Assembly (NCBI RefSeq): GCF_900090295.1
Contig: NZ_LT607753.1
Coordinates: forward strand, 6,510,001 to 6,574,000
Length of the DNA: 64,000 nucleotides
Reading direction: 5' to 3'
From: Micromonospora coxensis
GTDB taxonomy: Bacteria; Actinomycetota; Actinomycetes; Mycobacteriales; Micromonosporaceae
The notes under the pieces are model-generated. The model saw only the letters and a list, made by a program, of their open reading frames with translations, had not been told where the DNA came from and ran no database searches. Both the position numbers and the translations under genes were made by a program. Shown piece by piece: positions 1 to 64,000 of this stretch. Position 1 is the first letter of the stretch; each line of letters starts with the position of its first letter.

Positions 1-293
1 GCAGCCACGGGCGCCCGGCAGCCCTCGGACCCGCAGGCTCGCCCACACCCGCCGGACGGGCGCGCGCCCCTGCCCGAGCAGCGGCCCTTCCGCCGGGGTG
101 GTGGTGGACCTAGAGTGAGGGGCGGCGACCGTGCAGGTGGCCGGTGACCCGACGGGAGGCGCAACCCGTCGGGCCCAGGCGCGTCCCCGTGCCCACCGGT
201 CCGCACGCCCGGTGCGCCGCCACACCGGCCCGTCCCGGTCACCCTCGCCCCGGTCCCGCAAGGAATCCCCCATCACGACAGGGGAGAAGGACA

Positions 294-1301
294 ATGGCGC
301 GACCCATCACGCTCTTCACCGGCCAGTGGGCCGACCTTCCGTTCGACGAGGTCTGCCGGCTCGCCTCCGAGTGGGGCTACGACGGCCTGGAGATCGCCTG
401 CTGGGGCGACCACTTCGAGGTCGACAAGGCGCTCGCCGACGACTCGTACGTCGAGCGCAAGCGGGAGACCCTCGCCAAGCACCACCTCGGCGTGTACGCG
501 ATCTCCAACCACCTGGTCGGCCAGGCCGTCTGCGACCATCCGATCGACGAACGGCACCAGGGCATCCTGCCGGCCCGGATCTGGGGCGACGGTGAGCCCG
601 AGGGCGTACGCCGGCGCGCCGCCGAGGAGATCAAGGACACCGCCCGCGCGGCGGCCCGACTCGGGGTGGACACGGTGGTCGGGTTCACCGGCTCGTCGAT
701 CTGGCACACCCTGGCGATGTTCCCGCCGGTGCCCCCGTCGATGATCGAACGCGGCTACCAGGACTTCGCCGACCGGTGGAACCCGATCCTCGACGTCTTC
801 GACGAGGTGGGCGTCCGCTTCGCCCACGAGGTGCACCCGAGCGAGATCGCCTACGACTACTGGACGACGAAGCGGACGCTGGAGGCGGTCGACCACCGGC
901 CCGCGTTCGGCCTGAACTGGGACCCGTCGCACTTCGTCTGGCAGGAGCTGGACCCGGTCAACTTCATCTTCGACTTCGCCGACCGGATCTACCACGTCGA
1001 CTGCAAGGACGCGAAGGTCCGCACCGGGGACGGCCGGCGCGGTCGGCTCGCCTCCCACCTGCCCTGGGCCGACATGCGGCGGGGCTGGGACTTCGTCTCC
1101 ACCGGCCACGGGGACGTGCCGTGGGAGGACTGCTTCCGGGCGTTGAACGCGATCGGCTACGCCGGCCCGATCTCGATCGAGTGGGAGGACGCCGGCATGG
1201 ACCGGCTCGTCGGCGCGCCCGAGGCGCTCCAGTTCGTCCGCCGGCTCGCCTTCGACGCCCCGGCGGCAGCCTTCGACGCCGCCTTCACCAGCAAGGACTG
1301 A
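294..1301 (+). CDS. Sugar phosphate isomerase/epimerase (TIM-barrel, IolE-like superfamily)
   Basis: Predicted 335-aa cytosolic TIM-barrel enzyme of the xylose-isomerase-like/AP endonuclease 2 superfamily, acting on a keto-sugar or cyclitol. Visible blocks are FAHEVHPSE (Glu near 178), NWDPSHFVW (near 209-217), HVDCKDAK (near 233-240) and SIEWED (near 293), the positions where this fold binds a divalent metal with Glu, Asp and His. The ATG at 294 is chosen because GGGGAGAAGG lies just upstream, although the frame stays open further back. The usual partners, a Gfo/Idh/MocA dehydrogenase or ThuA protein, are not present to the right and could lie beyond the left edge, so the substrate cannot be named. 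The family is clear; the exact reaction is not. Confidence 0.85.
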
Positions 1302-1423
1302 GCAGCACCGGCCCTCCGCTCGTCAACGGCGACGGGCGGGAGGTCGTCGGCCGACACGGGGCCGTCCGGCGTACGCGCCCGCCGGGCGGCCCTCTCGGCG
1401 CTCGATTCGTCCGGGCGGGTCCC

Positions 1424-1630
1424 TCACCTGCTGAAGGCGGCGACCAGCAGCGCGAGGGCTCCGGCGAGCAGGGCGAGTTCTCCGAGCAGCAGGTAGGCCC
1501 GCCGCTGGTCGCGGTGCGTTGCCGGGGCGGGCGGTGGCTGCGGGTTCGGCCCCGGCAGCCGGGCGGACACCGCTCGGGAGTTCAGTACGGGCCACTCGGC
1601 CGGCGGTTGGTGCGCCCGGGACCTCGTCAT
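1424..1630 (-). CDS. Small C-tail-anchored membrane protein, unknown function
   Basis: A 68-aa protein with a Pro/Arg-rich N-terminal half (residues 1-45) and one hydrophobic segment near residues 46-64 rich in Leu and Ala, ending in FSR. It looks like a single-pass tail-anchored protein with a cytosolic N-terminus. The ATG (complement of 1628-1630) has a good GGAGG ribosome site about six bases upstream on the minus strand, the main reason to accept it as a gene. No family is recognised and the neighbours give no functional clue. A spurious frame remains possible because of its length. Confidence 0.5.
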   Translation of the reverse strand: MTRSRAHQPPAEWPVLNSRAVSARLPGPNPQPPPAPATHRDQRRAYLLLGELALLAGALALLVAAFSR

Positions 1631-1818
1631 GTCGCCTCCGCGTGGATCGGTGCCGGCGCCCGGGCGGCCCTTCGACGGTCGCGGGAGGAGGGGTCGGAGA
1701 TCCGCCCGGGGCGTGAAGGGCCGCGCGGCCCCTCACTCCTCAATAGGCGGTGTCCTGCTGGTCGGCATTACATCTCGTAGATCCGGACGGCCCGGTAGCG
1801 CCCCGGTGGGACGCCCGC

Positions 1819-2337
1819 CTACGTGCCTGCGGTCCGGTTCTCGTCGGCGGTGCGGTCGGCGACCAGCCCCTCGTCGGTGGTGAACCGCCGAAGGACCGGC
1901 CCGGTGGGGTCGCCGTAGTCGACGACGACCTCGGCGGCCGGACCGCTCCTGCCGCCGTCGCCCGCCGCCGGGTCACCGGAGGGCGGGTTCTGCGGGCACT
2001 CGTCGACGAGGCACACGCTGACGCGGTACACCTCGCCACCGGTGGGGACAGGGCTGCTGACGATCATGGCGACGGCCGGGTCGACGGGATCCGAGCCCGT
2101 CGCGGGTCGGTCGGGCGGCGAGCCGTCCGGCATCGGGGTGATGCAGTTGCAGGCCCGGCCGCGGGCGTGCAGGGCTCTGGTCAGTTGCCCGGCGAAGGTC
2201 AGGTGCGCCGGGGAACAGGCGACCGCCACCCGCAGCGCCCGCCCTGCCGCCGCCGCCACGATGCCGTCGGCAACGGCCGCCAACACCTTCCGCTCCCGTG
2301 TCTCGAACGCCAGATCGATGGCCACCTGTGTCTCCAT
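1819..2337 (-). CDS. Uridine-kinase-like protein lacking the P-loop
   Basis: A 172-aa protein whose layout resembles the actinobacterial uridine-kinase-like NTPases: an N-terminal helix, a beta-strand (ALRVAVACS), a helix ending in ALHARGR, and a C-terminal strand EVVVDYGDPTGPVLRRF like the xVVVDxxDPxxPxxxR end of that family. Where family members have a glycine-rich Walker A GKT/GKS, this protein has CSPAHLTFAGQ, so nucleotide phosphate binding by the usual loop looks lost. Residues 85-140 are low-complexity and proline-rich. The start is the ATG at 2335-2337, which has only a weak ribosome site (CGGAG adjacent). It may be a non-catalytic relative; the family assignment is by eye and moderate. 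Confidence 0.5.
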   Translation of the reverse strand: METQVAIDLAFETRERKVLAAVADGIVAAAAGRALRVAVACSPAHLTFAGQLTRALHARGRACNCITPMPDGSPPDRPATGSDPVDPAVAMIVSSPVPTGGEVYRVSVCLVDECPQNPPSGDPAAGDGGRSGPAAEVVVDYGDPTGPVLRRFTTDEGLVADRTADENRTAGT

Positions 2338-2599
2338 CTCCGAGTTGCCGCGATGGCCAGGCCCGTCGGCCCGACATCGGTCATGGGGCACGGTGTTGCT
2401 GGTCCGGCGGCCCGCCCCTGGGAAGTACCGCCCGATCAGCGCCCGGTCGGCGTCCGCCGTTACACCACGTTCGTCGGCGGCACGAGGCGTCGGCGGGCGC
2501 GTCGCGGACGGCCTCGACCGGCACGGCGCCACGCCGGCAATTTCGGTTGTCCGCTCGGGGTGGGCGGGCGAGCATGGCGGGCATGGCGGAGGACCGGAG

Positions 2600-3604
2600 G
2601 TGAGGCTGCCCCTCCAGGGCGGACTGCCGCCGGTGGACACGGTGACCGACGCCGTCGTGCGGATCGCCTGTGACGAATCCGGGTTCTCCGGCACCAACCT
2701 GCTCGATCCGGCCACCCCGGTCATCACGCACGCGAGCGTCGACCTGTCCGTCGACGAGGCCGTCGAGCTGATCGCGGCGCTGCGCTCCCGGTTCCGCTTC
2801 TCGCCGAACGAGTTCAAGTCCGGGCAGTTCCGCCGCAGCCCGAACGCCCGGGAGGCGCTGGAGTGGCTCCTGACGGCGCTCAGCGGCCGAGCCCGCGTCC
2901 ACCTGGTCGACAAGGAGTACTTCCTCGTCACCCGGATCGTCGATCTGCTCCTGGCCGAGCCGTCGTACGCGGCCGGCACCCGCCTGAGCGAGGAGCGCCG
3001 TCCGGCCGCCCTCGCCGTGTACCGGGCCGGGCGCTCGGCCGGTCCCGACTGGCCGGTCTTCCTCGCCGCCTTCGTCGACCTGGTCCGGACCAAGCGGCGG
3101 CACCGGCCCGATCGCCCGGCGCTGGAGCGGTTCTTCCAGGCCCGCGACGCGCTGGTACGCGCGCGGCTCGGCGCACCGGCCGCGACCGTCCTGGACGGGC
3201 TCGACCGGGGGCGGGTCTGGGCCTTCCTGACCCGTCTCTTCGCCGACGACCGGTCGATCCCGCCGCCGCTGGAGCCGATGCTGCCGGCCCTGGCCGAAAC
3301 CGTCCTGTGCTGGAGCGGCGGACAGCGGCAGGTGCTGGTGGTCCACGACGAGCAGAGCGCCCTCACGGCCGCCAGGTTGACCCGCCTGCGGCAGGTGCTG
3401 GCCGACGCCGCCGTGTGGCCACCGGCGGGCGCCGACGCGGCGGCGTCACCGCTGGTCGGGCTGGTGATGGTCGACTCCCGCGACGACCCCCGGGTCCAGG
3501 TCGCCGACCTGCTCGCCGGGATGGCACGCAGGGCGCCGGGGATCCTCGCCGGCCCGCTCCAGCCGTTCGTCTCGCCGACCTCGCTGCACGACCCCGACCG
3601 GTGA
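2600..3604 (+). CDS. DUF3800-like protein (RNase H-fold type)
   Basis: A 334-aa protein with the two end motifs of DUF3800-type proteins: an N-terminal acidic motif CDESGFSG (Asp near 24) and a C-terminal DSRDDPRVQVADLLAG (near 291-306), where the last Asp sits in the QxADLLAG block. This family is thought to have an RNase H-like fold with metal-binding acids and often occurs near mobile elements or restriction systems; none is visible here. The GTG at 2600 is used because GGAGG precedes it by about eight bases; GTGs at 2633 and 2642 are alternatives. The central region (Leu/Arg-rich helices) is not recognised. Substrate unknown. Confidence 0.6.
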   Translation: MRLPLQGGLPPVDTVTDAVVRIACDESGFSGTNLLDPATPVITHASVDLSVDEAVELIAALRSRFRFSPNEFKSGQFRRSPNAREALEWLLTALSGRARVHLVDKEYFLVTRIVDLLLAEPSYAAGTRLSEERRPAALAVYRAGRSAGPDWPVFLAAFVDLVRTKRRHRPDRPALERFFQARDALVRARLGAPAATVLDGLDRGRVWAFLTRLFADDRSIPPPLEPMLPALAETVLCWSGGQRQVLVVHDEQSALTAARLTRLRQVLADAAVWPPAGADAAASPLVGLVMVDSRDDPRVQVADLLAGMARRAPGILAGPLQPFVSPTSLHDPDR

Positions 3605-3746
3605 CGCGCGGCCGACCCGTCGGCCCACGTGCCGGCCACCGCCGTCGCCGGATCGCGCCGGCATCCGAGGCCCCGGTCGTCGTCGCGGGACCACCGTCGC
3701 CGGATCGGCTCTGGTGGCCGCCTGCCGGCCCTTGTACGGTCCTCCC

Positions 3747-4590
3747 GTGCAGATCTTGCGCTACACGGCGTTCAGTGACGACCCGGCAGGCGGCAACCCG
3801 GCGGGTGTCGTGCTCGACGCCACCGGCGCGGACGACGCGCAGATGCTCCGGGTGGCCGCCGACGTCGGATACTCCGAGACCGCGTTCCTCATCCCGCGCG
3901 GCGGTGGACGATTCGAGGCACGCTACTTCAGCCCTCTCGCCGAGGTGCCCTTCTGCGGTCACGCCACCATCGCCTCCGCGGTCGCGTACGCCGAGCGGCA
4001 CGGCCCCGGCCCGCTGCGCCTGGACACCCGGGCCGGGCCGGGTCGACGTCACCACCACCGTCGCAGCGGACGGCACGACCAGCGCCACCCTGGTCTCCGT
4101 GCCCCCGCGGACCGCGCCGATCGCCCCCACCGACCTCGCGACCCTGCTGGCGGCGCTGCGCTGGTCGCCGGACGACCTCGACCCGGCGTTGCCACCACGC
4201 GTCGCGTTCGCCGGAGCCTGGCATCCGATCCTGGCCGCCGCGACCCGGGACCGCCTCGCCGACCTCGCCTACGACATGGCCGCCCTGGCGACGCTGATGC
4301 GGCAGCGGGACTGGACGACGGTCGACCTCGTCTGGCGCGAGTCCGAGCACGTGTTCCACGCCCGCAACCCGTTCCCTCCCGGCGGCGTGGTCGAGGACCC
4401 GGCCACCGGCGCGGCCGCCGCGGCGCTCGGCGGCTACCTGCGCGAACTCGCACTTGTCACACCGCCGGCGACGGTCACCGTGCACCAGGGTCAGGACCTG
4501 GGTCGTCCCAGCCTGCTGACGGTGGGGATCCGCCCCGGCCCGCGGACCGGCATCGAGGTGACCGGCGTCGCCGTCGCACTCGCGCCGTAG
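3747..4590 (+). pseudogene. PhzF-family isomerase, interrupted by one frameshift
   Basis: The product matches the PhzF/phenazine-biosynthesis-like epimerase family in two adjacent frames. Frame one starts at GTG 3747 and reads VQILRYTAFSDDPAGGNPAG with the catalytic Glu in YSETAFL and the substrate motif FSPLAEVPFCGHAT, ending sensibly at LDTRAG near 4035. Frame two then continues with GRVDVTTTV through RNPFPPGGVVEDPATGAAA to the stop at 4588-4590. Joining them needs removal of one base in the G/C-rich run CCGGGCCGGGCCGGG at about 4028-4042. Either this is a sequencing indel in a homopolymer-like stretch, in which case an intact enzyme of about 280 aa is encoded, or the gene is recently inactivated. 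All family motifs are otherwise preserved, which suggests recent loss or an error. Confidence 0.75.
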
Positions 4591-4755
4591 CGGCGCCCGC
4601 CGACGGGCCAGGCGCACGGGTGCGCTGTCGGGTCCGCCCGTGCCACCTGGTCCCGGCGGTGTGCGTCACACCGGGGCGGCGACGACGGCACGGGCGCACC
4701 CGGTGGCGGGCCGTCGCGTATGGTCGTGCCGGCAGCCAGTGAGGAGGTGGGCCCG

Positions 4756-4806
4756 ATGTGGACGATCAGAGATCTCCGGGCGCTCCCCGCTGTGCCGTCT
4801 GTCTGA
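4756..4806 (+). CDS. Possible 16-aa leader peptide upstream of the epoxide hydrolase
   Basis: A minimal frame MWTIRDLRALPAVPSV begins at ATG 4756, preceded by an excellent GAGGAGG ribosome site (4741-4747), and ends with TGA at 4804-4806 inside a nested hairpin (4779-4824). The next gene starts 52 bases later. A short translated frame whose end overlaps a stem-loop is the usual layout of translation-dependent attenuation, but codon content (one Trp, two Arg, several Leu) does not point to a particular amino acid. It could equally be a chance reading frame. Confidence 0.3.
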   Translation: MWTIRDLRALPAVPSV

Positions 4807-4824
4807 CCGGCACCCAGGAGCGCC
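4779..4824 (+). promoter_or_regulatory. Nested stem-loop in the epoxide hydrolase 5' region
   Basis: Outer arms GGCGCTCC (4779-4786) and GGAGCGCC (4817-4824) pair perfectly, and inside them GTGCCG (4792-4797) pairs with CGGCAC (4808-4813) around a ten-base loop that contains the TGA of the small upstream frame. The structure ends 34 bases before the epoxide hydrolase ATG. There is no T-run. It could act as an attenuator or as a terminator for whatever is transcribed from the left. Confidence 0.45.
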
Positions 4825-4858
4825 GCCCCGGCACCCGCACTCCTGAGCGAAGGACACC

Positions 4859-6013
4859 ATGACAGCAACGGCTTTCCGTATCTCCGTCCCCGACGACGTC
4901 CTCGACGACCTCCGTTCGCGGCTGGTCCGCACGAGGTTCACGACGGCGTCCGACACCACCGCTTGGGCGGCCGGGGTCGATCCCGGCCAGCTGCGCGACC
5001 TCGTCGACCACTGGGCGCACGGCTTCGACTGGCGCGCGGCGGAGGCCGCCCTCAACACGTTTCCCCACTACCTGGCCGAGATCGCCGGGGCGCGGGTGCA
5101 CTTCGTGCACCTGCGGGCCGAGCGTCCGGCGGGCACACCGGCGCCGCTGCCGCTGGTCCTGACCCACGGCTGGCCGAGCAGCTTCGTGGAGATGCTGGCC
5201 GTCGCCCGGCGCCTGGCGGACCCGGTCGGCCACGGCGCCGACGCCGCCGACGCGTTCGACGTGGTCGTCCCCTCGCTGCCGGGCTTCCTGTACTCCGAAC
5301 CGGTGCGAGGGCCGTTCACCCGCAGGCGGGTCGCCGAGGTCTGGCATGCGCTCATGACCGGGACCCTCGGCTACGACCGCTTCGGAGCCTTCGGCGGCGA
5401 CATCGGCGGTGGGGTCACCCAGTGGCTGGGCGCCCTCTACCCCGGCGAGGTCACCGGCATCCACATCACCTCCGCCGTGGTGACGACCGACTTCCGGGAC
5501 CAGCCGCCGACGGCCGAGGAGCAGGCGTACCTCGACGCCCTCGCCGCGTACGACGCCACCGACGGCGGCTACAGCGAGATCATGTGCACCCGACCGGACA
5601 CCCTCGCCGCCGCCCTGGCGGACTCCCCGGCGGGACTCCTCGCCTGGATCATCGACAAGTACCGCGAGTGGAGCGACTGCGGCGGCGACCTGGAGTCCCA
5701 ATGGGACAGGGACACCATCCTGACCGTCGCGACGCTCTACTGGGTGACCGGCACCATCGGCTCGTCGTTCCAGCAGTACTACCACTACCCGCTGAACCGG
5801 CCGGTCCCGGCGGTGACCGTGCCCGCCGCGGTCACCCTGAGCCACGAGCCGGCGTACGCGGGCCTGCCCCGCAGCCTCACCGAACGGGTCCTCACCGACC
5901 TTCGGCACTGGAGCACGCCGGGCCGGGGTGGCCACTTCATGGCCCACGAGGAGCCCGAACAGGTGGCCGACGAACTGCGCACGTTCTTCCGCCCGCTGAG
6001 ATCCGACGGCTGA
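4859..6013 (+). CDS. Epoxide hydrolase, alpha/beta hydrolase with EHN domain
   Basis: A 384-aa protein of the microsomal-type epoxide hydrolase family, hydrolysing epoxides to diols via an alkyl-enzyme ester. The N-terminal EHN lid domain spans about residues 3-112 (FRISVPDDVLDDLRSRL start). The oxyanion motif HGWPSS is near 103-108, the nucleophile Asp is in FGGDIGGGV near 181, and the catalytic His is in GRGGHFMAHEEPE near 359. Tyr residues expected to assist ring opening are available around 145-160 and 300-310. Length is normal. No signal peptide. It appears monocistronic, between a possible leader/hairpin and a strong bidirectional terminator. Confidence 0.9.
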   Translation: MTATAFRISVPDDVLDDLRSRLVRTRFTTASDTTAWAAGVDPGQLRDLVDHWAHGFDWRAAEAALNTFPHYLAEIAGARVHFVHLRAERPAGTPAPLPLVLTHGWPSSFVEMLAVARRLADPVGHGADAADAFDVVVPSLPGFLYSEPVRGPFTRRRVAEVWHALMTGTLGYDRFGAFGGDIGGGVTQWLGALYPGEVTGIHITSAVVTTDFRDQPPTAEEQAYLDALAAYDATDGGYSEIMCTRPDTLAAALADSPAGLLAWIIDKYREWSDCGGDLESQWDRDTILTVATLYWVTGTIGSSFQQYYHYPLNRPVPAVTVPAAVTLSHEPAYAGLPRSLTERVLTDLRHWSTPGRGGHFMAHEEPEQVADELRTFFRPLRSDG

Positions 6014-6026
6014 CCCGCGCCGCCCC

Positions 6027-6065
6027 GGCGACCGGGAGGAGGTTCCGGACCTCCTCCCGGTCGCC
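6027..6065. terminator. Perfect 17-bp bidirectional terminator
   Basis: GGCGACCGGGAGGAGGT (6027-6043) pairs with its exact complement at 6049-6065 around the five-base loop TCCGG. It begins 14 bases after the epoxide hydrolase stop and lies about 58 bases from the stop of the convergent ArsR gene, so it should stop transcription from both sides. It lacks a U-tract, as is common in high-GC actinomycetes. Confidence 0.85.
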
Positions 6066-6123
6066 CGGGTCGTCCGATCGTGGACCGGCCGACCCGCACT
6101 CCGTCCGTCGCGTGACGCCCTGC

Positions 6124-6489
6124 TCAGTCGTGCTCCGGTTCGCCGGTGATCCGGTGCGCCGCCGCGTGCAGCACCTCGGCCACCAGCCGGCGCACGTGTC
6201 CGTCCCGGGTCCGGTACAGCGCCCGGCGGCCGTCGCGCCGGACGCTGACCAGCCCGGCCAGCCGCAGCTTGCCCAGGTGCTGTGACACCGCCGGTCGGGT
6301 CGTGCCCACCGCCGCGACCAGCGCCGTCACGTCGTGCTCGCCCTCGCCGAGCAGCGACATCAGCCGCAACCGGGTGGGGTCGGCCAGCATCTGCAACATC
6401 TGCGTGGCCGCCTCGACGTCCGGATCGCCGGGCAGGCGTTGTTGCAGGTCACTGGCACCTGCCACGTTGTCGCGTGCGTACATGAGCAC
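6124..6489 (-). CDS. ArsR/SmtB-family metal-responsive repressor
   Basis: A 121-aa winged-helix repressor. The DNA-reading helix region is TTRPAVSQHLGKLRLAGLV and the wing is VSVRRDGRRALYRT. The last helix carries DGHVRRLVAEVLHAAAH, an Asp/His arrangement close to the alpha-5 zinc/nickel site (DxH followed by two more His) of SmtB/CzrA/NmtR-type sensors, though spacing differs by one residue. It is divergent from the cation diffusion facilitator at 6543, with about 53 bases between the starts, so it most likely represses that exporter and itself and releases on metal binding. The ATG at 6489 is used; an ATG two codons later is equally possible. Confidence 0.85.
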   Translation of the reverse strand: MLMYARDNVAGASDLQQRLPGDPDVEAATQMLQMLADPTRLRLMSLLGEGEHDVTALVAAVGTTRPAVSQHLGKLRLAGLVSVRRDGRRALYRTRDGHVRRLVAEVLHAAAHRITGEPEHD

Positions 6490-6542
6490 ATATTATCGCC
6501 GCTGTCACCGAACACCGTGTGACCGGCGGACTGGGGGAACGG

Positions 6543-7625
6543 GTGAACGACCACGACCACGGCCACCCACACGAGCACCACGACCACGGCGGGCGGCTCG
6601 TCGGCCGGTGGCGCCGGCTGACCCACCTCGTCGTCCCGCACTCGCACGACTCCCGTACGAAGATCGACCCGGCGCTGGAGTCGTCCCGTGCCGGCCTGCG
6701 CGCCCTGTGGATCTCACTGCTCGGCCTCGGGGCCACCGCGGCCGCCCAGGCGGTCATCGTCGTCCTCTCCGGTTCGGTGGCCCTGCTCGGCGACACCCTG
6801 CACAACGTCGCCGACGCCCTGACCGCCGTGCCGCTGGCCATCGCCTTCCTGCTCGGCCGCCGCGCCGCGACCCGCGCCTACACCTACGGCTACGGGCGCG
6901 CCGAAGACCTCGCCGGCATCGTCATCGTCCTGGTGATCGCCGGCTCCGCCGTCGCCGCCGCCTGGACCGCCGTCGCCCGGCTGCTGCATACGACCGAGGT
7001 GACCCACCTGCCCTGGGTCGCCGCCGCCGGCCTCGTCGGATTCGTCGGCAACGAGACCGTCGCCCGGTACCGCATCCGGGTCGGCCGGCGTATCGGCTCC
7101 GCCGCACTGGTCGCCGACGGCCTGCACGCGCGCACCGACGGCTACACCTCCCTCGCCGTCCTCGCCGCCGCCGGCGGCGCCGCCCTCGGCTGGCGCTGGG
7201 CCGACCCCGCCATCGGCCTGATCATCGCCGTCGCCATCACCGTCGTCCTCAAGGACGCCGCCCGCGAGGTCTACCGACGCCTCATGGACGCCGTCGACCC
7301 CGATCTCGTCGACCGGGCCGAGACGACCCTCAGGGCCGTGCCCGGCGTCCAGGACGTCACCGCGGTACGACTGCGCTGGATCGGCCACCGGCTGCACGCC
7401 GAGGCCGACCTCGTCGTCGCCGCCGACCTGAGCCTCCTCGCCGCACACGAGATCGCCGCCGACGCCGAGCACCAACTGACCCACGCCGTGCCCCGGCTGG
7501 CCACCGCCACCGTCCACACCGACCCCGACAGCCACCCCGGCGGACACCACCACACCGACCTGTCCCACCGACGCCGGCAGGCCGCTTCCCAGCCGGCGGG
7601 GCCCGCCGCGACGCGGCACGGCTGA
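6543..7625 (+). CDS. Cation diffusion facilitator (Zn/Cd/Co efflux, CzcD-like)
   Basis: A 360-aa inner-membrane proton/metal antiporter of the CDF family. The N-terminus is a His-rich metal-gathering segment (DHDHGHPHEHHDHGG, residues 3-17). About six membrane segments follow; the transport site is formed by HNVAD in TM2 (near residue 86) and HARTD in TM5 (near 191), the HxxxD/HxxxD arrangement of Zn/Cd transporters. The C-terminal cytosolic ferredoxin-like domain is near 250-340, and the tail is again His-rich (HHHTD). The GTG at 6543 is preferred for its GGGGGA site; GTG 6519 is an alternative. It is likely controlled by the divergent ArsR. Confidence 0.9.
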   Translation: MNDHDHGHPHEHHDHGGRLVGRWRRLTHLVVPHSHDSRTKIDPALESSRAGLRALWISLLGLGATAAAQAVIVVLSGSVALLGDTLHNVADALTAVPLAIAFLLGRRAATRAYTYGYGRAEDLAGIVIVLVIAGSAVAAAWTAVARLLHTTEVTHLPWVAAAGLVGFVGNETVARYRIRVGRRIGSAALVADGLHARTDGYTSLAVLAAAGGAALGWRWADPAIGLIIAVAITVVLKDAAREVYRRLMDAVDPDLVDRAETTLRAVPGVQDVTAVRLRWIGHRLHAEADLVVAADLSLLAAHEIAADAEHQLTHAVPRLATATVHTDPDSHPGGHHHTDLSHRRRQAASQPAGPAATRHG

Positions 7626-7688
7626 CCCGCGGCCGTCGCCCCGTCCCCCGGGGACCGCCCCGTCTCGTCGGGTGATCCGGCTCACGTC

Positions 7689-7715
7689 CGTCACACCGAC
7701 GGCACCGGCGGTGTC
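7689..7715 (+). promoter_or_regulatory. Candidate ECF41-type promoter
   Basis: CGTCACA (7689-7695) and TGTC (7712-7715) are separated by exactly 16 bases and lie 33 bases before the oxidoreductase start. The ECF41 target promoter, as I recall it, is TGTCACA-N16-CGTC, so the site matches six of seven bases at -35 and three of four at -10 with the right spacing. The operon it would drive encodes an ECF41 sigma factor, which fits autoregulation. Confidence 0.5.
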
Positions 7716-7748
7716 TGGTGACCGAAGCCGAGCGACGAGGGGGACATC

Positions 7749-8933
7749 ATGGCGGGCAACACCGAGGTGGTCGTGGTCGGCGGCGGTTACGCCGGCGTCA
7801 TGGCGGCCAACCGGCTGACCCAGCGCGACGACGTGACCGTCACCGTGGTCAATCCGCGCCCGACGTTCGTGGCGCGGCTGCGCCTGCACCAACTGGTCGG
7901 CGGATCGCATCCGGCCGTCGTCGACTACCGGGAGGTCCTGGCCGACCGCGTCCGGCTGGTCGTCGACACGGTGACCCGGGTCGACCCGGCCGGACGCCGC
8001 GTGATCCTGGCCGACGGCCGCCCGATCGGCTACGACTACCTGGTCTACGCCGCCGGCAGCGGCGACACCGACCGGCGGGTGCCGGGCGCGGCGGAGTTCA
8101 CCCACCCGATCGCCACCCTGGAGGCGGCGCAGCGGCTGCGGTCGGTCCTCGACACCACGCCGGCGACGGCCCGTCTGACGGTCGTCGGGGCCGGCCCGAC
8201 CGGCATCGAGACCGCCGCCGAGCTGGCGGAGCAGGGCCGCCCGGTGACCCTGGTCTGCGGAGGCGTGCTGGGCCGGTACCTGCACCCCCGCGCGCGGCGC
8301 ACCGCGTCCAAGCGGCTCGCCGCGCTCGGCGTCACCGTGATCGAGGGCCCGGACGCGAAGGTCACCGCGGTCACCCGCGAGAGCGTGCGGCTCGGTGACG
8401 GCCGCGAGCTGCCCAGCGGGGTCACCGTCTGGACCGCCGGGTTCGCCGTGCCCGACCTCGCCGCGCGCAGCGGACTGCGCACCGACGCCGCGGGTCGCCT
8501 GGTCACGGACGAGACGCTGACCAGCGTCGACGACGAGCGCATCGTCGCCGCCGGGGACTGCGCCGCGCCGTCGAACCTGCCGCTGCGGATGAGCGCCTAC
8601 GTCGCGAGCTGCCTGGGCGCACACGCCGCCGACACGGTGCTGCACCGGATCACCGGCGGGCAGCCCACGCCGGTGAGCGTGCTCTTCACCGCCATGTGCG
8701 TCAGTCTCGGTCGCCACAGCGGGGTCTACCAGCTCGCCCGCCGCGACGACACCGCGATGCCGCTGTACGTCAGCGGCCGGGCCGGCGCGAAGCTCAAGGA
8801 GATCGCCTGCGACTTCAGCGTCAAGCACCTGGTGGACGAGGCGCGCCGGCCCGGCACCCACACGTGGCTCAGGAACAGCCATCGGCAGCGGCTGCTGCGG
8901 GCCGAACAGGCGCGGGTCGCGACCCACCAGTGA
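7749..8933 (+). CDS. NAD(P)/FAD-dependent oxidoreductase (NDH-2-like)
   Basis: A 394-aa flavoprotein of the type II NADH dehydrogenase/pyridine nucleotide-disulphide reductase superfamily. The N-terminal FAD-binding Rossmann motif is VVVGGGYAGVMAANRL (residues 9-24), the second dinucleotide motif is VVGAGPTGIETAAELAEQG (near 145-163), and the conserved ATG-like TVWTAGF block and the FAD-contacting VAAGDCA block are near 229 and 264. There is no C-terminal membrane helix. It is followed after 65 bases by an ECF41 sigma gene; ECF41 genes are typically next to a carboxymuconolactone decarboxylase, oxidoreductase or epimerase, so this is the oxidoreductase version of that pairing. Its electron acceptor is unknown. 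Confidence 0.85.
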   Translation: MAGNTEVVVVGGGYAGVMAANRLTQRDDVTVTVVNPRPTFVARLRLHQLVGGSHPAVVDYREVLADRVRLVVDTVTRVDPAGRRVILADGRPIGYDYLVYAAGSGDTDRRVPGAAEFTHPIATLEAAQRLRSVLDTTPATARLTVVGAGPTGIETAAELAEQGRPVTLVCGGVLGRYLHPRARRTASKRLAALGVTVIEGPDAKVTAVTRESVRLGDGRELPSGVTVWTAGFAVPDLAARSGLRTDAAGRLVTDETLTSVDDERIVAAGDCAAPSNLPLRMSAYVASCLGAHAADTVLHRITGGQPTPVSVLFTAMCVSLGRHSGVYQLARRDDTAMPLYVSGRAGAKLKEIACDFSVKHLVDEARRPGTHTWLRNSHRQRLLRAEQARVATHQ

Positions 8934-8998
8934 ACCCGGCCCGACCGGCGTGGTCCTGCGACGACGCCGGACCGGACGCGAAGGAGAACCGTCGACCC

Positions 8999-9895
8999 AT
9001 GAGCGACCAGGCCACCGATGCCGCGACCGAGACCTTCCTCGCCCACCGCAACCTGCTCTTCACCGTCGCCTACGAGATGCTCGGATCGGCGGCCGACGCC
9101 GAGGACGTCCTGCAGGAGACCTGGCTGCGCTGGGTCAAGGTCCCCTCCCGACAGGTACGCGACCAGCGCGCCTACCTCGTACGGATCACCACCCGACTGT
9201 CGCTCAACCGGCTGCGCGCCCTGCGCCGCCGCAAGGAGTCGTACGTCGGTCCCTGGCTGCCCGAGCCGTTGCTCACCACGCCGGACGTGGCCGAGGACGT
9301 CGAACTCGCCGAGAGCATGTCGATGGCCCTCATGCTGGTCCTGGAGACCCTGTCACCGACCGAACGCGCCGTCTTCGTCCTGCGTGAGGCCTTCGCCACC
9401 AGCTACGACGAGATCGCCGCCGCCATCGGCAAGAGTCCCGCCGCGGTCCGCCAGATCGCCCACCGCGCCCGCCGGCACGTCGACGCCCGCCGACCCCGCC
9501 GGACGGTTCCTCCGGGCCAGGCCCGGGCGGTGGTGGAGTCCCTGCGGCGCGCGCTGCGGACCGGAGATCCGCAGCGCCTGCTCGACCTGCTCGCCCCCGA
9601 CGTCGTCCTGGTCAGCGACGGCGGCGGGGTAAAGCACGCGGCGCTGCGTCCCGTCGTCGGCGCCGACCGGGTGGTCCGCATGTTCCTCGGTGGTCTCGGC
9701 AAGCTGGACGGCACCCTCACCGGGGAACCCACCACGGTCAACGGCAGCCCGGCACTGCTCGTCCGGTACCAGGGCGAGATCGACGGCGTCCTGGCCAGCC
9801 GGGTCGAGGACGGCCTCATCGCCGGGTTGTACTACGTCCGCAACCCGGAGAAGCTGACCCGCCTCACCGGCGAAACCCCGCTCACCCTGCGCTGA
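8999..9895 (+). CDS. ECF41-family RNA polymerase sigma factor (SigJ-like)
   Basis: A 298-aa sigma factor with sigma-2 (near 10-75, FTVAYEMLGSAADAEDVLQET), sigma-4 (near 115-170, LSPTERAVFVLREAFATSYDEI) and a fused C-terminal SnoaL-like domain (near 180-290). The C-terminal end carries YYVRNPEKLTRL, equivalent to the NPDKL motif by which the extension controls ECF41 activity. There is no anti-sigma gene nearby, as expected when regulation is in cis. The ATG at 8999 is chosen; GGAGAA lies about ten bases upstream. Cotranscribed with the oxidoreductase. Confidence 0.92.
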   Translation: MSDQATDAATETFLAHRNLLFTVAYEMLGSAADAEDVLQETWLRWVKVPSRQVRDQRAYLVRITTRLSLNRLRALRRRKESYVGPWLPEPLLTTPDVAEDVELAESMSMALMLVLETLSPTERAVFVLREAFATSYDEIAAAIGKSPAAVRQIAHRARRHVDARRPRRTVPPGQARAVVESLRRALRTGDPQRLLDLLAPDVVLVSDGGGVKHAALRPVVGADRVVRMFLGGLGKLDGTLTGEPTTVNGSPALLVRYQGEIDGVLASRVEDGLIAGLYYVRNPEKLTRLTGETPLTLR

Positions 9896-10021
9896 CCACC
9901 GACCGCGGACCCGGCCGGGCGGACACCCGGCCCGACGGGCGGGCCGGAGTGGCGACTCACCGCTGTGGCGCAGCCGTCCGCTGGTGCGGGGCGGGACATC
10001 GGCCGTGGCAAGATCGGCGGG

Positions 10022-13000
10022 GTGCAGATCGGGATGCTCGGGCCGTTCGAGGTGCGTACGGACGGCGGCGTGGTCGCCGACGTGCCGGGCGCACGGCTGC
10101 GCGGACTGCTGGTCGCCCTCGCGCTCGAACCCGGACGCGTGGTGGGCAAGGCGACGCTCGTCGACTGGATCTGGGGCGAACAGCCACCCGCCGACGCGTC
10201 GAACGCCCTGCACCGGCTGGTCTCCCGGCTCCGCAAGGCGCTGCCGGACGGCTCGGTCGAGGGGCACCCGGACGGCTACCGGTTGGCGGTGCCACCCGAG
10301 GCCGTCGACGCCGTGCGCTTCGAACGCCTCGTCACCGCCGGCCAGGCCCGCAGCGGCGACGATCCACAGCGGCTGGAGCTGCTGCGCGAGGCCCTCGCCC
10401 TGTGGCGCGGCGCCGCCCTGCAGGACGTCGCCCTGCCGGACAGCGCGGCGTGCGACGCGGCCGTCACCCGGCTCGAAGGGCTGCGCCTGAGGGCCCTGGA
10501 GGACCGGTTCGACGCCGAGGTCGGCCTCGGCCACGGGGCCGAGCTGATCACCGAACTGACCGATCTGGTGGCCGCGCACCCGGTACGGGAACGGCTGGTC
10601 GCCGCGCTGATGCGCGCCCTCGTCGCGGCGGGTCGCGGCAACGAGGCGCTGCTGGTGTACGAGCGGACGAGAGCGGCCCTGGCCGACGCGCTGGGCGTCG
10701 ACCCCGCACCGGAGTTGTCCGCGCTGCACGTCGCGCTGCTGCGGGGCGAGCTGGGCCGGCGGGAGGAGACCCGCAGGACCAACCTGCGCGCCGAGCTGAC
10801 CAGCTTCGTCGGCCGGGACGCCGAGGTCGCGGTGGTCCGCGAACTCGTCACCGGACATCGGCTGACCACCCTGATCGGGCCGGGTGGTTCGGGCAAGACC
10901 AGGCTGGCCACGGAGACCGCGCGTACCCTGCTCGACGACCTGCCGGACGGGGCCTGGCTGGTGGAGCTGGCGGCCATCGGCGCCGACGGTGACGTGGCGC
11001 GGTCCACCCTCGCCGGGCTCGGCCTGCGCGACGCCCTGCTCGGCGAGGCGCCGAACACGGAGCTGACCGACCGGATCGTCGCCGCCATCCGCGAACGTGA
11101 GGCGCTGCTGATCCTGGACAACTGCGAGCACGTCATCGAGTCGGCGGCGGCCTTCGCCCACCGGCTGCTCGGGGAGTGCCGGCGGCTGCGGATCCTGGCG
11201 ACGAGCCGGGAACCGCTGGGCATCACCGGCGAGGCGCTGTGGCTGGTCGAGCCGCTGGCCCTGCCGCAGGGCGACGCCGACCCGGGCCAGATCGAGACCT
11301 CTCCCGCCGTACGGCTGCTGCGCGACCGGGCGGGCGCGGTGCGCAAGGAGTTGGCGGTCGACGCCGACGCGCTGCCGACGATGGCGCGGATCTGCCGGGC
11401 GCTGGACGGGATGCCGCTGGCGATCGAGCTGGCCGCGGCCAGGCTGCGCACCATGTCCGTCGACCAACTCGCCGACGGGCTGCACGACCGGTTCCGTCTG
11501 CTGACCGGCGGCAGCCGTACCGCGTTGCCGCGGCACAAGACGCTGCGCGCGGTGGTCGACTGGAGCTGGGAGCTGCTCACCGACGCCGAGCGGACGGTGC
11601 TGCGCCGGCTGTCGGTGTTCTCCGGCGGGGCCAGCCTGCCCGCCGCCGAGCGGGTCTGCGCCGGCGACGGGGTCGTCCAGGAGCAGGTGCTGGAACTGCT
11701 CACCTCGCTGGCCGAGAAGTCCCTGCTGCTCACCGAGGTCGACGGCGCTCCGCGCTACCGGATGATCGGCACGATCAAGGAGTACGCCCGGCAGCGGCTC
11801 GCCGAGGCGGGGGAGTCGGACCGGGCCCGGCACGCGCACCTCGCCTACGTCACCGAACTCGCCGAGACCGCCGAGCCGCACCTGCGCCGTGGCGAGCAGC
11901 TACGGTGGCTCGCCACCCTCGGGACCGAACACGACAACATCGCCGCGGCGATGCGCGGCGCGCTCGCCGCCGGCGAGGCCCAGGCGGCGATGCGGCTCGC
12001 GGCGGGCGCGGGCTGGTACTGGTGGCTCGGCGGGCACAAGGCCGAGGGCCTCGAACTGGTCATCGCCGCCACGAGGACTCCCGGCGAGGTGACCGACGAG
12101 GTCCGCGCCATGGTGTACGCCCTGGTCGTGCTCTTCCTGACCTCCGGGCGGGGCGACGAGCACGACGCGAAGGAGTGGATCCACCAGGCGTACCGGTTCA
12201 GCCGGCGCAGCCGCTCCCGCAACCCGGTGCTGGAGCTGGTCGCTCCGCTGGAGCGCATGCTGCGCACGCCGGACGCGCACCTGTCCGCGTTCGAGCCGTT
12301 GCTCGACAACGAGGACCCCTGGGTACGCGCGCTGGCCCGGTTCCACCTCGGCAAGATGCGGATCATGCTCGGCCGGGGCGGACGCGACGCCGACCGCCAT
12401 CTCGAGATGGCGCTGGCCGAGTTCCGGGCGCTCGGCGAACGGTTCGGGATCTCCCTGGCGTTGACCGAGCTGGCGGAACGGCTCGCCACGCGTGGCGAGT
12501 TCGCCGACGCGTGCGCGCACTACGAGCAGGCGATCGCGGTGGTCACCGACGTCGGCGCCGTCGAGGACGTCATCCGGATGCGGTCACGACAGGCGCAGCT
12601 GTACTGGCTGCTCGGCGACGAGACGTCCAGCGCCGCTGCCCTCGCCGAGGCGCGCCGCTGCGCGGAACGGGTCACCTGGCCGGACGCACTGGTCGAGCTG
12701 GCCCTGTCCGGGGCGGAGATCGCCCGCTGGGGCGGCGACGCCGCGCAGGCCCGAGCGCAACTCGACGTCGCGACCACCATCCTGGGCGACGACGCGGAGC
12801 GGTCGAACATCCGCGCGGTCACCCACGACCTGCGCGGCTACCTCACCGACGACCTCGACGAGTCCCGCGCGCACCGGACGGCGGCCTACCGGGCGGCGAC
12901 CGAGGCGGGGGTCGCGCCCCTGATCGCACAGGTGCTCGTCGGGGTCGCCGACCTGGCACTGCGCGGCGACCAGCACGAGCAGGCCGCGCGGCTGCTCGCG

Positions 13001-13165
13001 GCCAGCGACGGCGTGCGCGGACTGCCGGACCGCTCCCACCCGGACGCGGCCCGCATCGAGCGGGCCACGCGGCGCCACCTCGGCGACGTACGGTTCGCCG
13101 AGGCGACCGAGCAGGGTACGCGGACGGACTGGACGCACCTGGTCGCGGTCACCCTCGCCCCCTGA
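10022..13165 (+). CDS. AfsR/SARP-type regulator: BTAD, NB-ARC ATPase and TPR-like domains
   Basis: A 1047-aa transcriptional regulator. Order: OmpR-like winged helix (near 1-95, starting VQIGMLGPFEVR), bacterial transcriptional activation domain (near 98-245), NB-ARC/STAND ATPase (near 258-530) with Walker A GPGGSGKTR near 285 and Walker B LLILDNCEH near 360, then about 500 residues of Leu/Ala helical repeats likely to be TPR-like. Proteins of this build activate secondary-metabolite or transport genes by binding direct heptamer repeats with 11-bp period. GTG 10022 is preferred because family members begin at this strand; GTG 9965 would add 19 residues. The nearby exporter operon has a matching repeat array upstream (15457-15497), a plausible target. 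Confidence 0.9.
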   Translation: MQIGMLGPFEVRTDGGVVADVPGARLRGLLVALALEPGRVVGKATLVDWIWGEQPPADASNALHRLVSRLRKALPDGSVEGHPDGYRLAVPPEAVDAVRFERLVTAGQARSGDDPQRLELLREALALWRGAALQDVALPDSAACDAAVTRLEGLRLRALEDRFDAEVGLGHGAELITELTDLVAAHPVRERLVAALMRALVAAGRGNEALLVYERTRAALADALGVDPAPELSALHVALLRGELGRREETRRTNLRAELTSFVGRDAEVAVVRELVTGHRLTTLIGPGGSGKTRLATETARTLLDDLPDGAWLVELAAIGADGDVARSTLAGLGLRDALLGEAPNTELTDRIVAAIREREALLILDNCEHVIESAAAFAHRLLGECRRLRILATSREPLGITGEALWLVEPLALPQGDADPGQIETSPAVRLLRDRAGAVRKELAVDADALPTMARICRALDGMPLAIELAAARLRTMSVDQLADGLHDRFRLLTGGSRTALPRHKTLRAVVDWSWELLTDAERTVLRRLSVFSGGASLPAAERVCAGDGVVQEQVLELLTSLAEKSLLLTEVDGAPRYRMIGTIKEYARQRLAEAGESDRARHAHLAYVTELAETAEPHLRRGEQLRWLATLGTEHDNIAAAMRGALAAGEAQAAMRLAAGAGWYWWLGGHKAEGLELVIAATRTPGEVTDEVRAMVYALVVLFLTSGRGDEHDAKEWIHQAYRFSRRSRSRNPVLELVAPLERMLRTPDAHLSAFEPLLDNEDPWVRALARFHLGKMRIMLGRGGRDADRHLEMALAEFRALGERFGISLALTELAERLATRGEFADACAHYEQAIAVVTDVGAVEDVIRMRSRQAQLYWLLGDETSSAAALAEARRCAERVTWPDALVELALSGAEIARWGGDAAQARAQLDVATTILGDDAERSNIRAVTHDLRGYLTDDLDESRAHRTAAYRAATEAGVAPLIAQVLVGVADLALRGDQHEQAARLLAASDGVRGLPDRSHPDAARIERATRRHLGDVRFAEATEQGTRTDWTHLVAVTLAP

Positions 13166-13217
13166 CACCGACCGGAGTCCGTGCCCGGGGAGCAGGAGCC
13201 GGCTGCGGTGACGGGGC

Positions 13218-13575
13218 TCAGGGCCGACCTGCCGCGGGCCGGATGACGATGTCGCCGTACCGGGTGCGGGCCCGGACGGTGACCTCGCTGTCCGACCCGT
13301 CGGGGGTCTCCCGCGACGCCCGACAGTCGCGTACCGACCCGCGCCTGCTGTGGGCGTCCACCCGGGCGGCGGCGCCCTCGCTGATTCCCACACAGTCGAC
13401 CGTCGGCGAAGTCGACCTTGGTCTTCTCGGCCACCCTGACGTTCGCCGGGTTCGCGGTGTCGACGGGTGCGACCCGTACGACGGTGTCGGTCCGGTCGCC
13501 GGCGGTGACCCGTACCCGGGCCCCGGCGACCTGCACGGTGGCGGCGATGGGCCCTGGCGTGACGAATGTGGGCAT
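13218..13575 (-). pseudogene. DUF4097-type beta-strand protein with a large internal deletion
   Basis: The N-terminal part, from ATG at 13573-13575, reads MPTFVTPGPI, then AGDRTDTVVRVAPVDTANPA to VDFADGRL, typical of the start of actinobacterial DUF4097 proteins. In a different frame the C-terminal part reads VGISEGAAARVDAHSRRGSVR, then EVTVRARTRYGDIVIRPAAG, typical of their last 60 residues. The two halves meet at about 13388-13396, and the roughly 150-200 central residues (the GDV/GDI beta-repeats) are missing. This is a deletion remnant, not a short functional protein. Such genes usually sit beside DrrAB-like ABC transporters, as here (the permease is about 170 bases upstream). Confidence 0.75.
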
Positions 13576-13746
13576 GATGGTCCTCCGGTCTGGCGCGGTG
13601 ATGGGTGATGGTCGGTGACGCGGCGGGCCCGCTCGTCGGCCCCGTGTCGGGTCCGTCGGCAGCCGGCGAGCGGGCCGCGTCGACTCGTCGATCTCGGCTG
13701 CGGGGTCACCGCGTTCACGGCCCCCGCCACGGCGTCGTGCGGGAGG

Positions 13747-14496
13747 TCAGGCCCGCTTCTCGAAGGTGGACCGCGCCCAGAGGTATCCGACGGCGGCGAT
13801 GCCGACGCACCAGGCGATGGCGGCGATCGTGTCGTTGGAGGACGGCGCCCCGGCCAGCAGCCCACGCAGCGTCTCGATGATCGGCGTGAAGGGCTGGTAC
13901 TCGGCGAACTGCCGCACGCCCGGCCCCATCTTCTCCGCCGGCACGATGGCGCTGCTGAAGAACGGCAGCATGACCAACGGCACGGCGGCCAGACCCGCCG
14001 TCTCCGGGGACTTCGCCGCCAGTCCCAGGGCGACCGTGAGCCAGCCGGCCGCGAGACCGAGCAGGACGACGAGGCCGACCACGCCGAGCCAGTCGAGGAG
14101 ACCCGCCGCCGGGCTGAAGCCCAGCAGGAAGGCCACCCCGATCAGGGCCGCGATGGCGACCACGTTTGTCAACACACTGGTGACGACGTGCCCGGTCAGC
14201 ACCGCGCCACGGGAGACGTGCATGACTTTGAACCGGTTGATGATGCCCTTCGTCATGTCGGAGTTCACCGCCGTCGCGGTCGCTCCCAGCCCGTAACAGA
14301 CGGCCAGCAGCACCAGTCCAGGCGTCGCGTAGTCGATGTAGTCGACGCCGACGTCGAAGGCGTCGCCGAACACGTAGACGAACATCAACATGATCACGAT
14401 CGGCATCAGGACCGAGTTGAACACCGAGGTCGGGTTCCGGGCCACGTGCCGGAAGTTGCGGCGCAACATCACCATCGTGTGGGATCTGGTGCTCAT
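13747..14496 (-). CDS. ABC-2 type exporter permease (DrrB-like)
   Basis: A 249-aa membrane protein with six predicted helices, homologous in layout to daunorubicin-resistance DrrB and related antibiotic exporters. The N-terminal cytosolic segment MVMLRRNFRHVARNP is followed by TM1 (VLMPIVIMLMFVYVFG) and the family motif region around residues 95-110 (RFKVMHVSRGAVL). The start overlaps the stop of the ATPase gene by four bases (ATGA), so the two are translationally coupled. Exports a hydrophobic compound; the substrate is unknown. Confidence 0.9.
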   Translation of the reverse strand: MSTRSHTMVMLRRNFRHVARNPTSVFNSVLMPIVIMLMFVYVFGDAFDVGVDYIDYATPGLVLLAVCYGLGATATAVNSDMTKGIINRFKVMHVSRGAVLTGHVVTSVLTNVVAIAALIGVAFLLGFSPAAGLLDWLGVVGLVVLLGLAAGWLTVALGLAAKSPETAGLAAVPLVMLPFFSSAIVPAEKMGPGVRQFAEYQPFTPIIETLRGLLAGAPSSNDTIAAIAWCVGIAAVGYLWARSTFEKRA

Positions 14497-15434
14497 TTCG
14501 CTGCCACCTCCGTGGTGTGGCCCGTCAGGGCGAGGAAGACGTCGTCGAGGTCCGGCGTGTGCACGGAGAACTCCTCGGCGCTGAGCGCGTGCTCGTCGAG
14601 CCGGTCCAGCAGCGCCCGCAGCGAGGTCGTCCCGCCGTCGCTGGGCACCCGCAGGGTCAGGGCCTCGGCGTCGCGTGTGTGGTCGGTGAAGAGTCGTGCC
14701 GCCGCGTCGAGCTGGGTGACGGTGGCGAACCTGAGCCGGACGTGGGTGCCGGGGATCCGGCGCTTCAGCTCGTCGGGGGTGCCCTGCGCGACCAGACGGC
14801 CCCGGTCGAGCACCGCGACCCGGTCGGCGAGCTGATCGGCTTCCTCGAGGTACTGGGTGGTGAGGAAGATGGTCACGCCGTCGGCCACCAGGTCCCGCAC
14901 GATCGACCACATGGTGCGGCGACTGCGCGGGTCCAGCCCCGTCGTCGGCTCGTCCAGGAAGATGATCCGCGGGTTGCCGATCAGCGTCATCGCCAGGTCG
15001 AGCTTGCGACGCATCCCCCCGGAGTACGTCGCCACCATCTTCTGCGCCGACTGCGCCAGGTCGAACCGCTCCAGCAGTTCCGTGCCGACCCGCCTGCCCT
15101 CGTCGGCGCGCAGACCCTTCAGGTCCGCCATCAGCTGCAGGTTCTCCTGGCCCGTCAGCAGCTCGTCGACCGCGGCGAACTGGCCGGTGACCCCGATGGC
15201 CGCCCGCACCGCCCTGGTCTCGGTCGCCAGATCGTGCCCGGCGAGGCGGGCGGTCCCACCGTCGGGCCTCATCAACGTGGTCAGCAGGTTCACCGTCGTG
15301 GTCTTGCCCGCCCCGTTCGGGCCGAGCAGGGAGAAGACCGTGCCCTCACGGACCTCCAGATCGATACCGTCGAGGACGACCTTGTCCCCGAAGGCCTTGC
15401 GCAGCCCGGAGGCGGCAATCGCTGTGCGTGTCAT
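14493..15434 (-). CDS. ABC transporter ATP-binding protein (DrrA-like)
   Basis: A 313-aa ATPase of the DrrA/CcmA class. Walker A LLGPNGAGKTT near 38-48, Q-loop within VTGQFAA near 87, signature YSGGMRRKLDLAM near 135, Walker B RIIFLDEPTTGLDP near 155, H-loop LTTQY near 190. The C-terminal extension (from about 225) is the DrrA-type regulatory domain. The start ATG (15432-15434) has only a weak GGTGG site. Four GTGTCAG heptamers on its coding strand end 22 bases upstream of the ATG, a strong candidate activator site for the BTAD regulator at 10022. It forms an operon with the permease. Confidence 0.92.
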   Translation of the reverse strand: MTRTAIAASGLRKAFGDKVVLDGIDLEVREGTVFSLLGPNGAGKTTTVNLLTTLMRPDGGTARLAGHDLATETRAVRAAIGVTGQFAAVDELLTGQENLQLMADLKGLRADEGRRVGTELLERFDLAQSAQKMVATYSGGMRRKLDLAMTLIGNPRIIFLDEPTTGLDPRSRRTMWSIVRDLVADGVTIFLTTQYLEEADQLADRVAVLDRGRLVAQGTPDELKRRIPGTHVRLRFATVTQLDAAARLFTDHTRDAEALTLRVPSDGGTTSLRALLDRLDEHALSAEEFSVHTPDLDDVFLALTGHTTEVAAK

Positions 15435-15456
15435 GCCACCACGATCGGCAGCCGGC

Positions 15457-15497
15457 CTGACACCCACCTGACACGCCCCTGACACGGGCGCTGACAC
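15457..15497 (-). promoter_or_regulatory. Four direct heptamers with 11-bp period, candidate SARP/BTAD operator
   Basis: On the plus strand CTGACAC occurs at 15457-15463, 15468-15474, 15479-15485 and 15491-15497; start-to-start spacing is 11, 11 and 12. On the minus strand this reads as four GTGTCAG units on one helical face, directly upstream of the ABC exporter operon. Heptamers repeated every 11 bp are the hallmark of SARP-family binding sites. The sequence differs from the classic TCGAG-type heptamer, so the protein partner is inferred from location. Confidence 0.6.
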
Positions 15498-15604
15498 GGC
15501 TACGAGTCGACGTTGAGGTCAGGGTCGCAATGCAGACCGGTCACGGTGGCTGTCCCGCTCGAATATTCCGAGGTGCACCTCATCATGGCGGTGAGAGAGG
15601 TCGG

Positions 15605-17218
15605 TCATCCTTGGAAGTCGTCCGACAGCAGATGGTCGACGGCCCTGTTCACGGAGTCCCGGACGCTCGTACCCACGTCACCCAGCAGGGCCAAGGGTGA
15701 CGCCGGGCGATCGCCGTCAGGGAGATCGGCCATCGCTCTCTCTGCGAGGAGCACCAAACCGCGGGCGGCAAGCTCCCTCGGATGGATCTTCACCGCAACT
15801 TCAGCGTATCGCAGCGCCTCGCGTGGCCGGCCCAGGTCGACAAGCCACCCTGCCAGTGCCCCGAGGTAGAAGAGGTTGAGCGAGCGGAGCATGGCCATCT
15901 GCATCGCGACGACGGCGTCCTCGACCAAGTCCTCCCCATGGAGCAGGATCGCCAGGTTCGACCAGGCGACACTCGACTGGGGAATCATCCGCGCGCTCCG
16001 TGCGAACAGTTGTAGCGCCTCAGCCCGGCGTCCGGCGGCCAGCGAGACGCGCGCCCGCTCTCCGGTGAGTGCGCCTTGCCAGACGTCGTCCGCGTCGGCC
16101 ATGCGCTCGGCCAGCCAGTCGAGGTGCTCCTCCGCCTCTTGCCAGCGCCTCTGGTCGTTCAATGCCCGGACCATCAGGTACCGGGTGTGCTCATCGTCGC
16201 TGATCTCCGGCCGCCGCGCTGTGCTCCGGTTGTAGGAGTCGATCGCGTCGTCGGCAAATCCGAGGTTGACCAAGCCGCGGATCGCCTCTCGGATGGTGCT
16301 CACGTCGGGACCGGACGGTTCGTGTGCCGGCAGTGAGACGCGCAGCGGCGCGGCCACGGCGCGGACGACCCGGCCGATCTCGACGGGATCCGGGCGCTCA
16401 TGCGGGCGTTTTGCCAGGCACCGATGGATCAGAGCGGCCAGATCAGCAGGCACGTGGGGGCTGAGCGTGCTCAGTGGCAGCGGTGTGCCGTACCGATGCT
16501 GGAGCCGGTAGTCCACGGTGTTGTCCGGCACACCGTACGGCGGGATGCCAGACAGCATCTCAAAGAGCACGCAACCCAGCGCGTAGATGTCACTTGCCGG
16601 CACGGCGGGGCCGTCGACCTGCTCCGGCGCCATGTAGAGGGGTGTTCCGGCGCCCGCGTCGTCGTCATCGGTGAGATCACCGGAGGGCCGTGCCAGCAAG
16701 GCCCTGGCCAACCCGAGGTCGGTTATCTTTGCGGCTGACACATCATCCAGCAGGATGTTCTCTGGCTTCAGATCCGCGTGCACGAAGTCGGGCAGCTGCG
16801 CGCGGGCGTACCTGAGCCCCTGGGTCACCTCCCACGCCAGCCGCAGCGTCCGCTCGACGCCGAGTGGCCCACCTCGCAGGGCCTCCCGCAGCGAGCCGGG
16901 CACGTACTCCAGCACCAGCATCGGTGGTTCGTGCGGTGCCTTGTGAGCCGAGATCGCGGTGACGATGTTGGGATGCCGTCCCAGTTGCAGCCAGAGGAAG
17001 CACTCCCGCATGAAGCGGGCGACGTCATCCTCCGTGGAGAACAACTGGGGGCGAAGCCGTTTGACCGCGACGACTCCGTCGTCGTGAACGGTGCTCCTGC
17101 ACAGGTAGACGAGCGACATTCCGCCGGCCAACACCCGTTCCGGGGTCAGCCCGGTCAGGCGGACCCGAGGGTTGTTCTCGGGCCGCTCCTGCGGCGCCTC
17201 AGGTGAGAGTGCCATCAT
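15605..17218 (-). CDS. Serine/threonine protein kinase with C-terminal TPR-like region
   Basis: A 537-aa soluble Hanks-type kinase. The ATP-binding loop is degenerate (LAGGMSLVYL), Lys is in VAVKRL (near 53), the catalytic loop is HADLKPENIL (near 147-156), the metal loop is DLGLA rather than DFGLA (near 168), and the activation segment ends TPLYMAPEQ. The kinase domain ends near 285; residues 310-535 are Ala/Leu helical repeats resembling TPRs. No membrane helix is present, unlike PknB-type kinases. Its start overlaps by 20 bases the end of the small membrane gene at 17199, suggesting a partnership in which that protein gives membrane location. GC content is visibly below the surrounding genes, which suggests a separate origin. 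Confidence 0.88.
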   Translation of the reverse strand: MMALSPEAPQERPENNPRVRLTGLTPERVLAGGMSLVYLCRSTVHDDGVVAVKRLRPQLFSTEDDVARFMRECFLWLQLGRHPNIVTAISAHKAPHEPPMLVLEYVPGSLREALRGGPLGVERTLRLAWEVTQGLRYARAQLPDFVHADLKPENILLDDVSAAKITDLGLARALLARPSGDLTDDDDAGAGTPLYMAPEQVDGPAVPASDIYALGCVLFEMLSGIPPYGVPDNTVDYRLQHRYGTPLPLSTLSPHVPADLAALIHRCLAKRPHERPDPVEIGRVVRAVAAPLRVSLPAHEPSGPDVSTIREAIRGLVNLGFADDAIDSYNRSTARRPEISDDEHTRYLMVRALNDQRRWQEAEEHLDWLAERMADADDVWQGALTGERARVSLAAGRRAEALQLFARSARMIPQSSVAWSNLAILLHGEDLVEDAVVAMQMAMLRSLNLFYLGALAGWLVDLGRPREALRYAEVAVKIHPRELAARGLVLLAERAMADLPDGDRPASPLALLGDVGTSVRDSVNRAVDHLLSDDFQG

Positions 17219-17585
17219 CGGCGATACCGGCCGGACCGGGCGGGCTGGGCACGCTGTAGAACGACTTGCCGAACTCCCAGTGCGCCAGGACCTGGTCCTC
17301 GGCCTCGATCTGACGGGCGAGATTTCCCAGGCTGCCCCGGAGGACCCGCGCGATGTTCTGTAGCTCCACTACGCTCACATCGTCCTGTTTGGAGCGCTGC
17401 ACGATGAGATCTGCGGCGCCGAGGCAGGAGGACGTTGTCGCGAGCGCCATGCGCAGCCGCTCTTGTTGGGCCGCCACCCGGCTGCGCTCGGTCGCCGCCT
17501 TCCGGCGCTGTTCGACGTACACCCATACGGCGAAGGCGGCTGAGGCGAAGCCGACGATCGCGGCCAACACGTTCAACACGTCCAC
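17199..17585 (-). CDS. Small single-pass membrane protein cotranscribed with the kinase
   Basis: A 128-aa protein with one N-terminal membrane helix (near 3-22, VLNVLAAIVGFASAAFAVWV) followed by a basic, helical, coiled-coil-like stretch (EQRRKAATERSRVAAQQERLR) and a soluble domain. GTG start at 17583-17585 with a GAGGAGC site upstream. Its last 20 bases overlap the kinase gene. I do not recognise a family. By context it could anchor, sense for, or be phosphorylated by the kinase. Confidence 0.7.
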   Translation of the reverse strand: MDVLNVLAAIVGFASAAFAVWVYVEQRRKAATERSRVAAQQERLRMALATTSSCLGAADLIVQRSKQDDVSVVELQNIARVLRGSLGNLARQIEAEDQVLAHWEFGKSFYSVPSPPGPAGIADDGTLT

Positions 17586-17907
17586 CTGGTTCTGCCGCTC
17601 CTCACCTAGCTCATGCGGTGCCGGATTCGGGTTTGTGACGCAGCCACAAAGCTTTCACGATCGGCACACTGCGCCGCTCGGATGGTCATCATTACGACAG
17701 CAGCAGGACCCCGAGGGGCTGAGCGGGGCGTCGTGGTGCAACGACGGATCGGACATGGCGCAGGCGCAGGCGCCGGGCGACGCTCGTTCGGGTCGGAACC
17801 CGGGAGGTGGGCCGCGCCCTTGCCTGCGGGGCGACGCGTCGGGATGTGAGGATCCGCACGTGCCGAGATAGCGGTGTCCAGCCAGATGTTGCCGCGGCAG
17901 GTGGTGG
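17586..17907. other. Intergenic region between the kinase pair and the BtrH-like gene
   Basis: About 320 bases with no convincing gene. A minus-strand frame starting at ATG 17909-17911, overlapping the stop of the BtrH-like gene, stays open to 17606, but after about 15 codons it loses the G/C third-position pattern and becomes Arg/Pro-rich, so I do not call it. The region nearest the kinase pair shares its lower GC and should hold that operon's promoter; no clear boxes were found. Confidence 0.5.
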
Positions 17908-18897
17908 TCATCCGGCGTGCACGCCGGTCAACACTCGCATGGCACGGTGCTCCCGGTCGGCGAGGTCGGTGAGGACCGCCGAGGCGCGGGTCAGCCGGTC
18001 CGGGTCGCCGGTCTCTCCGGCGGCCGTGATGTGGCCGGCGACCTCGGTCCACAGCGGGGCGATCTCGGCGTACATCCGGTGCCCGAGGCGGAGGTTGTCG
18101 TCGTCGACGATCGTGGCGCACTCGGCGAGGAAGTCGCGGTACATGGCGCGGAACAGGGCGCCGCCGGTCCCGCCGTGCTCCATCAGCGACGCGGCCAGCG
18201 GGAGGTCGCGTGCCGGGTCGGCGGCGCGCTCCAGCCACCGCGTCACCTGGCGGGCCGCCTTGCCGATGCCCCGGTGGCCGAGGTTGGCGATGGGCGGGTT
18301 CAGGAAGGCGTGCGCGGTGTGCCGGACGGCTGTCCGGATCGGGCCGTCCAGGCCGGGCCTCTCGGCGGGGCCGACGAGGGTGTACGACAGGTTGCGGGCC
18401 GTCATCGGTCCGCGTTCGGCGCGGGCTCGTGCCAGGCTCGGCAGGGTGGTCGACACGGCGCCGCCCTGCTGGGCGGTGTCGATCAGGTAGGCGTGGGTGT
18501 CGTCGTAGCCGTACATCGCGACGAAGTGGCCCCCGAAGTGGACCTTCGTGGTGAAGTAGTCCAGGTGGTAGGAGTCGAGCTGGAGACCGACCGGCCGTCC
18601 GGCGGTCAGGGCGGTGGTGACGTTCTGCCATGCCCGGCGGGGCGAGGCGGTCTCCTGGACGTGCAGGGTCAGGCCCAGCCGCTCGGCCACCGTCCGGGTG
18701 ATCGTGGCCGGCCTGGTACGGCCGCCGAGGAACGGAAAGTCCATGTTCTTGGCGTCCCAGTAGACGAAGCTCAACCCTTCGCCGAGGCCGAACAGCATGG
18801 GCTCGGACAGGTCGACGCCCTCGTGGCGCAGCAGGGCGCCGAGCGTGGTGGTCTCGCAGTGTCGTCCGCCGGGGAACGCCACCTTCTCGATGATCAT
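17908..18897 (-). CDS. BtrH-like cysteine acyltransferase (BtrH N-terminal plus DUF4872)
   Basis: A 329-aa protein of the BtrH_N/DUF4872 family, papain-like enzymes related to the butirosin acyltransferase BtrH. The probable triad is visible: Cys14 in GGRHCETTTL, His124 in FGGHFVAMYGY and Asp140 in HAYLIDTAQQG. Family members move an acyl group from a carrier thioester to an amine; here no carrier protein gene is adjacent. The start overlaps the stop of the MerR gene (ATGA), so both are one operon. The substrate is unknown; a resistance or self-modification role is possible given the drug-sensor-like regulator. Two smaller relatives occur in the large cluster at 51.7 and 58.9 kb. Confidence 0.8.
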   Translation of the reverse strand: MIIEKVAFPGGRHCETTTLGALLRHEGVDLSEPMLFGLGEGLSFVYWDAKNMDFPFLGGRTRPATITRTVAERLGLTLHVQETASPRRAWQNVTTALTAGRPVGLQLDSYHLDYFTTKVHFGGHFVAMYGYDDTHAYLIDTAQQGGAVSTTLPSLARARAERGPMTARNLSYTLVGPAERPGLDGPIRTAVRHTAHAFLNPPIANLGHRGIGKAARQVTRWLERAADPARDLPLAASLMEHGGTGGALFRAMYRDFLAECATIVDDDNLRLGHRMYAEIAPLWTEVAGHITAAGETGDPDRLTRASAVLTDLADREHRAMRVLTGVHAG

Positions 18898-19751
18898 CTG
18901 ACTTCCTCGTCTGTTGGTCGGGCCGGGCCGGACCGGGGCCGGACCGGCCAGGCGATCTCCGTACGGAGCGCGGCCGCAGGTACGCCGGACGCGGGCGCGA
19001 CGAGGTAGCGCTCCTCGGCCGGGCCCGCCAGCACCCGGTCCTGCTCGGCGATCCACCGCCCCAGTGACCGGTAGGCGGTGTCGATGGCGTCGTAGCCACC
19101 CTCGTGCACGGTCGCGGCGAGCAGGCAGGCCGGCAGCTCCCCGGCCGCGACCGTCGCGGTCGTGCGGGGCGCTCGCGCCACGGGCACGAACAGCTCGACC
19201 TCCACCTCCGCCGCGTCGAGGTCGTCGCCGAGGTAACGGGTCCCGGCCGGCCCCGCCGGGGCGATCCCCTGCTCGGCGAGGCCGGCGAACAGCCGCGCGA
19301 ACCCGGGCGCCAGCACCTCGCCCAGCCCGCTCAGCGGGGTACGCACCAGCATGCGGGCGGTGGGCTGGGCGGCGCGCCACCGTTCGTACACCTCCAGCCA
19401 GCCCGACATCCGCCCCGGCTCGGCCAGCACCACCTCCAGCCGTCCGGCGATCTCGTCGAGCCGGGCCGCCCGTGCGGCCACCCGTTCCCGGTGCCGCGCG
19501 ATGACCGCGCCGGCCTGCTCCGGGCTGTCGGCCGCCAGGATCTCGGCGATCTCGGGCAACGGCACCTCCAACTCTCGCAGCCGTCGGACCAGCCCCGCTC
19601 GCGGAAACTGGTCGACGCTGTACCGGCGGTAGCCGGTGTCCGGATCGACGCTCGCCGGGACGAGCAGACCCAGCCGGTCGTAGTTACGCAGCACCCGTAC
19701 GGACAACCGGGTCGCTCGCGCGAACACCCCGATCGGCATGAAGTCCGTCAC
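18894..19751 (-). CDS. MerR-family regulator with effector-binding domain
   Basis: A 285-aa regulator: MerR winged helix-turn-helix (near 4-72, IGVFARATRLSVRVLRNYDRLGLL and GYRRYSVDQ), a dimerisation helix, and a C-terminal GyrI/BmrR-like ligand-binding domain (near 125-270). Such regulators bind hydrophobic or cationic drugs and activate a nearby gene. GTG at 19749-19751 is chosen because GGAGG lies about seven bases upstream; the ATG four codons later is less well placed. It is translationally coupled to the BtrH-like gene, which is therefore its probable target together with itself. Confidence 0.88.
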   Translation of the reverse strand: MTDFMPIGVFARATRLSVRVLRNYDRLGLLVPASVDPDTGYRRYSVDQFPRAGLVRRLRELEVPLPEIAEILAADSPEQAGAVIARHRERVAARAARLDEIAGRLEVVLAEPGRMSGWLEVYERWRAAQPTARMLVRTPLSGLGEVLAPGFARLFAGLAEQGIAPAGPAGTRYLGDDLDAAEVEVELFVPVARAPRTTATVAAGELPACLLAATVHEGGYDAIDTAYRSLGRWIAEQDRVLAGPAEERYLVAPASGVPAAALRTEIAWPVRPRSGPARPTDEEVR

Positions 19752-19897
19752 CGACACCTCCGACAGCCTCGACCCTCCCCTCGGGGGAGAGTCAACCCGG
19801 CCCGGTCCCCGCGGCACCGGCCACGGAACGAATCATGGCGCACCGAGTCCGGTGAGCCAGGCGCCGACCGCGCGTGCTCCCGGCGACCCCGTCCGGC

Positions 19898-20575
19898 TCA
19901 TCGGCCGATGTCGTGGTCGCCGGCCTTGACCAGGCCGCTCTCGTACGCGAAGACGACGACCTGGGTGCGGTCGCGCAGGCCGAGCTTGGTGAGGATGCTC
20001 GACACGTGCGACTTGACGGTCGCGGGTCCGATGAAGAGCTGTCGGGCGATCTCGGTGTTGCTGGCTCCCCGGGCGACGGCGACCATCACATCGCGCTCCC
20101 GGTCGGTGAGTCGCTCCAGCCGACGCGAGACGGCCGGGGCGACGGTGTGGTGCTCGGTGAACCGGCCGATGAGCCGCCGGGTGATCGACGGCGCCAGCAA
20201 CGCCCCGCCGTCGGCCACGGTGCGCACGGCGGTGGCGAGTTGGTCGGCGGGGATGTCCTTGAGCACGAAGGCGCTCGCACCGGCGCGTAACGCCTGGTAG
20301 ACGTACTCGTCCGGGTCGAACGTGGTCAAGATCAGCACCCGTACGTCCCAGTCGGCCTCGGCCAGGATCCTGGAGGTCGCCTCCAGGCCGTCCATCTCCG
20401 GCATCCGGATGTCCATCAGGATCACGTCCGGACGATGCCGGCGGGCCGCCTCGATCGCCTCGACTCCGGTCCCGGCCTCGGCCACGACGGTGATGTCGCG
20501 GTGGACCCGCAGGACCATCGCGAAGCCCCCGCGCACCAGCGCCTGATCGTCGACGACGAGCACCCGGATGCTCAC
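19898..20575 (-). CDS. NarL/LuxR-family response regulator
   Basis: A 225-aa two-component regulator. Receiver domain 1-120 with acidic pocket VVDDQ, phospho-acceptor Asp near 54 in VILMDIRMPEMDG, Thr in ILTTFD and Lys in AFVLKDIPADQL. The C-terminal LuxR helix-turn-helix (near 155-215) contains LTDRERDVMVAVARGASNTEIARQ. The start overlaps the stop of the histidine kinase by four bases. With the kinase it probably controls the divergent MMPL exporter. Confidence 0.93.
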   Translation of the reverse strand: MSIRVLVVDDQALVRGGFAMVLRVHRDITVVAEAGTGVEAIEAARRHRPDVILMDIRMPEMDGLEATSRILAEADWDVRVLILTTFDPDEYVYQALRAGASAFVLKDIPADQLATAVRTVADGGALLAPSITRRLIGRFTEHHTVAPAVSRRLERLTDRERDVMVAVARGASNTEIARQLFIGPATVKSHVSSILTKLGLRDRTQVVVFAYESGLVKAGDHDIGR

Positions 20576-21801
20576 GTCGGCTCACCGGTGATCGGCAGCC
20601 GGGCCCGTACCCGGAACCCGCCTTCCGCCCGCGGCCCCACCTCGAGGCTGCCGCCCAGCAGCAGTGCCCGTTCACGCATCCCGACGATGCCGTGGCCGGT
20701 GGCCGAGGCGCCCTCCGGCTCGGACCCGAGCGTGCTGCCGCGACCGTCGTCGCGTACCTCGATGACGAGCGCGGCCGGCTCGGCGCGCAGCCGGACCTCG
20801 GCGCGGGCGCCGGGACCGACGTGCTTGAGCACGTTGGTCAGCGCCTCCTGGACGATGCGGTACGCGGACAGCTCGGTGCGGGCCGCGAGCCTCTCCGGCA
20901 GCGCGTCCGTCACCAGCGTGACGTCGACACCCGCACGGCGGATCTGCTCGACGAGGCGGGGGAGACCCGTGAGTCCGGGCTGAGGGCCCAGGCCGTCGCT
21001 GTCGCTCTCCGGGCGCAGCACGCCGAGCAGATGACGCAGCTCGTCGAGCGCCTGACGTCCCGCTTCCTCCACCGCTCCCATCGCTTCGTGGGCAGCCTGC
21101 GGGTCCTCGGCCGCGACCGCCCTGGCCGCGCTGGCCTGCACGGTCATCAGACTCACCCGGTGGGCGACCACGTCGTGCAGCTCCCGCGCGATGCGCGACC
21201 GCTCCTCGGTGACGATCCGGCGGGACTCGGCCTGCTGGTCCCGCAGCAGTTGAGCGGCGCGTTCCTGGCGCAGCCGCAGGCGACGCCCGACATACCAGGC
21301 CCCCACCATCACGACGCCGCCGGTGACGACCTCGCCCACCGGGGTGGGGCGGGTGAGGCCGTCGACGACGACCAGGGCGACGGCCGCGGCAAGGCCCAGG
21401 TGGTTCCACCGGTCGGGGGCGCGGTACCGCCCGACGCCGTACAGGGCGACGATCGCCACCCCGCCCAGGTCCGCATAGCCGGTTCCGAGCGTCGTCGTCC
21501 AGGCGAGCACCGCCACGCCCAGCACCAGCGTGGGCGCCCGCCGGCGCCAGTACAACGCCGCGCCGGCCAGGGCGAAGATCAGGAGAGCGGGAACCGGGAC
21601 GTCGCCGACACCTCGGACGGCGATCGTGTCGCCGGGGCCGTCCACCAGGAACACCGTCGCGAGGCAGACCAGCACCGCGAGGACGCCGTCGGCGACGCGC
21701 GGCCAGCGCGCGAACGGGCCCCGGAACCCCTTGGAGGTGCTTCCGGGCGCCGTACGGAAGGGCAGTTTCGCACGGCTCGCCGGCACTGCGTCAGCGGACA
21801 C
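20572..21801 (-). CDS. Sensor histidine kinase (HisKA_3 type)
   Basis: About 409 aa. The N-terminal half has several membrane helices (from about residue 35 to 150), followed by a dimerisation/phospho-acceptor helix SRIARELHDVVAHRVSLM with His, and an HATPase_c domain containing LTNVLKHVG, DDGRGS and GHGIVGMRERA. Partner of the response regulator by ATGA overlap. The start is uncertain: GTG at 21801 has a GGTGAG-like site, GTG 21837 is an alternative, and the frame stays open to 21978. A perfect 12-bp hairpin lies 53 bases upstream of the chosen start. Confidence 0.88.
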   Translation of the reverse strand: MSADAVPASRAKLPFRTAPGSTSKGFRGPFARWPRVADGVLAVLVCLATVFLVDGPGDTIAVRGVGDVPVPALLIFALAGAALYWRRRAPTLVLGVAVLAWTTTLGTGYADLGGVAIVALYGVGRYRAPDRWNHLGLAAAVALVVVDGLTRPTPVGEVVTGGVVMVGAWYVGRRLRLRQERAAQLLRDQQAESRRIVTEERSRIARELHDVVAHRVSLMTVQASAARAVAAEDPQAAHEAMGAVEEAGRQALDELRHLLGVLRPESDSDGLGPQPGLTGLPRLVEQIRRAGVDVTLVTDALPERLAARTELSAYRIVQEALTNVLKHVGPGARAEVRLRAEPAALVIEVRDDGRGSTLGSEPEGASATGHGIVGMRERALLLGGSLEVGPRAEGGFRVRARLPITGEPT

Positions 21802-21854
21802 CGGCTCACCGTACGGGAGGGCCGACGTCGTGGTCACCCGCCGTCGGACGCATC

Positions 21855-21882
21855 CCGGCCTCCGCCGCGAGGCGGAGGCCGG
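21855..21882. promoter_or_regulatory. Perfect 12-bp hairpin with GCGA tetraloop
   Basis: CCGGCCTCCGCC (21855-21866) and its exact complement (21871-21882) flank GCGA, a GNRA-type tetraloop. It lies in the 230-base divergent region between the histidine kinase and the MMPL gene. As DNA it could be an operator; as RNA it would sit in the kinase 5' leader. No protein partner can be assigned. Confidence 0.45.
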
Positions 21883-22031
21883 TGGCGGATCCGCCCGCCA
21901 GGAACCCGCCCCACGGGGGATCACCGCACCCTCTGCGGGCGGGCGACAGCACCGGGTGCCGACGCGCACAGTCGACAACCACGGCGCGGTACCCGATGAG
22001 CGGGCGCCGCCTGTCGCACAGGAGCGCTGCC

Positions 22032-24215
22032 ATGAATCAGCTCGTCCGCCGCGTCGGTGACGCGAGCGCCCGTAGACCGAGGCTCACGATCGCCGTCTGG
22101 GGGCTGCTCACCGCAATCGTCCTGGCCTTGGCCGGTACGCTCGGCGGTCCGTTCGTCGACGACCTCGTCGCTCCCGGCAGTCAGAGCGAGAAGGCCGTGG
22201 AACTGCTCGAGGAACGCTTTCCCGACGCGTCGCGCGGCAGCGCCATGGCGGTGTTCGCCGTACCGGCGGGACAGCGCCTCGAACAGCACCGACCCGCCGT
22301 CGACGCCGCGGTCGCCCGGATCGCCGACCGTGCGCACGTCACCGCGGTGGCCGATCCCTTCACCACCGGCGCGGTGTCCCCGGACGGACGCATCGGCTAC
22401 GCCGTGATCACCTTCGACAGGTCGGCGGCGGAGGTCGACCCGCAGACACTCGCCGCGATCGTCGACGCGATGGGCCCGGCCCGGGACGCCGGCGTCGTGG
22501 CGGAGCTGGGTGGCGACGCCGCGTTCATCAACGCCGAGACCCAGACGTCCGGCGCGGAGCTGGCCGGCCTGCTGGCCGCGCTGGTCGTCCTGGTCGTGGC
22601 GTTCGGTACGGTCGTGGCCGCACTCGTCCCGGTCCTGCTGGCCCTGGTGGCGGTCGCCACCGGCATGGGCGCCATCGTGCTGCTGACCGGTGTCATGGAC
22701 GTCTCCACCGCGGCGCCGACGATCGCCGCGATGATCGGGCTCGGTGTGGGTATCGACTACGCCCTGTTCATCGTGGCCCGCTACCGCGAGAACCGGGCCG
22801 CCGGCCAGGAGAACCGCCTCGCGCTCTCCGACGCCATGGGCTCGTCGGGCACCGCCGTCCTGTTCGCCGGCGGCACCGTCGTCGTCGCCATGGCCGCCCT
22901 CACCCTGACCGGGGTGGGTTTCCTCGCCTCGATCGGCCTCGGCACGTCGCTGGTGGTGCTGTTCGCCGTGGCGACCGCCCTCACCCTGCTGCCGGCGTTG
23001 CTGTCCCTGCTCGGCGAACGTATCGACGCGGGACGGCTCGGACGGCGCCGCCGGGCGACCAGGCCGGTCCAGGACACGGTGTGGTGGCGCTTCGCCCATC
23101 GCGTCTCCCGCCGGCCATGGCCCTATCTGGCCGTGGCCGCCACCGCGCTGCTCGTGCTCGCCGCCCCGGCGCTGCAGATGCAGACGGGTTTCCCGGACGC
23201 CGGCGACGACTCGACCGGCACCACCCACCGCCGCGCCTACGACCTGCTGGCAGCGGGCTTCGGCCCCGGTGTCAACGCCCCGCTGCTGCTCGTCGCCGAC
23301 CTGCGCGCCCCGGGCGTCGACCTCGAGACCATCCCGGAACTCTCCCGGCGCGTCGCCGCCGACCCGGGCATCGCCACGGTCGGCGAGCCGCGGATCTCCC
23401 CGGCCGGGGACACGGCCGTGCTGCCCGTGCTGCCCACCACCGCGCCATCCGACGCCGCCACGGCCGACACCCTCGCCCGGGTGCGTGACCTCGTCCCCGG
23501 CAATGTCGCGGTGTCGGGCCTGACCGCCGTGACCGACGACCTCACCCGTCAGCTCGCCGACACCCTGCCGATCTTCGTCACCGTGATCCTGGCCGCGTCG
23601 TTCCTGCTGCTGATGGTGGTGTTCCGCTCCATCGCGGTGCCGCTGAAGGCCGTCACGGTGAACCTGCTGTCGATCGGTGGCGCGTACGGTGTCGTGGTCG
23701 CCGTCTTCCAGTGGGGCTGGTTCAGCGACCTCTTCCGGCTCGACGGGACCTATCTGATCGTCTCCCCGATGCCCACGATCTTCTTCGCGGTGCTCTTCGG
23801 CCTGTCCATCGACTACGAGGTGTTCCTGCTCTCGCGCATCCGCGAGGAGTACGACGCCACCGGCGACAACACCCGGTCGGTGGCGCGCGGCATGGCGGGC
23901 ACCGGGCGGGTGATCACCTCCGCTGCGCTGATCATGACGGTGGTGTTCCTCAGCTTCGTCGCCAGTCCCTCCCCGCTGACCAAGATGATGGGCCTCGGAC
24001 TGGCCGCGGCGATCGTGCTCGACGCGACGATCGTCCGGATGGTGCTGGTCCCGGCGACCATGGCGCTGCTGGGCAACGCGAACTGGTGGCTTCCCCGCTG
24101 GCTCGACCGGCGACTGCCGCACGTGAGCGCGGACCGCGTCGACCTCCCACCGCCACCCGGGCCCTCGTCACCTGACTCACCCGTGGCTGCCGCTTCGATG
24201 CACGTTCCCGGGTAG
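22032..24215 (+). CDS. MMPL/RND-family exporter
   Basis: A 727-aa integral membrane protein with the duplicated RND layout: TM1 near 20-40, a periplasmic-side domain near 45-180, a six-helix bundle near 185-345, then a second half starting near 365. Conserved MMPL features include GLGVGIDYALFIVARYRE in the first bundle and GLSIDYEVFLLSRIREEY in the second, with the Asp-Tyr pairs that mediate proton coupling. It probably exports a lipid or hydrophobic drug. ATG 22032 has AGGAG upstream. The divergent two-component system is the likely regulator. Confidence 0.92.
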   Translation: MNQLVRRVGDASARRPRLTIAVWGLLTAIVLALAGTLGGPFVDDLVAPGSQSEKAVELLEERFPDASRGSAMAVFAVPAGQRLEQHRPAVDAAVARIADRAHVTAVADPFTTGAVSPDGRIGYAVITFDRSAAEVDPQTLAAIVDAMGPARDAGVVAELGGDAAFINAETQTSGAELAGLLAALVVLVVAFGTVVAALVPVLLALVAVATGMGAIVLLTGVMDVSTAAPTIAAMIGLGVGIDYALFIVARYRENRAAGQENRLALSDAMGSSGTAVLFAGGTVVVAMAALTLTGVGFLASIGLGTSLVVLFAVATALTLLPALLSLLGERIDAGRLGRRRRATRPVQDTVWWRFAHRVSRRPWPYLAVAATALLVLAAPALQMQTGFPDAGDDSTGTTHRRAYDLLAAGFGPGVNAPLLLVADLRAPGVDLETIPELSRRVAADPGIATVGEPRISPAGDTAVLPVLPTTAPSDAATADTLARVRDLVPGNVAVSGLTAVTDDLTRQLADTLPIFVTVILAASFLLLMVVFRSIAVPLKAVTVNLLSIGGAYGVVVAVFQWGWFSDLFRLDGTYLIVSPMPTIFFAVLFGLSIDYEVFLLSRIREEYDATGDNTRSVARGMAGTGRVITSAALIMTVVFLSFVASPSPLTKMMGLGLAAAIVLDATIVRMVLVPATMALLGNANWWLPRWLDRRLPHVSADRVDLPPPPGPSSPDSPVAAASMHVPG

Positions 24216-24235
24216 TGGTCCGGGTGAGTCCGCCG

Positions 24236-24262
24236 GGTCGCCGGTGAGGTGGCCCGGCGACC
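24236..24262. terminator. Stem-loop terminator between MMPL and ArsR genes
   Basis: GGTCGCCGG (24236-24244) and CCGGCGACC (24254-24262) form a perfect nine-base stem with a nine-base loop, 20 bases after the MMPL stop and between two convergent genes. No U-tract. Confidence 0.6.
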
Positions 24263-24364
24263 GCGTCGCCCGGTCGTCCACGGTGACGCGGCGGTGGAGC
24301 GCCCGCCGCCACACCGCCCCCGGCCCCGGCACCGCCGCCGTGAGTGCCGCTCCGGCGGCGTCGC

Positions 24365-24736
24365 TCAGCGTGCCTTCTTCGTCGCCCGCTTGCGCGGCGG
24401 TGTCAACAGGTCGGCGATCGCCGCGATCGCGGCCGGCACGATGCGGTAGTACGCCCACACGCCGCGCTTGTCGCGCTCGAGCAGACCGGCCTCGGTGAGG
24501 ATCCGGAGGTGATGACTCACGGTCGGCTGGGAGAGCCCGAGCGGCGCGGTCAGGTCACTCACCGACGCCTCGCCCTCCGGAGCGGACTGGATCAGACTGA
24601 GCAGTCGCAGCCGGGCCGGGTCGGCGAGGGCCTTCAGCACACCGGCGAGCCGCTCGGCGTCGGCACGCTTGATCGGCTCACCGGTCAGCGGCGAGATGGT
24701 AGGCGAAGCAGTTCTGGCAGTTCCCACGGCACCCAT
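24365..24736 (-). CDS. ArsR-family transcriptional repressor
   Basis: A 123-aa winged-helix protein. HTH core is VSDLTAPLGLSQPTVSHHLRILTEAGLLERDKRGVWAYYRI, in one continuous stretch near residues 65-105. The ELCVCDL-type cysteine metal site of arsenic sensors is replaced by VSDLTAP, so a metalloid ligand is unlikely at that position. The C-terminus is very basic (RKRATKKAR). ATG at 24734-24736 is chosen where similarity to the family begins. The target is not obvious; the gene is convergent with MMPL and divergent from the secreted lectin-like gene. Confidence 0.85.
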   Translation of the reverse strand: MGAVGTARTASPTISPLTGEPIKRADAERLAGVLKALADPARLRLLSLIQSAPEGEASVSDLTAPLGLSQPTVSHHLRILTEAGLLERDKRGVWAYYRIVPAAIAAIADLLTPPRKRATKKAR

Positions 24737-24893
24737 CGTTGCACCCACCGCATCGATTGACCGGCGGTTCCGGCACCGTGTCGCCGTCAGTTCACAGATG
24801 AGAAGCCGCACCGACCGGTGACTTGCCGCCGTGGCACACACTGGGCGGCACCGCCCGCCACTGCCATCGGCGGGCCCGGCAGCAGGAGCCGCC

Positions 24894-25445
24894 ATGCGGG
24901 TCAGAACCATCGTCTCCGCCGTCACCGCCCTCACCGTGGCGCTCACGGTGACGGTGCTGCCAGCCGGTCCGGCGGCGGCCGACACCGCCCTGGACAGCTG
25001 CTACGACTCGACCCCCGCGCAGCACCAGGACCCCGCCGCCTGGTTCGCGCCGGGGCACCGGCAGACGCCGTGGGCGTCGCCCATCGGCATCGTCCACGGC
25101 GACGCCTTCCGGGTGAAGGCGCAGGGCAGCGTCCGGATCGACGCGTGGGGCACCACCAAGAGCATCGCCGGCGAGCTGCCGGCCGCGCCCACCGCCGGCG
25201 GGTGGCCGGCGCCCGGTGCGCCCCGGTACGCGCTCATCGCCCGGGTCACCGGCGGTTCGATGTGGGTGAAGAAGACCAGCCGGAGCTACGGGCCCAGCTC
25301 GTGGTTCCCGGTCGGCACCGACAGCGGCTGCATGCTGTTCTCCGGCAACGGTGACCCGGCGCCGCAGCTGGTCTTCACCGTCAACGACGACAACCTGGGC
25401 GACAACGGCGGCGGCGCCGGTGTGGTCGTACAGCAGTGGTTCTGA
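24894..25445 (+). CDS. Secreted LecA/PA-I-like lectin-fold protein
   Basis: A 183-aa exported protein. Signal peptide near 1-29 with a hydrophobic core and AAA-D cleavage. The mature part resembles the LecA (PA-IL) galactose-lectin jelly-roll: an early HGDAFRVKAQGSVRIDAWG strand pair and, near the end, FTVNDDNLGDNGGGAGVVV, which parallels the NDxxGxYGNNSG calcium/sugar loop of LecA. Two cysteines near 36 and 144 could form a disulphide. It sits beside a galactosidase/arabinosidase island, which fits a galactose-binding role, though the similarity is by eye and moderate. Confidence 0.6.
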   Translation: MRVRTIVSAVTALTVALTVTVLPAGPAAADTALDSCYDSTPAQHQDPAAWFAPGHRQTPWASPIGIVHGDAFRVKAQGSVRIDAWGTTKSIAGELPAAPTAGGWPAPGAPRYALIARVTGGSMWVKKTSRSYGPSSWFPVGTDSGCMLFSGNGDPAPQLVFTVNDDNLGDNGGGAGVVVQQWF

Positions 25446-25563
25446 ACCGGCCGGCGGGCTCCCGGCCGGGCGTCGAGAGGCGGGGCGGCGCGACGGGACG
25501 ACACCGACGTGACCCCGGCCGACCGCCCCGGCCGGGATCACGTCGGGGTGTCACCGCCCACGC

Positions 25564-27135
25564 TCAGCCGCGCGACCTCTGCAGGCGTACGGCGCCGTTG
25601 CCGGCGTCGAGGAAGCGCCACTGTTGCCAGGCGGCGCCGTTGCCGGTCCACTGGCCGATCACGGCGAGGTCGTCGAGGTGGGGTTGCTGGACGTCGACGA
25701 CCTGCCCGCTGTTGCCGTTGGTGATCCGGTACGCCGTCGCGGCGCCGCCACCGCCGAACTGCCACCAGTTGATGTTGAACAGGCTTCCGCTGCCGCCGGC
25801 GAACCGCAGGTACAGGTCCCGGGTGCCGGTGGCGCCGCCGACCGCGCAGGTGGTGGTCGTCCAGTTCTGCCAGCCGCCGGTGCCGGTGACGGCGCAGGTG
25901 CCGACGGTCGGGCCGCCGGGGCTGTCCAGCCGCACCTCGATCCGGCCGCCGGCGGTGGCGGAGGCGACCCGCGCGGAGAAGGAGGTCGCGCCGGCGCCGA
26001 ACGCGACGCCCTTGACCTTGATGTAGTCGCCGTTGTCGATCCAGCCGACGTTCATGCCGCCCTCGCCGGCCGGTTCGGTCTCGATGCCGGACCCCCAAGC
26101 GATCGTCTCGGCCTCCTGGCGTACGTACGGGTCGAGCGTGCCCACCTGCGGGGCGCCCGCGGTGGTCATGGTGATCGTCGGGAACATGCCGTTGGCCCGG
26201 TAGGTGAAGCGCTCCACCGCGACGGAGCGGGTGTAACCGCCACCGCCGGGCAGGGCCCCGTTGTGGTAGAAGAAGTACGATCCGCCGTTGAAGTCGATCA
26301 CGCCGGCGTGGTTGGTGAAGCTGCTGCCCTGTCGGGGCATGATCGTCCCCCGGTAGGTCCACGGCCCCGTCGGGCCGGGCGCGGTCGAGTAGGCGAGGAA
26401 CTCCGCGCAGCACTCCGCGGCGAAGACGGTGTAGTAGAGCCCGTTGCGCTTGAAGACCCACGGCCCTTCCTCGTAGAGGGTCGGGCGGCTGGGGTTGCCG
26501 GTGCGGGCGCCGAAGCCGGCGGTGGTGAGCGGGATCCGGGTCGGGCCGCCGGAGAACGAGATCATGTCCTGGTTCAGGCGCACGTACCACAGGTTCGGGT
26601 TGCCCCAGTACAGGTACGCCTGGCCGTCGTCGTCGATGAAGGCGTGCGGGTCGATCTCGCCGTTGCCGACCAGGGGCCTGCCGATGGCGTCGCGGAAGGG
26701 GCCGGTCGGGCTGTCGGCGACGCCGACCCCGATGACCATCTGCCCGTTCGAGCGTTGCCGCACCGGCACGTACCAGTAGAACTTGCCGTTGCGGGGGATC
26801 ACGTGCCCGGCCCAGGCGTGGGCGTCCGCCCAGGAGAAGGTGCCCAGGTTCATCGGCGAGCCGTGGTCGGTCCAGTTCACCATGTCGGCGGAGGAGAACA
26901 CCCGCCACTCGCGCATGGTGAAGTACGTGGAGCCGTCCTCGTCGCGCCCGGTGTAGAGGTACACCCGGCCGTTGTGCACCATCGGCGCCGGGTCGGCGGT
27001 GTAGAGGTGTTGGACGATCGGATTGTCGGCCCGCGCGGGGCCCGGGAGCAGGGCGACGGCGCAGATCAGCGCGGCGAGCGCGGCGACGACCGACCGGAGT
27101 GTCGTTCCGGCCCGGCGTGCGACTGTCGGCGTCAA
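25564..27135 (-). CDS. Secreted GH43 family glycosidase with CBM6-like and partial ricin-type modules
   Basis: About 523 aa: signal peptide (RRAGTTLRSVVAALAALICA), five-bladed beta-propeller GH43 domain near 30-325 with the acidic triad in DPAPMVHNG, DPHAFIDDDG and YEEGPWVF, a CBM6-like carbohydrate-binding domain near 340-470 (QEAETIAWGSG, NWWQFGG), and a short QQW-containing ricin-type remnant at the C-terminus. Probably an arabinofuranosidase or xylosidase. I use a TTG start at 27133-27135 because GGAGG precedes it by six bases and gives a normal signal peptide; an ATG at 27223-27225 overlaps the GH27 stop (ATGA) and would add 30 residues. Cotranscribed with the GH27 gene. Confidence 0.88.
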   Translation of the reverse strand: MTPTVARRAGTTLRSVVAALAALICAVALLPGPARADNPIVQHLYTADPAPMVHNGRVYLYTGRDEDGSTYFTMREWRVFSSADMVNWTDHGSPMNLGTFSWADAHAWAGHVIPRNGKFYWYVPVRQRSNGQMVIGVGVADSPTGPFRDAIGRPLVGNGEIDPHAFIDDDGQAYLYWGNPNLWYVRLNQDMISFSGGPTRIPLTTAGFGARTGNPSRPTLYEEGPWVFKRNGLYYTVFAAECCAEFLAYSTAPGPTGPWTYRGTIMPRQGSSFTNHAGVIDFNGGSYFFYHNGALPGGGGYTRSVAVERFTYRANGMFPTITMTTAGAPQVGTLDPYVRQEAETIAWGSGIETEPAGEGGMNVGWIDNGDYIKVKGVAFGAGATSFSARVASATAGGRIEVRLDSPGGPTVGTCAVTGTGGWQNWTTTTCAVGGATGTRDLYLRFAGGSGSLFNINWWQFGGGGAATAYRITNGNSGQVVDVQQPHLDDLAVIGQWTGNGAAWQQWRFLDAGNGAVRLQRSRG

Positions 27136-27221
27136 GGCGTACCTCCACGGTGTCGTGAGCGATGTCCGGGTCCGGTGATCAGCGGACGGTGGTCGCGGGC
27201 GGGTGCTGCGTGGGCCGCCGG

Positions 27222-28874
27222 TCATACCCGGGTCCACCGCTGGTTGGCGCCGCCGTGGCAGGACCAGAGGATCACCGTCGTGCCGTTCGCGGTGCCGCCG
27301 TTGGTGACGTCCAGGCACAGTGCGGGGAAGCGGCCGTTGCTCACCGTGCCGTTGCCGTTGAACGTCCACTGCTGGTTGGCGCCGCCGTGGCAGTCCCAGA
27401 TCTGCACCCGGGTGCCGTTGGCCGCGTCGGTCGGCACGTCCAGGCACTTGCCGAGGATCCGGAGGGTCTGGCCGTCCCGGCTGATCTGCTGGTTGGCGTT
27501 GCCGTGGCAGTCCCAGATCAGCGTCCCGGTGCCGTTGGCGGTGCGGGCGTTGTCGACGTCCAGGCACCGCCCGGCCGACTCGCTGCGCAGTCGGAACGTG
27601 GTGGGGGCCGGTGGGTCGGTGGTGCCGCCGCCGCTGACCCGGTACACCACGGTGCCGTGCGCCGGGACGCTCGCGGAGATGGCCCCGGTGGTGGTGGAGG
27701 TGGCGTCGGTCCACGCGTCGCGCAGGGTGAACGAGGTGCCGGTCTTGCCGATCGCCGCCGCCGTCGTGGAGATCGTCGTGGTGGCGCTGCCCTGGTTGAA
27801 CAGGGCGACCGCGACGTCACCGTCGGCCAGCCGCTTGGCCAGGACCCGCCGGGTGCCGTCGTGGGACACCTGGACCGCCTGCCGGCCGAGGCTGTCCTGG
27901 TCGATCGCGACGAGGTTCCGGTTCTTCAGGATGCGCAACGTCGCCGCGTCGGCCGAGCGCAGGTCGTTGCCCATCATCAGGGGCGCCGCCATCATCGCCC
28001 AGAGCGCGAAGTGGCTGCGCATCTCGGTGTCGGTCATGCCGCCGTTGCCGACCTCCAGCATGTCCGGGTCGTTGAACCCGCCGGGTGCGGCGTAGCCGGC
28101 AAGTGGCACGTTGACGTCGACGATGTTCTGGATGCCCATCGGGTAGCCGTTGGTCTGGCCGGTGTTCCACGCGTTGGTGATGTCCTCGGTGGTCCGCCAG
28201 AGGTTCGCCACGTCGTTCCAGTTGCGCTGCGGCCCGGTCTTGGCGTGGATGCTGTTCGGGTTGATGCTGTAGACGATGGGCCGGCCGGTGGCCGCGAGCG
28301 CGTCGCGCATGATGCCGAACCGGGCCACCTGGTCGTCGATGGATCCGGTGGGGGAGCACCAGTCGTACTTCAGGTAGTCCACGCCCCAGGCGGCGAACTG
28401 CCGGGCGTCCTGGTACTCGTGACCGAGGCTGCCGGTGGAGCCGGGGAAGGCGTCGAAGTACTGGGCGCAGGTCTGGTCGAGCGGCGCCTGGTAGATGCCG
28501 AACAGCAGGCCCCGGGAGTGCAGGTAGTCGCCGAGGGCCTTCATCCCGCTCGGGAAGCGCTGCGGGTGGGCGCGGAGGTTGCCCTGCGCGTCCCGGTTCG
28601 GGTCGAACCAGCAGTCGTCGACGACCACGTACCGGTAGCCGAGGTCGCGCAGGCCGTTGCCGACGATCGCGTCGGCGGTCTGCCGGATGAGCGTCTCGTT
28701 GATGTTGCAGCCGAAGGTGTTCCAGGTGTTCCAGCCCATCGGCGGGGTGCGGGCGACGCCGTTGTCCAGCGCCTGCGCGATGCCGGGGGACACGATGGTC
28801 CCGGCGGTGGTCGAGGCGAGTGTCACCGCCAGCACCCCCAGGACGGCGGTGAGCCATCTGCTCGGTCTACCCAC
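27222..28874 (-). CDS. Secreted GH27 alpha-galactosidase with ricin-type lectin domain
   Basis: A 550-aa exported enzyme removing terminal alpha-galactose (or beta-L-arabinopyranose). Signal peptide near 1-35, GH27 barrel starting MGWNTWNTFGCNINE, nucleophile Asp171 in YLKYDWCSP, acid/base Asp near 271 in GGFNDPDMLEVGN, beta-sandwich near 345-415, and a C-terminal ricin-type beta-trefoil (420-550) with repeated CLDV and QQW motifs. GTG at 28872-28874 has a GAGGAGGAG site. First gene of a two-gene operon with GH43; the promoter region carries a LacI-type operator at 29092. Confidence 0.93.
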   Translation of the reverse strand: MGRPSRWLTAVLGVLAVTLASTTAGTIVSPGIAQALDNGVARTPPMGWNTWNTFGCNINETLIRQTADAIVGNGLRDLGYRYVVVDDCWFDPNRDAQGNLRAHPQRFPSGMKALGDYLHSRGLLFGIYQAPLDQTCAQYFDAFPGSTGSLGHEYQDARQFAAWGVDYLKYDWCSPTGSIDDQVARFGIMRDALAATGRPIVYSINPNSIHAKTGPQRNWNDVANLWRTTEDITNAWNTGQTNGYPMGIQNIVDVNVPLAGYAAPGGFNDPDMLEVGNGGMTDTEMRSHFALWAMMAAPLMMGNDLRSADAATLRILKNRNLVAIDQDSLGRQAVQVSHDGTRRVLAKRLADGDVAVALFNQGSATTTISTTAAAIGKTGTSFTLRDAWTDATSTTTGAISASVPAHGTVVYRVSGGGTTDPPAPTTFRLRSESAGRCLDVDNARTANGTGTLIWDCHGNANQQISRDGQTLRILGKCLDVPTDAANGTRVQIWDCHGGANQQWTFNGNGTVSNGRFPALCLDVTNGGTANGTTVILWSCHGGANQRWTRV

Positions 28875-29091
28875 GTGCTCCTCCTCGTCGATTCGTCGGT
28901 GTTGGTGGCCGGCTCCGGAAGTGGCCGGCGTGGGCCGGCGGACGCGACGGCTGCGTGCCCGGCGCGGCTCGCCGGCGGTGACAGTGGTGGCCGGGCGTCG
29001 GCGGGGACGACGACGTCGAGTCGTGCCGGTCGTCGTCCGGCGGACCCTGGCGACCGGCTGCCCTGACCGGTCGCGCCTGGCGATGGCAAGC

Positions 29092-29107
29092 ATGTTAGCG
29101 CTGACAT
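29092..29107. promoter_or_regulatory. LacI-type operator 1
   Basis: ATGTTAGCGCTGACAT is a 16-bp palindrome with one mismatch and the central CG typical of LacI-family sites (TGTTAGCGCTAACA type). It lies about 218 bases before the GH27 start, next to an AT-rich segment that could hold the promoter. Confidence 0.65.
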
Positions 29108-29236
29108 CCATCAATGTAAATCGATGGCGGGCGGGGTGTCCTGAGGTGGTGAGCCTTCCGGAGCGGCATTCGTCCGCGCCGGTCGTGACCGTACGCGCGC
29201 CTCGGCCGCCGACGTGATACGCCTTGACTAACGGCA

Positions 29237-29250
29237 TGTTATCGCTCACA
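29237..29250. promoter_or_regulatory. LacI-type operator 2
   Basis: TGTTATCGCTCACA is a 14-bp imperfect palindrome combining TGTTA and GCTCACA half-sites around a central CG, similar to operator 1. It lies about 190 bases upstream of the ricin-GH43 gene. Confidence 0.5.
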
Positions 29251-29442
29251 GTCGATGGACGGGTTGGTCGGCGTCGACGGCGAGCCGGGCCGGAGGCTGA
29301 TCCGGCGCCGCCGTCCCGCCATGCGCCTCCTGGGCAGGGGCGCCACCCCGTCAGCGATCACACCTCACGGGCCGCCACCCCGGCCGGTCCGGGCGCCCGG
29401 ATGGCGCCCCGTGGATCCCGTCCCTGTCAGCGAAGGAGAGTC

Positions 29443-31524
29443 ATGGTTGCCATCGGTGGGCTCCCGCGGGCCGTGCCGCGTCGACGCGGATGGCGGTGGC
29501 GGGTCGCTGCCGCCGCCGCGGCGATGGTGACGGCTGGTGCCCTGGTGGGCATCGCGCCGTCGCCGGCGTCGGCGGCGACGGTGGATACGAACGCCTGGTA
29601 CGTGTTGGTGAACCGCAACAGCGGCAAGGCCCTCGACGTGTACAACCTCGCCACGAACGACGGGGCGCGGATCACCCAGTGGTCGCGCAACGACGGGTAC
29701 CAGCAGCAGTGGCAGTTCGTCGACTCCGGCGGCGGGTTCTACCGGTTGAGGTCGCGGCACTCGGGCAAGGTGCTGGACGTCTACAACTTCTCCACCGCCA
29801 ACGGCGCGAGCATCGTGCAGTGGGCCGACCACAACGGGACGAACCAGCAGTTCCGGCTGGCGGATTCGGCCGGCGGGCACGTGCGGCTGATCAACCGGAA
29901 CTCGAACAAGGTGGTGGAGGCGCAGAACGCCTCGACCGCCGACGGCGGCAACATCGTGCAGTACGACGACTTCAACGGCGCCCACCAGCAGTGGCAACTG
30001 GTCCGCGTCGGCGACACCGGCACCCCGGGCGGCACCTTCACCAACCCGGTCGTCTGGCAGGACTTCGCCGACGTCGACATCATCCGGGTCGGCGACGTCT
30101 ACTACATGTCCGCCTCCACCATGCACTACTCGCCCGGCGCGCCCGTGCTGCGGTCCTGGGACCTGGTGAACTGGGAGTTCGCCGGACACTCGGTGCCCCG
30201 GCTGGACTTCGGATCGAAGTACGACATGGCCACCGGCAGCCAGGCGTACGTGGACGGCATCTGGGCCTCGACGTTGAACTACCGGCCCAGCAACCGGACC
30301 TTCTACTGGGCCGGCTGCATCGACTTCGCCCGGACGCACATCTACACCGCCTCGGCCGTCGACGGCGCCTGGAGCCGGCACACCACCATCCCGAACTGCT
30401 ACTACGACGCCGGGATGCTGATCGACGACAACGACACCATGTACGTCGCGTACGGCAACGGCACGATCAGCGTGGCCCAGCTCTCCGCCGACGGGCGTAC
30501 CCAGGTGCGGGCCCAGCAGGTGTACCAGACGCCGTCGAGCATCGGCACGCTGGAGGGGGCCCGGTTCTACAAGCGCAACGGCGCCTACTACATCTGGCTC
30601 ACCCGACCGGCCAACGGCCAGTACGTGCTCAAGAGCACCAACGGTCCGTTCGGCCCCTACGAGCAGCGGCAGGTGTTGTTGAACATGCCGGGCCCGATCG
30701 CCGGCGGCGGGGTGCCGCACCAGGGCGGCCTGGTGCAGACCCCGAACGGCGCCTGGTACTACATGGCCTTCACCGACGCGTACCCGGGCGGCCGGATGCC
30801 GACGCTGGCGCCGATCACCTGGACCAGTGACGGCTGGCCGCAGGTGCAGACGGTCAACGGCTCCTGGGGCGCCAGCTACCCCGACCCGCTGCCCCTGCGC
30901 CCGGTCAAGCCGCTCACCGGCACCGACACCTTCCCCGGCACCACCCTCGGGGTCCAGTACGAGTGGAACCACAACCCGGACAACGCCCGGTGGTCGGTGA
31001 ACAACGGCCTGCGCCTGCAGACCGCCTCGGTGACCAACGACCTCTACCGCGCCCGCAACACGCTGACCCACCGGATCCAGGGGCCCACCTCGACCGGCAC
31101 CATCGAGCTGGACTACTCCACCATGCGCGACGGCGACCGGGCCGGGCTGGCGATGCTGCGCGACACGTCGGCCTGGATCGGCGTCAGACGCGACAACGGC
31201 GCCACCCGCGTGGTCATGACCAACGGCCTGACCATGGGCGCCGACTGGAACACCACCGGCACCGGCACCGAGATCACCGGCGCCCCGGTGTCCGGCGGGC
31301 GGATCTGGTTGCGGGCCAACGCCGACATCCGGCCCGGCGCGGGCCGCCAGGCGCGGTTCTCGTACAGCACCGACGGGGTCACCTTCACCCCGCTGGGCAA
31401 CGCGCTGACCCTCAACAACGCCTGGCAGTTCTTCATGGGCTACCGGTTCGGCATCTTCACCTACGCGACACAGGCACTGGGCGGAGCGGTGACGGTGCGC
31501 GCGTTCACCCTGACCACACCCTGA
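29443..31524 (+). CDS. Secreted ricin-type lectin plus GH43 glycosidase
   Basis: A 693-aa exported enzyme. Signal peptide near 1-45 after a basic N-terminus; N-terminal ricin-type beta-trefoil near 48-190 with three repeats (LVNRNSGKALDVYN, GKVLDVYN, NKVVEAQN, each with a Q-x-W or Q-Q-F close); GH43 propeller near 200-475 with acidic residues in QDFADVDIIRVG, CYYDAGMLIDDND and LEGARFYKRNG; C-terminal concanavalin-like sandwich near 490-693. It is likely to attack arabinose- or xylose-containing polysaccharide. ATG 29443 has GAAGGAG upstream. Predicted co-regulation with the divergent GH27-GH43 operon. Confidence 0.9.
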   Translation: MVAIGGLPRAVPRRRGWRWRVAAAAAAMVTAGALVGIAPSPASAATVDTNAWYVLVNRNSGKALDVYNLATNDGARITQWSRNDGYQQQWQFVDSGGGFYRLRSRHSGKVLDVYNFSTANGASIVQWADHNGTNQQFRLADSAGGHVRLINRNSNKVVEAQNASTADGGNIVQYDDFNGAHQQWQLVRVGDTGTPGGTFTNPVVWQDFADVDIIRVGDVYYMSASTMHYSPGAPVLRSWDLVNWEFAGHSVPRLDFGSKYDMATGSQAYVDGIWASTLNYRPSNRTFYWAGCIDFARTHIYTASAVDGAWSRHTTIPNCYYDAGMLIDDNDTMYVAYGNGTISVAQLSADGRTQVRAQQVYQTPSSIGTLEGARFYKRNGAYYIWLTRPANGQYVLKSTNGPFGPYEQRQVLLNMPGPIAGGGVPHQGGLVQTPNGAWYYMAFTDAYPGGRMPTLAPITWTSDGWPQVQTVNGSWGASYPDPLPLRPVKPLTGTDTFPGTTLGVQYEWNHNPDNARWSVNNGLRLQTASVTNDLYRARNTLTHRIQGPTSTGTIELDYSTMRDGDRAGLAMLRDTSAWIGVRRDNGATRVVMTNGLTMGADWNTTGTGTEITGAPVSGGRIWLRANADIRPGAGRQARFSYSTDGVTFTPLGNALTLNNAWQFFMGYRFGIFTYATQALGGAVTVRAFTLTTP

Positions 31525-31896
31525 CCCCGGTCACGGCCCCGGGGGCGTACGGCGGCGCCGGGATCCGCCCGGGACGCGCCGGGGGAGGAGCGCTCCGCTC
31601 CACGGCGCAGGGCCGTACCGGTGCCGACAGGCCTGTCCGCGCTCGCGACAGCAGGCAACGGGCCTCTCGGCGGTCCTGCTCATGCCACCGTCATCGGAGT
31701 CCGCCGGCCTCGGCCCGTCGCTGCGCCCGCCAGACGCCGGCCACCGGCTGCGATCAGCGCACCCGGTCCGACGTCCACCGCGGGCGCGGCGGCCCGCCGA
31801 GGCATGGCACATCCATCCGGACGTCGCAACCCCTACTCGTAGCGATGCATGGCTCGCGTCGGCGGCTGCGGTGGGTAGACTGCCCGTCGCGCCAGG
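31525..31896. other. Intergenic region without a gene
   Basis: These 372 bases between the ricin-GH43 gene and the GGDEF-EAL gene have no supported reading frame. They contain a CCCCGG/CCGGGG stem shortly after the glycosidase stop (possible terminator), GGAGCG-CTC-CGCTCC, and the 12-bp palindrome GACAGGCCTGTC at 31626-31637. The last 60 bases are less GC-rich and should hold the promoter of the next gene. Confidence 0.5.
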
Positions 31897-33969
31897 ATGA
31901 CCGTCCGTTGGTGGTCGTCGGTCTACGCCCGTTCGGCGAAGGAAGTGGGTGGCCCACAGGTGAGCACCTTGCCGGCACTCGCGGCGGACACCACCTCCAC
32001 CGCCCTGGCGATCATCGCCCCCGACGGCCGGTGTCTCTGGTGCAACCTGGCCGGTCGCCGGCTGCGCGCCCGGCTGGAGGACCTGCCCCTGGGGCAGGTC
32101 GAGCCCGGCGAGTCCGCTGTGGAGCTACCCGTGCAGGGCTCCGACGGGGCGACCCGGTGGTTGCAGGTGCGCTGCCAGGGCGTGGAACACGAGGGACAGC
32201 CGCTGCGACTGTACGAGCTGCGCGACGTCAGCGCCGAGCGCCAGGAACGCGACCGGGGGCGCAACTACCGGTGGCGGCTGGCCCACATCGAACAGCTGGC
32301 CAAGGTGGGCACCTGGGAGTGGGACGTGCTGACCGGCGTGGTCGTCTGGAGCGACGTGCTGCTGCAGATGTTCGGCCTGCCACCCGGCACGAGTCTCGAC
32401 TACGACGCCTACCGGCAGATGCTGTACCCGGACGACGTCGCCATGATCGAGCAGACGCTCGAGACGGCGCTGCGCACCGGCGGACCGTTCTCCTACACCC
32501 ATCGGATGTACCTGGCCGACCGCGTGACGTTGCGGGTCTTCGAGTGCTACGGCGAGGTCTTCACCGACCCCGCCGGGGCGCCGGTGCGGGTGCTGGGCAC
32601 CGCCCACGACATCACCGCGACGCAGCGCGTGCAGGACGAGCTGACCCGGCTGGCCGAGCGTGACCCGCTGACCGACCTGCCGAACCGGCGCGCCCTGCTG
32701 GCCCGCCTCGACGACCTGCTCGCCGAGCCACGGGAACGGCCCGGAGCGCTGCTGCTGATCGACATAGACAACTTCAAGGACATCAACGACGTGCACGGGC
32801 ACGCGGTGGGCGACGACGTGCTACGCCTGCTGGCCCGGCTGCTCCTGCGCGAGCTGCCCGCCGGCACGGTGCTCGGCCGGCTGGGCGGCGACGAGTTCGC
32901 CGTCGTCCTGCCCGGGGCGTACGCCGAGGACGCCCTCGCCATCGCCGACACGCTGTGCAACGCCACCGTCCGTACCCCGGTGCCGTTGGCCGGCACCGGA
33001 CTGCGGGTGACCCTGAGCATCGGGGCCGCGTCGCTGGAGCCCGGCGACACCCGCGACACCATGCTCGCCCACGCCGACCTCGCCCTGTACGAGGCGAAGA
33101 ACGCCGGCCGCAACCGTGCCCGGCTGTACCTGCCGGAGCAGTACCGGCACGCCGTGCAGCGCGTCAACGTCGTGACCCGGGTCCGCAAGGCCCTCGACGA
33201 GAACCGGATGCGCCTCGACGCCCAACCGATCATCGACCTCTCCACCGGGGACGTGGTCAGTCACGAACTGCTCATCCGGCTGCGCGACGGCGAGGAACCG
33301 ACCCTGTCGCCGGCCGAGTTCCTGCCGACGGTCGAGCGTGACGACCTCATCGGCGACCTCGACCGCTGGGTGGTGGCGACCGCCACGGCGGCGCTGGCCC
33401 ACCCGGCGGCGATGGCGGCGCGGATGCGCTTCGACATCAACATCTCCGCCCGCTCCCTGGAGTTGCCCGGCTTCGGCGACTGGGTGGTGCGGACGCTGCA
33501 CGCCGCCGGCATCGAGGCGAGCCGGCTGGGCCTGGAGATCACCGAAACCGCGGCGATCACCAACGTCGCCGCGGTACGGCACCTCGCCGGCACCCTGCGC
33601 GACGCCGGCTGCCGGCTGAGCCTGGACGACTTCGGCGCCGGCTTCGGCTCGTTCGCCTACCTCAAGCACCTGCCCTTCAGCACCGTCAAGATCGCGGGTG
33701 ACTTCGTGCGCCAGGCCGACCACGGCGGCGCCGACCCCGTGCTCATCGACGCGATCGTCCGCGCCGCGCACGGCCTGGGCATGCGCACCGTCGCCGAGTC
33801 GGTCGAGCACGCCGGGCTGGTGCCGGCGCTGCGCATGCTGGGCGTCGACGCCGGGCAGGGCTACCACCTCGGACGGCCGATCCCGTTGGACGAGTTGCTG
33901 TGCCGGGATCCTGACGAGTGGCGACGCGCAGCACGGCCGAGGCTGTCCATAGGGCATCCTGAAGCCTGA
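31897..33969 (+). CDS. PAS-GGDEF-EAL cyclic-di-GMP protein
   Basis: A 690-aa soluble protein for making and/or breaking cyclic-di-GMP. Two PAS-like sensor regions (near 20-110 and 125-250, the latter TWEWDVLTGVVVWSDVLLQMFG), a GGDEF domain near 265-420 with an intact RLGGDEFAVV active site but no RxxD inhibitory site before it, and an EAL domain near 430-680. The EAL signature is changed to HELLIRL, while the other metal and substrate residues are present (FDINIS, LEITETA, LDDFGAGF, VKIAGDF, GQGYHLGRP). Either activity is possible. ATG 31897 lacks a good ribosome site; GTG 31960 is an alternative. Confidence 0.88.
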   Translation: MTVRWWSSVYARSAKEVGGPQVSTLPALAADTTSTALAIIAPDGRCLWCNLAGRRLRARLEDLPLGQVEPGESAVELPVQGSDGATRWLQVRCQGVEHEGQPLRLYELRDVSAERQERDRGRNYRWRLAHIEQLAKVGTWEWDVLTGVVVWSDVLLQMFGLPPGTSLDYDAYRQMLYPDDVAMIEQTLETALRTGGPFSYTHRMYLADRVTLRVFECYGEVFTDPAGAPVRVLGTAHDITATQRVQDELTRLAERDPLTDLPNRRALLARLDDLLAEPRERPGALLLIDIDNFKDINDVHGHAVGDDVLRLLARLLLRELPAGTVLGRLGGDEFAVVLPGAYAEDALAIADTLCNATVRTPVPLAGTGLRVTLSIGAASLEPGDTRDTMLAHADLALYEAKNAGRNRARLYLPEQYRHAVQRVNVVTRVRKALDENRMRLDAQPIIDLSTGDVVSHELLIRLRDGEEPTLSPAEFLPTVERDDLIGDLDRWVVATATAALAHPAAMAARMRFDINISARSLELPGFGDWVVRTLHAAGIEASRLGLEITETAAITNVAAVRHLAGTLRDAGCRLSLDDFGAGFGSFAYLKHLPFSTVKIAGDFVRQADHGGADPVLIDAIVRAAHGLGMRTVAESVEHAGLVPALRMLGVDAGQGYHLGRPIPLDELLCRDPDEWRRAARPRLSIGHPEA

Positions 33970-33994
33970 TCAGCCGTCGGTTTTGGAGAATCAG

Positions 33995-34696
33995 GTGAAC
34001 GCACCCCGCACGTCGCCGGTCCCCGCCGGCGCCGAACTCGTCACGGACGACCTCGACGCCGCCCGCTCCTTCTACCGTGAGTTGCTCGGCTGGACGTACA
34101 CCGACACCGCCGACGGCTGCGTCGCGGTCGCCGACGGGGCGCCCGCCGCCGCGCTGCGGTCCGGCCCCGCCCCGGCCCGTTGGTGGACCCTCTTCGGCGC
34201 CGCCGACCCGGCGGCCGTGCACGCCGCGGCCCGCCAGGCCGGGGCCCGGCTGAGCGGCGACGAGGTGCACGACCCGCTCGGCGGGAGCTTCCAGCTGCGC
34301 GCCGGGGTGACCCCGGTGGTCCCCGGTCCCGGCCGGCCCTGCTGGTACGAGTACATGACCACCGACCCGGGCGCGGCCGACCGGTTCCACGCCGACGCCC
34401 TCGGCCTGCGCGCCGACCTGCCGCCCGGCGCCCCCGACGACTCGTACGCCCTGCTCACCGCCGGCGGCGCCCCCGTCGCCGGCCGCCTCGCGACACCTGC
34501 GCCGCTGGACACCCTGCTCCCCGCCGGGTGGATGCTCTACCTCGCCGTGGCCGACCCGGACGACGTCGCCGAGCGGGCCCGGCAGCAGGGCGGGCGACTG
34601 CTGGTGCCACCGCGAGACGTGGTGACCGGCCGGGTCTGCGCGCTCGCCGACCCGACCGGGGCGGTCTTCACCGTCATCCGACCGGCGGGTGGCTGA
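33995..34696 (+). CDS. Two-domain VOC-family protein (glyoxalase/bleomycin-resistance fold)
   Basis: A 233-aa protein of two vicinal-oxygen-chelate domains (near 8-110 and 118-230). Each has the early helix D-x-A-x-FY type pattern (DDLDAARSFYRELLGW; TTDPGAADRFHADALGL) and a late PTGAVFTVI-type strand. Some members sequester drugs or act as dioxygenases; metal ligands are not obvious here, so function is open. GTG 33995 is chosen because GGAGAA lies seven bases upstream. It is 25 bases after the GGDEF-EAL gene and may be cotranscribed with it. Confidence 0.8.
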   Translation: MNAPRTSPVPAGAELVTDDLDAARSFYRELLGWTYTDTADGCVAVADGAPAAALRSGPAPARWWTLFGAADPAAVHAAARQAGARLSGDEVHDPLGGSFQLRAGVTPVVPGPGRPCWYEYMTTDPGAADRFHADALGLRADLPPGAPDDSYALLTAGGAPVAGRLATPAPLDTLLPAGWMLYLAVADPDDVAERARQQGGRLLVPPRDVVTGRVCALADPTGAVFTVIRPAGG

Positions 34697-34952
34697 CCAC
34701 CGCGCCACCGACCGTGCCGCCCGGCACGGTCGATCGACACGGCGACCCCGTCGACGCTGAACCCGATCCGTCCGAGGGTGCCGATCCGGTACCTGCGCAC
34801 CGCGCAGAGCCGGCGCGGTGTCCACGGGCGACGTTCAGCGCGTACGGGACACCCCTGGTCCGGCCGGCTCCTCGACGGTGGACAGGCCCGGCGACCGGTC
34901 GCGGGCCGGCAGGGCGGACGGGTGCGCCGCCGGCATGTCGGGACCCGGCGGG

Positions 34953-35258
34953 TCAGCCGGCGAGGTCGCCGACCGGGCGGGCGGCGCGGGCCAGGTGCGC
35001 CCGGAGCTGGTCGTCGGTGGGCTCGACGAGGAAAGTGCCGTCGGGCCACAGCAGGGTGGGGACCCGTCGCGCCCCCTGCTGGAGTCCACGGACGAGTTCG
35101 GTCGCGGCCCGGTCCTCGTCGAGGTCGACGTAGTCGTAGGCGATGCCGGCGGCGTCGAGCAGGGCGCGGCTGCGTCGGACGTCGGGGCACCAGCCGGTGC
35201 CGTACACCACCAGTTCGGGCTCGGCCTCGATCCGGTGCGCGGGGTCTCGGGTGGGCAT
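34953..35258 (-). CDS. Glutaredoxin/mycoredoxin-like protein
   Basis: A 101-aa thioredoxin-fold protein. Motif GTGWCPDVRRSRALLD puts one active-site Cys in a CPDV context, so the CxxC of classical mycoredoxins is replaced by a single-Cys form. The cis-Pro is in RRVPTLLWPDG. It may reduce mixed disulphides with mycothiol or bind metal or persulphide. The ATG at 35256-35258 lies next to an ATACC/GGTAT palindrome, and the divergent MFS gene has a CsoR-like site, suggesting shared control. Confidence 0.82.
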   Translation of the reverse strand: MPTRDPAHRIEAEPELVVYGTGWCPDVRRSRALLDAAGIAYDYVDLDEDRAATELVRGLQQGARRVPTLLWPDGTFLVEPTDDQLRAHLARAARPVGDLAG

Positions 35259-35266
35259 GGCGGCAC

Positions 35267-35285
35267 AATACCCCTCCCCGGTATT
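35267..35285. promoter_or_regulatory. AATACC-N7-GGTATT palindrome at the glutaredoxin start
   Basis: AATACC (35267-35272) and GGTATT (35280-35285) form a perfect six-base inverted repeat around a C-rich spacer, nine bases upstream of the glutaredoxin ATG. With the C-tract it resembles CsoR-family operators (ATACCCC...GGGGTAT type), less perfectly than the site at 35382. Confidence 0.5.
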
Positions 35286-35381
35286 CCGGTTCAAGTCCCA
35301 GAGGTTACGGCGGCAGCTGCCATGGGCGATGGAGTCCTTGACAGCGCATACGGGTGGGGGGTATCAATCTGTCGTTACCCA

Positions 35382-35396
35382 TACCCCCTAGGGGTA
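35382..35396. promoter_or_regulatory. CsoR/CstR-like operator upstream of the MFS exporter
   Basis: TACCCC-CTA-GGGGTA is a perfect inverted repeat (6-3-6) of the C-tract/G-tract kind bound by CsoR-family copper, nickel or persulphide sensors. It ends two bases before the AAGGAG ribosome site of the MFS gene. No csoR gene is in the window. Confidence 0.65.
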
Positions 35397-35412
35397 CTAA
35401 GGAGTGATTACG

Positions 35413-36855
35413 ATGTCATCCGCCCCGAAGCGCTGGTGGGCCCTCGGACTCATCGCCCTCGCCCAGTTCATGGTCATCATGGACACCTCGATCATCGGTG
35501 TCGCACTACCACGCATCCAGGAGGATCTCGGCTTCTCACCGGAGAACCTGTCCTGGGTCTTCAACGCCTACGTCGTCGCGTTCGGCGGCCTGTTGCTGCT
35601 GGGCGGCCGGCTGTCCGACCTGCTCGGCGCCCGGCGGATGTTCGCCGCCGGCTGGTTGGTCCTCCTCGTCGCCTCGGCGGTCGCGGGGCTCGCCGACACC
35701 GTCGCCGTGGAACTGGCCGCCCGCGCCGGACAGGGCGTCGGGGCAGCGCTGATCGCCCCGTCGGCGCTGACCCTGCTGATGACCCTCTTCGGCGCCGACC
35801 CGAGGGAGTTGACCCGGGCGCTGGCCCTCTACGGCGCCGCCGCGCCGGCCGGTGGCACCGCCGGGGTCTTCCTCGGTGGCGTCATCACCGAGTACGTCAG
35901 CTGGCCCTGGGTCTTCTACGTCAACATTCCGGTCGCGGCCCTCGCGTTGCTGGCCACCCCGGTGCTGATGCCCGCCGGTGGGACGCGGCGCGGCTCGCTG
36001 GACGTCGTCGGCGCCCTGACGGTGACCGTCGGTCTCGGTGCGGCCGTCTACGGCATCGTCCGGGCTCCCGAGGTCGGCTGGACCTCCGGGCAGACCTGGC
36101 TCGTCCTGATCGGAGCCGTCGTCGCGCTGGCCACCTTCGTCGCCGTCCAGGCGGCCCGCCGCGAGCCGCTGATGCGCCTGTCGATCTTCCGCGCGCCGAA
36201 CCTCGCCGCGGCCAACGTCGCCCAACTGCTGCTCGGCGCGGCCTGGATCCCGATGTGGTTCTTCCTCAACCTCTACCTGCAGCAGGTGCTCGGCTACCGC
36301 GCCTTCCCCAGCGGTGCCGCCCTGCTACCGATGACGATCCTCATCATGGTCGGCATGATCGCGCTCGCCCCACGGGCCATCGCCCGCTTCGGCGCGAAGC
36401 CCATGGTGGTCACCGGCCTCGCGGTCCTCGCCGTCGGGCTCGGCTGGCTCGCCCTGGTCCGCCCGGACGGCTCCTTCGTCGTGGACGTCCTGCCGGCCTC
36501 GCTGGTCGCCGCGTCGGGCATGTCCCTGGCATTCATCCCGTCGCTCGGCATCGCCATCTCCAGCGCCCGCCCGGAGGAGGGTGGCCTCGCCTCGGGCATC
36601 GTCAACACCAGCTACCAGGTCGGTTCCGCGCTCGGCCTGGCCGCCATGACCGCCCTCGCCTCGGCCGCCGGCGCCGACCGGCTCGGCGACCTGCCCGCCC
36701 TCACCGACGGTTACTCCACGGCGTTCGTCGGCGCCGGGGCCGTCGCCGCCGCAGGCGCCGTCCTCGCCGGACTCACCCTGCGTACGCCGAGGCGGCAGCC
36801 GGTGGGGAAGGCCGAGCCGGTCGAGGAGCGGGCCCAGGTCGCCGGAGGGCGGTGA
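35413..36855 (+). CDS. MFS drug exporter, DHA2 (EmrB/QacA) family
   Basis: A 480-aa transporter with 14 predicted membrane helices. DHA2 signatures: motif with MDTSIIGVALPRIQEDLG near TM1, WVFNAYVVAFGGLLLLGGRLSDLLGARR (TM2-loop motif A; seen in two blocks), and motif C region APAGGTAGVFLGGVI. It exports small hydrophobic compounds by proton antiport. ATG 35413 is preferred because AAGGAG lies about eight bases upstream; GTG 35404 overlaps that site. Its promoter overlaps a CsoR-like operator, suggesting induction by copper or reactive sulphur rather than by drug directly. Confidence 0.92.
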   Translation: MSSAPKRWWALGLIALAQFMVIMDTSIIGVALPRIQEDLGFSPENLSWVFNAYVVAFGGLLLLGGRLSDLLGARRMFAAGWLVLLVASAVAGLADTVAVELAARAGQGVGAALIAPSALTLLMTLFGADPRELTRALALYGAAAPAGGTAGVFLGGVITEYVSWPWVFYVNIPVAALALLATPVLMPAGGTRRGSLDVVGALTVTVGLGAAVYGIVRAPEVGWTSGQTWLVLIGAVVALATFVAVQAARREPLMRLSIFRAPNLAAANVAQLLLGAAWIPMWFFLNLYLQQVLGYRAFPSGAALLPMTILIMVGMIALAPRAIARFGAKPMVVTGLAVLAVGLGWLALVRPDGSFVVDVLPASLVAASGMSLAFIPSLGIAISSARPEEGGLASGIVNTSYQVGSALGLAAMTALASAAGADRLGDLPALTDGYSTAFVGAGAVAAAGAVLAGLTLRTPRRQPVGKAEPVEERAQVAGGR

Positions 36856-36871
36856 CCTCCGGTCGCCGGCT

Positions 36872-36904
36872 GGCGGGGGCGACCGGACTCCGGTCACCCC
36901 CGCC
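36872..36904. terminator. Stem-loop terminator after the MFS gene
   Basis: GGCGGGGG (36872-36879) pairs with CCCCCGCC (36897-36904) and, inside, GACCGG (36881-36886) with CCGGTC (36890-36895) around a three-base loop; one C-A mismatch separates the two parts. It lies 16 bases after the MFS stop. Confidence 0.75.
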
Positions 36905-37007
36905 GGCCTCGACGTACCAGGGCTAGCGACGGACCTGAATATTGGACAGTGTGACGCTGGCAGCGTGATCGCGCCATGTGGCGACACGCCCGACGTGAGG
37001 GGACGCC

Positions 37008-38333
37008 GTGCGGAGACCTTCCCGAATCCGATCACTCGCACTCGGCGGCGCAGCGCTCCTGCTGGCCGTGATGTCGACTCCCGCCCACGCACACGAGCCG
37101 TGGGACGACGGGGCGGTGCCCCCGCCCCCGCCCAGCAGCCCTGCCGACGGCTACAGCCGCGACATGCACCTGCTCGCCACCGCCGGCCACACCGGTGGCG
37201 TCAACTCCGACCTCGCCTTCGCCGGCGACCTCGTGTTCGCCGGCCACTACGGTGGGTTCCGCGTCCTCGACATCTCCGAGCCCGGCGCGCCCCGGGAACT
37301 GGCCGACGTGCACTGCAACGGCCCGCAGGGCGACGTGTCGGTCTGGGGTGACCTGCTGTTCCTGTCGGTGGACACCCCGCAGAGCACGCCTGGCTGCGAG
37401 GGCTCCCGCAACGTCACCGCGTCCACCCCCGGGGCGTGGGAAGGGGTGCGGGTCTTCGACGTCAGCGACCCGGCCGCGCCCCGCTTCCTCCAGGCGATCC
37501 GCACCGACTGCGGCTCGCACACCCACACCCTCGTCCCGCGAGGTGACGGCGGCACCTACCTCTACGTCGCCTCCTACCCGCTGAGCGCCAGCGCCATCGG
37601 CCCGGACTGCCGGGCGCCGTTCGAGCGGATCTCCGTCGTCGACGTGCCGGGTGACGACGCCACCGCCGGCCTCGCCGCGAAGGTCGTCGCCGAGCCGACC
37701 GTGACGGGGGTGGACCGGTACGCCGGCGCCTCGGGAGACTTCTTCGCCTGCCACGACATCCAGGTGCTGACCCCACGCCACCTCGCCGCCGCGGCCTGCC
37801 TCTCCCAGGGTCAGCTGTGGGACATCAGCGACCCCCTGGCGCCCCGGGTGACCGCGAACATCGACACGCCGGACGTCGACATCTGGCACAGCGCGGCGTT
37901 CACCCACGACGGGAAGCACGTCACCTTCGGCGACGAGTACTTCGGCCCGGCGCGGGAGCCCTTCGGCGCGATCTGGACCTACGCCGTCGACGACCCCCGT
38001 ACGCCCCTGAGCCACCTGCGCATCCCGCGCGCCGAACCCAGCACCTACCACAACTTCAACTACGTGCCCGTCGCCGGCCGCAACATCCTGGTCTCCTCCG
38101 CGTACGGCTCGGGAACCTCGGTGGTCGACCTGACCGATCCGCGCGCTCCGAAGGAGATCGCCTTCTACGACATGCGCTCCAACCAGTGGTCGACGTACTG
38201 GTACAACGGGCTGATCGTCGCCAACGACATCTCCCGGGGCGTGGACGTGATCCGGTTCAGCGGTCGGGAGACCGCCGGCGCGCGCCACCTGCCGATGCTG
38301 AACCCGCAGACGCAGACGTTTTTGCTCGACTGA
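37008..38333 (+). CDS. Secreted LVIVD-repeat beta-propeller protein
   Basis: A 441-aa exported protein. Signal peptide near 1-28 (LALGGAALLLAVMSTPAHA), short Pro-rich linker, then LVIVD-type repeats forming a predicted beta-propeller: HYGGFRVLDISEPGAPRELA, GVRVFDVSDPAAPRFLQ, LWDISDPLAPRV, TSVVDLTDPRAPKEI. Function of this cell-surface family is not known. GTG start at 37008 has GAGGGGAC upstream. It stands alone, ending in a strong terminator. Confidence 0.85.
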   Translation: MRRPSRIRSLALGGAALLLAVMSTPAHAHEPWDDGAVPPPPPSSPADGYSRDMHLLATAGHTGGVNSDLAFAGDLVFAGHYGGFRVLDISEPGAPRELADVHCNGPQGDVSVWGDLLFLSVDTPQSTPGCEGSRNVTASTPGAWEGVRVFDVSDPAAPRFLQAIRTDCGSHTHTLVPRGDGGTYLYVASYPLSASAIGPDCRAPFERISVVDVPGDDATAGLAAKVVAEPTVTGVDRYAGASGDFFACHDIQVLTPRHLAAAACLSQGQLWDISDPLAPRVTANIDTPDVDIWHSAAFTHDGKHVTFGDEYFGPAREPFGAIWTYAVDDPRTPLSHLRIPRAEPSTYHNFNYVPVAGRNILVSSAYGSGTSVVDLTDPRAPKEIAFYDMRSNQWSTYWYNGLIVANDISRGVDVIRFSGRETAGARHLPMLNPQTQTFLLD

Positions 38334-38343
38334 CAGCACCGCC

Positions 38344-38379
38344 GGAAGCGGGCGGGTGCCCTGGCATCCGCCCGCTTCC
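38344..38379. terminator. Long bidirectional terminator
   Basis: Bases 38344-38359 pair with 38364-38379 (16 bp, one G-T wobble) around a four-base loop. It begins ten bases after the LVIVD stop and separates that gene from the convergent transglutaminase-like gene. Confidence 0.85.
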
Positions 38380-38490
38380 GTACCCGGACCGCTCTCGGGC
38401 GTTCGGCGCGCGCCGGATGTTCACCGGTGCCGCCGCCGACAGGGCCGGGCAACTCGGCGACGGGCGGGCGTGCGGACGGGCCCGGTGGCC

Positions 38491-39372
38491 TCAGAGCTGC
38501 TCGGTGCGCTGCCGCAGCGAGTTGAAGACCTTCTGCGGCACGTGCAGCCGCTGGTCGGCGAAGAGTTCGCGCATCTCGTCGAAGGAGGCGTCCGGGTCGC
38601 GGCTGAACCCGGCGATCCGGTCGAACAACGCCAGCTGCTCGTCGTCGAGCTGCTCGTCGGGGCCCGGCTGGGCGCCCCAGACATCCCACGGCAGCAACTC
38701 CACCTTGTTCAACGCGGCGAGGTCACGCACCAGGTCCCCGGCGACGAACCACAGCCCCCGCATGTTCGCCAGTTCGATGCCGAACAGTTCGGGATCGACG
38801 CCCTCGGTCCGGCAGCGCCGCCAGGCGTCCCCGGCGACGAGGAACGCGTCCCGGGGCACGTCCAGGTGGTCGTGCGGGAAGGAGAGCTTGGCCCGCCAGA
38901 CCTCGTCGAGCTGCGCGTCGACCAGCACCCACCGCTGCTGGTCGGTGTTCCAGTACTCGCAGACCCAGTGGTCCTCGAACTTCCCCGGGATGAAGTAGGC
39001 GCCGAAGCCGCACCGGGCCCGGGCCGGGATCCCGTGGGCCCGCAGCAGCGACACGAGCAGCAGGGTGTAGTGGTGGCACCGGCCGGCCAGTCGTCGCTCG
39101 GCCGGACGCTCGACGGTGAGCGGCCGGTTGTCGAGCGCCAGGATCTGGTCGAGCTTGCGCTCCGCGGGTCGGATGTGGATCTCTTCCTGGCGCTCCTCGG
39201 GGATCTCCGCCCCGTAGAAGTCTCCCGCCACCGCGTCGTACACCACGAGGTGCTGGACGGTGCGGACCAGCGTGTCGAGGTGCGAGGGCAGTCCGTCGAG
39301 AGTGGCCAGGTGGCGTCCCACCGCGCTCATCTCCGACGGTCGCGAGTAGAACTCGAGCATGTGCCGATCCAT
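38491..39372 (-). CDS. Transglutaminase-like (papain-fold) protein
   Basis: A 293-aa cytosolic protein with a transglutaminase-core triad: Cys in RLAGRCHHYTLLLVSLLRAHG (near 113), His in KFEDHWVCEYW (near 150) and Asp in RWVLVDAQLD (near 166). Bacterial members are usually proteases or amidases; the substrate here is unknown. The C-terminal 100 residues are helical. ATG at 39370-39372 is chosen because AAGGAG lies nine bases upstream. Monocistronic. Confidence 0.85.
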   Translation of the reverse strand: MDRHMLEFYSRPSEMSAVGRHLATLDGLPSHLDTLVRTVQHLVVYDAVAGDFYGAEIPEERQEEIHIRPAERKLDQILALDNRPLTVERPAERRLAGRCHHYTLLLVSLLRAHGIPARARCGFGAYFIPGKFEDHWVCEYWNTDQQRWVLVDAQLDEVWRAKLSFPHDHLDVPRDAFLVAGDAWRRCRTEGVDPELFGIELANMRGLWFVAGDLVRDLAALNKVELLPWDVWGAQPGPDEQLDDEQLALFDRIAGFSRDPDASFDEMRELFADQRLHVPQKVFNSLRQRTEQL

Positions 39373-39757
39373 GAGCCCGACTCCTTGCAGTCTCGAGGGC
39401 GCGCCGTCGGTCACCGGGCCGAAGCGCTGAACCGGAGTCGATCGGCGTCGGACTGAGCCGGCGCCGGAGCGGACCGAAGCGCGGGCACGATCTGGAACGT
39501 ACCCAAATCAGACCTTACTCCCGATCGATGCCTCGCGGGTGGATTCCCCCCGCGCGTCGGCGCTGCCGCCGGGGGTGCGGGCGGGTGGATCGCCGCGTCG
39601 CCCGCGTTGCTCTGCTGAGCACTTCGGTGATACCCCGCACCAAGTCGTCCTACACGGGGACGAGCCAGGAAAACCGACGCAATACGCGAGATGCCGCGCT
39701 CGGCGGCCGGGTGGCACGGTGGGCGCAGGGTCCACCATCGATGGGAGGCCACCGGCC
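39373..39757. other. Intergenic region before the biosynthetic cluster
   Basis: These 385 bases lie between divergent genes. The segment 39495-39540 is less GC-rich and probably carries the transglutaminase promoter; 39600-39680 is also AT-richer and probably holds the promoter of the cluster reading right. I find no clear palindromic operator, and no pathway regulator gene occurs in the cluster. Confidence 0.45.
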
Positions 39758-40561
39758 ATGCACGCAATCGTCCTGGTTGGCGGGAAGGCCACACGCCTCT
39801 GGCCACGTACCCGGTCGCAGCCGAAGGCACTCGTCAAGATCGGGCAGTACCCGATCCTGGAGATCATCATCCGGCGGCTGCGGGACTGCGGGTTCGACCG
39901 CATCACCCTGTGCATCGCCCACCTCGGCGAGATGATCAGACGGGAGTTCGGTGACGGCCGCCATCTCGGCGTCACCGTGGACTACTGCACCGAGGAACGC
40001 CCCCTCGGCACCGCCGCGCCGCTGCACCTCGTGCCGGAATGGACCACACCGGCGGTGGTGATGAACGGCGACATCCTCACCACCGTCGACTTCGCCGACC
40101 TGTACCGACGACACACCACGAGCGGGAACCTGCTCACCGTGGCGTACCACCAGAGCGTGCTGTGCGCCGGCGTCGGCGTGCTCCAGGTACGCGACGGTCT
40201 GGTCCAGCAGATCTGGGAGAAGCCGCACGTCGAGTGGAACATCAGCGCCGGGGTCTACGTCGCCGACCCACGGGTGCTCGACTACATCCCCCGCAGCGAC
40301 GCCGCCGACATGCCCGGCCTGATCAACGCCCTGCTCGCCGACGGCCGGCAGGTGACCGGGTACGGCTTCCGTGGGCAGTGGTACGACATCGGCACGCCGT
40401 TCCGCTACCAGAAGGCGATGAAGGAGTTCCTGGCCCACCCGGACCGGTACCTCACCGCCGACGCGTCCCGCCGGGCCAACGGCGCCGGGCACCGGGTCGA
40501 GGTCGCCCTGGAGCCGGACGGGGACCGGCTGTCCGTCGCCGAACTCTCCCCCTGGAGTTGA
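39758..40561 (+). CDS. Sugar-1-phosphate nucleotidyltransferase
   Basis: A 267-aa nucleotidyltransferase making an NDP-sugar from NTP and sugar-1-phosphate. N-terminal signature IVLVGGKATRLWPRT (variant of GGxGTRLxPLT, with Lys-Ala in place of Gly-Thr), Lys in PKALVKIGQYPILE, metal-binding region VMNGDILTTVDF, then NISAGVYV and GQWYDIGTPFRYQKA. There is no C-terminal hexapeptide domain. First gene of the cluster; with the UDP-sugar dehydrogenase at 41556 it should supply an activated sugar to the glycosyltransferase at 56553. GGGAGG precedes the start. Confidence 0.88.
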   Translation: MHAIVLVGGKATRLWPRTRSQPKALVKIGQYPILEIIIRRLRDCGFDRITLCIAHLGEMIRREFGDGRHLGVTVDYCTEERPLGTAAPLHLVPEWTTPAVVMNGDILTTVDFADLYRRHTTSGNLLTVAYHQSVLCAGVGVLQVRDGLVQQIWEKPHVEWNISAGVYVADPRVLDYIPRSDAADMPGLINALLADGRQVTGYGFRGQWYDIGTPFRYQKAMKEFLAHPDRYLTADASRRANGAGHRVEVALEPDGDRLSVAELSPWS

Positions 40562-40566
40562 CCGCG

Positions 40567-41559
40567 ATGGCGCTGGATCCGTACACCGAGGGCGTCCGGC
40601 GGCTCATGTCCGCGGCGTACCCCGACGTGGGTGGCGCGGTGACCGACGCCGCCGAGGCCCGCCGCCGGCACGAGCGCGCCCGGTTCCCCCGGGGCCCGCA
40701 CGTCGGCGAGGTCCGCGACATCGTCATCCCCGGCACGCCGGACGTGCCGGCCCGCGTCTACCGGCCGGCGGAGGCCGGGCCGACGCCACCGGTCGTGGTC
40801 TACCTGCACGGCGGTGGATTCGTCCTGTGCGACCTCGACTCGCACGACGGGATCTGCCGCATCCTGGCCGACGGCACGCCGGCGATCGTCGTCTCGGTCG
40901 ACTACCGACGTGCCCCCGAGCACCCGTACCCGGCGGCGGTCGACGACGCGTTCACCGCCGTGCGCTGGGTGCACGCGGTCGGCGCGGCGGCGCTCGGCGG
41001 TGACCCGGACCGGATCGCCGTCGCCGGGGACAGCGCGGGCGGGAACCTCGCCACCGTGTGCTGCCTGCGCGCGCGCGACACCGGCGGCCCGCCGATCCGC
41101 TTCCAACTGCTCGTCTACCCGGTGACCGACTGCCTCGCCGACTGGTCCGACGACCCGGACGGGCAGCTCATGACCAGCCGGCACATGCGCTGGTACGTCG
41201 CGCAGTACCTGTCCGAGCGCGCGCACGGCGAGCAGGCGTACGCCTCGCCGCTGCGCGCCGGCAGCCTCGCCGGACTGCCACCGGCGTTCGTCCTGACCGT
41301 GGAGCACGACCCGCTGCGTGCCGAGGGCGAGGCGTACGCCGCCCGGCTCGCCGCCGACGGCGTCCCCGTGCAGGCGCACCGGGTGACCGGGCTCTTCCAC
41401 GGCGCGTTCGGCCTCGGCGCGCTGCTGCCGGCGGCGCGCCGGTGCGAGGAACTCGCGTGCGACGCGTTACGTGCCGGCCTGGCCGCGCCGCACGACCTGA
41501 CCACACCGACCGGTCCCGAGCCGGGCCGGATGAGCCAGCCGAGAAGGGTGGGCAGATGA
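40567..41559 (+). CDS. Alpha/beta hydrolase, hormone-sensitive-lipase family
   Basis: A 330-aa esterase-type enzyme. Oxyanion motif YLHGGGFVL (near 80-88), nucleophile Ser in AVAGDSAGGNLA (near 155), Asp in TVEHDPLRAEG (near 250) and His in GLFHGAFGLG (near 280). It may release or trim an ester intermediate or product. Five bases after the nucleotidyltransferase and overlapping the sugar dehydrogenase start (ATGA), so part of the same operon. The substrate is unknown. Confidence 0.88.
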   Translation: MALDPYTEGVRRLMSAAYPDVGGAVTDAAEARRRHERARFPRGPHVGEVRDIVIPGTPDVPARVYRPAEAGPTPPVVVYLHGGGFVLCDLDSHDGICRILADGTPAIVVSVDYRRAPEHPYPAAVDDAFTAVRWVHAVGAAALGGDPDRIAVAGDSAGGNLATVCCLRARDTGGPPIRFQLLVYPVTDCLADWSDDPDGQLMTSRHMRWYVAQYLSERAHGEQAYASPLRAGSLAGLPPAFVLTVEHDPLRAEGEAYAARLAADGVPVQAHRVTGLFHGAFGLGALLPAARRCEELACDALRAGLAAPHDLTTPTGPEPGRMSQPRRVGR

Positions 41560-42902
41560 ACCCGCACAGCGAACCGGGGCCGGTGGCCGTCATCGGGCTC
41601 GGCTACGTCGGACTGACCTTGGCGGTCTCGCTGGCCCGGGAGGGGACACCGGTCATCGGCGTGGAGGCCGATCCGGCGGTCCGCGCCGCGCTGGCACAGC
41701 GCCGCAGCGTCCTGTTCGAACCCGGTGTGGACGACCTGCTCGCCACCCTGCCGGCCGACCGGTTCACGGTCACCGACCGGCTGCCCGACACCCCCGTGCG
41801 CGCGATCGTCATCTGCGTCGGCACCGCCGTCGATCCGCACACCCGGCGGCCCGACCTGCGGCACCTGGAGGCCGCGGTGGAGCAGATCGCCGCCCATGTG
41901 GACGAGGAGACGCTGGTGGTGCTGCGCAGCACGGTGCCGGTGGGCACGACCCGCAGCCTCGTCCTCGCCCGGCTGCGGGCGCGGGGGATCGCCCACCCCC
42001 TGCTCGCGGTCTGCCCGGAGCGCACCATCCAGGGTCGCGCACTGGCCGAACTGGCGGCGCTGCCCCAGGTCATCGGCGGTCTCGACGAACGATCCGCCCG
42101 CCGGGCGGCCGACCTGCTCGGCCGACTCGCCCCGGACCAGGTGATCGTGTCCGGCCCGGAGGCGGCCGAGATGGTGAAGCTGGTGTGCAACGCGCACACC
42201 GACCTCATCTACGGATTCGGCAACGAGATGGCGCTGATGGCGCACTCGCTCGGCGTCGACGCCCACGAGGTGATCGACGCGGCCAACCTGCGCTATCCCC
42301 GGCCCGACCTGTCCCGGCCCGGCTTCGTCGGCGGCAGTTGCCTGACCAAGGACCCGTACCTGCTGATGCACGCCGCGGACCGGGCCGGCTACCACCCCCC
42401 GATGGTGGCGGCGGCGCGGGCCGTCAACGAGCGGCTGCCGCTGTTCGCCGTCGAGCAGCTGCTCGACGGGCTCGCCACGGCCGGGCGCGACGCCGCGCAG
42501 GCCCGGGTGCTGGTCTGCGGCATCGCGTACAAGGGCTCACCGGAGACCGACGACATCCGCGGCTCGGCGGCGGTCGAGGTGGCCCGGGCGCTGCGCGGCC
42601 GGGTGGCGCAGCTGCGCGGGCACGACTTCGTGGTGGCGCCCGAGCGGATCGGCCGGGCCGGATTCACGCCGGTCGGCCTCGACGACGGCCTCACCGACGT
42701 CGACGCGGTGCTGCTGCTGGTCGACCACCCGGGCTACCGGCAGGCGCTGAGCCGGCGCGTGCTGCGCGAGCGGCTGCGCCCGCCGGCGGTCGTGTTCGAC
42801 ATGTGGGGGGTGCTCGCCGAGGAGCTGGCCGGCGCCGACGACATCGACTACCGACGCCTGGGCGTGCCCGGCCGCACGCGCGGCACCCCCGTCGCGGTGT
42901 AG
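41556..42902 (+). CDS. UDP-glucose/GDP-mannose-type nucleotide-sugar dehydrogenase
   Basis: A 448-aa NAD-dependent enzyme oxidising the C6 hydroxyl of an NDP-hexose to a uronic acid. NAD motif VAVIGLGYVGLTLAVSLA (residues 9-26), RSTVPVGTTR, PERTIQGRAL, the central domain EMVKLVCNAHTDL with Lys and Asn, and catalytic Cys in GFVGGSCLTKDPYLL (near 255). The C-terminal UDP-binding domain (CGIAYKGSPETDDIRGSAA) is intact. Together with the nucleotidyltransferase it suggests an NDP-uronic acid donor for the cluster product. Confidence 0.92.
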   Translation: MNPHSEPGPVAVIGLGYVGLTLAVSLAREGTPVIGVEADPAVRAALAQRRSVLFEPGVDDLLATLPADRFTVTDRLPDTPVRAIVICVGTAVDPHTRRPDLRHLEAAVEQIAAHVDEETLVVLRSTVPVGTTRSLVLARLRARGIAHPLLAVCPERTIQGRALAELAALPQVIGGLDERSARRAADLLGRLAPDQVIVSGPEAAEMVKLVCNAHTDLIYGFGNEMALMAHSLGVDAHEVIDAANLRYPRPDLSRPGFVGGSCLTKDPYLLMHAADRAGYHPPMVAAARAVNERLPLFAVEQLLDGLATAGRDAAQARVLVCGIAYKGSPETDDIRGSAAVEVARALRGRVAQLRGHDFVVAPERIGRAGFTPVGLDDGLTDVDAVLLLVDHPGYRQALSRRVLRERLRPPAVVFDMWGVLAEELAGADDIDYRRLGVPGRTRGTPVAV

Positions 42903-42962
42903 GCCGGGCCCGCGCGGAACACCGGCACCCGAGACGGACGCGACCCGACGAGAGGACGGACC

Positions 42963-43895
42963 ATGACGGCGCTGGAGGAGGTCTCCACCCACCTGCCGGC
43001 GGAGCGGACGCCGGTCGCGCAGATCCTGACCGAACTCGACCACAGCCCGGCGCAGATCGGGCTCTACCGGCGCTACTACGGCTTCGCCGAGGTCCGCCGG
43101 GACCCCCGGGCCACCGTCGGCGACCTGCTGCTGGCCGCCGCGCGCAAGCTGGAACACCTGCGGGGCCGCGAGGAGCAGGTGCGCTACCTGGCGTACGCCC
43201 CGACGATCCAGCTGGCCGCGCCGTACCCGACCGACGTCCTCGGCCAGGTCCGCGACGCGCTCGGCCTCACCCACGCCGCCGCGTTCTCGCTGACCCAGCA
43301 CGCGTGCGCGTCCGCCCTGCTGGCCGTGGACGCCTGCGGGAAGCTGCTGGCCGCCGACGGCGACCCGGACGCGCTGGCGCTGGTGCTCGCCGGGGAGAAG
43401 ACGTTCACCCGGGTCACCCGGCTGATGCCGAACTCGGCGGTGATGGGGGAGGCGACCGCCGCCGTCCTCGTCCGGCCCGGCGGCGACCGGGACCGGGTGC
43501 TCGGGTACGCGACCCGTACGTACAGCGAGTTCCACGTCGGCCCCTTCGAGCCACCCGACCTGGCCGCGCGCTTCGACGAGCTCTACCCGACGGCGCTGGC
43601 CGAGGTGATCGAGGCGGCCCTGGACGCGTCCGGACTGACCGCCGCCGAGCTGACGCTCGTGCTGCCGCACAACGTCAACAAGATGTCCTGGTACCGGGTC
43701 GCCCGGATGATCGGGCTGCCGGTGGAGCGGATCCTGCTCGACAACGTGCCCGTGCTCGGCCACTGCTTCGGCGCCGACCCGTTCGTCAACTACCGCACCG
43801 CGCAGGAGCTGGGACGGTTGGACCCCGGCGACCACTATCTGATGACCTCGGTCGGCGTCGGCGCGACCTTCTCGGCGATGGTGTTGCGGCGCTGA
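42963..43895 (+). CDS. KAS III-like acyl-carrier-protein synthase
   Basis: A 310-aa thiolase-fold enzyme of the FabH-like family. Catalytic Cys in TQHACASALLAVDA (near 119), His in LPHNVNKMSW (near 239), and at the third position LGHCFGAD, where FabH has Gly-Asn, so the triad is Cys-His-His rather than Cys-His-Asn. Such variants can act as starter-forming synthases or as acyltransferases. It is the first of a tightly overlapping set with the ATP-grasp, decarboxylase and carrier genes, so it probably acts on the carrier-bound unit. ATG 42963 follows a GAGAGGACGG site. Confidence 0.88.
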   Translation: MTALEEVSTHLPAERTPVAQILTELDHSPAQIGLYRRYYGFAEVRRDPRATVGDLLLAAARKLEHLRGREEQVRYLAYAPTIQLAAPYPTDVLGQVRDALGLTHAAAFSLTQHACASALLAVDACGKLLAADGDPDALALVLAGEKTFTRVTRLMPNSAVMGEATAAVLVRPGGDRDRVLGYATRTYSEFHVGPFEPPDLAARFDELYPTALAEVIEAALDASGLTAAELTLVLPHNVNKMSWYRVARMIGLPVERILLDNVPVLGHCFGADPFVNYRTAQELGRLDPGDHYLMTSVGVGATFSAMVLRR

Positions 43896-45256
43896 TGACG
43901 ATGACCGAGGACTTCCGCGCCACGCTGCGCACCGCGCTGACCGGCCGGCCCGACACGCCGCTGGTCCTGCTCGGCAACTTCGAGGTCGAGGACGAGTGGG
44001 CCCGCACCGAACGGGGCCTGCCCCGGCTCACCGTGGGTGGCTCCGGCCGGGCCGTGGTCAACCGGATGGACGAGTTCGCGCTGCTGCTCGCCGCCGAGGG
44101 CGACCGGGTGGTGCTCAAGGCCGCCCCCGACCCCGACCACCTCGCCCAGTTGGCGGAGCTGGGCCTCACGCTGCCGCACATCCTGGTGCCGCGCGCGCAG
44201 GATCCGCAGCGTACGGTCGGCGCCGACGCGCTCGCCGACGACGCCCTGGTCGCGATGCTCGGCACGCTGGGTCGCGCCGGCTTCCGGCTCGCGCCGCACG
44301 GGGTCTCCGCCGTCGAGGAAGAGCTGTCCGGTCGGGCGGGGCTGCCGCTGGCCGCGCCGTCCGCCGCGATCTGCAAGGCGGTGAACAGCAAGGTCTACAG
44401 CCGCCGGCTCGCCACCGACCTCGCGCTGCGGCAGCCGCCGGGGCGTACCTGCGTCACCCTCGACGAGTTGGCGGACGCGCTCGCCTGGGCGGCCCGGGTG
44501 ATCGACGCCGGCGGTCGGGTGGTGGTCAAGGACGCGTTCGGTGTCTCCGGCAAGGGCATCACCGTGGTCGACGCCGGCCGCCGGCTCGACCAGGTACGGC
44601 GGATGGTGCACTCCCGGGCCGCCCGCAGCGGCCGCACCGACGTGGCGCTCGTCGTCGAGGAGTGGGTGGCCAAGCGCACCGACCTGAACTACCACTTCGT
44701 GGTGGGCCGCGACGGCACGGTCAGCGTCGACTTCGTCAAGGAGGCCCTGACCGACGACGGCGTGCACCAGGGCCACCGCTTCCCGGCCCGCCTCAGCGCG
44801 ACCCAGGTCGCCGAACTCGTCGCCGCCGCCGAGGCGATCGGCGGGCGGCTGGCCCGCGACGGCTACTTCGGTGTCGTCGGCGTCGACGCCATGGTGGACC
44901 CGGACGACGGCCTGTATCCGATCGTCGAGATCAACGCCCGCAACAACATGTCCACCTACCAGATCGTGGTGCAGGAGCGGCTCGTGCCGCCCGGCGCCGA
45001 GGTGCTGGCCCGGCACTACCCGCTGCGGACACCCGGGCCGCTGCCGTTCGCGGCCCTGCGCCGGCTGCTCGACGGTGTCCTGCTCACCCCGGGCCACCGG
45101 ACCGGCCTGGTGGTGACCGCCTTCGCCACGGTCAACGCCGCCCCGCCGGACGGCCGCCTGTACGCCCTGCTCGTGGCCGACACGACGGCGCGGTTGACCG
45201 CGCTCGACGCCGAGGTCACCCGGCGCCTGACCACCGTCACCGAGGAGACGAGATGA
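43895..45256 (+). CDS. ATP-grasp aminoacyl carrier-protein ligase (BtrJ-like)
   Basis: A 453-aa ATP-grasp enzyme. The nucleotide-binding Lys region is KAVNSKVYSRRL then RVVVKDAFGVSGKGITVVD; acidic metal ligands are in VVGVDAMVD and PIVEINARNN. Size and domain order fit BtrJ of butirosin biosynthesis, which charges an amino acid onto the carrier BtrI using ATP. The adjacent decarboxylase and carrier protein are the BtrK and BtrI counterparts, which supports this role over a peptide ligase. The start overlaps the KAS III stop (TGATG). The amino acid is unknown; Glu is the butirosin substrate. Confidence 0.85.
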   Translation: MTMTEDFRATLRTALTGRPDTPLVLLGNFEVEDEWARTERGLPRLTVGGSGRAVVNRMDEFALLLAAEGDRVVLKAAPDPDHLAQLAELGLTLPHILVPRAQDPQRTVGADALADDALVAMLGTLGRAGFRLAPHGVSAVEEELSGRAGLPLAAPSAAICKAVNSKVYSRRLATDLALRQPPGRTCVTLDELADALAWAARVIDAGGRVVVKDAFGVSGKGITVVDAGRRLDQVRRMVHSRAARSGRTDVALVVEEWVAKRTDLNYHFVVGRDGTVSVDFVKEALTDDGVHQGHRFPARLSATQVAELVAAAEAIGGRLARDGYFGVVGVDAMVDPDDGLYPIVEINARNNMSTYQIVVQERLVPPGAEVLARHYPLRTPGPLPFAALRRLLDGVLLTPGHRTGLVVTAFATVNAAPPDGRLYALLVADTTARLTALDAEVTRRLTTVTEETR

Positions 45257-46506
45257 CCGACCACGCCGCGCTGGCCGAGGAGTACGGCACCCCGCTGTTC
45301 GTCTACGAGGCCGACACGATCGCCGCGCAGTACACGGGCCTGCGGCAGCGGCTGCACCCGGCGATGGACGTCTTCTACTCGCTCAAGGCCAACCCGAACC
45401 TGGCGCTCTGCGGCCAGCTGCGCGCGCTCGGCGCCGGCGCCGAGGTGTCGTCGCTGCTCGAACTGACCACCGCCCGCGAGGCCGGCGTGCCGCCGGGCGA
45501 CATCGTCTTCCCCGGTCCCGGCAAGAGCCGCGAGGAGATCGCCGCCTGCCTGGACGCGGGGATCTACGCGATCATCTGTGAGTCGTTCGAGGAGCTGGAA
45601 CTGGTCGACGAGCTGGCCCGGGAACGCGGCGTCCGGGCCCGGGTCGCGCTCCGGGTCAACCCGGCCTTCGCCGTCAAGGGCTCCGGCCTGACCATGGGCG
45701 GCAAGCCCCGGCAGTTCGGCATCGACGAGTCGCAACTGTTCGCCCTGCCCGGTCTGCGCCTGGCCCACCTGCGCGTGGTCGGGGTGCACGTCTACCTGGG
45801 CACCCGGATCCTCGACGAGGCGGTGATCGCCGAGAACACCCGGCGCATCCTGACGCTCGCCGAGCGCCTCGCGGCGCACCTGGACTTCCCGCTGGAGTTC
45901 GTCGACGTCGGCGGCGGGCTCGGCGTGGCCTACTTCGACGGCGAGCGCGACCTGTCCGTGGCGCGCCTCACCGACCTGGTCAACCCGGTGGTCGCCGACT
46001 TCCACGACCGGCACCGCTCCACCCGGCTGATCATGGAACTCGGCCGGTACCTCGTCGCGCCGGCCGGCACGTACCTGGTCCGGGTGCGGTACGTGAAGAC
46101 CTCGATGGGTGAGCGCTTCGCGGTCACCGACGGCGGCACCCACCAGCACATGGCGGCGGTCGGCATCGGCTCGTTCGTCAAGCGCGACTTCCCGCTGCGC
46201 CTGCTCGGCCGGCCCGCCGACGGCCCGCTCGCCCGGTGGACGGTGACCGGCCCGCTGTGCACCCCGAACGACACCCTGGCCCGGGCCGCCGAGCTGCCCG
46301 ACCTGCGCCGGGGCGACCTGCTCGGCGTGCTCCGCTCCGGCGCGTACGGCCCGAGCGCCTCGCCGACGCTGTTCCTCGGACACGGCCATCCCGCCGAGGT
46401 CCTGGTGCGCGACGGCGTCGGGCACCTGATCCGGCACCGCGACCAGGTGGCGGACCTGCTCCGCCAGCAGAGAAGCCTCGTCACCACGGGAGGAGACCCA
46501 CGATGA
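45253..46506 (+). CDS. PLP-dependent decarboxylase, fold III (BtrK-like)
   Basis: A 417-aa alanine-racemase-fold decarboxylase of the diaminopimelate/ornithine/BtrK group. PLP Lys in FYSLKANPNLAL (near 42), glycine-rich phosphate motif VDVGGGLGVAY (near 217), MELGRYLVAPAG, and active-site Cys in GPLCTPNDTLAR (near 336) with GAYGPSASP closing. In the butirosin pathway this enzyme decarboxylates the glutamyl thioester on the carrier to give a gamma-aminobutyryl unit. ATGA overlaps on both sides bind it to the ATP-grasp and carrier genes. Free amino acid decarboxylation cannot be excluded. Confidence 0.88.
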   Translation: MTDHAALAEEYGTPLFVYEADTIAAQYTGLRQRLHPAMDVFYSLKANPNLALCGQLRALGAGAEVSSLLELTTAREAGVPPGDIVFPGPGKSREEIAACLDAGIYAIICESFEELELVDELARERGVRARVALRVNPAFAVKGSGLTMGGKPRQFGIDESQLFALPGLRLAHLRVVGVHVYLGTRILDEAVIAENTRRILTLAERLAAHLDFPLEFVDVGGGLGVAYFDGERDLSVARLTDLVNPVVADFHDRHRSTRLIMELGRYLVAPAGTYLVRVRYVKTSMGERFAVTDGGTHQHMAAVGIGSFVKRDFPLRLLGRPADGPLARWTVTGPLCTPNDTLARAAELPDLRRGDLLGVLRSGAYGPSASPTLFLGHGHPAEVLVRDGVGHLIRHRDQVADLLRQQRSLVTTGGDPR

Positions 46507-46769
46507 CCACAGCCGACATGGACCGCGACCAGCTCGCCGAGCGGACGGTCCGGGTGCTGGCCGGCGTGGTGCAGCGCGACCCGCAGACGCTGCACCAGGA
46601 CACCCGGCTCTTCGCCGACCTCGGCATGGACTCGACGAACGCGCTCGAACTGCTGATGACGCTGGAGGACGAGTTCGGTTTCGAGTTCGACCCCGAGACG
46701 CTCGAGTCGCGGCACCTGGAGACGGTCGGCTCCCTCACCGACTACATCGTCGAGCAGGCGGGCGGCTGA
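46503..46769 (+). CDS. Acyl carrier protein 1 (BtrI-like)
   Basis: An 88-aa acidic four-helix carrier protein. Phosphopantetheine attachment Ser in FADLGMDSTNALELLMTLEDEFG (two blocks: LGMDSTNALE and LLMTLEDEFG), with Thr where DSL is usual. Overlaps the decarboxylase stop, so it is the likely thioester platform for the ATP-grasp ligase and decarboxylase. Would be activated by the PPTase at 50863. Confidence 0.92.
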   Translation: MTTADMDRDQLAERTVRVLAGVVQRDPQTLHQDTRLFADLGMDSTNALELLMTLEDEFGFEFDPETLESRHLETVGSLTDYIVEQAGG

Positions 46770-46772
46770 GCC

Positions 46773-47741
46773 GTGTACGTCACCGGGGACCACGCGCCGC
46801 ACGCGCACCGGCCGGTCGACGCGGACACGGCCCGCTCGACCGGGCGGCGCGCGCCGCGCGCGCCGCTGCGGCTGGCTCGGGTGATCACCGACCCGGCCGG
46901 CGCCACCGGCTCCGGTGGCCGCTACAGCCCGGCGCTGGCCGACTACCTCGCCGACCTGGCGCGACTGCACGGCCTGCGCCGAGGGCCGGACGACTTCGCG
47001 GGCGTCGCGCGCACCACCTTCACCGACCTGGTCCGCCCGCTGGTGACCGAGGTCGCCGACGCGCCCGTCGACCTGATCGTGCTCGCCCACGTCACCCCCG
47101 ACGCCGAGCCGGGCTGGCCGGCGAGCTTCCTGACCGGCGCCCTGCCGGGCGAGCCGCTGGCGTTCGCGGTGGCCGACCAGGGGGTCGCCGCGCCGTTCAC
47201 GGCGCTGCGCGTCGCCGCCGCGTACGCCCGTGCCGACCGGTTCGAGCGGGTGCTGGTCGTGCTGCTGGACCAGGGCACCTTCCTCACCGCCGGGCCGCCG
47301 CCGCAGGTCGGCGCTGGGCTGGTCGCGCTGGTGCTGGACCGGGGCGGCACGCTGGGGGAGATGTCCACCCGGGTCGTCGCGGGGGTGCCGCCACCGCGGG
47401 CCCGGTCCGTCCTCGCGTCGTCGCTGGCCGACTTCGCCGGCACGCTGGTCACCGGCGCCGCGCTGTCCCCGCCGGACGGACCACAAGGGACCGCGCCGGG
47501 CCCGGTCGGGCTACCGGGGAGCGGGCTCGGCCCGGTCGGGCTGCCGGAGACCGCGCCCGGCCCGGTCGGGCTACCGGGGAGCGGGCTGGGCCCGGTCGAG
47601 CTGCCGGGGACCGGGCTCTGGCGGGAGCTGACCGACCGGCTGGCCGGCGGCGGGCCGGTGGCGCTCGCCGACTACGACCCCGCCGCCCGGTGCCTGGGGA
47701 TCTGCGTCGTGGCGCCGCCGGACGCGGAGCCGGCGTCGTGA
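46773..47741 (+). CDS. Ketosynthase-like (thiolase-fold) protein without catalytic cysteine
   Basis: A 322-aa protein. The middle (near 110-190) resembles KAS III-like proteins: VDLIVLAHVTPD, FAVADQGVAAPFTALRVAA and RVLVVLLDQGT. The position usually held by the nucleophile Cys is Val in DQGVAAPF, so it should not form an acyl-enzyme. Residues 243-282 are four imperfect decapeptide repeats (GPVGLPGSGL type) from a 30-bp DNA repeat. It may be a structural partner of the active KAS III at 42963, or a chain-length/transfer factor. GTG start three bases after the carrier gene. Confidence 0.65.
   Translation: MYVTGDHAPHAHRPVDADTARSTGRRAPRAPLRLARVITDPAGATGSGGRYSPALADYLADLARLHGLRRGPDDFAGVARTTFTDLVRPLVTEVADAPVDLIVLAHVTPDAEPGWPASFLTGALPGEPLAFAVADQGVAAPFTALRVAAAYARADRFERVLVVLLDQGTFLTAGPPPQVGAGLVALVLDRGGTLGEMSTRVVAGVPPPRARSVLASSLADFAGTLVTGAALSPPDGPQGTAPGPVGLPGSGLGPVGLPETAPGPVGLPGSGLGPVELPGTGLWRELTDRLAGGGPVALADYDPAARCLGICVVAPPDAEPAS
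47499..47618 (+). repeat. Four tandem 30-bp units inside the ketosynthase-like gene
   Basis: Units 47499-47528, 47529-47558, 47559-47588 and 47589-47618 encode GPVGLPGSGL, GPVGLPETAP, GPVGLPGSGL and GPVELPGTGL. Units one and three are nearly identical at DNA level. The period is a multiple of three, so copy-number change keeps the frame. Confidence 0.85.
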
Positions 47742-48331
47742 GCGCGCACGGCTGGCGGCGGTGCCGGCAGGTGGCCCGTACCGGGAGCGTCGCCGACGCC
47801 CTGCGGGTGATCGGCCCGCACCGCACGGGGTGGGGCCGCCACCTCATCGTTCCGGCCGGCCCGGACCGGCCGCCCGCCGTCGCCGACCCGCTGCTCGCCG
47901 CCGAAGGGCTCGCCGTGGTACGCCGAGCGGCCGGCCCGCACCCGCCGGGCGCCGCCGAGGTGGCCGCCGCGCGGGAGGTGACGCTCGCGACGGCCTGGCT
48001 GCGGCTGGGGCTCTCCGAGCGGCTGCTCGACGACTGTCTCGGGTACCTGCACGGACGCACCACCGGCGGCGAGCCGCTGATCGGCCAGCAGTTGGTCCGC
48101 GGCGAACTCGCCGAGATCCGGATGGACCACCTGGAGGTCGCCGCCGTGCTCGACGACGCGCCACCGAGCGACGCCCAACTCCTCGACGCGCACCGCCGGA
48201 TCACCGGCGCCGACCGGTCGCTGCTGCGCCTGCTCGGCGCGAGCGGCTTCGTCGCCGACGGCCCGGGCCGGATCGCGTACGTCTCCGAACTGCTCGCCGA
48301 CGCGTACGCCGGAGGGGACCGCGATGTATGA
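47738..48331 (+). CDS. Acyl-CoA dehydrogenase C-terminal-like subunit
   Basis: A 197-aa helical protein. The region ATAWLRLGLSERLLDDCLGYL and the following QQLVRGELAEIRMDHLEVAAVLD resemble the C-terminal four-helix domain of acyl-CoA dehydrogenases, without the N-terminal and beta domains. It overlaps the preceding gene (GTGA) and the following full-length dehydrogenase (8 bases), suggesting the two form a heteromer that oxidises the carrier-bound acyl or aminoacyl chain. It lacks the FAD-contacting beta domain, so it is unlikely to work alone. Confidence 0.65.
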   Translation: MSAHGWRRCRQVARTGSVADALRVIGPHRTGWGRHLIVPAGPDRPPAVADPLLAAEGLAVVRRAAGPHPPGAAEVAAAREVTLATAWLRLGLSERLLDDCLGYLHGRTTGGEPLIGQQLVRGELAEIRMDHLEVAAVLDDAPPSDAQLLDAHRRITGADRSLLRLLGASGFVADGPGRIAYVSELLADAYAGGDRDV

Positions 48332-49475
48332 ACTGGACGGACGGCTGACCGCGCTGCGTACCCTGGCCGCGGACTGGGCCGGCGACCTCGCCACGGTCGC
48401 GACGGACCTCGACCACGACCCGGACGCCGTGCACCGCGTGCTCGACACGCCGGTGATGCGCCACCTCGCCACCGCCCGGTACGCCCCGAGCGCCGACACG
48501 CCGCCGCTGACCGCTGCCGGGCACCGGTTCCACCTGGACAGCGTGCTCGAACAGGTAGTGTTCTTCGAGGAACTGGCCGTGGTCGACGTCGGCGCCGTCC
48601 TCGCCGCTCCCGGAGCGCCGATGGCCGGCCCGCTGGTGGACCTGCTGGGGGACGAGGAGCAACGTGAGTGGCTCTTCGCACAACTGCGCAGCACACCGAC
48701 CTGGGTCTTCTTCGCGCTCACCGAGCCGGCGCACGGCTCCGACGCCGCCGGTCTGACGACCCGGTTGGACCCGGACGGCGACGGCTTCCGGCTGACCGGC
48801 GTCAAGCGGTACGTCGGCAACGCCCCGCGCGCCCGGCTCGGCGTGGTCTTCGCGCGGGTCCGGCCCGGGCCGCTGGGCCTGCGGGCGGTGCTGGTCACCG
48901 CCCCGGCGCCAGGTCTGACGATCGAGGCGCTGCCCACCATCGGGCTGCGCGGCGCGGCGCTCGGTGCGATCACCATGTCGTCGGTCCCGATCGCCGAGGA
49001 CCGGGTCCTCGGCCGCCACCTGCCCGCCAGCCGGCGTGGTGTGCTCGGCTGGGTGCGCGTGTTCAACCGCATCCGCCCCCGGGTCGCCGCCATGGGGATC
49101 GGCATCGCCCGCGCCGCCTGCGAGTACGTGCGCGAACACCGGCGGACCCTGCGGACGGCCGAACGCGACCGGCTCGACGCGCTGTGCCGACGCGTCGAGT
49201 CGGTCCGACAACTCAACCTGGCCGCCGCCACGGCGGTGGACGCCGACCCGGCGGACGGCCGGCTGGCCTCCGCCGCCAAGGCCCGGGCCGCCCGGCTGGC
49301 CGAGGACGTCACGCTGGCCGGCCTGGAGTTCTTCGGCCCCGGCGCCCGCCTCGACCACCCGCTGCTCGGCAAGCTGGCCCGCGACGCCCGCGGCGTGGAG
49401 TTCATGGAGGGCGCGTCGAACGTGCAGAAGCTGATCGTCTCCCGAGACCTGATCCGGAGGGGTCGTCCGACATGA
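48324..49475 (+). CDS. Acyl-CoA/acyl-ACP dehydrogenase
   Basis: A 383-aa flavoenzyme. Beta-domain signature FFALTEPAHGSDAAGLTT (near 130-147), KRYVGNAPRA, and the C-terminal ARDARGVEFMEGASNVQKL block close to the usual catalytic region. In natural-product clusters such enzymes desaturate or otherwise oxidise carrier-tethered acyl or aminoacyl chains. The catalytic Glu is likely in VEFMEGAS, but its position is not certain. Cotranscribed with the truncated homologue and the MATE exporter. Confidence 0.88.
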   Translation: MYELDGRLTALRTLAADWAGDLATVATDLDHDPDAVHRVLDTPVMRHLATARYAPSADTPPLTAAGHRFHLDSVLEQVVFFEELAVVDVGAVLAAPGAPMAGPLVDLLGDEEQREWLFAQLRSTPTWVFFALTEPAHGSDAAGLTTRLDPDGDGFRLTGVKRYVGNAPRARLGVVFARVRPGPLGLRAVLVTAPAPGLTIEALPTIGLRGAALGAITMSSVPIAEDRVLGRHLPASRRGVLGWVRVFNRIRPRVAAMGIGIARAACEYVREHRRTLRTAERDRLDALCRRVESVRQLNLAAATAVDADPADGRLASAAKARAARLAEDVTLAGLEFFGPGARLDHPLLGKLARDARGVEFMEGASNVQKLIVSRDLIRRGRPT

Positions 49476-50857
49476 CACACGAGACCTGGGACGTGCCGGG
49501 CGCGAACGGCGCCTCGGTGCGACGGGCCATCGTCCGACTGGCCGTCCCGATGGCGTTCGCCGAGGTGGCGGGCCTGGTGGTGCTGGTCGGCGTGATGGCG
49601 CTGATGGGCCGGATGGGCGAGGAGGCGCTCTACGTCCGGGCGCTGTACCTGCCGATCGGCCACCTGTTCATCGCGGTCTACGTCGCCTTCGGCTTCAGCA
49701 ACCAGGTCGCGGCGGCGATCAGCCGGGGGCGGGGCCGACCCGAGGACGTCGCGCCGATGGCGATGAGCTTCGTGCGCATGTGGGCGGTGGCGTCCGTGGT
49801 GCTGGTGGCCGCCACCCTGCTGGCCGCCCCGCTGCTCGCGGACGCCTTCGACGTGCCGGACGCCTCCCGGCCCGACTTCGTGGCGTTCCTGCGCTGGATG
49901 GCGGTGGCGGAGCTGCTCCAGGTGGCCTCGATCCTCTGCTCGTCCAGCCTGCGCGGCTTCGGGCACGCGGGCGCCGGCGCCGCCGTGGTGGTGGTGAGCG
50001 CCGTCGTGCAGTTCGCCGGGGTGGCCCTGCTCGGGCTGGCGGCCGGGATGGGCGCGATGAGCGTCCCGCTGTCCATCGCGGTGGGCGCGGTCGTCGGCGC
50101 GCTGCTCGGGGTGGGGCTGATGCGCCGGCACGGCCTGATCCGCTTCGGCGCGGAGCTGACCCGCTGGCACCCGGAGTCGGTGCGCCACATCCGGTCGGTC
50201 GGCCTGCCGGTGGCCACCACGCAGCTCATTCTCTTCGGCGCCAACTTCGGTCTGCTCTGGGTGCTCGGCGACTTCGGCCCGCGGGTGATCGCCGGCTTCT
50301 CCAGCGCGGTGACCCTGCAGTTCCTGGTGCTGATGCCGGCGATCGTGCTGGGCTCGGCGACGGCGATCGTGCTCAACCAGCAGCGCGGCGCGGGACGCGC
50401 CGACTGGCTGCCGGGCACCATGCACCACGGGCTGGCCATCACGGTCGGGGTCTACCTGCTCGTCTCCGTCGTCATGTGGGCCGGCAGCGACCTGTTCGGC
50501 CGGCTGATGACGGACTCGCCGGGCATCGCCGACCAGACCGCGCTGTACCTGAGCACCGTCGGCCTCACCTACGTCCTGATGGGACCGGTGCTCACCTCGC
50601 TGACGGTGATGGAGCAGATCGGCTCGGGCCTGCTCGCGGTCGTGCTGAACCTGGTGTACTTCGCCGCGATCGTCGTGATCGGCGCGCTCGTCGTGGCGGC
50701 CGTGCCGGAGCCGGTGGCGCTCTACCGGACCATCGCCTGGTGCAACCTCGCCGGCGTCGTCGTGGTGCTGGCCGGTCTGCACGCGGTGCGCCGGGCGAGC
50801 CGGCTGCCGGCTCCCACCGGGCCGGCCCCGGCGCCGGTCGGTGGTGGCCCGGCATAA
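49472..50857 (+). CDS. MATE-family efflux transporter
   Basis: A 461-aa membrane protein with 12 predicted helices in two six-helix halves (near 20-230 and 240-440), typical of multidrug and toxic compound extrusion exporters. Its start overlaps the dehydrogenase stop (ATGA). It is the only transporter in the cluster and is the probable exporter of, and self-protection against, the product. Confidence 0.9.
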   Translation: MTHETWDVPGANGASVRRAIVRLAVPMAFAEVAGLVVLVGVMALMGRMGEEALYVRALYLPIGHLFIAVYVAFGFSNQVAAAISRGRGRPEDVAPMAMSFVRMWAVASVVLVAATLLAAPLLADAFDVPDASRPDFVAFLRWMAVAELLQVASILCSSSLRGFGHAGAGAAVVVVSAVVQFAGVALLGLAAGMGAMSVPLSIAVGAVVGALLGVGLMRRHGLIRFGAELTRWHPESVRHIRSVGLPVATTQLILFGANFGLLWVLGDFGPRVIAGFSSAVTLQFLVLMPAIVLGSATAIVLNQQRGAGRADWLPGTMHHGLAITVGVYLLVSVVMWAGSDLFGRLMTDSPGIADQTALYLSTVGLTYVLMGPVLTSLTVMEQIGSGLLAVVLNLVYFAAIVVIGALVVAAVPEPVALYRTIAWCNLAGVVVVLAGLHAVRRASRLPAPTGPAPAPVGGGPA

Positions 50858-50862
50858 CCGGC

Positions 50863-51663
50863 GTGCACCCGACGCGCGGGGTCTGCGGCGAGTCCGTCGC
50901 AGGCCCCGGCCCGTCCACGCCGTCCGACGGGGTGGTCCACCTCTGGCCGATCGCGCTGGACCAGCCGCCGTCGGTGGTGGCGGCGCTGCACGCCAGCCTG
51001 GACCCGGGGGAGCGCCGCGCGGCGGACCACGGCGACGCCGCGCTGCACCGCCGGTTCGTCGTCGCCCGGGGCGTGGCGCGGGCCGTGCTCGGTGCGTACC
51101 TGGACCGGCCGGCGGCGTCGCTGCGCTGGTCGACCGGCCGCTGGGGCAAGCCGGCCCTGGCCGACGCGCCGGCGCTGCGCTTCAACCTCGCGCACACCGC
51201 CGATGTCGCGGTGCTCGCGGTCAGCGGAGGACGCCCGGTGGGCGTCGACATCGAGCGTCGACGGCCCGAGCTTCCCGCCGTGGCCCTCGCCGAGCGGTAC
51301 TTCCCTGCGGTCGAGCGGGATCTCGTCCGTACCGGTGGCCGGGACGCCTTCCTGCGCCTGTGGACCCGCAAGGAGGCCTGGACCAAGGCGGCGGGGGACC
51401 GGATGGGGCGGGGTCTGGCCCTGCCGGTCGCCGGCGCCGGCCCCGTCCTGCCGGTGCGGGACCCGACCGGGCGGATCCCCGGGAGTTGGCTGTTGCACGA
51501 CCTGCCGGCCCCGCCCGGGTACGCCGCCTGCGTCGCGCTCGCCGGGGCCCTGCCGGTCCGTCCACTCTGGCCTGCCACAACCGTTTCGACATCACCATTC
51601 TGGCATTTAAACATCCCGGATCGGTGTTTCTTTCACGTTGCGGAGCCCTTCTGTCCGACGTGA
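50863..51663 (+). CDS. 4'-phosphopantetheinyl transferase (Sfp type)
   Basis: A 266-aa enzyme that activates carrier proteins by adding the phosphopantetheine arm. Motifs: WGKPAL, LRFNLAHTADVAVLAV, VGVDIERRRP (metal-binding Asp/Glu) and FLRLWTRKEAWTKAAGDRMGRGL split over two blocks. GTG 50863 is the first start after the MATE stop. The last 30 residues (from about TTVSTSPFW) come from a clearly AT-richer stretch and look like read-through into former spacer. It probably serves both carrier proteins of the cluster. Confidence 0.88.
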   Translation: MHPTRGVCGESVAGPGPSTPSDGVVHLWPIALDQPPSVVAALHASLDPGERRAADHGDAALHRRFVVARGVARAVLGAYLDRPAASLRWSTGRWGKPALADAPALRFNLAHTADVAVLAVSGGRPVGVDIERRRPELPAVALAERYFPAVERDLVRTGGRDAFLRLWTRKEAWTKAAGDRMGRGLALPVAGAGPVLPVRDPTGRIPGSWLLHDLPAPPGYAACVALAGALPVRPLWPATTVSTSPFWHLNIPDRCFFHVAEPFCPT

Positions 51664-51695
51664 CGACTCCTTGTCCGGATGGCAGGATCGGCGAC

Positions 51696-52598
51696 ATGGC
51701 GCTTCGTTATCTCGGCAACGGCCCCTATTGCACGGCGAACTCGCTCTCCATCATTTTCGGGGATGACGGACCGGGGCCCGCGACAATTGAGGTGCTGACC
51801 GGCTCGCCGTATGGGATTTCCATTCACGGCGATGACGAGCACACATATTTCACGCCGGACCGGTGGAATCCGGAGTTCGGCATGACCAGGGCGCTCGACC
51901 TGCTCGGGTGGGAGTGCGACCGCAGCGCCGGCTCGGCCGACGACGCCGTCGCGGTCCTGCGCCGGGCCAGCCGGGAGTCGCCGGTGCTCGTCGGTCCGGT
52001 CGAGATGGGGCTACTGCCGTACATCCCCGGTCTCGGCCGGGCGATCGGCGCCGACCACAACGTGGTGGTCGTCGGCATGGAGGGCGACCTGGTGCGGGCG
52101 CACGACGTGCAGGGCTGGCCGTTCGTCACGATGCCGCTGGAGAGCCTGCTCAAGGCGTGGCAGGCGGACACCTTCGCGTACCGGGTCGAGGCGTACGCGG
52201 TGCGCGCGAACTTCCGTCGCTCCCGGCGGGTCGACCCGCACACCGCGCTGCGCCGGTCGCTGCCGACCGCGATCGACCTGCTGGACGGGCCGGCGTCGGC
52301 CGCCGCCGCCGAACGGTCGGCGCGGATCGTCGAGGCCGGCCTGACCAACATGCAGTACAAGTACCTGGTCGAGTACCAGGTGCAGGCCGGCGCCCGGCGC
52401 CTCGCCGACGCCACGGTGCTGCTGGAGGAGATCGGATGCCGCCGCGCGGCAGCGGTCACCGACCGGCAGGCCCTGTTGATCGGCTCGCTGCAACTGCAGC
52501 TGGTGACGCACCAGACGGCCCAGGCGGCGGCGACCTTCCGGGAACTGGCGCCCACCTATGCCCGGCTCCGACGGGCACTGATCGAGGATCTCGATTAG
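51696..52598 (+). CDS. BtrH-like cysteine acyltransferase 1 of the cluster
   Basis: A 300-aa papain-like protein of the BtrH N-terminal superfamily. Probable triad: Cys12 in LGNGPYCTANSL, His121 in IGADHNVVVVGM and Asp137 in VRAHDVQGWPF. In butirosin BtrH moves the side chain from carrier to aminoglycoside amine; here a similar carrier-to-amine transfer is inferred. Start ATG 51696 aligns with the paralogue at 58861; a GTG at 51660 overlapping the PPTase stop is an alternative. The first 60 codons use noticeably more A/T at third positions than neighbours. Confidence 0.75.
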   Translation: MALRYLGNGPYCTANSLSIIFGDDGPGPATIEVLTGSPYGISIHGDDEHTYFTPDRWNPEFGMTRALDLLGWECDRSAGSADDAVAVLRRASRESPVLVGPVEMGLLPYIPGLGRAIGADHNVVVVGMEGDLVRAHDVQGWPFVTMPLESLLKAWQADTFAYRVEAYAVRANFRRSRRVDPHTALRRSLPTAIDLLDGPASAAAAERSARIVEAGLTNMQYKYLVEYQVQAGARRLADATVLLEEIGCRRAAAVTDRQALLIGSLQLQLVTHQTAQAAATFRELAPTYARLRRALIEDLD

Positions 52599-52653
52599 CC
52601 GCGCTGCGGACGGCGCGAATTCGGAGATTCAATCCCAGCGAAAGGTTGGTTTC

Positions 52654-52935
52654 ATGTCCACGTCCATGGCACAGGATTCCGCCGCCCTTTCCGCCGCCAT
52701 CGGAAAGGTGATGGGCGACGTTCTCCAGCGCGGTGCGCTGGCCCCGAACGACGATTTCTTCGACAGTGGCGGCGATTCGCTGCGCGCCATTGAAGTGCTG
52801 CAGCGGATGGTCTCCGCGGACGGAATTCCGTCCGCCGTCGGATCGACCGACATGCAGGCGATCCTGCTGGAGGAGATCTTCGAGAAGCCGACGCCCTCGG
52901 CACTGGCGGCGGTGGTGAGTGAGCACCTGCGCTGA
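52654..52935 (+). CDS. Acyl/peptidyl carrier protein 2
   Basis: A 93-aa carrier protein. Attachment Ser in FFDSGGDSLRAIEVLQRM, a GGDSLRA form typical of peptidyl carriers and type II aryl/acyl carriers, unlike the DSTNA form of carrier 1. It is immediately upstream of an AMP-ligase, which is the likely loading enzyme. The leader and first codons are relatively AT-rich. GAAAGG serves as ribosome site. Confidence 0.92.
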   Translation: MSTSMAQDSAALSAAIGKVMGDVLQRGALAPNDDFFDSGGDSLRAIEVLQRMVSADGIPSAVGSTDMQAILLEEIFEKPTPSALAAVVSEHLR

Positions 52936-52975
52936 CCGACGACCCGCCGACCGGCCGGCTACCGAGGGAGGGTGG

Positions 52976-54493
52976 ATGTTCATCGAACCGCGTGACGCCC
53001 ACGCGCCCGCCGTGCGGGTGGCCACGCCGGGCGGCGCCGGGACCGACACCAGTTGGGCGGCCCTCCGCGACACCGCCGCGGCCGTGTCCGACCGGGCCCG
53101 ACGGCTGCGCCGCGACGCCCCGGTCGTCGTGGTGGTCGACGGGACGGCGGAGAGCATCGCGACCGTGCTCGGCCTGGTCGACGCCGGCGTGGACGTCCTG
53201 CTGCTGGAGGAGCGCAGCTCGCACCTGGCCGATCCGCGGTCACCGGTGCACCGCCTCGCGAGCCCGGCCGTCATCGGCCCACCGTCGATGCCGGACGCCT
53301 CGACGCCGCACGGGCCGGTCCGGCTCAGCTACGAGGCGGTGCGGCAACCGGGCCGGCTGCCTGCCGGGGCGGTCGGCGGATCGGCCGGGGCGACGACTCC
53401 GAGCCGTCCCGGCGAGATCCTGCAACTCACCTCGGGCTCCACCGGTCAACCGCGTATCGCCCGGCAGACCCTCGACAACGTGCTCGCCGGCGCCCGGGCG
53501 TACTGCGAGCTCTTCCGGATCACCGGCGCGGACGTCGTGCTGGTCGCCGTGCCGGTGGCGCACTCCTACGGCCTGGCCGGCACGCTCGCCGCGCTGCTCT
53601 CGCAGGCGCTGCTGGTCACGCTGCCCCGGTTCAGCATCCGGTCGCTGGTCGCCGGGCTGGACGAGGGAGCGACCGTGCTGCTCGGCACGCCGCTGCTCTA
53701 CAAGCTGCTGGTCCCCGTGCTGGCGGCGCGACGACGACCGACCCGGGTGCGGACCGCGCTGTCCGCCGGCGGGCCGCTCGACGCCGACACCGCCGCCCGC
53801 ATCGGTGACCTGCTGGGCAGCCCGATCCGGCAGATCTACGGCATCACCGAGGCGGGACTGGTCGCCTGCGTGCCGCAGGCGCTCACCGACTGGCCGGCCG
53901 GGTCGGTCGGGCCCGCCGCCCCCGGCGTCACCCTGCGCATCGAGGGTGAGGCCGCCACCGACGCGGCGGACCCGACGGCGACCACCGGCGTCGGCGGACC
54001 GGCCCGCACCGGCCGTCTCCTGGTGCGCACCCCGGCGCTGTTCCGCGGCTACTGGGGCACACCGGAGCGGGGGCTGACCGACGACGGCTTCTACGACACC
54101 GGCGACGTCGTCCGCCTCGACGCGGACGGGCACCTGTTCGTGCTCGGCCGCAAGGACAGCTTCGTCAACGTCGGCGGCCGCAAGGTGAACCCGCGCCGCG
54201 TCGAACAGGTGCTCACCGGGCACCCGCACGTGCGGGAGGCGTTCGTCTACGGCGCGGAGCGGCCCGACGGCGAGCAGGAGATCCACGCGGCCGTGGTGCT
54301 CGACCCGGCCAGCACGGCCGAGGAGGTGCTGGCGCACTGCCGGGCCGCCTCGCTGATGCCGTACGAGGTGCCGCACCACGTCCACACCATCGACCGGCTG
54401 CCGCGCAGCGGCATGGGCAAGGTCGACCGGCAGCGGCTGCTCGCCCTGGTCGCCCGGCCCTCGCCCGGCCCGGCAGCACCCGTCCATCCGTGA
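52976..54493 (+). CDS. AMP-dependent acyl/aminoacyl ligase loading carrier 2
   Basis: A 505-aa member of the adenylate-forming superfamily. Core motifs: LTSGSTGQPRIARQT (A3), SAGGPLDA, IYGITEAGLVA (A5), FYDTGDVVRLDADGHLFVLG (A7-A8), VNVGGRKVNPRRVEQVL, and the catalytic Lys in RSGMGKVDRQRL (A10). It activates a carboxylic acid as acyl-AMP and passes it to carrier 2 or CoA. GGGAGG lies five bases before ATG 52976. Substrate cannot be read from sequence; the absence of the Asp235-type residue would need alignment to decide. Confidence 0.9.
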   Translation: MFIEPRDAHAPAVRVATPGGAGTDTSWAALRDTAAAVSDRARRLRRDAPVVVVVDGTAESIATVLGLVDAGVDVLLLEERSSHLADPRSPVHRLASPAVIGPPSMPDASTPHGPVRLSYEAVRQPGRLPAGAVGGSAGATTPSRPGEILQLTSGSTGQPRIARQTLDNVLAGARAYCELFRITGADVVLVAVPVAHSYGLAGTLAALLSQALLVTLPRFSIRSLVAGLDEGATVLLGTPLLYKLLVPVLAARRRPTRVRTALSAGGPLDADTAARIGDLLGSPIRQIYGITEAGLVACVPQALTDWPAGSVGPAAPGVTLRIEGEAATDAADPTATTGVGGPARTGRLLVRTPALFRGYWGTPERGLTDDGFYDTGDVVRLDADGHLFVLGRKDSFVNVGGRKVNPRRVEQVLTGHPHVREAFVYGAERPDGEQEIHAAVVLDPASTAEEVLAHCRAASLMPYEVPHHVHTIDRLPRSGMGKVDRQRLLALVARPSPGPAAPVHP

Positions 54494-54518
54494 GACACAC
54501 CTACCTGGGGGTGACCCG

Positions 54519-55382
54519 ATGACCACCACTGCTTCCCGCGAACCGCGCAGCATCGACGGAGTCGGCGAGACCGCGCTGTGGATGGCCGCAGCCCGGGCCC
54601 GCGAGAGCCGGCGACCCGACCGGCTCTTCGAGGATCCGTACGCCGAGAAGCTCGCCGGCCCGCGCGGACCCGACCTGCTGCGCTACTACCACACCTCGCG
54701 CGGCGCGGACACCGGCAACCCGTACCTGGCGATCCGGCACCGCTGGTTCGACGAGTTCCTGCTCGAGTCGGCGACGCCCGGCTGCCAGGTCGTCGGGCTC
54801 GGCGCCGGGCTGGACACCCGCGCCTACCGGCTGGACTGGCCGGCCGACACCGTGCTGTACGAGGTGGACAAGGCCGCGGTGCTGGCGTACAAGGCCGAAC
54901 ACCTGTCGGCGGGCGACGACGCGGCGCGCTGCGAGCGCCGGCTGGTGCCGGCCGACCTCAGCGAGGACTGGCTGGCCGCGCTGCGCGAGGCGGGCTTCGA
55001 CCCGCAGCGCCCCTCCGTGTGGTTCGCCGAGGGCGTCTTCTTCTACCTGCCCGAGGAGAAGGCCGCGCAGGTCCTGCGCGACGTGCAGGGCGTCTCGGCG
55101 CCGGGCAGCCGGATCGCCATCGACGTCATCGGCACCGGCATCTTCCGGTTCCCGTACATGCAGGACTACCTGCAGCGGCTGGCGGACGCGGGCGCGCCGT
55201 GGCGGTGGGGCACCGACGACCCGGCGGCCTGGATGCGCGCCTGCGGCTGGACGGCGGACGCGGTCCTCGAACCGGGCAACAAGGGAGCCAGCTTCGGCCG
55301 GTGGAGCGAGGACGCCTCACCGCCGGACGTGCCGAACCTGCCCCGGATCTACCTGATCAGCGCCCGCCCGGGCACCGACTGA
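54519..55382 (+). CDS. SAM-dependent methyltransferase (TIGR00027/LCMT-like)
   Basis: A 287-aa class I methyltransferase of the leucine-carboxyl-methyltransferase-like group. Signature motifs: DRLFEDPYAEKLAG near 33-46, SAM-binding VVGLGAGLDTRAYRL near 92-106, YEVDKAAVLAYK near 113-124 and FAEGVFFYLPEE near 168-179. Such enzymes methylate carboxylates or hydroxyls. It lies between the ligase and the FMN oxidase, so a tailoring step is inferred. Confidence 0.9.
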   Translation: MTTTASREPRSIDGVGETALWMAAARARESRRPDRLFEDPYAEKLAGPRGPDLLRYYHTSRGADTGNPYLAIRHRWFDEFLLESATPGCQVVGLGAGLDTRAYRLDWPADTVLYEVDKAAVLAYKAEHLSAGDDAARCERRLVPADLSEDWLAALREAGFDPQRPSVWFAEGVFFYLPEEKAAQVLRDVQGVSAPGSRIAIDVIGTGIFRFPYMQDYLQRLADAGAPWRWGTDDPAAWMRACGWTADAVLEPGNKGASFGRWSEDASPPDVPNLPRIYLISARPGTD

Positions 55383-55388
55383 CCGGTG

Positions 55389-56501
55389 ATGGCCCACGAA
55401 CCTGCGGCGGCGGCCGGGATCGCCAGCGTGGACGACCTGCGCCGACTGGCCCGTGCGAGACTCCCCGGCCCCGTCTGGGACTACGTGACCGGCGGCGCCG
55501 GGGAGGAACGGACGGTCCGGGCCAACCGCGACGCGTTCCGCCGGCTCACGCTGCTGCCCCGGGTGCTCGTCGACGTGGCCGCGCGGGACCCGCGCACCAC
55601 CGTCCTGGGCACCGGGGTGGCCGCGCCGGTCGGCATCGCGCCGACGTCGTACCAGAGCCTCGCGCATCCGGACGGGGAACTGGCCACCGCCCGGGCCGCC
55701 GGCTCGCGTGGTCTGCTCGACGTGGTGAGCGTCTTCTCCAGCGTGTCGCTGGAGGACGTCGCCGGGGCGGCCACCGGACCGCTGTGGTTCCAGCTCTACT
55801 GCCTGCGGGACCGGGGGGTGACCCGGGAGCTGGTGCAGCGGGCCGCCGCGGCCGGCTACCGCGCGCTCGTGCTCGGCGTCGACCTTCCGGTGATCGGCTA
55901 CCGAGACCGGGACATCCGCAACCGGTTCCAACTGCCCCCCTCGGTGGCCCCGGTCAACCTGCCGGCCGACGTCGCCCCCGGCGGCAGCGTCCTGGACGAG
56001 CTGAACCGGGCCCTGGTGGACCCGGCGCTGACCTGGCGCGACGTCGAGTGGATCCGGGAGATCAGCCCGCTGCCGCTGGTGGTCAAGGGGATCGTCGCCG
56101 CCGACGACGCCGACCGGGCCGCGCGCATCGGCGCCGACGCGGTGCTGGTCTCCAACCACGGCGGACGGCAACTGGACGGCGCCCCGGCGAGCATCACCGC
56201 GCTGCCGGACGTGGTGAGCGCGGTGGCCGACCGGTGCGAGGTGTACCTCGACAGCGGCGTCCGCCGGGGCACCGACGTGCTGGCGGCGGTGGCCCGGGGC
56301 GCCCGGATGGCGTTCGTCGGCCGCCCGGTCATGTGGGGGCTGGCCGCCGGCGGGGAGGACGGGGTGCGCGCCGCCCTCGACCTGTACCTGACCGAACTCG
56401 ACCTGGCCATGGCGGTGTGCGGGTGCCCGGACGTGCCGAGCATCGGGCCGCACCTGCTCGGGCCGACCGACCCGCCGGGCGACCGCCCGGCCGACAGGTA
56501 G
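55389..56501 (+). CDS. FMN-dependent alpha-hydroxyacid oxidase/dehydrogenase
   Basis: A 370-aa TIM-barrel flavoenzyme of the glycolate oxidase/lactate dehydrogenase/mandelate oxidase family. Motifs: GIAPTSYQSLAHPDGE (FMN), WFQLYC, VVKGIV with catalytic Lys, VSNHGGRQLDGAPAS with active-site His and Arg, and YLDSGVRRGTDVL. It oxidises a 2-hydroxyacid to a 2-oxoacid, or possibly an amine-bearing analogue, in the pathway. ATG 55389 is used; GTG 55386 directly before it is possible. Confidence 0.92.
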   Translation: MAHEPAAAAGIASVDDLRRLARARLPGPVWDYVTGGAGEERTVRANRDAFRRLTLLPRVLVDVAARDPRTTVLGTGVAAPVGIAPTSYQSLAHPDGELATARAAGSRGLLDVVSVFSSVSLEDVAGAATGPLWFQLYCLRDRGVTRELVQRAAAAGYRALVLGVDLPVIGYRDRDIRNRFQLPPSVAPVNLPADVAPGGSVLDELNRALVDPALTWRDVEWIREISPLPLVVKGIVAADDADRAARIGADAVLVSNHGGRQLDGAPASITALPDVVSAVADRCEVYLDSGVRRGTDVLAAVARGARMAFVGRPVMWGLAAGGEDGVRAALDLYLTELDLAMAVCGCPDVPSIGPHLLGPTDPPGDRPADR

Positions 56502-56552
56502 GACGACCGCGTCCCGACGGACCGTCGTGCCGACGATAGCGAGGGGTTACTG

Positions 56553-58625
56553 GTGGATCCGTTTGTCCGTACGGCCGACAAGGCGCCGTACCACCGTCTG
56601 TGGACCGAGCAGAACCAGAGCCAGCCGCCGGAGACCGCCATCGACAGTCCGCTGCTGACCCTGGAACACACCTCGGACGTCAACCCGCTCGAACCCGAGC
56701 AGGTCAGCGAGGCCCGGCGGGTGCTGCGACAGCGCCGCGCCCTCGTCGACGGCTCCCATGCCGAGCTGCGCGAGTCGGTGATCCAGGGCCAGCGGCACGT
56801 GGTGGAGCGGTTCCTCGCCGGCCGGCGGGCCCGCTTCGGCATCGCGCAGAGCCGCCCGCTCGACGACGTGCCGGCGCTGGTGCGCGAGGGCCGCGACATC
56901 TTCATCGTGGTCAAGTTCATGGACGAGCGGCCCCACCTCGCCGCCACCCTGGCGTCGCTGGTGCACCAGCGCGACGTCGACCTCGGCCGGGTGGTGATCC
57001 TGGCGGTGGACGGCAACTCGACCGACGGATCCGACACGGTCGTGGCCGACGCCATCGCGCGCAACCCCAGCGCGGCGCGCATCGCGTACCTCAACCAGAG
57101 CATGCCGGGCGCCGGCAACGCCGCCCGGCTCGGCATCGACACCTGCATCGCCACCGTGTACGAGATGTGCCGCGCCGACGGCCGCTGGGACCGGCTGCAG
57201 ACCGCGACGATCGCGGTCTCCGACGGCGACACCGTCTACCACCCGTCCACGGTGGGCACGATCCGGCGGATGCTGGACGAGGACCCGACGGTCGACGCCG
57301 TCATGCCGTTCCTGACCTACAAGTTCACCGCCGCCCTGCGGTTGTTCCAGGACTACCGGCCGGCGGACCCGGAGGAGCTGCGCCGGTGCGCCGCCGGCAC
57401 CGAGCCCGTCCCGGTCGACGTGGACCTGTCCGACCTGCACGCGCACCGGGCGCTGCCGCGCGCCGGCCGGCGGACCGACGGGGAGACCGTGCGGCTGACC
57501 GGCGCCGACGGCACGACGGTGAGCGTCGGGCTGTCGGCGGTGGACCCGTACGGGCGGCGGTTCGGCGTGCTCGCCGACCGGGCCGGCCGGCGCGGGTACC
57601 TCTTCGAGGACCGCAACCTGGTGCTCGCCGAGGCTCCGGTCTCCGGCTTCGACGCCGCCCTGGTCTTCCTGGAGAACGGTGGGGTCCGGCCGGACGAGAA
57701 GTGGCGCTGGCACACCGTGATCGGCCACGACCTCTTCCTGTACTGGTCCTTCGCGGGCATGGGGCTGCCGGAGCGCATGGTCTTCCCGGACACCAGCGAC
57801 GCCCTCAAGACGGCCCGGGTGTGGAGCCTCGCCATCGGTGGGCAGCACCAGCTCCGCAGGCCGGGGCTGCGCATCGCCACCGGCAGCGACTACCAGTCCG
57901 GGCGGGTCCTGCAGGCGGTCGGCTGCACGGTGCGGCTCGGGCCGGCCGAGGTGTTCACCGAGACGGAGACCGACCGGCTGATCAAGATGATCCGCAACTT
58001 CGTCCGCCGGCAGTCGGTGTTCTACGGCGAGACGCGCAGCGCCGCGCTGGAACGCGCCACCGGCCTGTACGTGCACATGACCCGGATCCAGAACGAGATC
58101 GAGCGGGAACTGCGCGACGACTACGACGACGAGGTGTTCGCGCAGACGGCGTTCCCGGAGCGGGTGATCTTCCCGCTGCGGTGGATGCTGCAGAACGCCG
58201 TCCGGTACGCCGCGCACGGCGAGCCGGAGCACGAGACCGTCCGGGCCCGGGTGCTGCGGGTGATGTTCCGGCCCGACACGGCCGCCCGCATCGACCGCGA
58301 CCTTCTCACCCCGGCCGCCCTGTCGGCGGTGGCCGACGCCACGTACCACCGGAAGCAGGAGCTGGCCGAGCGGGTCGCCGAGGCGATCATCACCGACCAC
58401 TACGTGGAGATCATGGAGTTCTACCAGGCGACGCTGCGCGACTTCTTCGCCGCCCACGAGGTGCCGGAGCGCTGCTGGGCGTGGCTGCTCGACGGGGTGG
58501 GCGAGTCCCGCAACGCGCTGCGGGAGCAACCGCCCAAGGTGGACCCGGCCGCGGTCTGGGACGGCGCGGAGTTCGACATCGACGTCGCCCGGGGCCAGGT
58601 CGTCGGGCTACGGGAGCGACGCTGA
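56553..58625 (+). CDS. Large family 2 (GT-A) glycosyltransferase
   Basis: A 690-aa protein. N-terminal 100 residues are helical; GT-A core from about 115 (DIFIVVKFMDERPHLAATL, VDGNSTDGSDTV) to about 430 with a DxD-like VSDGDTVYHPSTV near 225. Residues 290-370 look like an inserted region, and 440-690 is a helical C-terminal domain. No membrane helices are evident, so it is probably a soluble transferase. With the NDP-sugar genes at the start of the cluster it should attach a sugar, perhaps a uronic acid. GTG start with GAGGGG upstream. Acceptor unknown. Confidence 0.82.
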   Translation: MDPFVRTADKAPYHRLWTEQNQSQPPETAIDSPLLTLEHTSDVNPLEPEQVSEARRVLRQRRALVDGSHAELRESVIQGQRHVVERFLAGRRARFGIAQSRPLDDVPALVREGRDIFIVVKFMDERPHLAATLASLVHQRDVDLGRVVILAVDGNSTDGSDTVVADAIARNPSAARIAYLNQSMPGAGNAARLGIDTCIATVYEMCRADGRWDRLQTATIAVSDGDTVYHPSTVGTIRRMLDEDPTVDAVMPFLTYKFTAALRLFQDYRPADPEELRRCAAGTEPVPVDVDLSDLHAHRALPRAGRRTDGETVRLTGADGTTVSVGLSAVDPYGRRFGVLADRAGRRGYLFEDRNLVLAEAPVSGFDAALVFLENGGVRPDEKWRWHTVIGHDLFLYWSFAGMGLPERMVFPDTSDALKTARVWSLAIGGQHQLRRPGLRIATGSDYQSGRVLQAVGCTVRLGPAEVFTETETDRLIKMIRNFVRRQSVFYGETRSAALERATGLYVHMTRIQNEIERELRDDYDDEVFAQTAFPERVIFPLRWMLQNAVRYAAHGEPEHETVRARVLRVMFRPDTAARIDRDLLTPAALSAVADATYHRKQELAERVAEAIITDHYVEIMEFYQATLRDFFAAHEVPERCWAWLLDGVGESRNALREQPPKVDPAAVWDGAEFDIDVARGQVVGLRERR

Positions 58626-58678
58626 CGGGGATCCGGGGGACCGTCGGCGATGGACACGACGACAGGACAGGAGGAGCC

Positions 58679-58864
58679 ATGAGGGCGGTTGTCACCGCCG
58701 GCCCCGACGGCACGCGGGAGGTCCACGACGTGTCGACCTCCGGCCCGGGGTCGGGGCAGGTGCGGATCAGGGTGCCGGCCGGCGGGCGGCCCGCCGTCGC
58801 GCCGGCGGACCGGGTGGTCGACGACCACGCGTCGCTCCCGGCCGGCCGCGGCGGGCGACGGTGA
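58679..58864 (+). CDS. 61-aa protein resembling the N-terminus of a zinc/quinone-type MDR reductase
   Basis: A small frame with an excellent AGGAGGAG site. MRAVVTAGPDG, then GSGQVRIRVPAGGRP and APADRVVDD, resembles the first 55 residues of medium-chain dehydrogenases (MRAVV...PGPGxVxVxVxAxGxNPADxxVRxG), after which the protein stops. It overlaps the next start by four bases (GTGA). It could be a truncated relic retained because it drives translation of the BtrH-like gene, or a small functional peptide. No leader-peptide features of RiPPs are evident. Confidence 0.5.
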   Translation: MRAVVTAGPDGTREVHDVSTSGPGSGQVRIRVPAGGRPAVAPADRVVDDHASLPAGRGGRR

Positions 58865-59796
58865 CCGGCATGGTGGTCCGCTACGTCGGCGACGGTCCGA
58901 ACTGCTACGCCGCCGCGCTGACCATGGCGCTCGGCCCGGCCGGTCCCGGTCCCGCCGCCATCGAGGTGCTCACCGGATCGCCGTACGGCCTGTCGCTGCA
59001 CGGTCCGGACCTGCCGGTCTTCTCCCCGGCGGGGTGGAATCCGGAGATCGGCGTCGCGGCGGCGCTCGACCTGCTCGGCTGGACCTGCGAGCGGACCAGC
59101 GGTTCGGTCGACGAGGCGATCGCCCGCATCGCGCGGGCCACCCCGACCGATCCGGTCGTCACCGGCCCGCTCGAGATGGGGTTGCTGCCGCATCATCCCG
59201 GCCTGGGGCAGGCGATCGGCACGGAGCACTACCTCCTGGTCCTCGGGCTGGAGGGCGACGTCGTCCGGATGCACGACCCGCGCGGGTTCCCCTACGCGAC
59301 GCTGCCCCTGGACTCGCTGCTCGCCGCGTGGCAGACCGACGCGTTCGTGTACCCGGTGGAGCCGTTCATCACCCGTAGCAGGTTCCGCCGGGCCCGCGAG
59401 GTCGACCTGGCCACCGCGCTGCGCGCCTCGCTGCCCGCGGCGCTGGGGTGGCTCACCGGCGCGGACGCCGCGTCCACCGCCGAACGGATCGCCCGGATCG
59501 TCGAGGACGGGCTCACCGACTCGCAGTACAAGTACCTCGTGGAGTACACGGTCAGCGGGGGCGCCCGCCGGCTCGGCGACGCTGCCGTGCTGCTCGCCGA
59601 GATCGGGTGTGTCGGCCCGGCCCGGGTCCTGGAGCACCAGGCCCGCCTCGTCGGAGCCCTTCAGCATCCGCTGGTGGCCGGGGACCGGGCCGCGGCGGCC
59701 GCGCTGTGGCGGGAGCTGGCGCCCACCTACGCGCACCTGTGCGACGAGTTGTCGCGGGTCCCGGCGGGGGGCCCCGCCGTGGCGGCCCCGTCCTGA
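58861..59796 (+). CDS. BtrH-like cysteine acyltransferase 2 of the cluster
   Basis: A 311-aa paralogue of the gene at 51696, sharing blocks such as AAIEVLTGSPYGLSLHG, WNPEIG, ALDLLGWTCERT and SQYKYLVEY. Probable triad Cys15 (GDGPNCYAAAL), His123 (IGTEHYLLVLGL) and Asp139 (VVRMHDPRGFP). The pair may act on two carrier-bound acyl groups or as a heterodimer. GTG start overlaps the stop of the 61-aa gene. Last gene of the cluster. Confidence 0.75.
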   Translation: MTGMVVRYVGDGPNCYAAALTMALGPAGPGPAAIEVLTGSPYGLSLHGPDLPVFSPAGWNPEIGVAAALDLLGWTCERTSGSVDEAIARIARATPTDPVVTGPLEMGLLPHHPGLGQAIGTEHYLLVLGLEGDVVRMHDPRGFPYATLPLDSLLAAWQTDAFVYPVEPFITRSRFRRAREVDLATALRASLPAALGWLTGADAASTAERIARIVEDGLTDSQYKYLVEYTVSGGARRLGDAAVLLAEIGCVGPARVLEHQARLVGALQHPLVAGDRAAAAALWRELAPTYAHLCDELSRVPAGGPAVAAPS

Positions 59797-59905
59797 CGCC
59801 GCCGTACCTGCCGCAGGTGGTGGCGCCGGGCCTGATGCGGCGGAGGCGGCCGATTGCTGCCGGCGGCCTCCGCCCTCACCGCTCCGAGCCGTACCCGACC
59901 TAAGT

Positions 59906-59920
59906 GCAACCGATGGTTGC
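59906..59920. promoter_or_regulatory. Operator-like palindrome 1 of the SRPBCC-ArsR operon
   Basis: GCAACC-GAT-GGTTGC is a perfect inverted repeat, 57 bases before the SRPBCC start. A related site lies 45 bases downstream. The second gene of the operon is an ArsR-type repressor, so autorepression through these sites is likely. Confidence 0.65.
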
Positions 59921-59950
59921 GTGAGGCGCCCTGCCCGGGTAGCGTCATGC

Positions 59951-59965
59951 GCAACCAAACGTTGC
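59951..59965. promoter_or_regulatory. Operator-like palindrome 2 of the SRPBCC-ArsR operon
   Basis: GCAACCAAACGTTGC has perfect five-base arms (GCAAC/GTTGC) and shares the GCAACC half-site with palindrome 1. It lies immediately before the GGAGG ribosome site of the SRPBCC gene. Confidence 0.6.
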
Positions 59966-59976
59966 AGGAGGGTGTC

Positions 59977-60438
59977 ATGGAGTACGGGACCATCGAGCGC
60001 GAGATCTACGTCGAGGCGTCGCCCGAGATCGTCTTCGAGGTGGTGAGCAGCCCCGAACACCTCAAGCAGTGGTGGCCCGACGACGCCCGGTACGACCCGA
60101 CACCCGGCTCGACCGGGGAGATCGTCTTCGGCGACCGCGACGCCGGCGGGACGGTGGTGCCGTTCACCGTCGTCGACGCGCAACCGCCCCGGATGTTCGC
60201 GTTCCGCTGGACGCACCCGGCCGACCAGGTCGCGGCGGAGGGCAACTCGCTGCTGGTCACCTTCGCCCTCACCCCGTCCGGCAGCGGCACCCTGCTGAGG
60301 ATGACCGAGACCGGCTTCCGCGAGATGGGCTGGGAGGCCGCGCTGCTGGAGCAGCAGTACCAGGACCACGTCAGCGGCTGGGACTTCTACCTGTCCCGGC
60401 TGGCGCCGTACATCGGGACCCTGGAGCTGCGGCCATGA
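59977..60438 (+). CDS. SRPBCC (AHSA1/START-like) domain protein
   Basis: A 153-aa helix-grip protein. The family pattern is clear: IYVEASPEIVFEVVSSPEHLKQWWP at the N-terminus (two blocks), GGTVVPFTVVDAQPPRMFAFRW in the middle and a long C-terminal helix (GWEAALLEQQYQDHVSGWDF). Binds a hydrophobic ligand; function unknown. Paired by ATGA overlap with an ArsR regulator, a very common actinobacterial arrangement. Confidence 0.88.
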   Translation: MEYGTIEREIYVEASPEIVFEVVSSPEHLKQWWPDDARYDPTPGSTGEIVFGDRDAGGTVVPFTVVDAQPPRMFAFRWTHPADQVAAEGNSLLVTFALTPSGSGTLLRMTETGFREMGWEAALLEQQYQDHVSGWDFYLSRLAPYIGTLELRP

Positions 60439-60785
60439 GCACCACCCTGGCCCCGGAGGTCGACGACGACCTCTGGTCCGCGATCGGGGACCCGACCCGA
60501 CGCCGGATGCTCGACCTGCTGCTCATCGAGGGCGACGGCACCGCGACCACGCTGAGCCAGCAGATGCCGGTCACCCGTCAGGCGGTGGCCAAGCACCTCA
60601 CCGTCCTCGACCGGGTCGGCCTGGTCCGGGCGACGCCGGCCGGCCGGGAGAAGCGGTACCAGGTGGACGACGCCCAGCTCGCCCGCGCGGTGGCCCAACT
60701 GGCGTCGGTCGGATCCACCTGGGACGCCCGACTGCGGCGGATCAAGCGGATCGCCGAGGCGATCCAGCGCACCCGACAGGACTGA
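60435..60785 (+). CDS. ArsR-family repressor of the SRPBCC operon
   Basis: A 116-aa winged-helix protein of the AHSA1-associated ArsR subgroup. IGDPTRRRMLDLLL, then MPVTRQAVAKHLTVLDRVGLV (recognition helix) and AGREKRYQVDD (wing). No cysteine metal site is seen, so the ligand is probably organic or the partner SRPBCC protein signals to it. Likely binds the GCAACC/GGTTGC palindromes upstream. Confidence 0.88.
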   Translation: MSTTLAPEVDDDLWSAIGDPTRRRMLDLLLIEGDGTATTLSQQMPVTRQAVAKHLTVLDRVGLVRATPAGREKRYQVDDAQLARAVAQLASVGSTWDARLRRIKRIAEAIQRTRQD

Positions 60786-60808
60786 CGACGAGATCGAGGA
60801 GAACCGAG

Positions 60809-61252
60809 ATGGTGGACATCCTGCACAGGGTCGGGGTCGAGACCCCGACGACGGAGAAGGTCTACGACGCGCTGACGACCGTCGAGGGCCTGGCCGGCTG
60901 GTGGACCGACGACACGAAGGGCAGCGCGGACCTCGGTGGCGTCCTGGAGTTCCGGTTCCCGGCCGGTGGCTTCGACATGGAGGTCGTCGAGCTGAGGCCG
61001 TCCGAGCGGGTGGTGTGGCGGGTCGTCGGCGGCCCCGAGGAGTGGATCGGCACCACGATCGACTGGCAGCTGCGCCGTGACGGCGACTACACGATCGTGC
61101 TCTTCCGGCACCAGGGCTGGCGGGAGCCGGTCGAGTTCATGCACCACTGCAGCACCAAGTGGGGCACGTACCTGATGAGCCTCAAGTCGTTGGTGGAGAC
61201 CGGGAAGGGCGCGCCGGCGCCACACGACGTGCGCGTCAGCGACTGGGACTGA
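60809..61252 (+). CDS. Second SRPBCC domain protein
   Basis: A 147-aa START-like protein (MVDILHRVGVETPTTEKVYD, TTVEGLAGWWTDDTKG, LEFRFPAGGFDMEVVEL, HHCSTKWGTYLMSLKSLVE), third gene of the operon, 23 bases after the ArsR stop with GAGGAGAA upstream. Related in fold, not closely in sequence, to the protein at 59977. Confidence 0.87.
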   Translation: MVDILHRVGVETPTTEKVYDALTTVEGLAGWWTDDTKGSADLGGVLEFRFPAGGFDMEVVELRPSERVVWRVVGGPEEWIGTTIDWQLRRDGDYTIVLFRHQGWREPVEFMHHCSTKWGTYLMSLKSLVETGKGAPAPHDVRVSDWD

Positions 61253-61275
61253 ACCGGAATCCGCGCGACCGGCTC

Positions 61276-61322
61276 CGGCCGACCCCGCCGACGGGGAACC
61301 GCCCCGCCGGTGGGGTCGGCCG
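61276..61322. terminator. Long bidirectional terminator
   Basis: Bases 61276-61296 pair with 61302-61322 (21 positions, one G-T wobble and one A-C mismatch) around the loop AACCG. It lies 23 bases after the SRPBCC stop, between convergent genes. Confidence 0.8.
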
Positions 61323-61354
61323 ACGCGGCGCGGCGTGCCGAGGGCGCGGGCGAC

Positions 61355-62404
61355 CTAGCCGATGTCGAGGGTCAGGTGTCGCGGGCTGAGTGATCCCAGG
61401 AAGTCCCGCGCGTCGAAGAGCGCCCCGGCGGCGAAGACCCCCGCCGGGGCGTCCGGGCCGGTCAGGACCCGATGGGTCGCCTCCACCACCAGGGGCGCGG
61501 TGACGGCGTAGATGTCCTGGCCGCGGGCCACCGCGCGACGCGTCTCGCCGGCACGAGCGACGACCACCTCGACGACGAAGGTCTGTGCCGACCGGCCCTG
61601 CTCGTCGACCGCCACCGGCGGCGACGCATCCGCGGCGCGCAGGTCGGCGACCGCCGCCACCGACATGTACGTGCGGATGTCGGGCGTCTTCAGGTGCGTG
61701 GGGATGGTGGCGCTGTCGGCCATCGTGAACTCCGCGACGACCGCCTGGGTTCCGGTCGGCGCCGGAAAGGTCCACTGGGTGACCGGCGCCTCGCCGGTGC
61801 GGTACCGCATCCGGTGGTCGGCGTAGACGACCCGCCGGCCGTCGCGGCGCCGGGCCGAGACCTGGCCCGTCACCCGGGTTCCCCGGGTGGGATGCCAACT
61901 GCTGAGCGCGTACGCGATGCTGATCCGGTCGGCCGCCGGCCAGTCGTCCATCGCCGCGGTGGCCAGCAGGTCGCCCAGGCCACCGTAGAAGGCCATCGCC
62001 GGCACCACCACGACTCCGGCGTCCCGGGCGGGCCCGGCGTATCCGGCGAACGTGTCGGCGACGGCCTCGAGTTCGGCCGCGACGTCCAGGTAGGGGATCC
62101 GGGCGCGCAGCGCGGCGTCGAGCACCGGGGCGGACGTCGAGGCGAAGGGCCCCGCGCAATTGATCACCGCTGCCGCGCCGGCCAGGGCCCGGTCGAGCGA
62201 GGCCGGATCGTCCACCGACGCGGGCCGTACCTCCGAGCCGGGCTGCGTCGTGGCGAGGGCGTGCAGCCGGTCGGCGTCGCGGCCGGACAGGATCGGGACG
62301 AAGCCGCGCCGTCGAAGCTCCGCGACGACGAACCGGCCGGTGTGCCCGTACGCGCCGACGACGGCGACGACCGGGTTCGATACCTTCGTGTTCTGCGTGG
62401 TCAC
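61355..62404 (-). CDS. Saccharopine-dehydrogenase-like NAD(P)-binding reductase
   Basis: A 349-aa protein of the saccharopine dehydrogenase NADP-binding/trans-acting enoyl reductase group. Rossmann motif VVAVVGAYGHTGRFVVAEL near 12-30, SGRDADRL, then INCAGPFASTSAPVLDAAL and a central MAFYGGLGDLLA. No membrane segment. GTG start at 62402-62404. Divergent from a GlxA-type AraC regulator 72 bases away, which is its likely controller. The substrate is unknown. Confidence 0.85.
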   Translation of the reverse strand: MTTQNTKVSNPVVAVVGAYGHTGRFVVAELRRRGFVPILSGRDADRLHALATTQPGSEVRPASVDDPASLDRALAGAAAVINCAGPFASTSAPVLDAALRARIPYLDVAAELEAVADTFAGYAGPARDAGVVVVPAMAFYGGLGDLLATAAMDDWPAADRISIAYALSSWHPTRGTRVTGQVSARRRDGRRVVYADHRMRYRTGEAPVTQWTFPAPTGTQAVVAEFTMADSATIPTHLKTPDIRTYMSVAAVADLRAADASPPVAVDEQGRSAQTFVVEVVVARAGETRRAVARGQDIYAVTAPLVVEATHRVLTGPDAPAGVFAAGALFDARDFLGSLSPRHLTLDIG

Positions 62405-62475
62405 GACGTCCAGCTTCGTGATCGCGACGACGGCGTGCCAGTGGCCGCAACGACATGCCCCGTACAGTTTCGGAC

Positions 62476-63438
62476 ATGCACTCGGTAGCGCTGGCGGTCG
62501 CCGACGGAACGCCGCTGTTCGAACTCGCCGCCGCGTGCGAGGTCTTCGGCACCGACCGTGGCCTCGCCGATCCGTGGTACGCCCTCACCATCTGCGGCCC
62601 GGACGACGACGCCGAGGTGGGCGGCTGGTTGCGAGCCGGCGTCCGGCACGGACTCGACACCCTCGCCACCGCGGACACCGTCATCGTCCCGTCCATCCGC
62701 GACGTCGACGACCCGCCGCACACCGGACTGGTCGACGCCGTCCGGGCGGCCCACGAGGGCGGGGCGCGGGTCGTGTCGCTGTGCACCGGCGCATTCGTCC
62801 TGGCCGCGGCCGGCCTGCTCGACGGGCGACGCGCCACCACCCACTGGGCCCACACGGCCCTGCTGGCCGCGCGACACCCCCGGGTGCGGGTGGACCCGGA
62901 CGTGCTCTACATCGACGACGGCCGCGTCCTGACCTCCGCCGGCAAGGCCGCCGGGATGGACCTCTGCCTGCACATCGTCCGGACCGACCACGGCGCGGCG
63001 GTGGCCAACACGCTGGCCCGTACCCTGGTCGTGCCGCCACACCGGCCGGGCGGGCAGGCCCAGTTCATCCCCGCCCCGCTGGCGCAGAGTCGGGAGCCCG
63101 TCCTCGCCGACCTGCTGGCGTGGGTGAGCGCCCGGCTCGACCAGCCCCTGACCGTGCAGGACCTGGCCCGGCAGGCGAACATGAGCTCCCGCAACCTGGC
63201 CCGGCACTTCCACGCCGTCACCGGCACCAGCCCGCTGCGGTGGCTGCTGACCCAGCGGGTGCACCGCGCCCAGGAGCTGCTCGAGACCACCGACGCCGGC
63301 ATCGAGTCGATCGCCGTCCGCACCGGCATGGGCACCGCCACCACCCTGCGCCGGCACTTCCACCGCCTGCTCGGCGTACCGCCCGAGGCGTACCGTCGCA
63401 CCTTCCGATCGACCGGACCTCCCGCCCGCTCGGGGTGA
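62476..63438 (+). CDS. GlxA-type AraC-family regulator
   Basis: A 320-aa regulator: DJ-1/PfpI-like domain near 1-175 with Cys in VSLCTGAFVLAAAGLLDGRRAT, and two AraC helix-turn-helix motifs near 215-310 (VQDLARQANMSSRNLARHFH and IESIAVRTGMGTATTLRRHF). Such proteins respond to small metabolites and usually control a divergent enzyme gene, here the reductase at 61355. ATG 62476 is used; ATG 62455 would add seven residues. Neither has a good ribosome site. Confidence 0.9.
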   Translation: MHSVALAVADGTPLFELAAACEVFGTDRGLADPWYALTICGPDDDAEVGGWLRAGVRHGLDTLATADTVIVPSIRDVDDPPHTGLVDAVRAAHEGGARVVSLCTGAFVLAAAGLLDGRRATTHWAHTALLAARHPRVRVDPDVLYIDDGRVLTSAGKAAGMDLCLHIVRTDHGAAVANTLARTLVVPPHRPGGQAQFIPAPLAQSREPVLADLLAWVSARLDQPLTVQDLARQANMSSRNLARHFHAVTGTSPLRWLLTQRVHRAQELLETTDAGIESIAVRTGMGTATTLRRHFHRLLGVPPEAYRRTFRSTGPPARSG

Positions 63439-63639
63439 CGCGGCCGCCGTCCGCCGGCCCGACCGCGCGTCGACCGGCTGCCGCGAATCTTGCCACCGCG
63501 CGGATGACGCGGCTGCCCACCCTCGCACCGTGGCCAGGATCCGGCCGGCCGTTGCGCTTCGCGCTCAACCGGGCCGGGTGGCTGCCCGCCTGACGTGCGC
63601 GGGATCAGCCGGCGCCGGCCCGCGTGCGATCATGCCGTC

Positions 63640-63933
63640 ATGAGTGGCGACGTACCTCCCGAGGTCAGCGCCCTGGCCATCAACGTCACGGTCCCCGAAG
63701 AGCTCCGCTGGACCGACACGCGACGCGGCGAGGAGTTCCAGCTGACCACACTCAACGTCCGGCTGCTCCCGGACGGGCGCCTCGCGGCCAAGGCGTACGG
63801 CCGACCGACCGCCGGCGGCCGCGGCACGTACGTCTCCTTCCCCCTGCCCGACCGGCCCGAGCTGGCGGCCCTCGTCGACCAGGCCGCCCGGCGCGCGGGC
63901 GCGATGTGGGCCGCTCACCGCGGGCTCGGCTGA
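63640..63933 (+). CDS. Small hypothetical protein
   Basis: A 97-aa soluble protein with alternating beta-type segments (SALAINVTVPEELRW, FQLTTLNVRLLPDGRLAAKAYG) and a C-terminal helix (ELAALVDQAARRAGAMWAAH). Codon pattern is typical of the organism. No family recognised. An in-frame start at 63595 would add 15 residues without a better ribosome site. Confidence 0.65.
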   Translation: MSGDVPPEVSALAINVTVPEELRWTDTRRGEEFQLTTLNVRLLPDGRLAAKAYGRPTAGGRGTYVSFPLPDRPELAALVDQAARRAGAMWAAHRGLG

Positions 63934-64000
63934 CCGCCCGACGACCGGGTTCGGGCGGGCGGCGGACCCGGGGGGCGCGGCAGGCGCTCCGGGACCATCG

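Follow-up and report, generated by a model that had tools for sequence, protein, structure and literature searches.

What a run of butirosin-type carrier-protein genes does among KAS III-like, dehydrogenase and sugar genes, and whether such a combination forms one pathway, are the questions raised by positions 39758..59796 of a 64,000-nucleotide stretch of the Micromonospora coxensis genome (hereafter the window). Gene calling by codon-position G+C recovered 20 genes, all on the + strand (Table 1), reproducing the set of about 20 co-directional genes and the outer coordinates of an earlier note on this DNA. Its remark that many of them overlap by four bases was generous: exactly 4 bases are shared at 4 of the 19 junctions, and two others overlap by 1 and 8. 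Pfam and NCBIfam back the named families for 16 of the 20 genes; orf8, the two BtrH-like proteins and a 61-aa ORF have no match at E ≤ 0.001. Pfam found no Condensation, PALP or OCD domain, no ketoreductase or PKS match and no flavin monooxygenase (BtrO kind) among the 20 genes, and the reported absence of aminoglycoside genes was borne out, no Pfam or NCBIfam match being readable as one. On balance, we lean slightly toward reading the observed gene content as one cluster whose core is an actinobacterial cassette for dehydro-β-alanine (Dba), and in which off-loading by glycosyl/transferase enzymes takes the place of an NRPS.

Table 1. The 20 genes, with short names, window coordinates and supporting evidence.
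Name	Product	Coordinates	Strand	Evidence
NTP	NTP_transferase, sugar-1-phosphate nucleotidyltransferase, 267 aa	39758..40561	+	Pfam NTP_transferase 2.5e-32
est	Alpha/beta hydrolase, HSL/acetyl-esterase type, 330 aa	40567..41559	+	Abhydrolase_3 4.7e-73
UGD	NDP-sugar 6-dehydrogenase, 448 aa	41556..42902	+	TIGR03026 296 bits vs cut-off 190
Cassette 1	KAS III-like acyltransferase, 310 aa	42963..43895	+	ACP_syn_III_C 3e-14
Cassette 2	ATP-grasp carrier-protein amino-acid ligase (loader), PreATP-grasp domain, 453 aa	43895..45256	+	PreAtp-grasp 7.6e-13
Cassette 3	PLP decarboxylase, BtrK type, 417 aa, Lys45	45253..46506	+	PDB profile search
Cassette 4 (ACP1)	Acyl carrier protein, 83 aa, Ser39	46518..46769	+	PP-binding 1.5e-12
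Cassette 5 (orf8)	Degenerate KAS III-like partner, 322 aa	46773..47741	+	Family profile vs PDB
Cassette 6 (ACDs)	Small acyl-CoA-dehydrogenase-like subunit, 197 aa	47738..48331	+	Acyl-CoA_dh_1 1.3e-5
Cassette 7 (ACDl)	Large acyl-CoA-dehydrogenase-like subunit, 383 aa, Glu362	48324..49475	+	Acyl-CoA_dh_M/_1 about 1e-17
MATE	MATE exporter, 461 aa	49472..50857	+	MatE 4e-22
PPT	Phosphopantetheinyl transferase (PPTase), Sfp/HetI type	50863..51663	+	ACPS 1.4e-11; HetI model 24-229 of 266
BtrHa	Putative papain/C39-like Cys-His-Asp protein A, 300 aa	51696..52598	+	Family alignment, conserved residues
ACP2	Second carrier protein, 93 aa	52654..52935	+	PP-binding 5.2e-8, only first 41 of 67 model positions
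AMP	AMP-forming acyl ligase, 505 aa	52976..54493	+	AMP-binding 3.1e-32
LCM	LCM-family SAM methyltransferase, 266 aa	54582..55382	+	TIGR00027 220 bits vs cut-off 94
FMN	FMN-dependent alpha-hydroxyacid oxidase/dehydrogenase, 357 aa	55428..56501	+	FMN_dh 2.6e-130
GT2	Large GT2-family glycosyltransferase, 690 aa	56553..58625	+	Glycos_transf_2 4e-6
	Small ORF, 61 aa	58679..58864	+	No Pfam or NCBIfam match
BtrHb	Putative papain/C39-like Cys-His-Asp protein B, 308 aa	58870..59796	+	Family alignment, conserved residues

A loader, an ACP, a PLP decarboxylase, a KAS III-like enzyme and an acyl-CoA dehydrogenase are all encoded contiguously at 42963-49475. The BtrJ/BtrK/BtrI-like trio proposed earlier is confirmed here as ATP-grasp ligase, decarboxylase and carrier, with BtrK as the best PDB match of the decarboxylase (2.6e-91) ahead of diaminopimelate decarboxylase (6.7e-55); the PLP lysine is kept in 44/44 cassette sequences and the ACP1 serine in 42/42. 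In an alignment with FabH, the KAS III-like enzyme keeps Cys115 and His236, the FabH Asn is replaced by His267, and Asp272 lies five residues beyond; the replacing His is present in 44/44, and Cys, His and Asp272 are invariant across the cassette set. The enzyme does not carry the FabH-type Cys-His-Asn triad of C-C synthases. Its family profile nevertheless ranks FabH chains first in the PDB (3.2e-21), with CerJ (1.1e-12) and ChlB3 (8.9e-11) lower. As a single sequence, orf8 has no Pfam match; its family profile reaches KAS III chains over the N-terminal half only (best 3.3e-6), and no Cys is conserved across 42 sequences. When the orf8 and KAS III-like families were compared with hhalign, the result fell short of significance (probability 1.2%); what ties orf8 to KAS III is the weaker evidence of the PDB profile matches. 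The "split" acyl-CoA dehydrogenase described earlier is present as a pair, but of two genes: ACDs, whose family profile matches the C-terminal halves of acyl-CoA dehydrogenases (best 6.8e-6), and ACDl, whose Glu362 aligns with the EG of these enzymes, is Glu in 35/35 and occupies what we take to be the position of their catalytic base. The pair is retained in most relatives.

The same gene order was sought in other genomes and found for the cassette. Of 44 named actinobacterial loci, 33 carry its seven genes in identical order, a count in which six loci interrupted by contig ends are scored as misses and score filters guard against other-frame matches, which broke four loci (29/44 without filters); two more loci hold all seven genes reordered. 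Because this order recurs so widely, the arrangement is not due to chance. The dehydrogenase pair is absent from 3/44 loci, among them two Pseudonocardia sugar-type clusters, an absence that counts against a Dba assignment. We inspected two NRPS-linked cassette loci. In Streptomyces sp. CB02261, the cassette lies beside two diaminopropionate-type genes (OCD and PALP) and genes for an NRPS that contains four A domains plus a thioesterase; this is the gene set that an enamidonin backbone needs, and the locus is the strongest of our tests in support of the Dba reading. The other, G719, shows only a partial NRPS, with two A domains and a TE encoded on the opposite strand, and lacks PALP and OCD genes within 20 kb. 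One loader clade (13 rows, 100/99) is associated with 3-methylaspartate-type mutase neighbours, pointing to Asp-type substrates. The ATP-grasp loader was detected in 25 of the 200 host-family genomes (that of the window included, and one at only 33% identity) and in 21 of the 295 from the Streptomyces genus group. This suggests that products with an enamide linkage are more frequent and more varied in chemistry than described, extending over peptide, sugar and methyl-aspartate types. The cassette offers a direct handle for genome mining and a testable set of enzymes for amide-linked enamides.

Based on gene content, conservation, catalytic residues and family placement, and by analogy with published systems, the ATP-grasp ligase would load L-aspartate via its side-chain carboxyl onto ACP1, and the BtrK-type decarboxylase would strip the α-carboxyl to leave β-alanyl-ACP1. 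The KAS III-like enzyme and its degenerate partner would then acylate the β-alanyl amine, with formation of an amide rather than a C-C bond, and the two-subunit flavin dehydrogenase would desaturate the product to N-acyl-3-aminoacrylyl-ACP1. By this analogy, the cassette probably turns an amino acid into Dba, and that amino acid is likely aspartate, not glutamate. The order of acylation and desaturation is taken from the bolagladin (bol) system; the reverse is implied by the wording of PMC11204786, in the part available, where the acyl group is joined to DHA-ACP. The AMP ligase, which presumably loads ACP2, might activate an acyl group of some kind there. We infer that one or both papain-like proteins could shift acyl-Dba, or an ACP2-bound acyl group, to a sugar-bearing amine, and predict that the N-acyl-Dba unit would leave ACP1 in this way. 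The acceptor might be a sugar-containing compound made with the NDP-sugar dehydrogenase, the nucleotidyltransferase and GT2; the LCM methyltransferase and FMN oxidase might tailor the product and the MATE protein export it. The product may be an undescribed compound of the lipid-sugar type. The earlier picture of an amino-acid-derived amine made on a carrier, acylated or desaturated, glycosylated and exported agrees in direction with like clusters, but the core is a recurrent cassette with functional counterparts in published Dba systems.

The nearest specific NCBIfam models for UGD are UDP-HexNAc dehydrogenases, all under their own cut-offs (UDP-ManNAc DH, 221 bits against 750; for comparison, UDP-Glc DH AglM, 149 against 670). 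The final ~37 codons of the PPTase gene lie beyond the family match. GT2 gave no PDB profile, NCBIfam or PHROGs match and is rare, occurring in 4/200 family, 2/160 genus and 1/394 class genomes, its own genome being included in each count. In flanks of up to 10 kb, none of the 44 named cassette loci contains a homologue of NTP, LCM, FMN, GT2 or the BtrH-like proteins; est has one in 2/44, UGD in 3/44, ACP2 in 6/44, MATE in 10/44 and the PPTase in 21/44. The absence of NTP, LCM, FMN, GT2 and BtrH-like homologues there, and the rarity of est, UGD and ACP2, count against a single cluster. Several accessory genes adjoin the cassette in Pseudonocardia as well, where est homologues of 56-57% identity lie beside it in two loci. 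A transglutaminase-like gene at 38491-39372 (- strand), considered as an AdmF-like partner, was rejected: it is present in 47/121 family genomes, mostly without a loader match. Two cassette loci, L046 and L047, do have transglutaminase-like homologues on the far side of ACP2.

The two acyltransferases called BtrH-like are Cys-His-Asp proteins of a putative papain/C39-like fold, but the family label is weak. Cys12, His120 and Asp136 are invariant in 18/18 family members, whose matches to known families are weak: at E ≤ 1, Pfam BtrH_N is found in 3/18 (best 0.046, none reaching the Pfam cut-off), Peptidase_C39 in 6/18 (best 0.014) and the C39-like DUF3335 in 3/18 (best 0.0028), and BtrHb itself matches none of the three. 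No significant match in support of BtrH identity came from Pfam, PHROGs or PDB profile searches. The start of BtrHa is most likely the ATG at 51696. Within the host family, 52 of 200 genomes encode such proteins. In 14 chosen neighbourhoods, the gene was called in 13 and in 6 stood next to a family of ~270-aa proteins with a MerR-like member. Given this distribution, the case for acyl transfer by the BtrH-like proteins is weak.

These distributions bear on whether the window holds instead two neighbouring clusters, a Dba operon at 39758-51663 and a BtrH/AMP-ligase/GT2/FMN cluster at 51696-59796, the latter related to G114 and G009. All four other GT2 carriers (G114, G009, G115 and G306) have GT2 with an FMN homologue and no loader next to GT2; spacing changes from overlaps to gaps downstream of the PPTase gene, where all but one of the 8 gaps measure 32-88 bp; third-position G+C is low around 51.6-52.9 kb (PPT 0.888, BtrHa 0.900, ACP2 0.819); and FMN, GT2, LCM and BtrH-like homologues are found in 0/44 named loci. 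Against a division, G114 and G009, which have no loader or decarboxylase, carry beside the GT2/FMN half the KAS III/orf8 pair, est (63-64%) and UGD, all left-half genes of the window, together with a BtrHa homologue of ~60%. Furthermore, G131 and G034 join the right-half genes BtrHb (49-50%), LCM, AMP and ACP2 to NTP, UGD and the cassette of the left half, and G122 combines NTP, UGD, AMP, ACP2 and LCM (not BtrHb) with all seven cassette genes. We regard two clusters as unlikely, and the earlier assumption of one cluster, not unrelated operons, is only partly upheld, given the GT2/FMN half that G114 and G009 carry with neither loader nor decarboxylase.

The cassette chemistry could also be read differently. 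C-C condensation by the KAS III pair, leading to an amino-polyketide, would suit the KAS III fold and the preference of the family profile for FabH over CerJ and ChlB3, and LstA/LstB-type pairs exist; we rejected it on the lost Asn, an invariant His in its place, and with no ketoreductase or PKS match in the cluster consider it highly improbable. A butirosin-like route would load glutamate, form GABA on ACP1 and transfer it by the BtrH-like enzymes. The butirosin side chain is built by BtrI/J/K/H, with BtrJ loading glutamate, and BtrK is the nearest solved relative of the decarboxylase; that pathway also has the flavin monooxygenase BtrO, for which the 20 genes hold no match, and aminoglycoside acceptor genes. 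To our knowledge it has no place for a KAS III pair and dehydrogenases, and the loader clade with mutase neighbours favours substrates of the aspartate type, so we find this route very unlikely. Butirosin-type chemistry, around which the cluster was first described, is given up: Dba counterparts are published, a BtrO-kind match is missing and Asp is likelier than Glu. Acyl-CoA dehydrogenases often use acyl chains, and three cassette loci lack the pair, as would fit a saturated N-acyl-β-alanine whose fatty chain, not its β-alanine, is the dehydrogenase substrate. We give this little credence, since loci with two further dehydrogenases next to an AMP ligase and ACP (for example L029, L031, L039, L049, L069 and L071) retain ACDs/ACDl, and the bolQ precedent (PMC7756342, as far as available) argues likewise.

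The Dba reading can be set beside five known types of system. Butirosin shares the ACP, ATP-grasp ligase and BtrK-type decarboxylase as well as papain-like transferase logic; the window differs in having no aminoglycoside gene or monooxygenase match, in adding the KAS III pair and dehydrogenases and in probably using Asp, not Glu. The ChlB3/CerJ triad keeps the Cys-His pair and not the Asn, as does the KAS III-like enzyme, whose family profile matches both; FabH chains match it more strongly. If our reading is right, the KAS III-like enzyme would form amides on β-alanyl-ACP together with a degenerate partner subunit. Searches of open-access PMC literature turned up no described cluster that has the full gene order, in keeping with the earlier statement that no described product with this set was known, but the seven-gene core has published functional counterparts.

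These counterparts are bolagladin, AFC-BC11 and enamidonin/autucedine lipopeptide biosynthesis, whose Dba functions the cassette matches by analogy, the likeness to bol, afc and aut being drawn from described functions and not from sequence alignment. As described in the available passages, bol of Burkholderia gladioli shares an ACP, a BtrK-like decarboxylase, two KAS III homologues and an acyl-CoA dehydrogenase for Dba; loss of bolQ (ACAD) replaces Dba by β-Ala in the product, and loss of bolN (BtrK-like) abolishes it (PMC7756342). That system differs in its VinN-type loader, where the window has an ATP-grasp, in one dehydrogenase named for Dba against two subunits, in KAS III homologues with Ser/Thr in place of the Cys that the window enzyme keeps (Cys115), and in an NRPS and citrate-primed fatty acid against no NRPS. 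Beyond bolagladins, that source reports Dba only in enamidonins as of 2020 (PMC7756342); a few more cases have been reported since. The afc passages describe thiotemplated Dba chemistry without Condensation domains in Burkholderia, with AfcQ/AfcP converting L-Asp in vitro to β-Ala bound to the carrier AfcK, and the acyl-transfer enzyme AfcL having a Cys/His/Asp triad (PMC12186527), which the Cys, His and Asp272 of the KAS III-like enzyme may parallel. The second KAS III-like protein AfcO parallels the pair in the window, and we count as a further likeness that production needs a UDP-glycosyltransferase-type gene; afc differs in its VinN-type AfcQ, its three Dba residues and its dehydro-Lys, and the passages mention neither a papain-like transferase nor an NDP-sugar dehydrogenase (PMC12186527). 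Its ATP-grasp, where these systems have a VinN-type loader, sets the cassette of the window apart from the Burkholderia type in identity but not in function. The Streptomyces aut/ole/enamidonin systems share, by description, Dba N-acylated by a fatty chain, and the 3-oxoacyl-ACP synthase AutS/OleH is proposed, in the part available, to join acyl-CoA to DHA-ACP (PMC11204786); the four-module NRPS and SbnA/SbnB-type diaminopropionate supply (PALP/OCD) of the enamidonin type are both absent from the 20 genes, which have sugar, GT2, FMN and papain-like genes instead. Tentatively, and at well below even chances, the window might represent a new product class of NRPS-free glycoconjugates, in which an ATP-grasp-type cassette builds N-acyl-Dba, papain-like transferases shift it from its carrier protein to a sugar-bearing amine, for example an amino-uronic acid, and the cassette is a portable enamide module common to lipopeptide, glycoside and (via glutamate mutase) α-methylated versions. 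What is new is the setting: a probable Dba cassette without NRPS, joined to sugar, GT2, FMN, second ligase/ACP and papain-like genes.

Gene calling and Pfam/NCBIfam searches bear out the observation, made in an earlier note from the sequence alone, of 20 co-directional genes in this part of the host genome, which is a single contig of 6.77 Mb; four-base overlaps occur at 4 of the 19 gene junctions. The left half encodes a nucleotidyltransferase (NTP), an alpha/beta hydrolase (est), an NDP-sugar dehydrogenase (UGD), a KAS III-like protein (KSIII), an ATP-grasp ligase (the loader), a PLP decarboxylase and a carrier (ACP1), followed by the degenerate KAS III-like orf8, small and large acyl-CoA dehydrogenases (ACDs and ACDl), a MATE exporter and a PPTase. 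The right half comprises BtrH-like protein A, a second carrier (ACP2), an AMP ligase, an LCM methyltransferase, an FMN oxidase, a GT2 glycosyltransferase, a 61-aa ORF and BtrH-like protein B. Orf8, both BtrH-like proteins and the 61-aa ORF have no Pfam/NCBIfam match at E≤0.001, and Pfam finds no Condensation domain among the 20 genes.

Features of the cluster and its surroundings (window coordinates)
Feature	Position	Strand	Remark
GGDEF-EAL-PAS protein	31960-33969		upstream of cluster
Transglutaminase-like gene	38491-39372	-	divergent from cluster
Cluster	39758-59796	+	20 genes
Seven-gene cassette	42963-49475	+	KSIII to ACDl
Lower third-position G+C	51560-52930		around PPTase gene, BtrH-like A, ACP2
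BtrH-like A	51696-52598	+	putatively papain/C39-like
BtrH-like B	58870-59796	+	putatively papain/C39-like

The stretch of lower third-position G+C, in which the codons of the PPTase gene extend past the family match, may be a junction of two acquired halves. The transglutaminase-like gene has homologues in 47/121 family genomes, and one adjoins ACP2 in two cassette loci (L046 and L047). Upstream of the window, at about 6.20-6.47 Mb of the host contig (G000:C1), several dozen carrier-domain matches lie in many cases in very long frames, the longest of 10195 codons; by its sequence this is apparently a very large modular PKS/NRPS region.

Forty-four loci matched by the ATP-grasp protein in a scan of named bacterial genomes were scored for block order with profiles of all seven proteins. 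The order KSIII, loader, decarboxylase, ACP1, orf8, ACDs, ACDl recurs exactly in 33 of these, 6 of the 44 being cut by a contig end; L046 and L047 have all seven proteins in a changed order, and the dehydrogenase pair is absent from three (L034, L042 and L056). The loader is found at E≤1e-20 in 25/200 genomes of the host family (own genome counted; one of them, G187, at only 33% identity) and at E≤1e-60 in 21/295 genomes in the genus of Streptomyces sp. CB02261, and one host-family genome (G019) has the very same loader sequence as Allorhizocola rhizosphaerae (L058), which makes the host family Micromonosporaceae. Catalytic residues are conserved throughout, with the window counted each time: decarboxylase Lys45 in 44/44, ACP1 Ser39 in 42/42, ACDl Glu362 in 35/35, KSIII Cys115 in 43/44 (the remaining row is gapped there) and KSIII His236, His267 and Asp272 in 44/44. 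The Asn of FabH is lost in KSIII, its place being taken by His267, and an invariant Asp follows five residues downstream; orf8 has no conserved Cys across 42 rows. Against structures, the decarboxylase matches BtrK (2.6e-91) far ahead of any diaminopimelate decarboxylase (6.7e-55).

Neighbours of the loader point to its substrate. Upstream of the block, 11 of the 44 named loci (L055, L057, L058, L060, L062-L067 and L070) share families whose representatives include a MutE-type glutamate (methylaspartate) mutase (9 loci), a B12-binding protein, MbtH, a class II (D/K/N) aaRS-like protein and a glutamate-synthase-like FMN protein (11 loci). The loaders of these loci group with two host-family loaders in a single clade (13 rows, support 100/99, one change), which points to aspartate-type substrates: 3-methylaspartate in the mutase clade, where an α-methyl dehydro-β-alanine unit is predicted, and aspartate otherwise. 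The window loader lies outside this clade and adjoins that of Marinitenerispora sediminis (L040; 95/87); there DegT, GH and ADH neighbours, as in sugar-type clusters, stand ahead of the block. The sugar-type label requires 4 changes on the loader tree, 2 of them forced by well-supported branches, suggesting that cassette and sugar genes came together more than once.

In relatives the cassette also stands beside NRPS genes, two such cases having been examined for backbone genes. Neighbour families represented by proteins with Pfam PALP (6 loci) and OCD (5 loci) domains, which we take to be the SbnA/SbnB pair for diaminopropionate, occur beside cassette loci, and in Streptomyces sp. CB02261 the seven genes in the usual order run co-directionally into OCD, PALP and an NRPS of 4969 aa. 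This NRPS has 4 A motifs, 4 carrier motifs and 5 HHxxxDG motifs, the last consistent with four C domains and one E domain; scanned by Pfam as two pieces, it gives AMP-binding 2+2, Condensation 4+2, carrier stretches 1+2 and one thioesterase, and for Condensation and carrier domains these totals do not agree with the motifs. Judged from the genes alone, the CB02261 set is what the enamidonin backbone would need. In the second case (G719, locus L053), the opposite strand of the 20 kb examined encodes 2325 aa of an NRPS, including a thioesterase and two A domains and running almost to the end of the stretch; neither PALP nor OCD is present in these 20 kb.

The accessory genes of the window have a different distribution. 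With flanks of at most 10 kb searched, est has a homologue in 2 of the 44 named loci, UGD in 3, ACP2 in 6, MATE in 10 and PPTase in 21, AMP-ligase relatives are present in 25, and NTP, LCM, FMN, GT2 and the BtrH-like proteins have a homologue in none. Closer relatives of the set are found in three host-family genomes. G131 and G034 carry LCM, BtrH-like B, NTP, a GT1-type glycosyltransferase, a DegT aminotransferase, AMP ligase, UGD, an epimerase, a GH-like protein and ACP2, together with a cassette whose decarboxylase has moved; G122 has all seven cassette proteins inside contig positions 43205-67649, with NTP, UGD, AMP, LCM, ACP2 and a condensation-domain relative. The dehydrogenase pair is missing from two Pseudonocardia loci in which AMP, UGD, est and DegT are present. 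The GT2/FMN half recurs in G114 (L097, L118) and G009 (L098, L120, L121) with KSIII/orf8, BtrH-like A, UGD, est and AMP, to which G114 adds ACP2 and LCM and G009 adds ACP1 and PPTase; a type I PKS of KS-AT-DH-KR-ACP layout lies in the same region as KSIII/orf8, GT2 and FMN in both. The stretches read contain no match to the loader, decarboxylase or dehydrogenase pair, and G009 has a separate cassette on another contig; this related cluster type may transfer a polyketide acyl group. GT2 is rare (4/200 family, 2/160 genus and 1/394 class genomes, the host genome being included in every count). The cluster in the window thus combines two related cluster types. What is new is its glycosyl and putatively papain-like setting, with no NRPS, around probable dehydro-β-alanine (Dba) chemistry, and such a cluster merits product isolation.

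Cys12, His120 and Asp136 are invariant in 18/18 BtrH-like sequences, for which none of Pfam, PHROGs and PDB gave a significant match. They reach beyond the cassette (52/200 genomes): in neighbourhoods picked outside cassette clusters (L128-L141) the gene was called in 13/14, and a ~270-aa family, its sole scanned member MerR-like, adjoins it in 6/14. Ten of the 25 loader-bearing genomes have a BtrH-like match; no more than 30 kb separates match and loader in the window, G131 and G034, and the two are on different contigs in the drafts G019, G077, G113 and G122. Given the weak matches, wider distribution and few loader neighbours, we offer a role as acyl-Dba transferases only as a hypothesis.

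By analogy, the cassette most probably carries out Dba formation in an actinobacterial form of the ATP-grasp type, in which acylation would come first and desaturation second, as in the bolagladin proposal. The earlier note had read an amino-acid-derived amine made on a carrier, then acylated or desaturated, as part of an undescribed system; its direction was right, but the core is known chemistry. Dba pathways already described comprise the functions of the cassette. Bolagladin assembly uses the carrier BolC, the BtrK-like decarboxylase BolN, the KAS III homologues BolM and BolP and the dehydrogenase BolQ, loss of which replaces Dba by β-Ala (PMC7756342); for AFC-BC11, AfcQ and AfcP build β-Ala on AfcK in vitro, and AfcL is a KAS III-like acyltransferase with Cys/His/Asp (PMC12186527). 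The olenamidonin/autucedine account proposes that a 3-oxoacyl-ACP synthase ligates acyl-CoA to DHA-ACP (PMC11204786), which places the desaturation step ahead of the acylation, opposite to the bolagladin order. Olenamidonins show UV absorption at 266 nm, the aut proteins have the accessions WP_194276129-WP_194276149, and a cited 2022 study speaks in its title of lipochain-linked dihydro-β-alanine synthetases. The likeness of the window cassette to the bolagladin, AFC-BC11 and olenamidonin/autucedine systems is one of shared functions, drawn by analogy.
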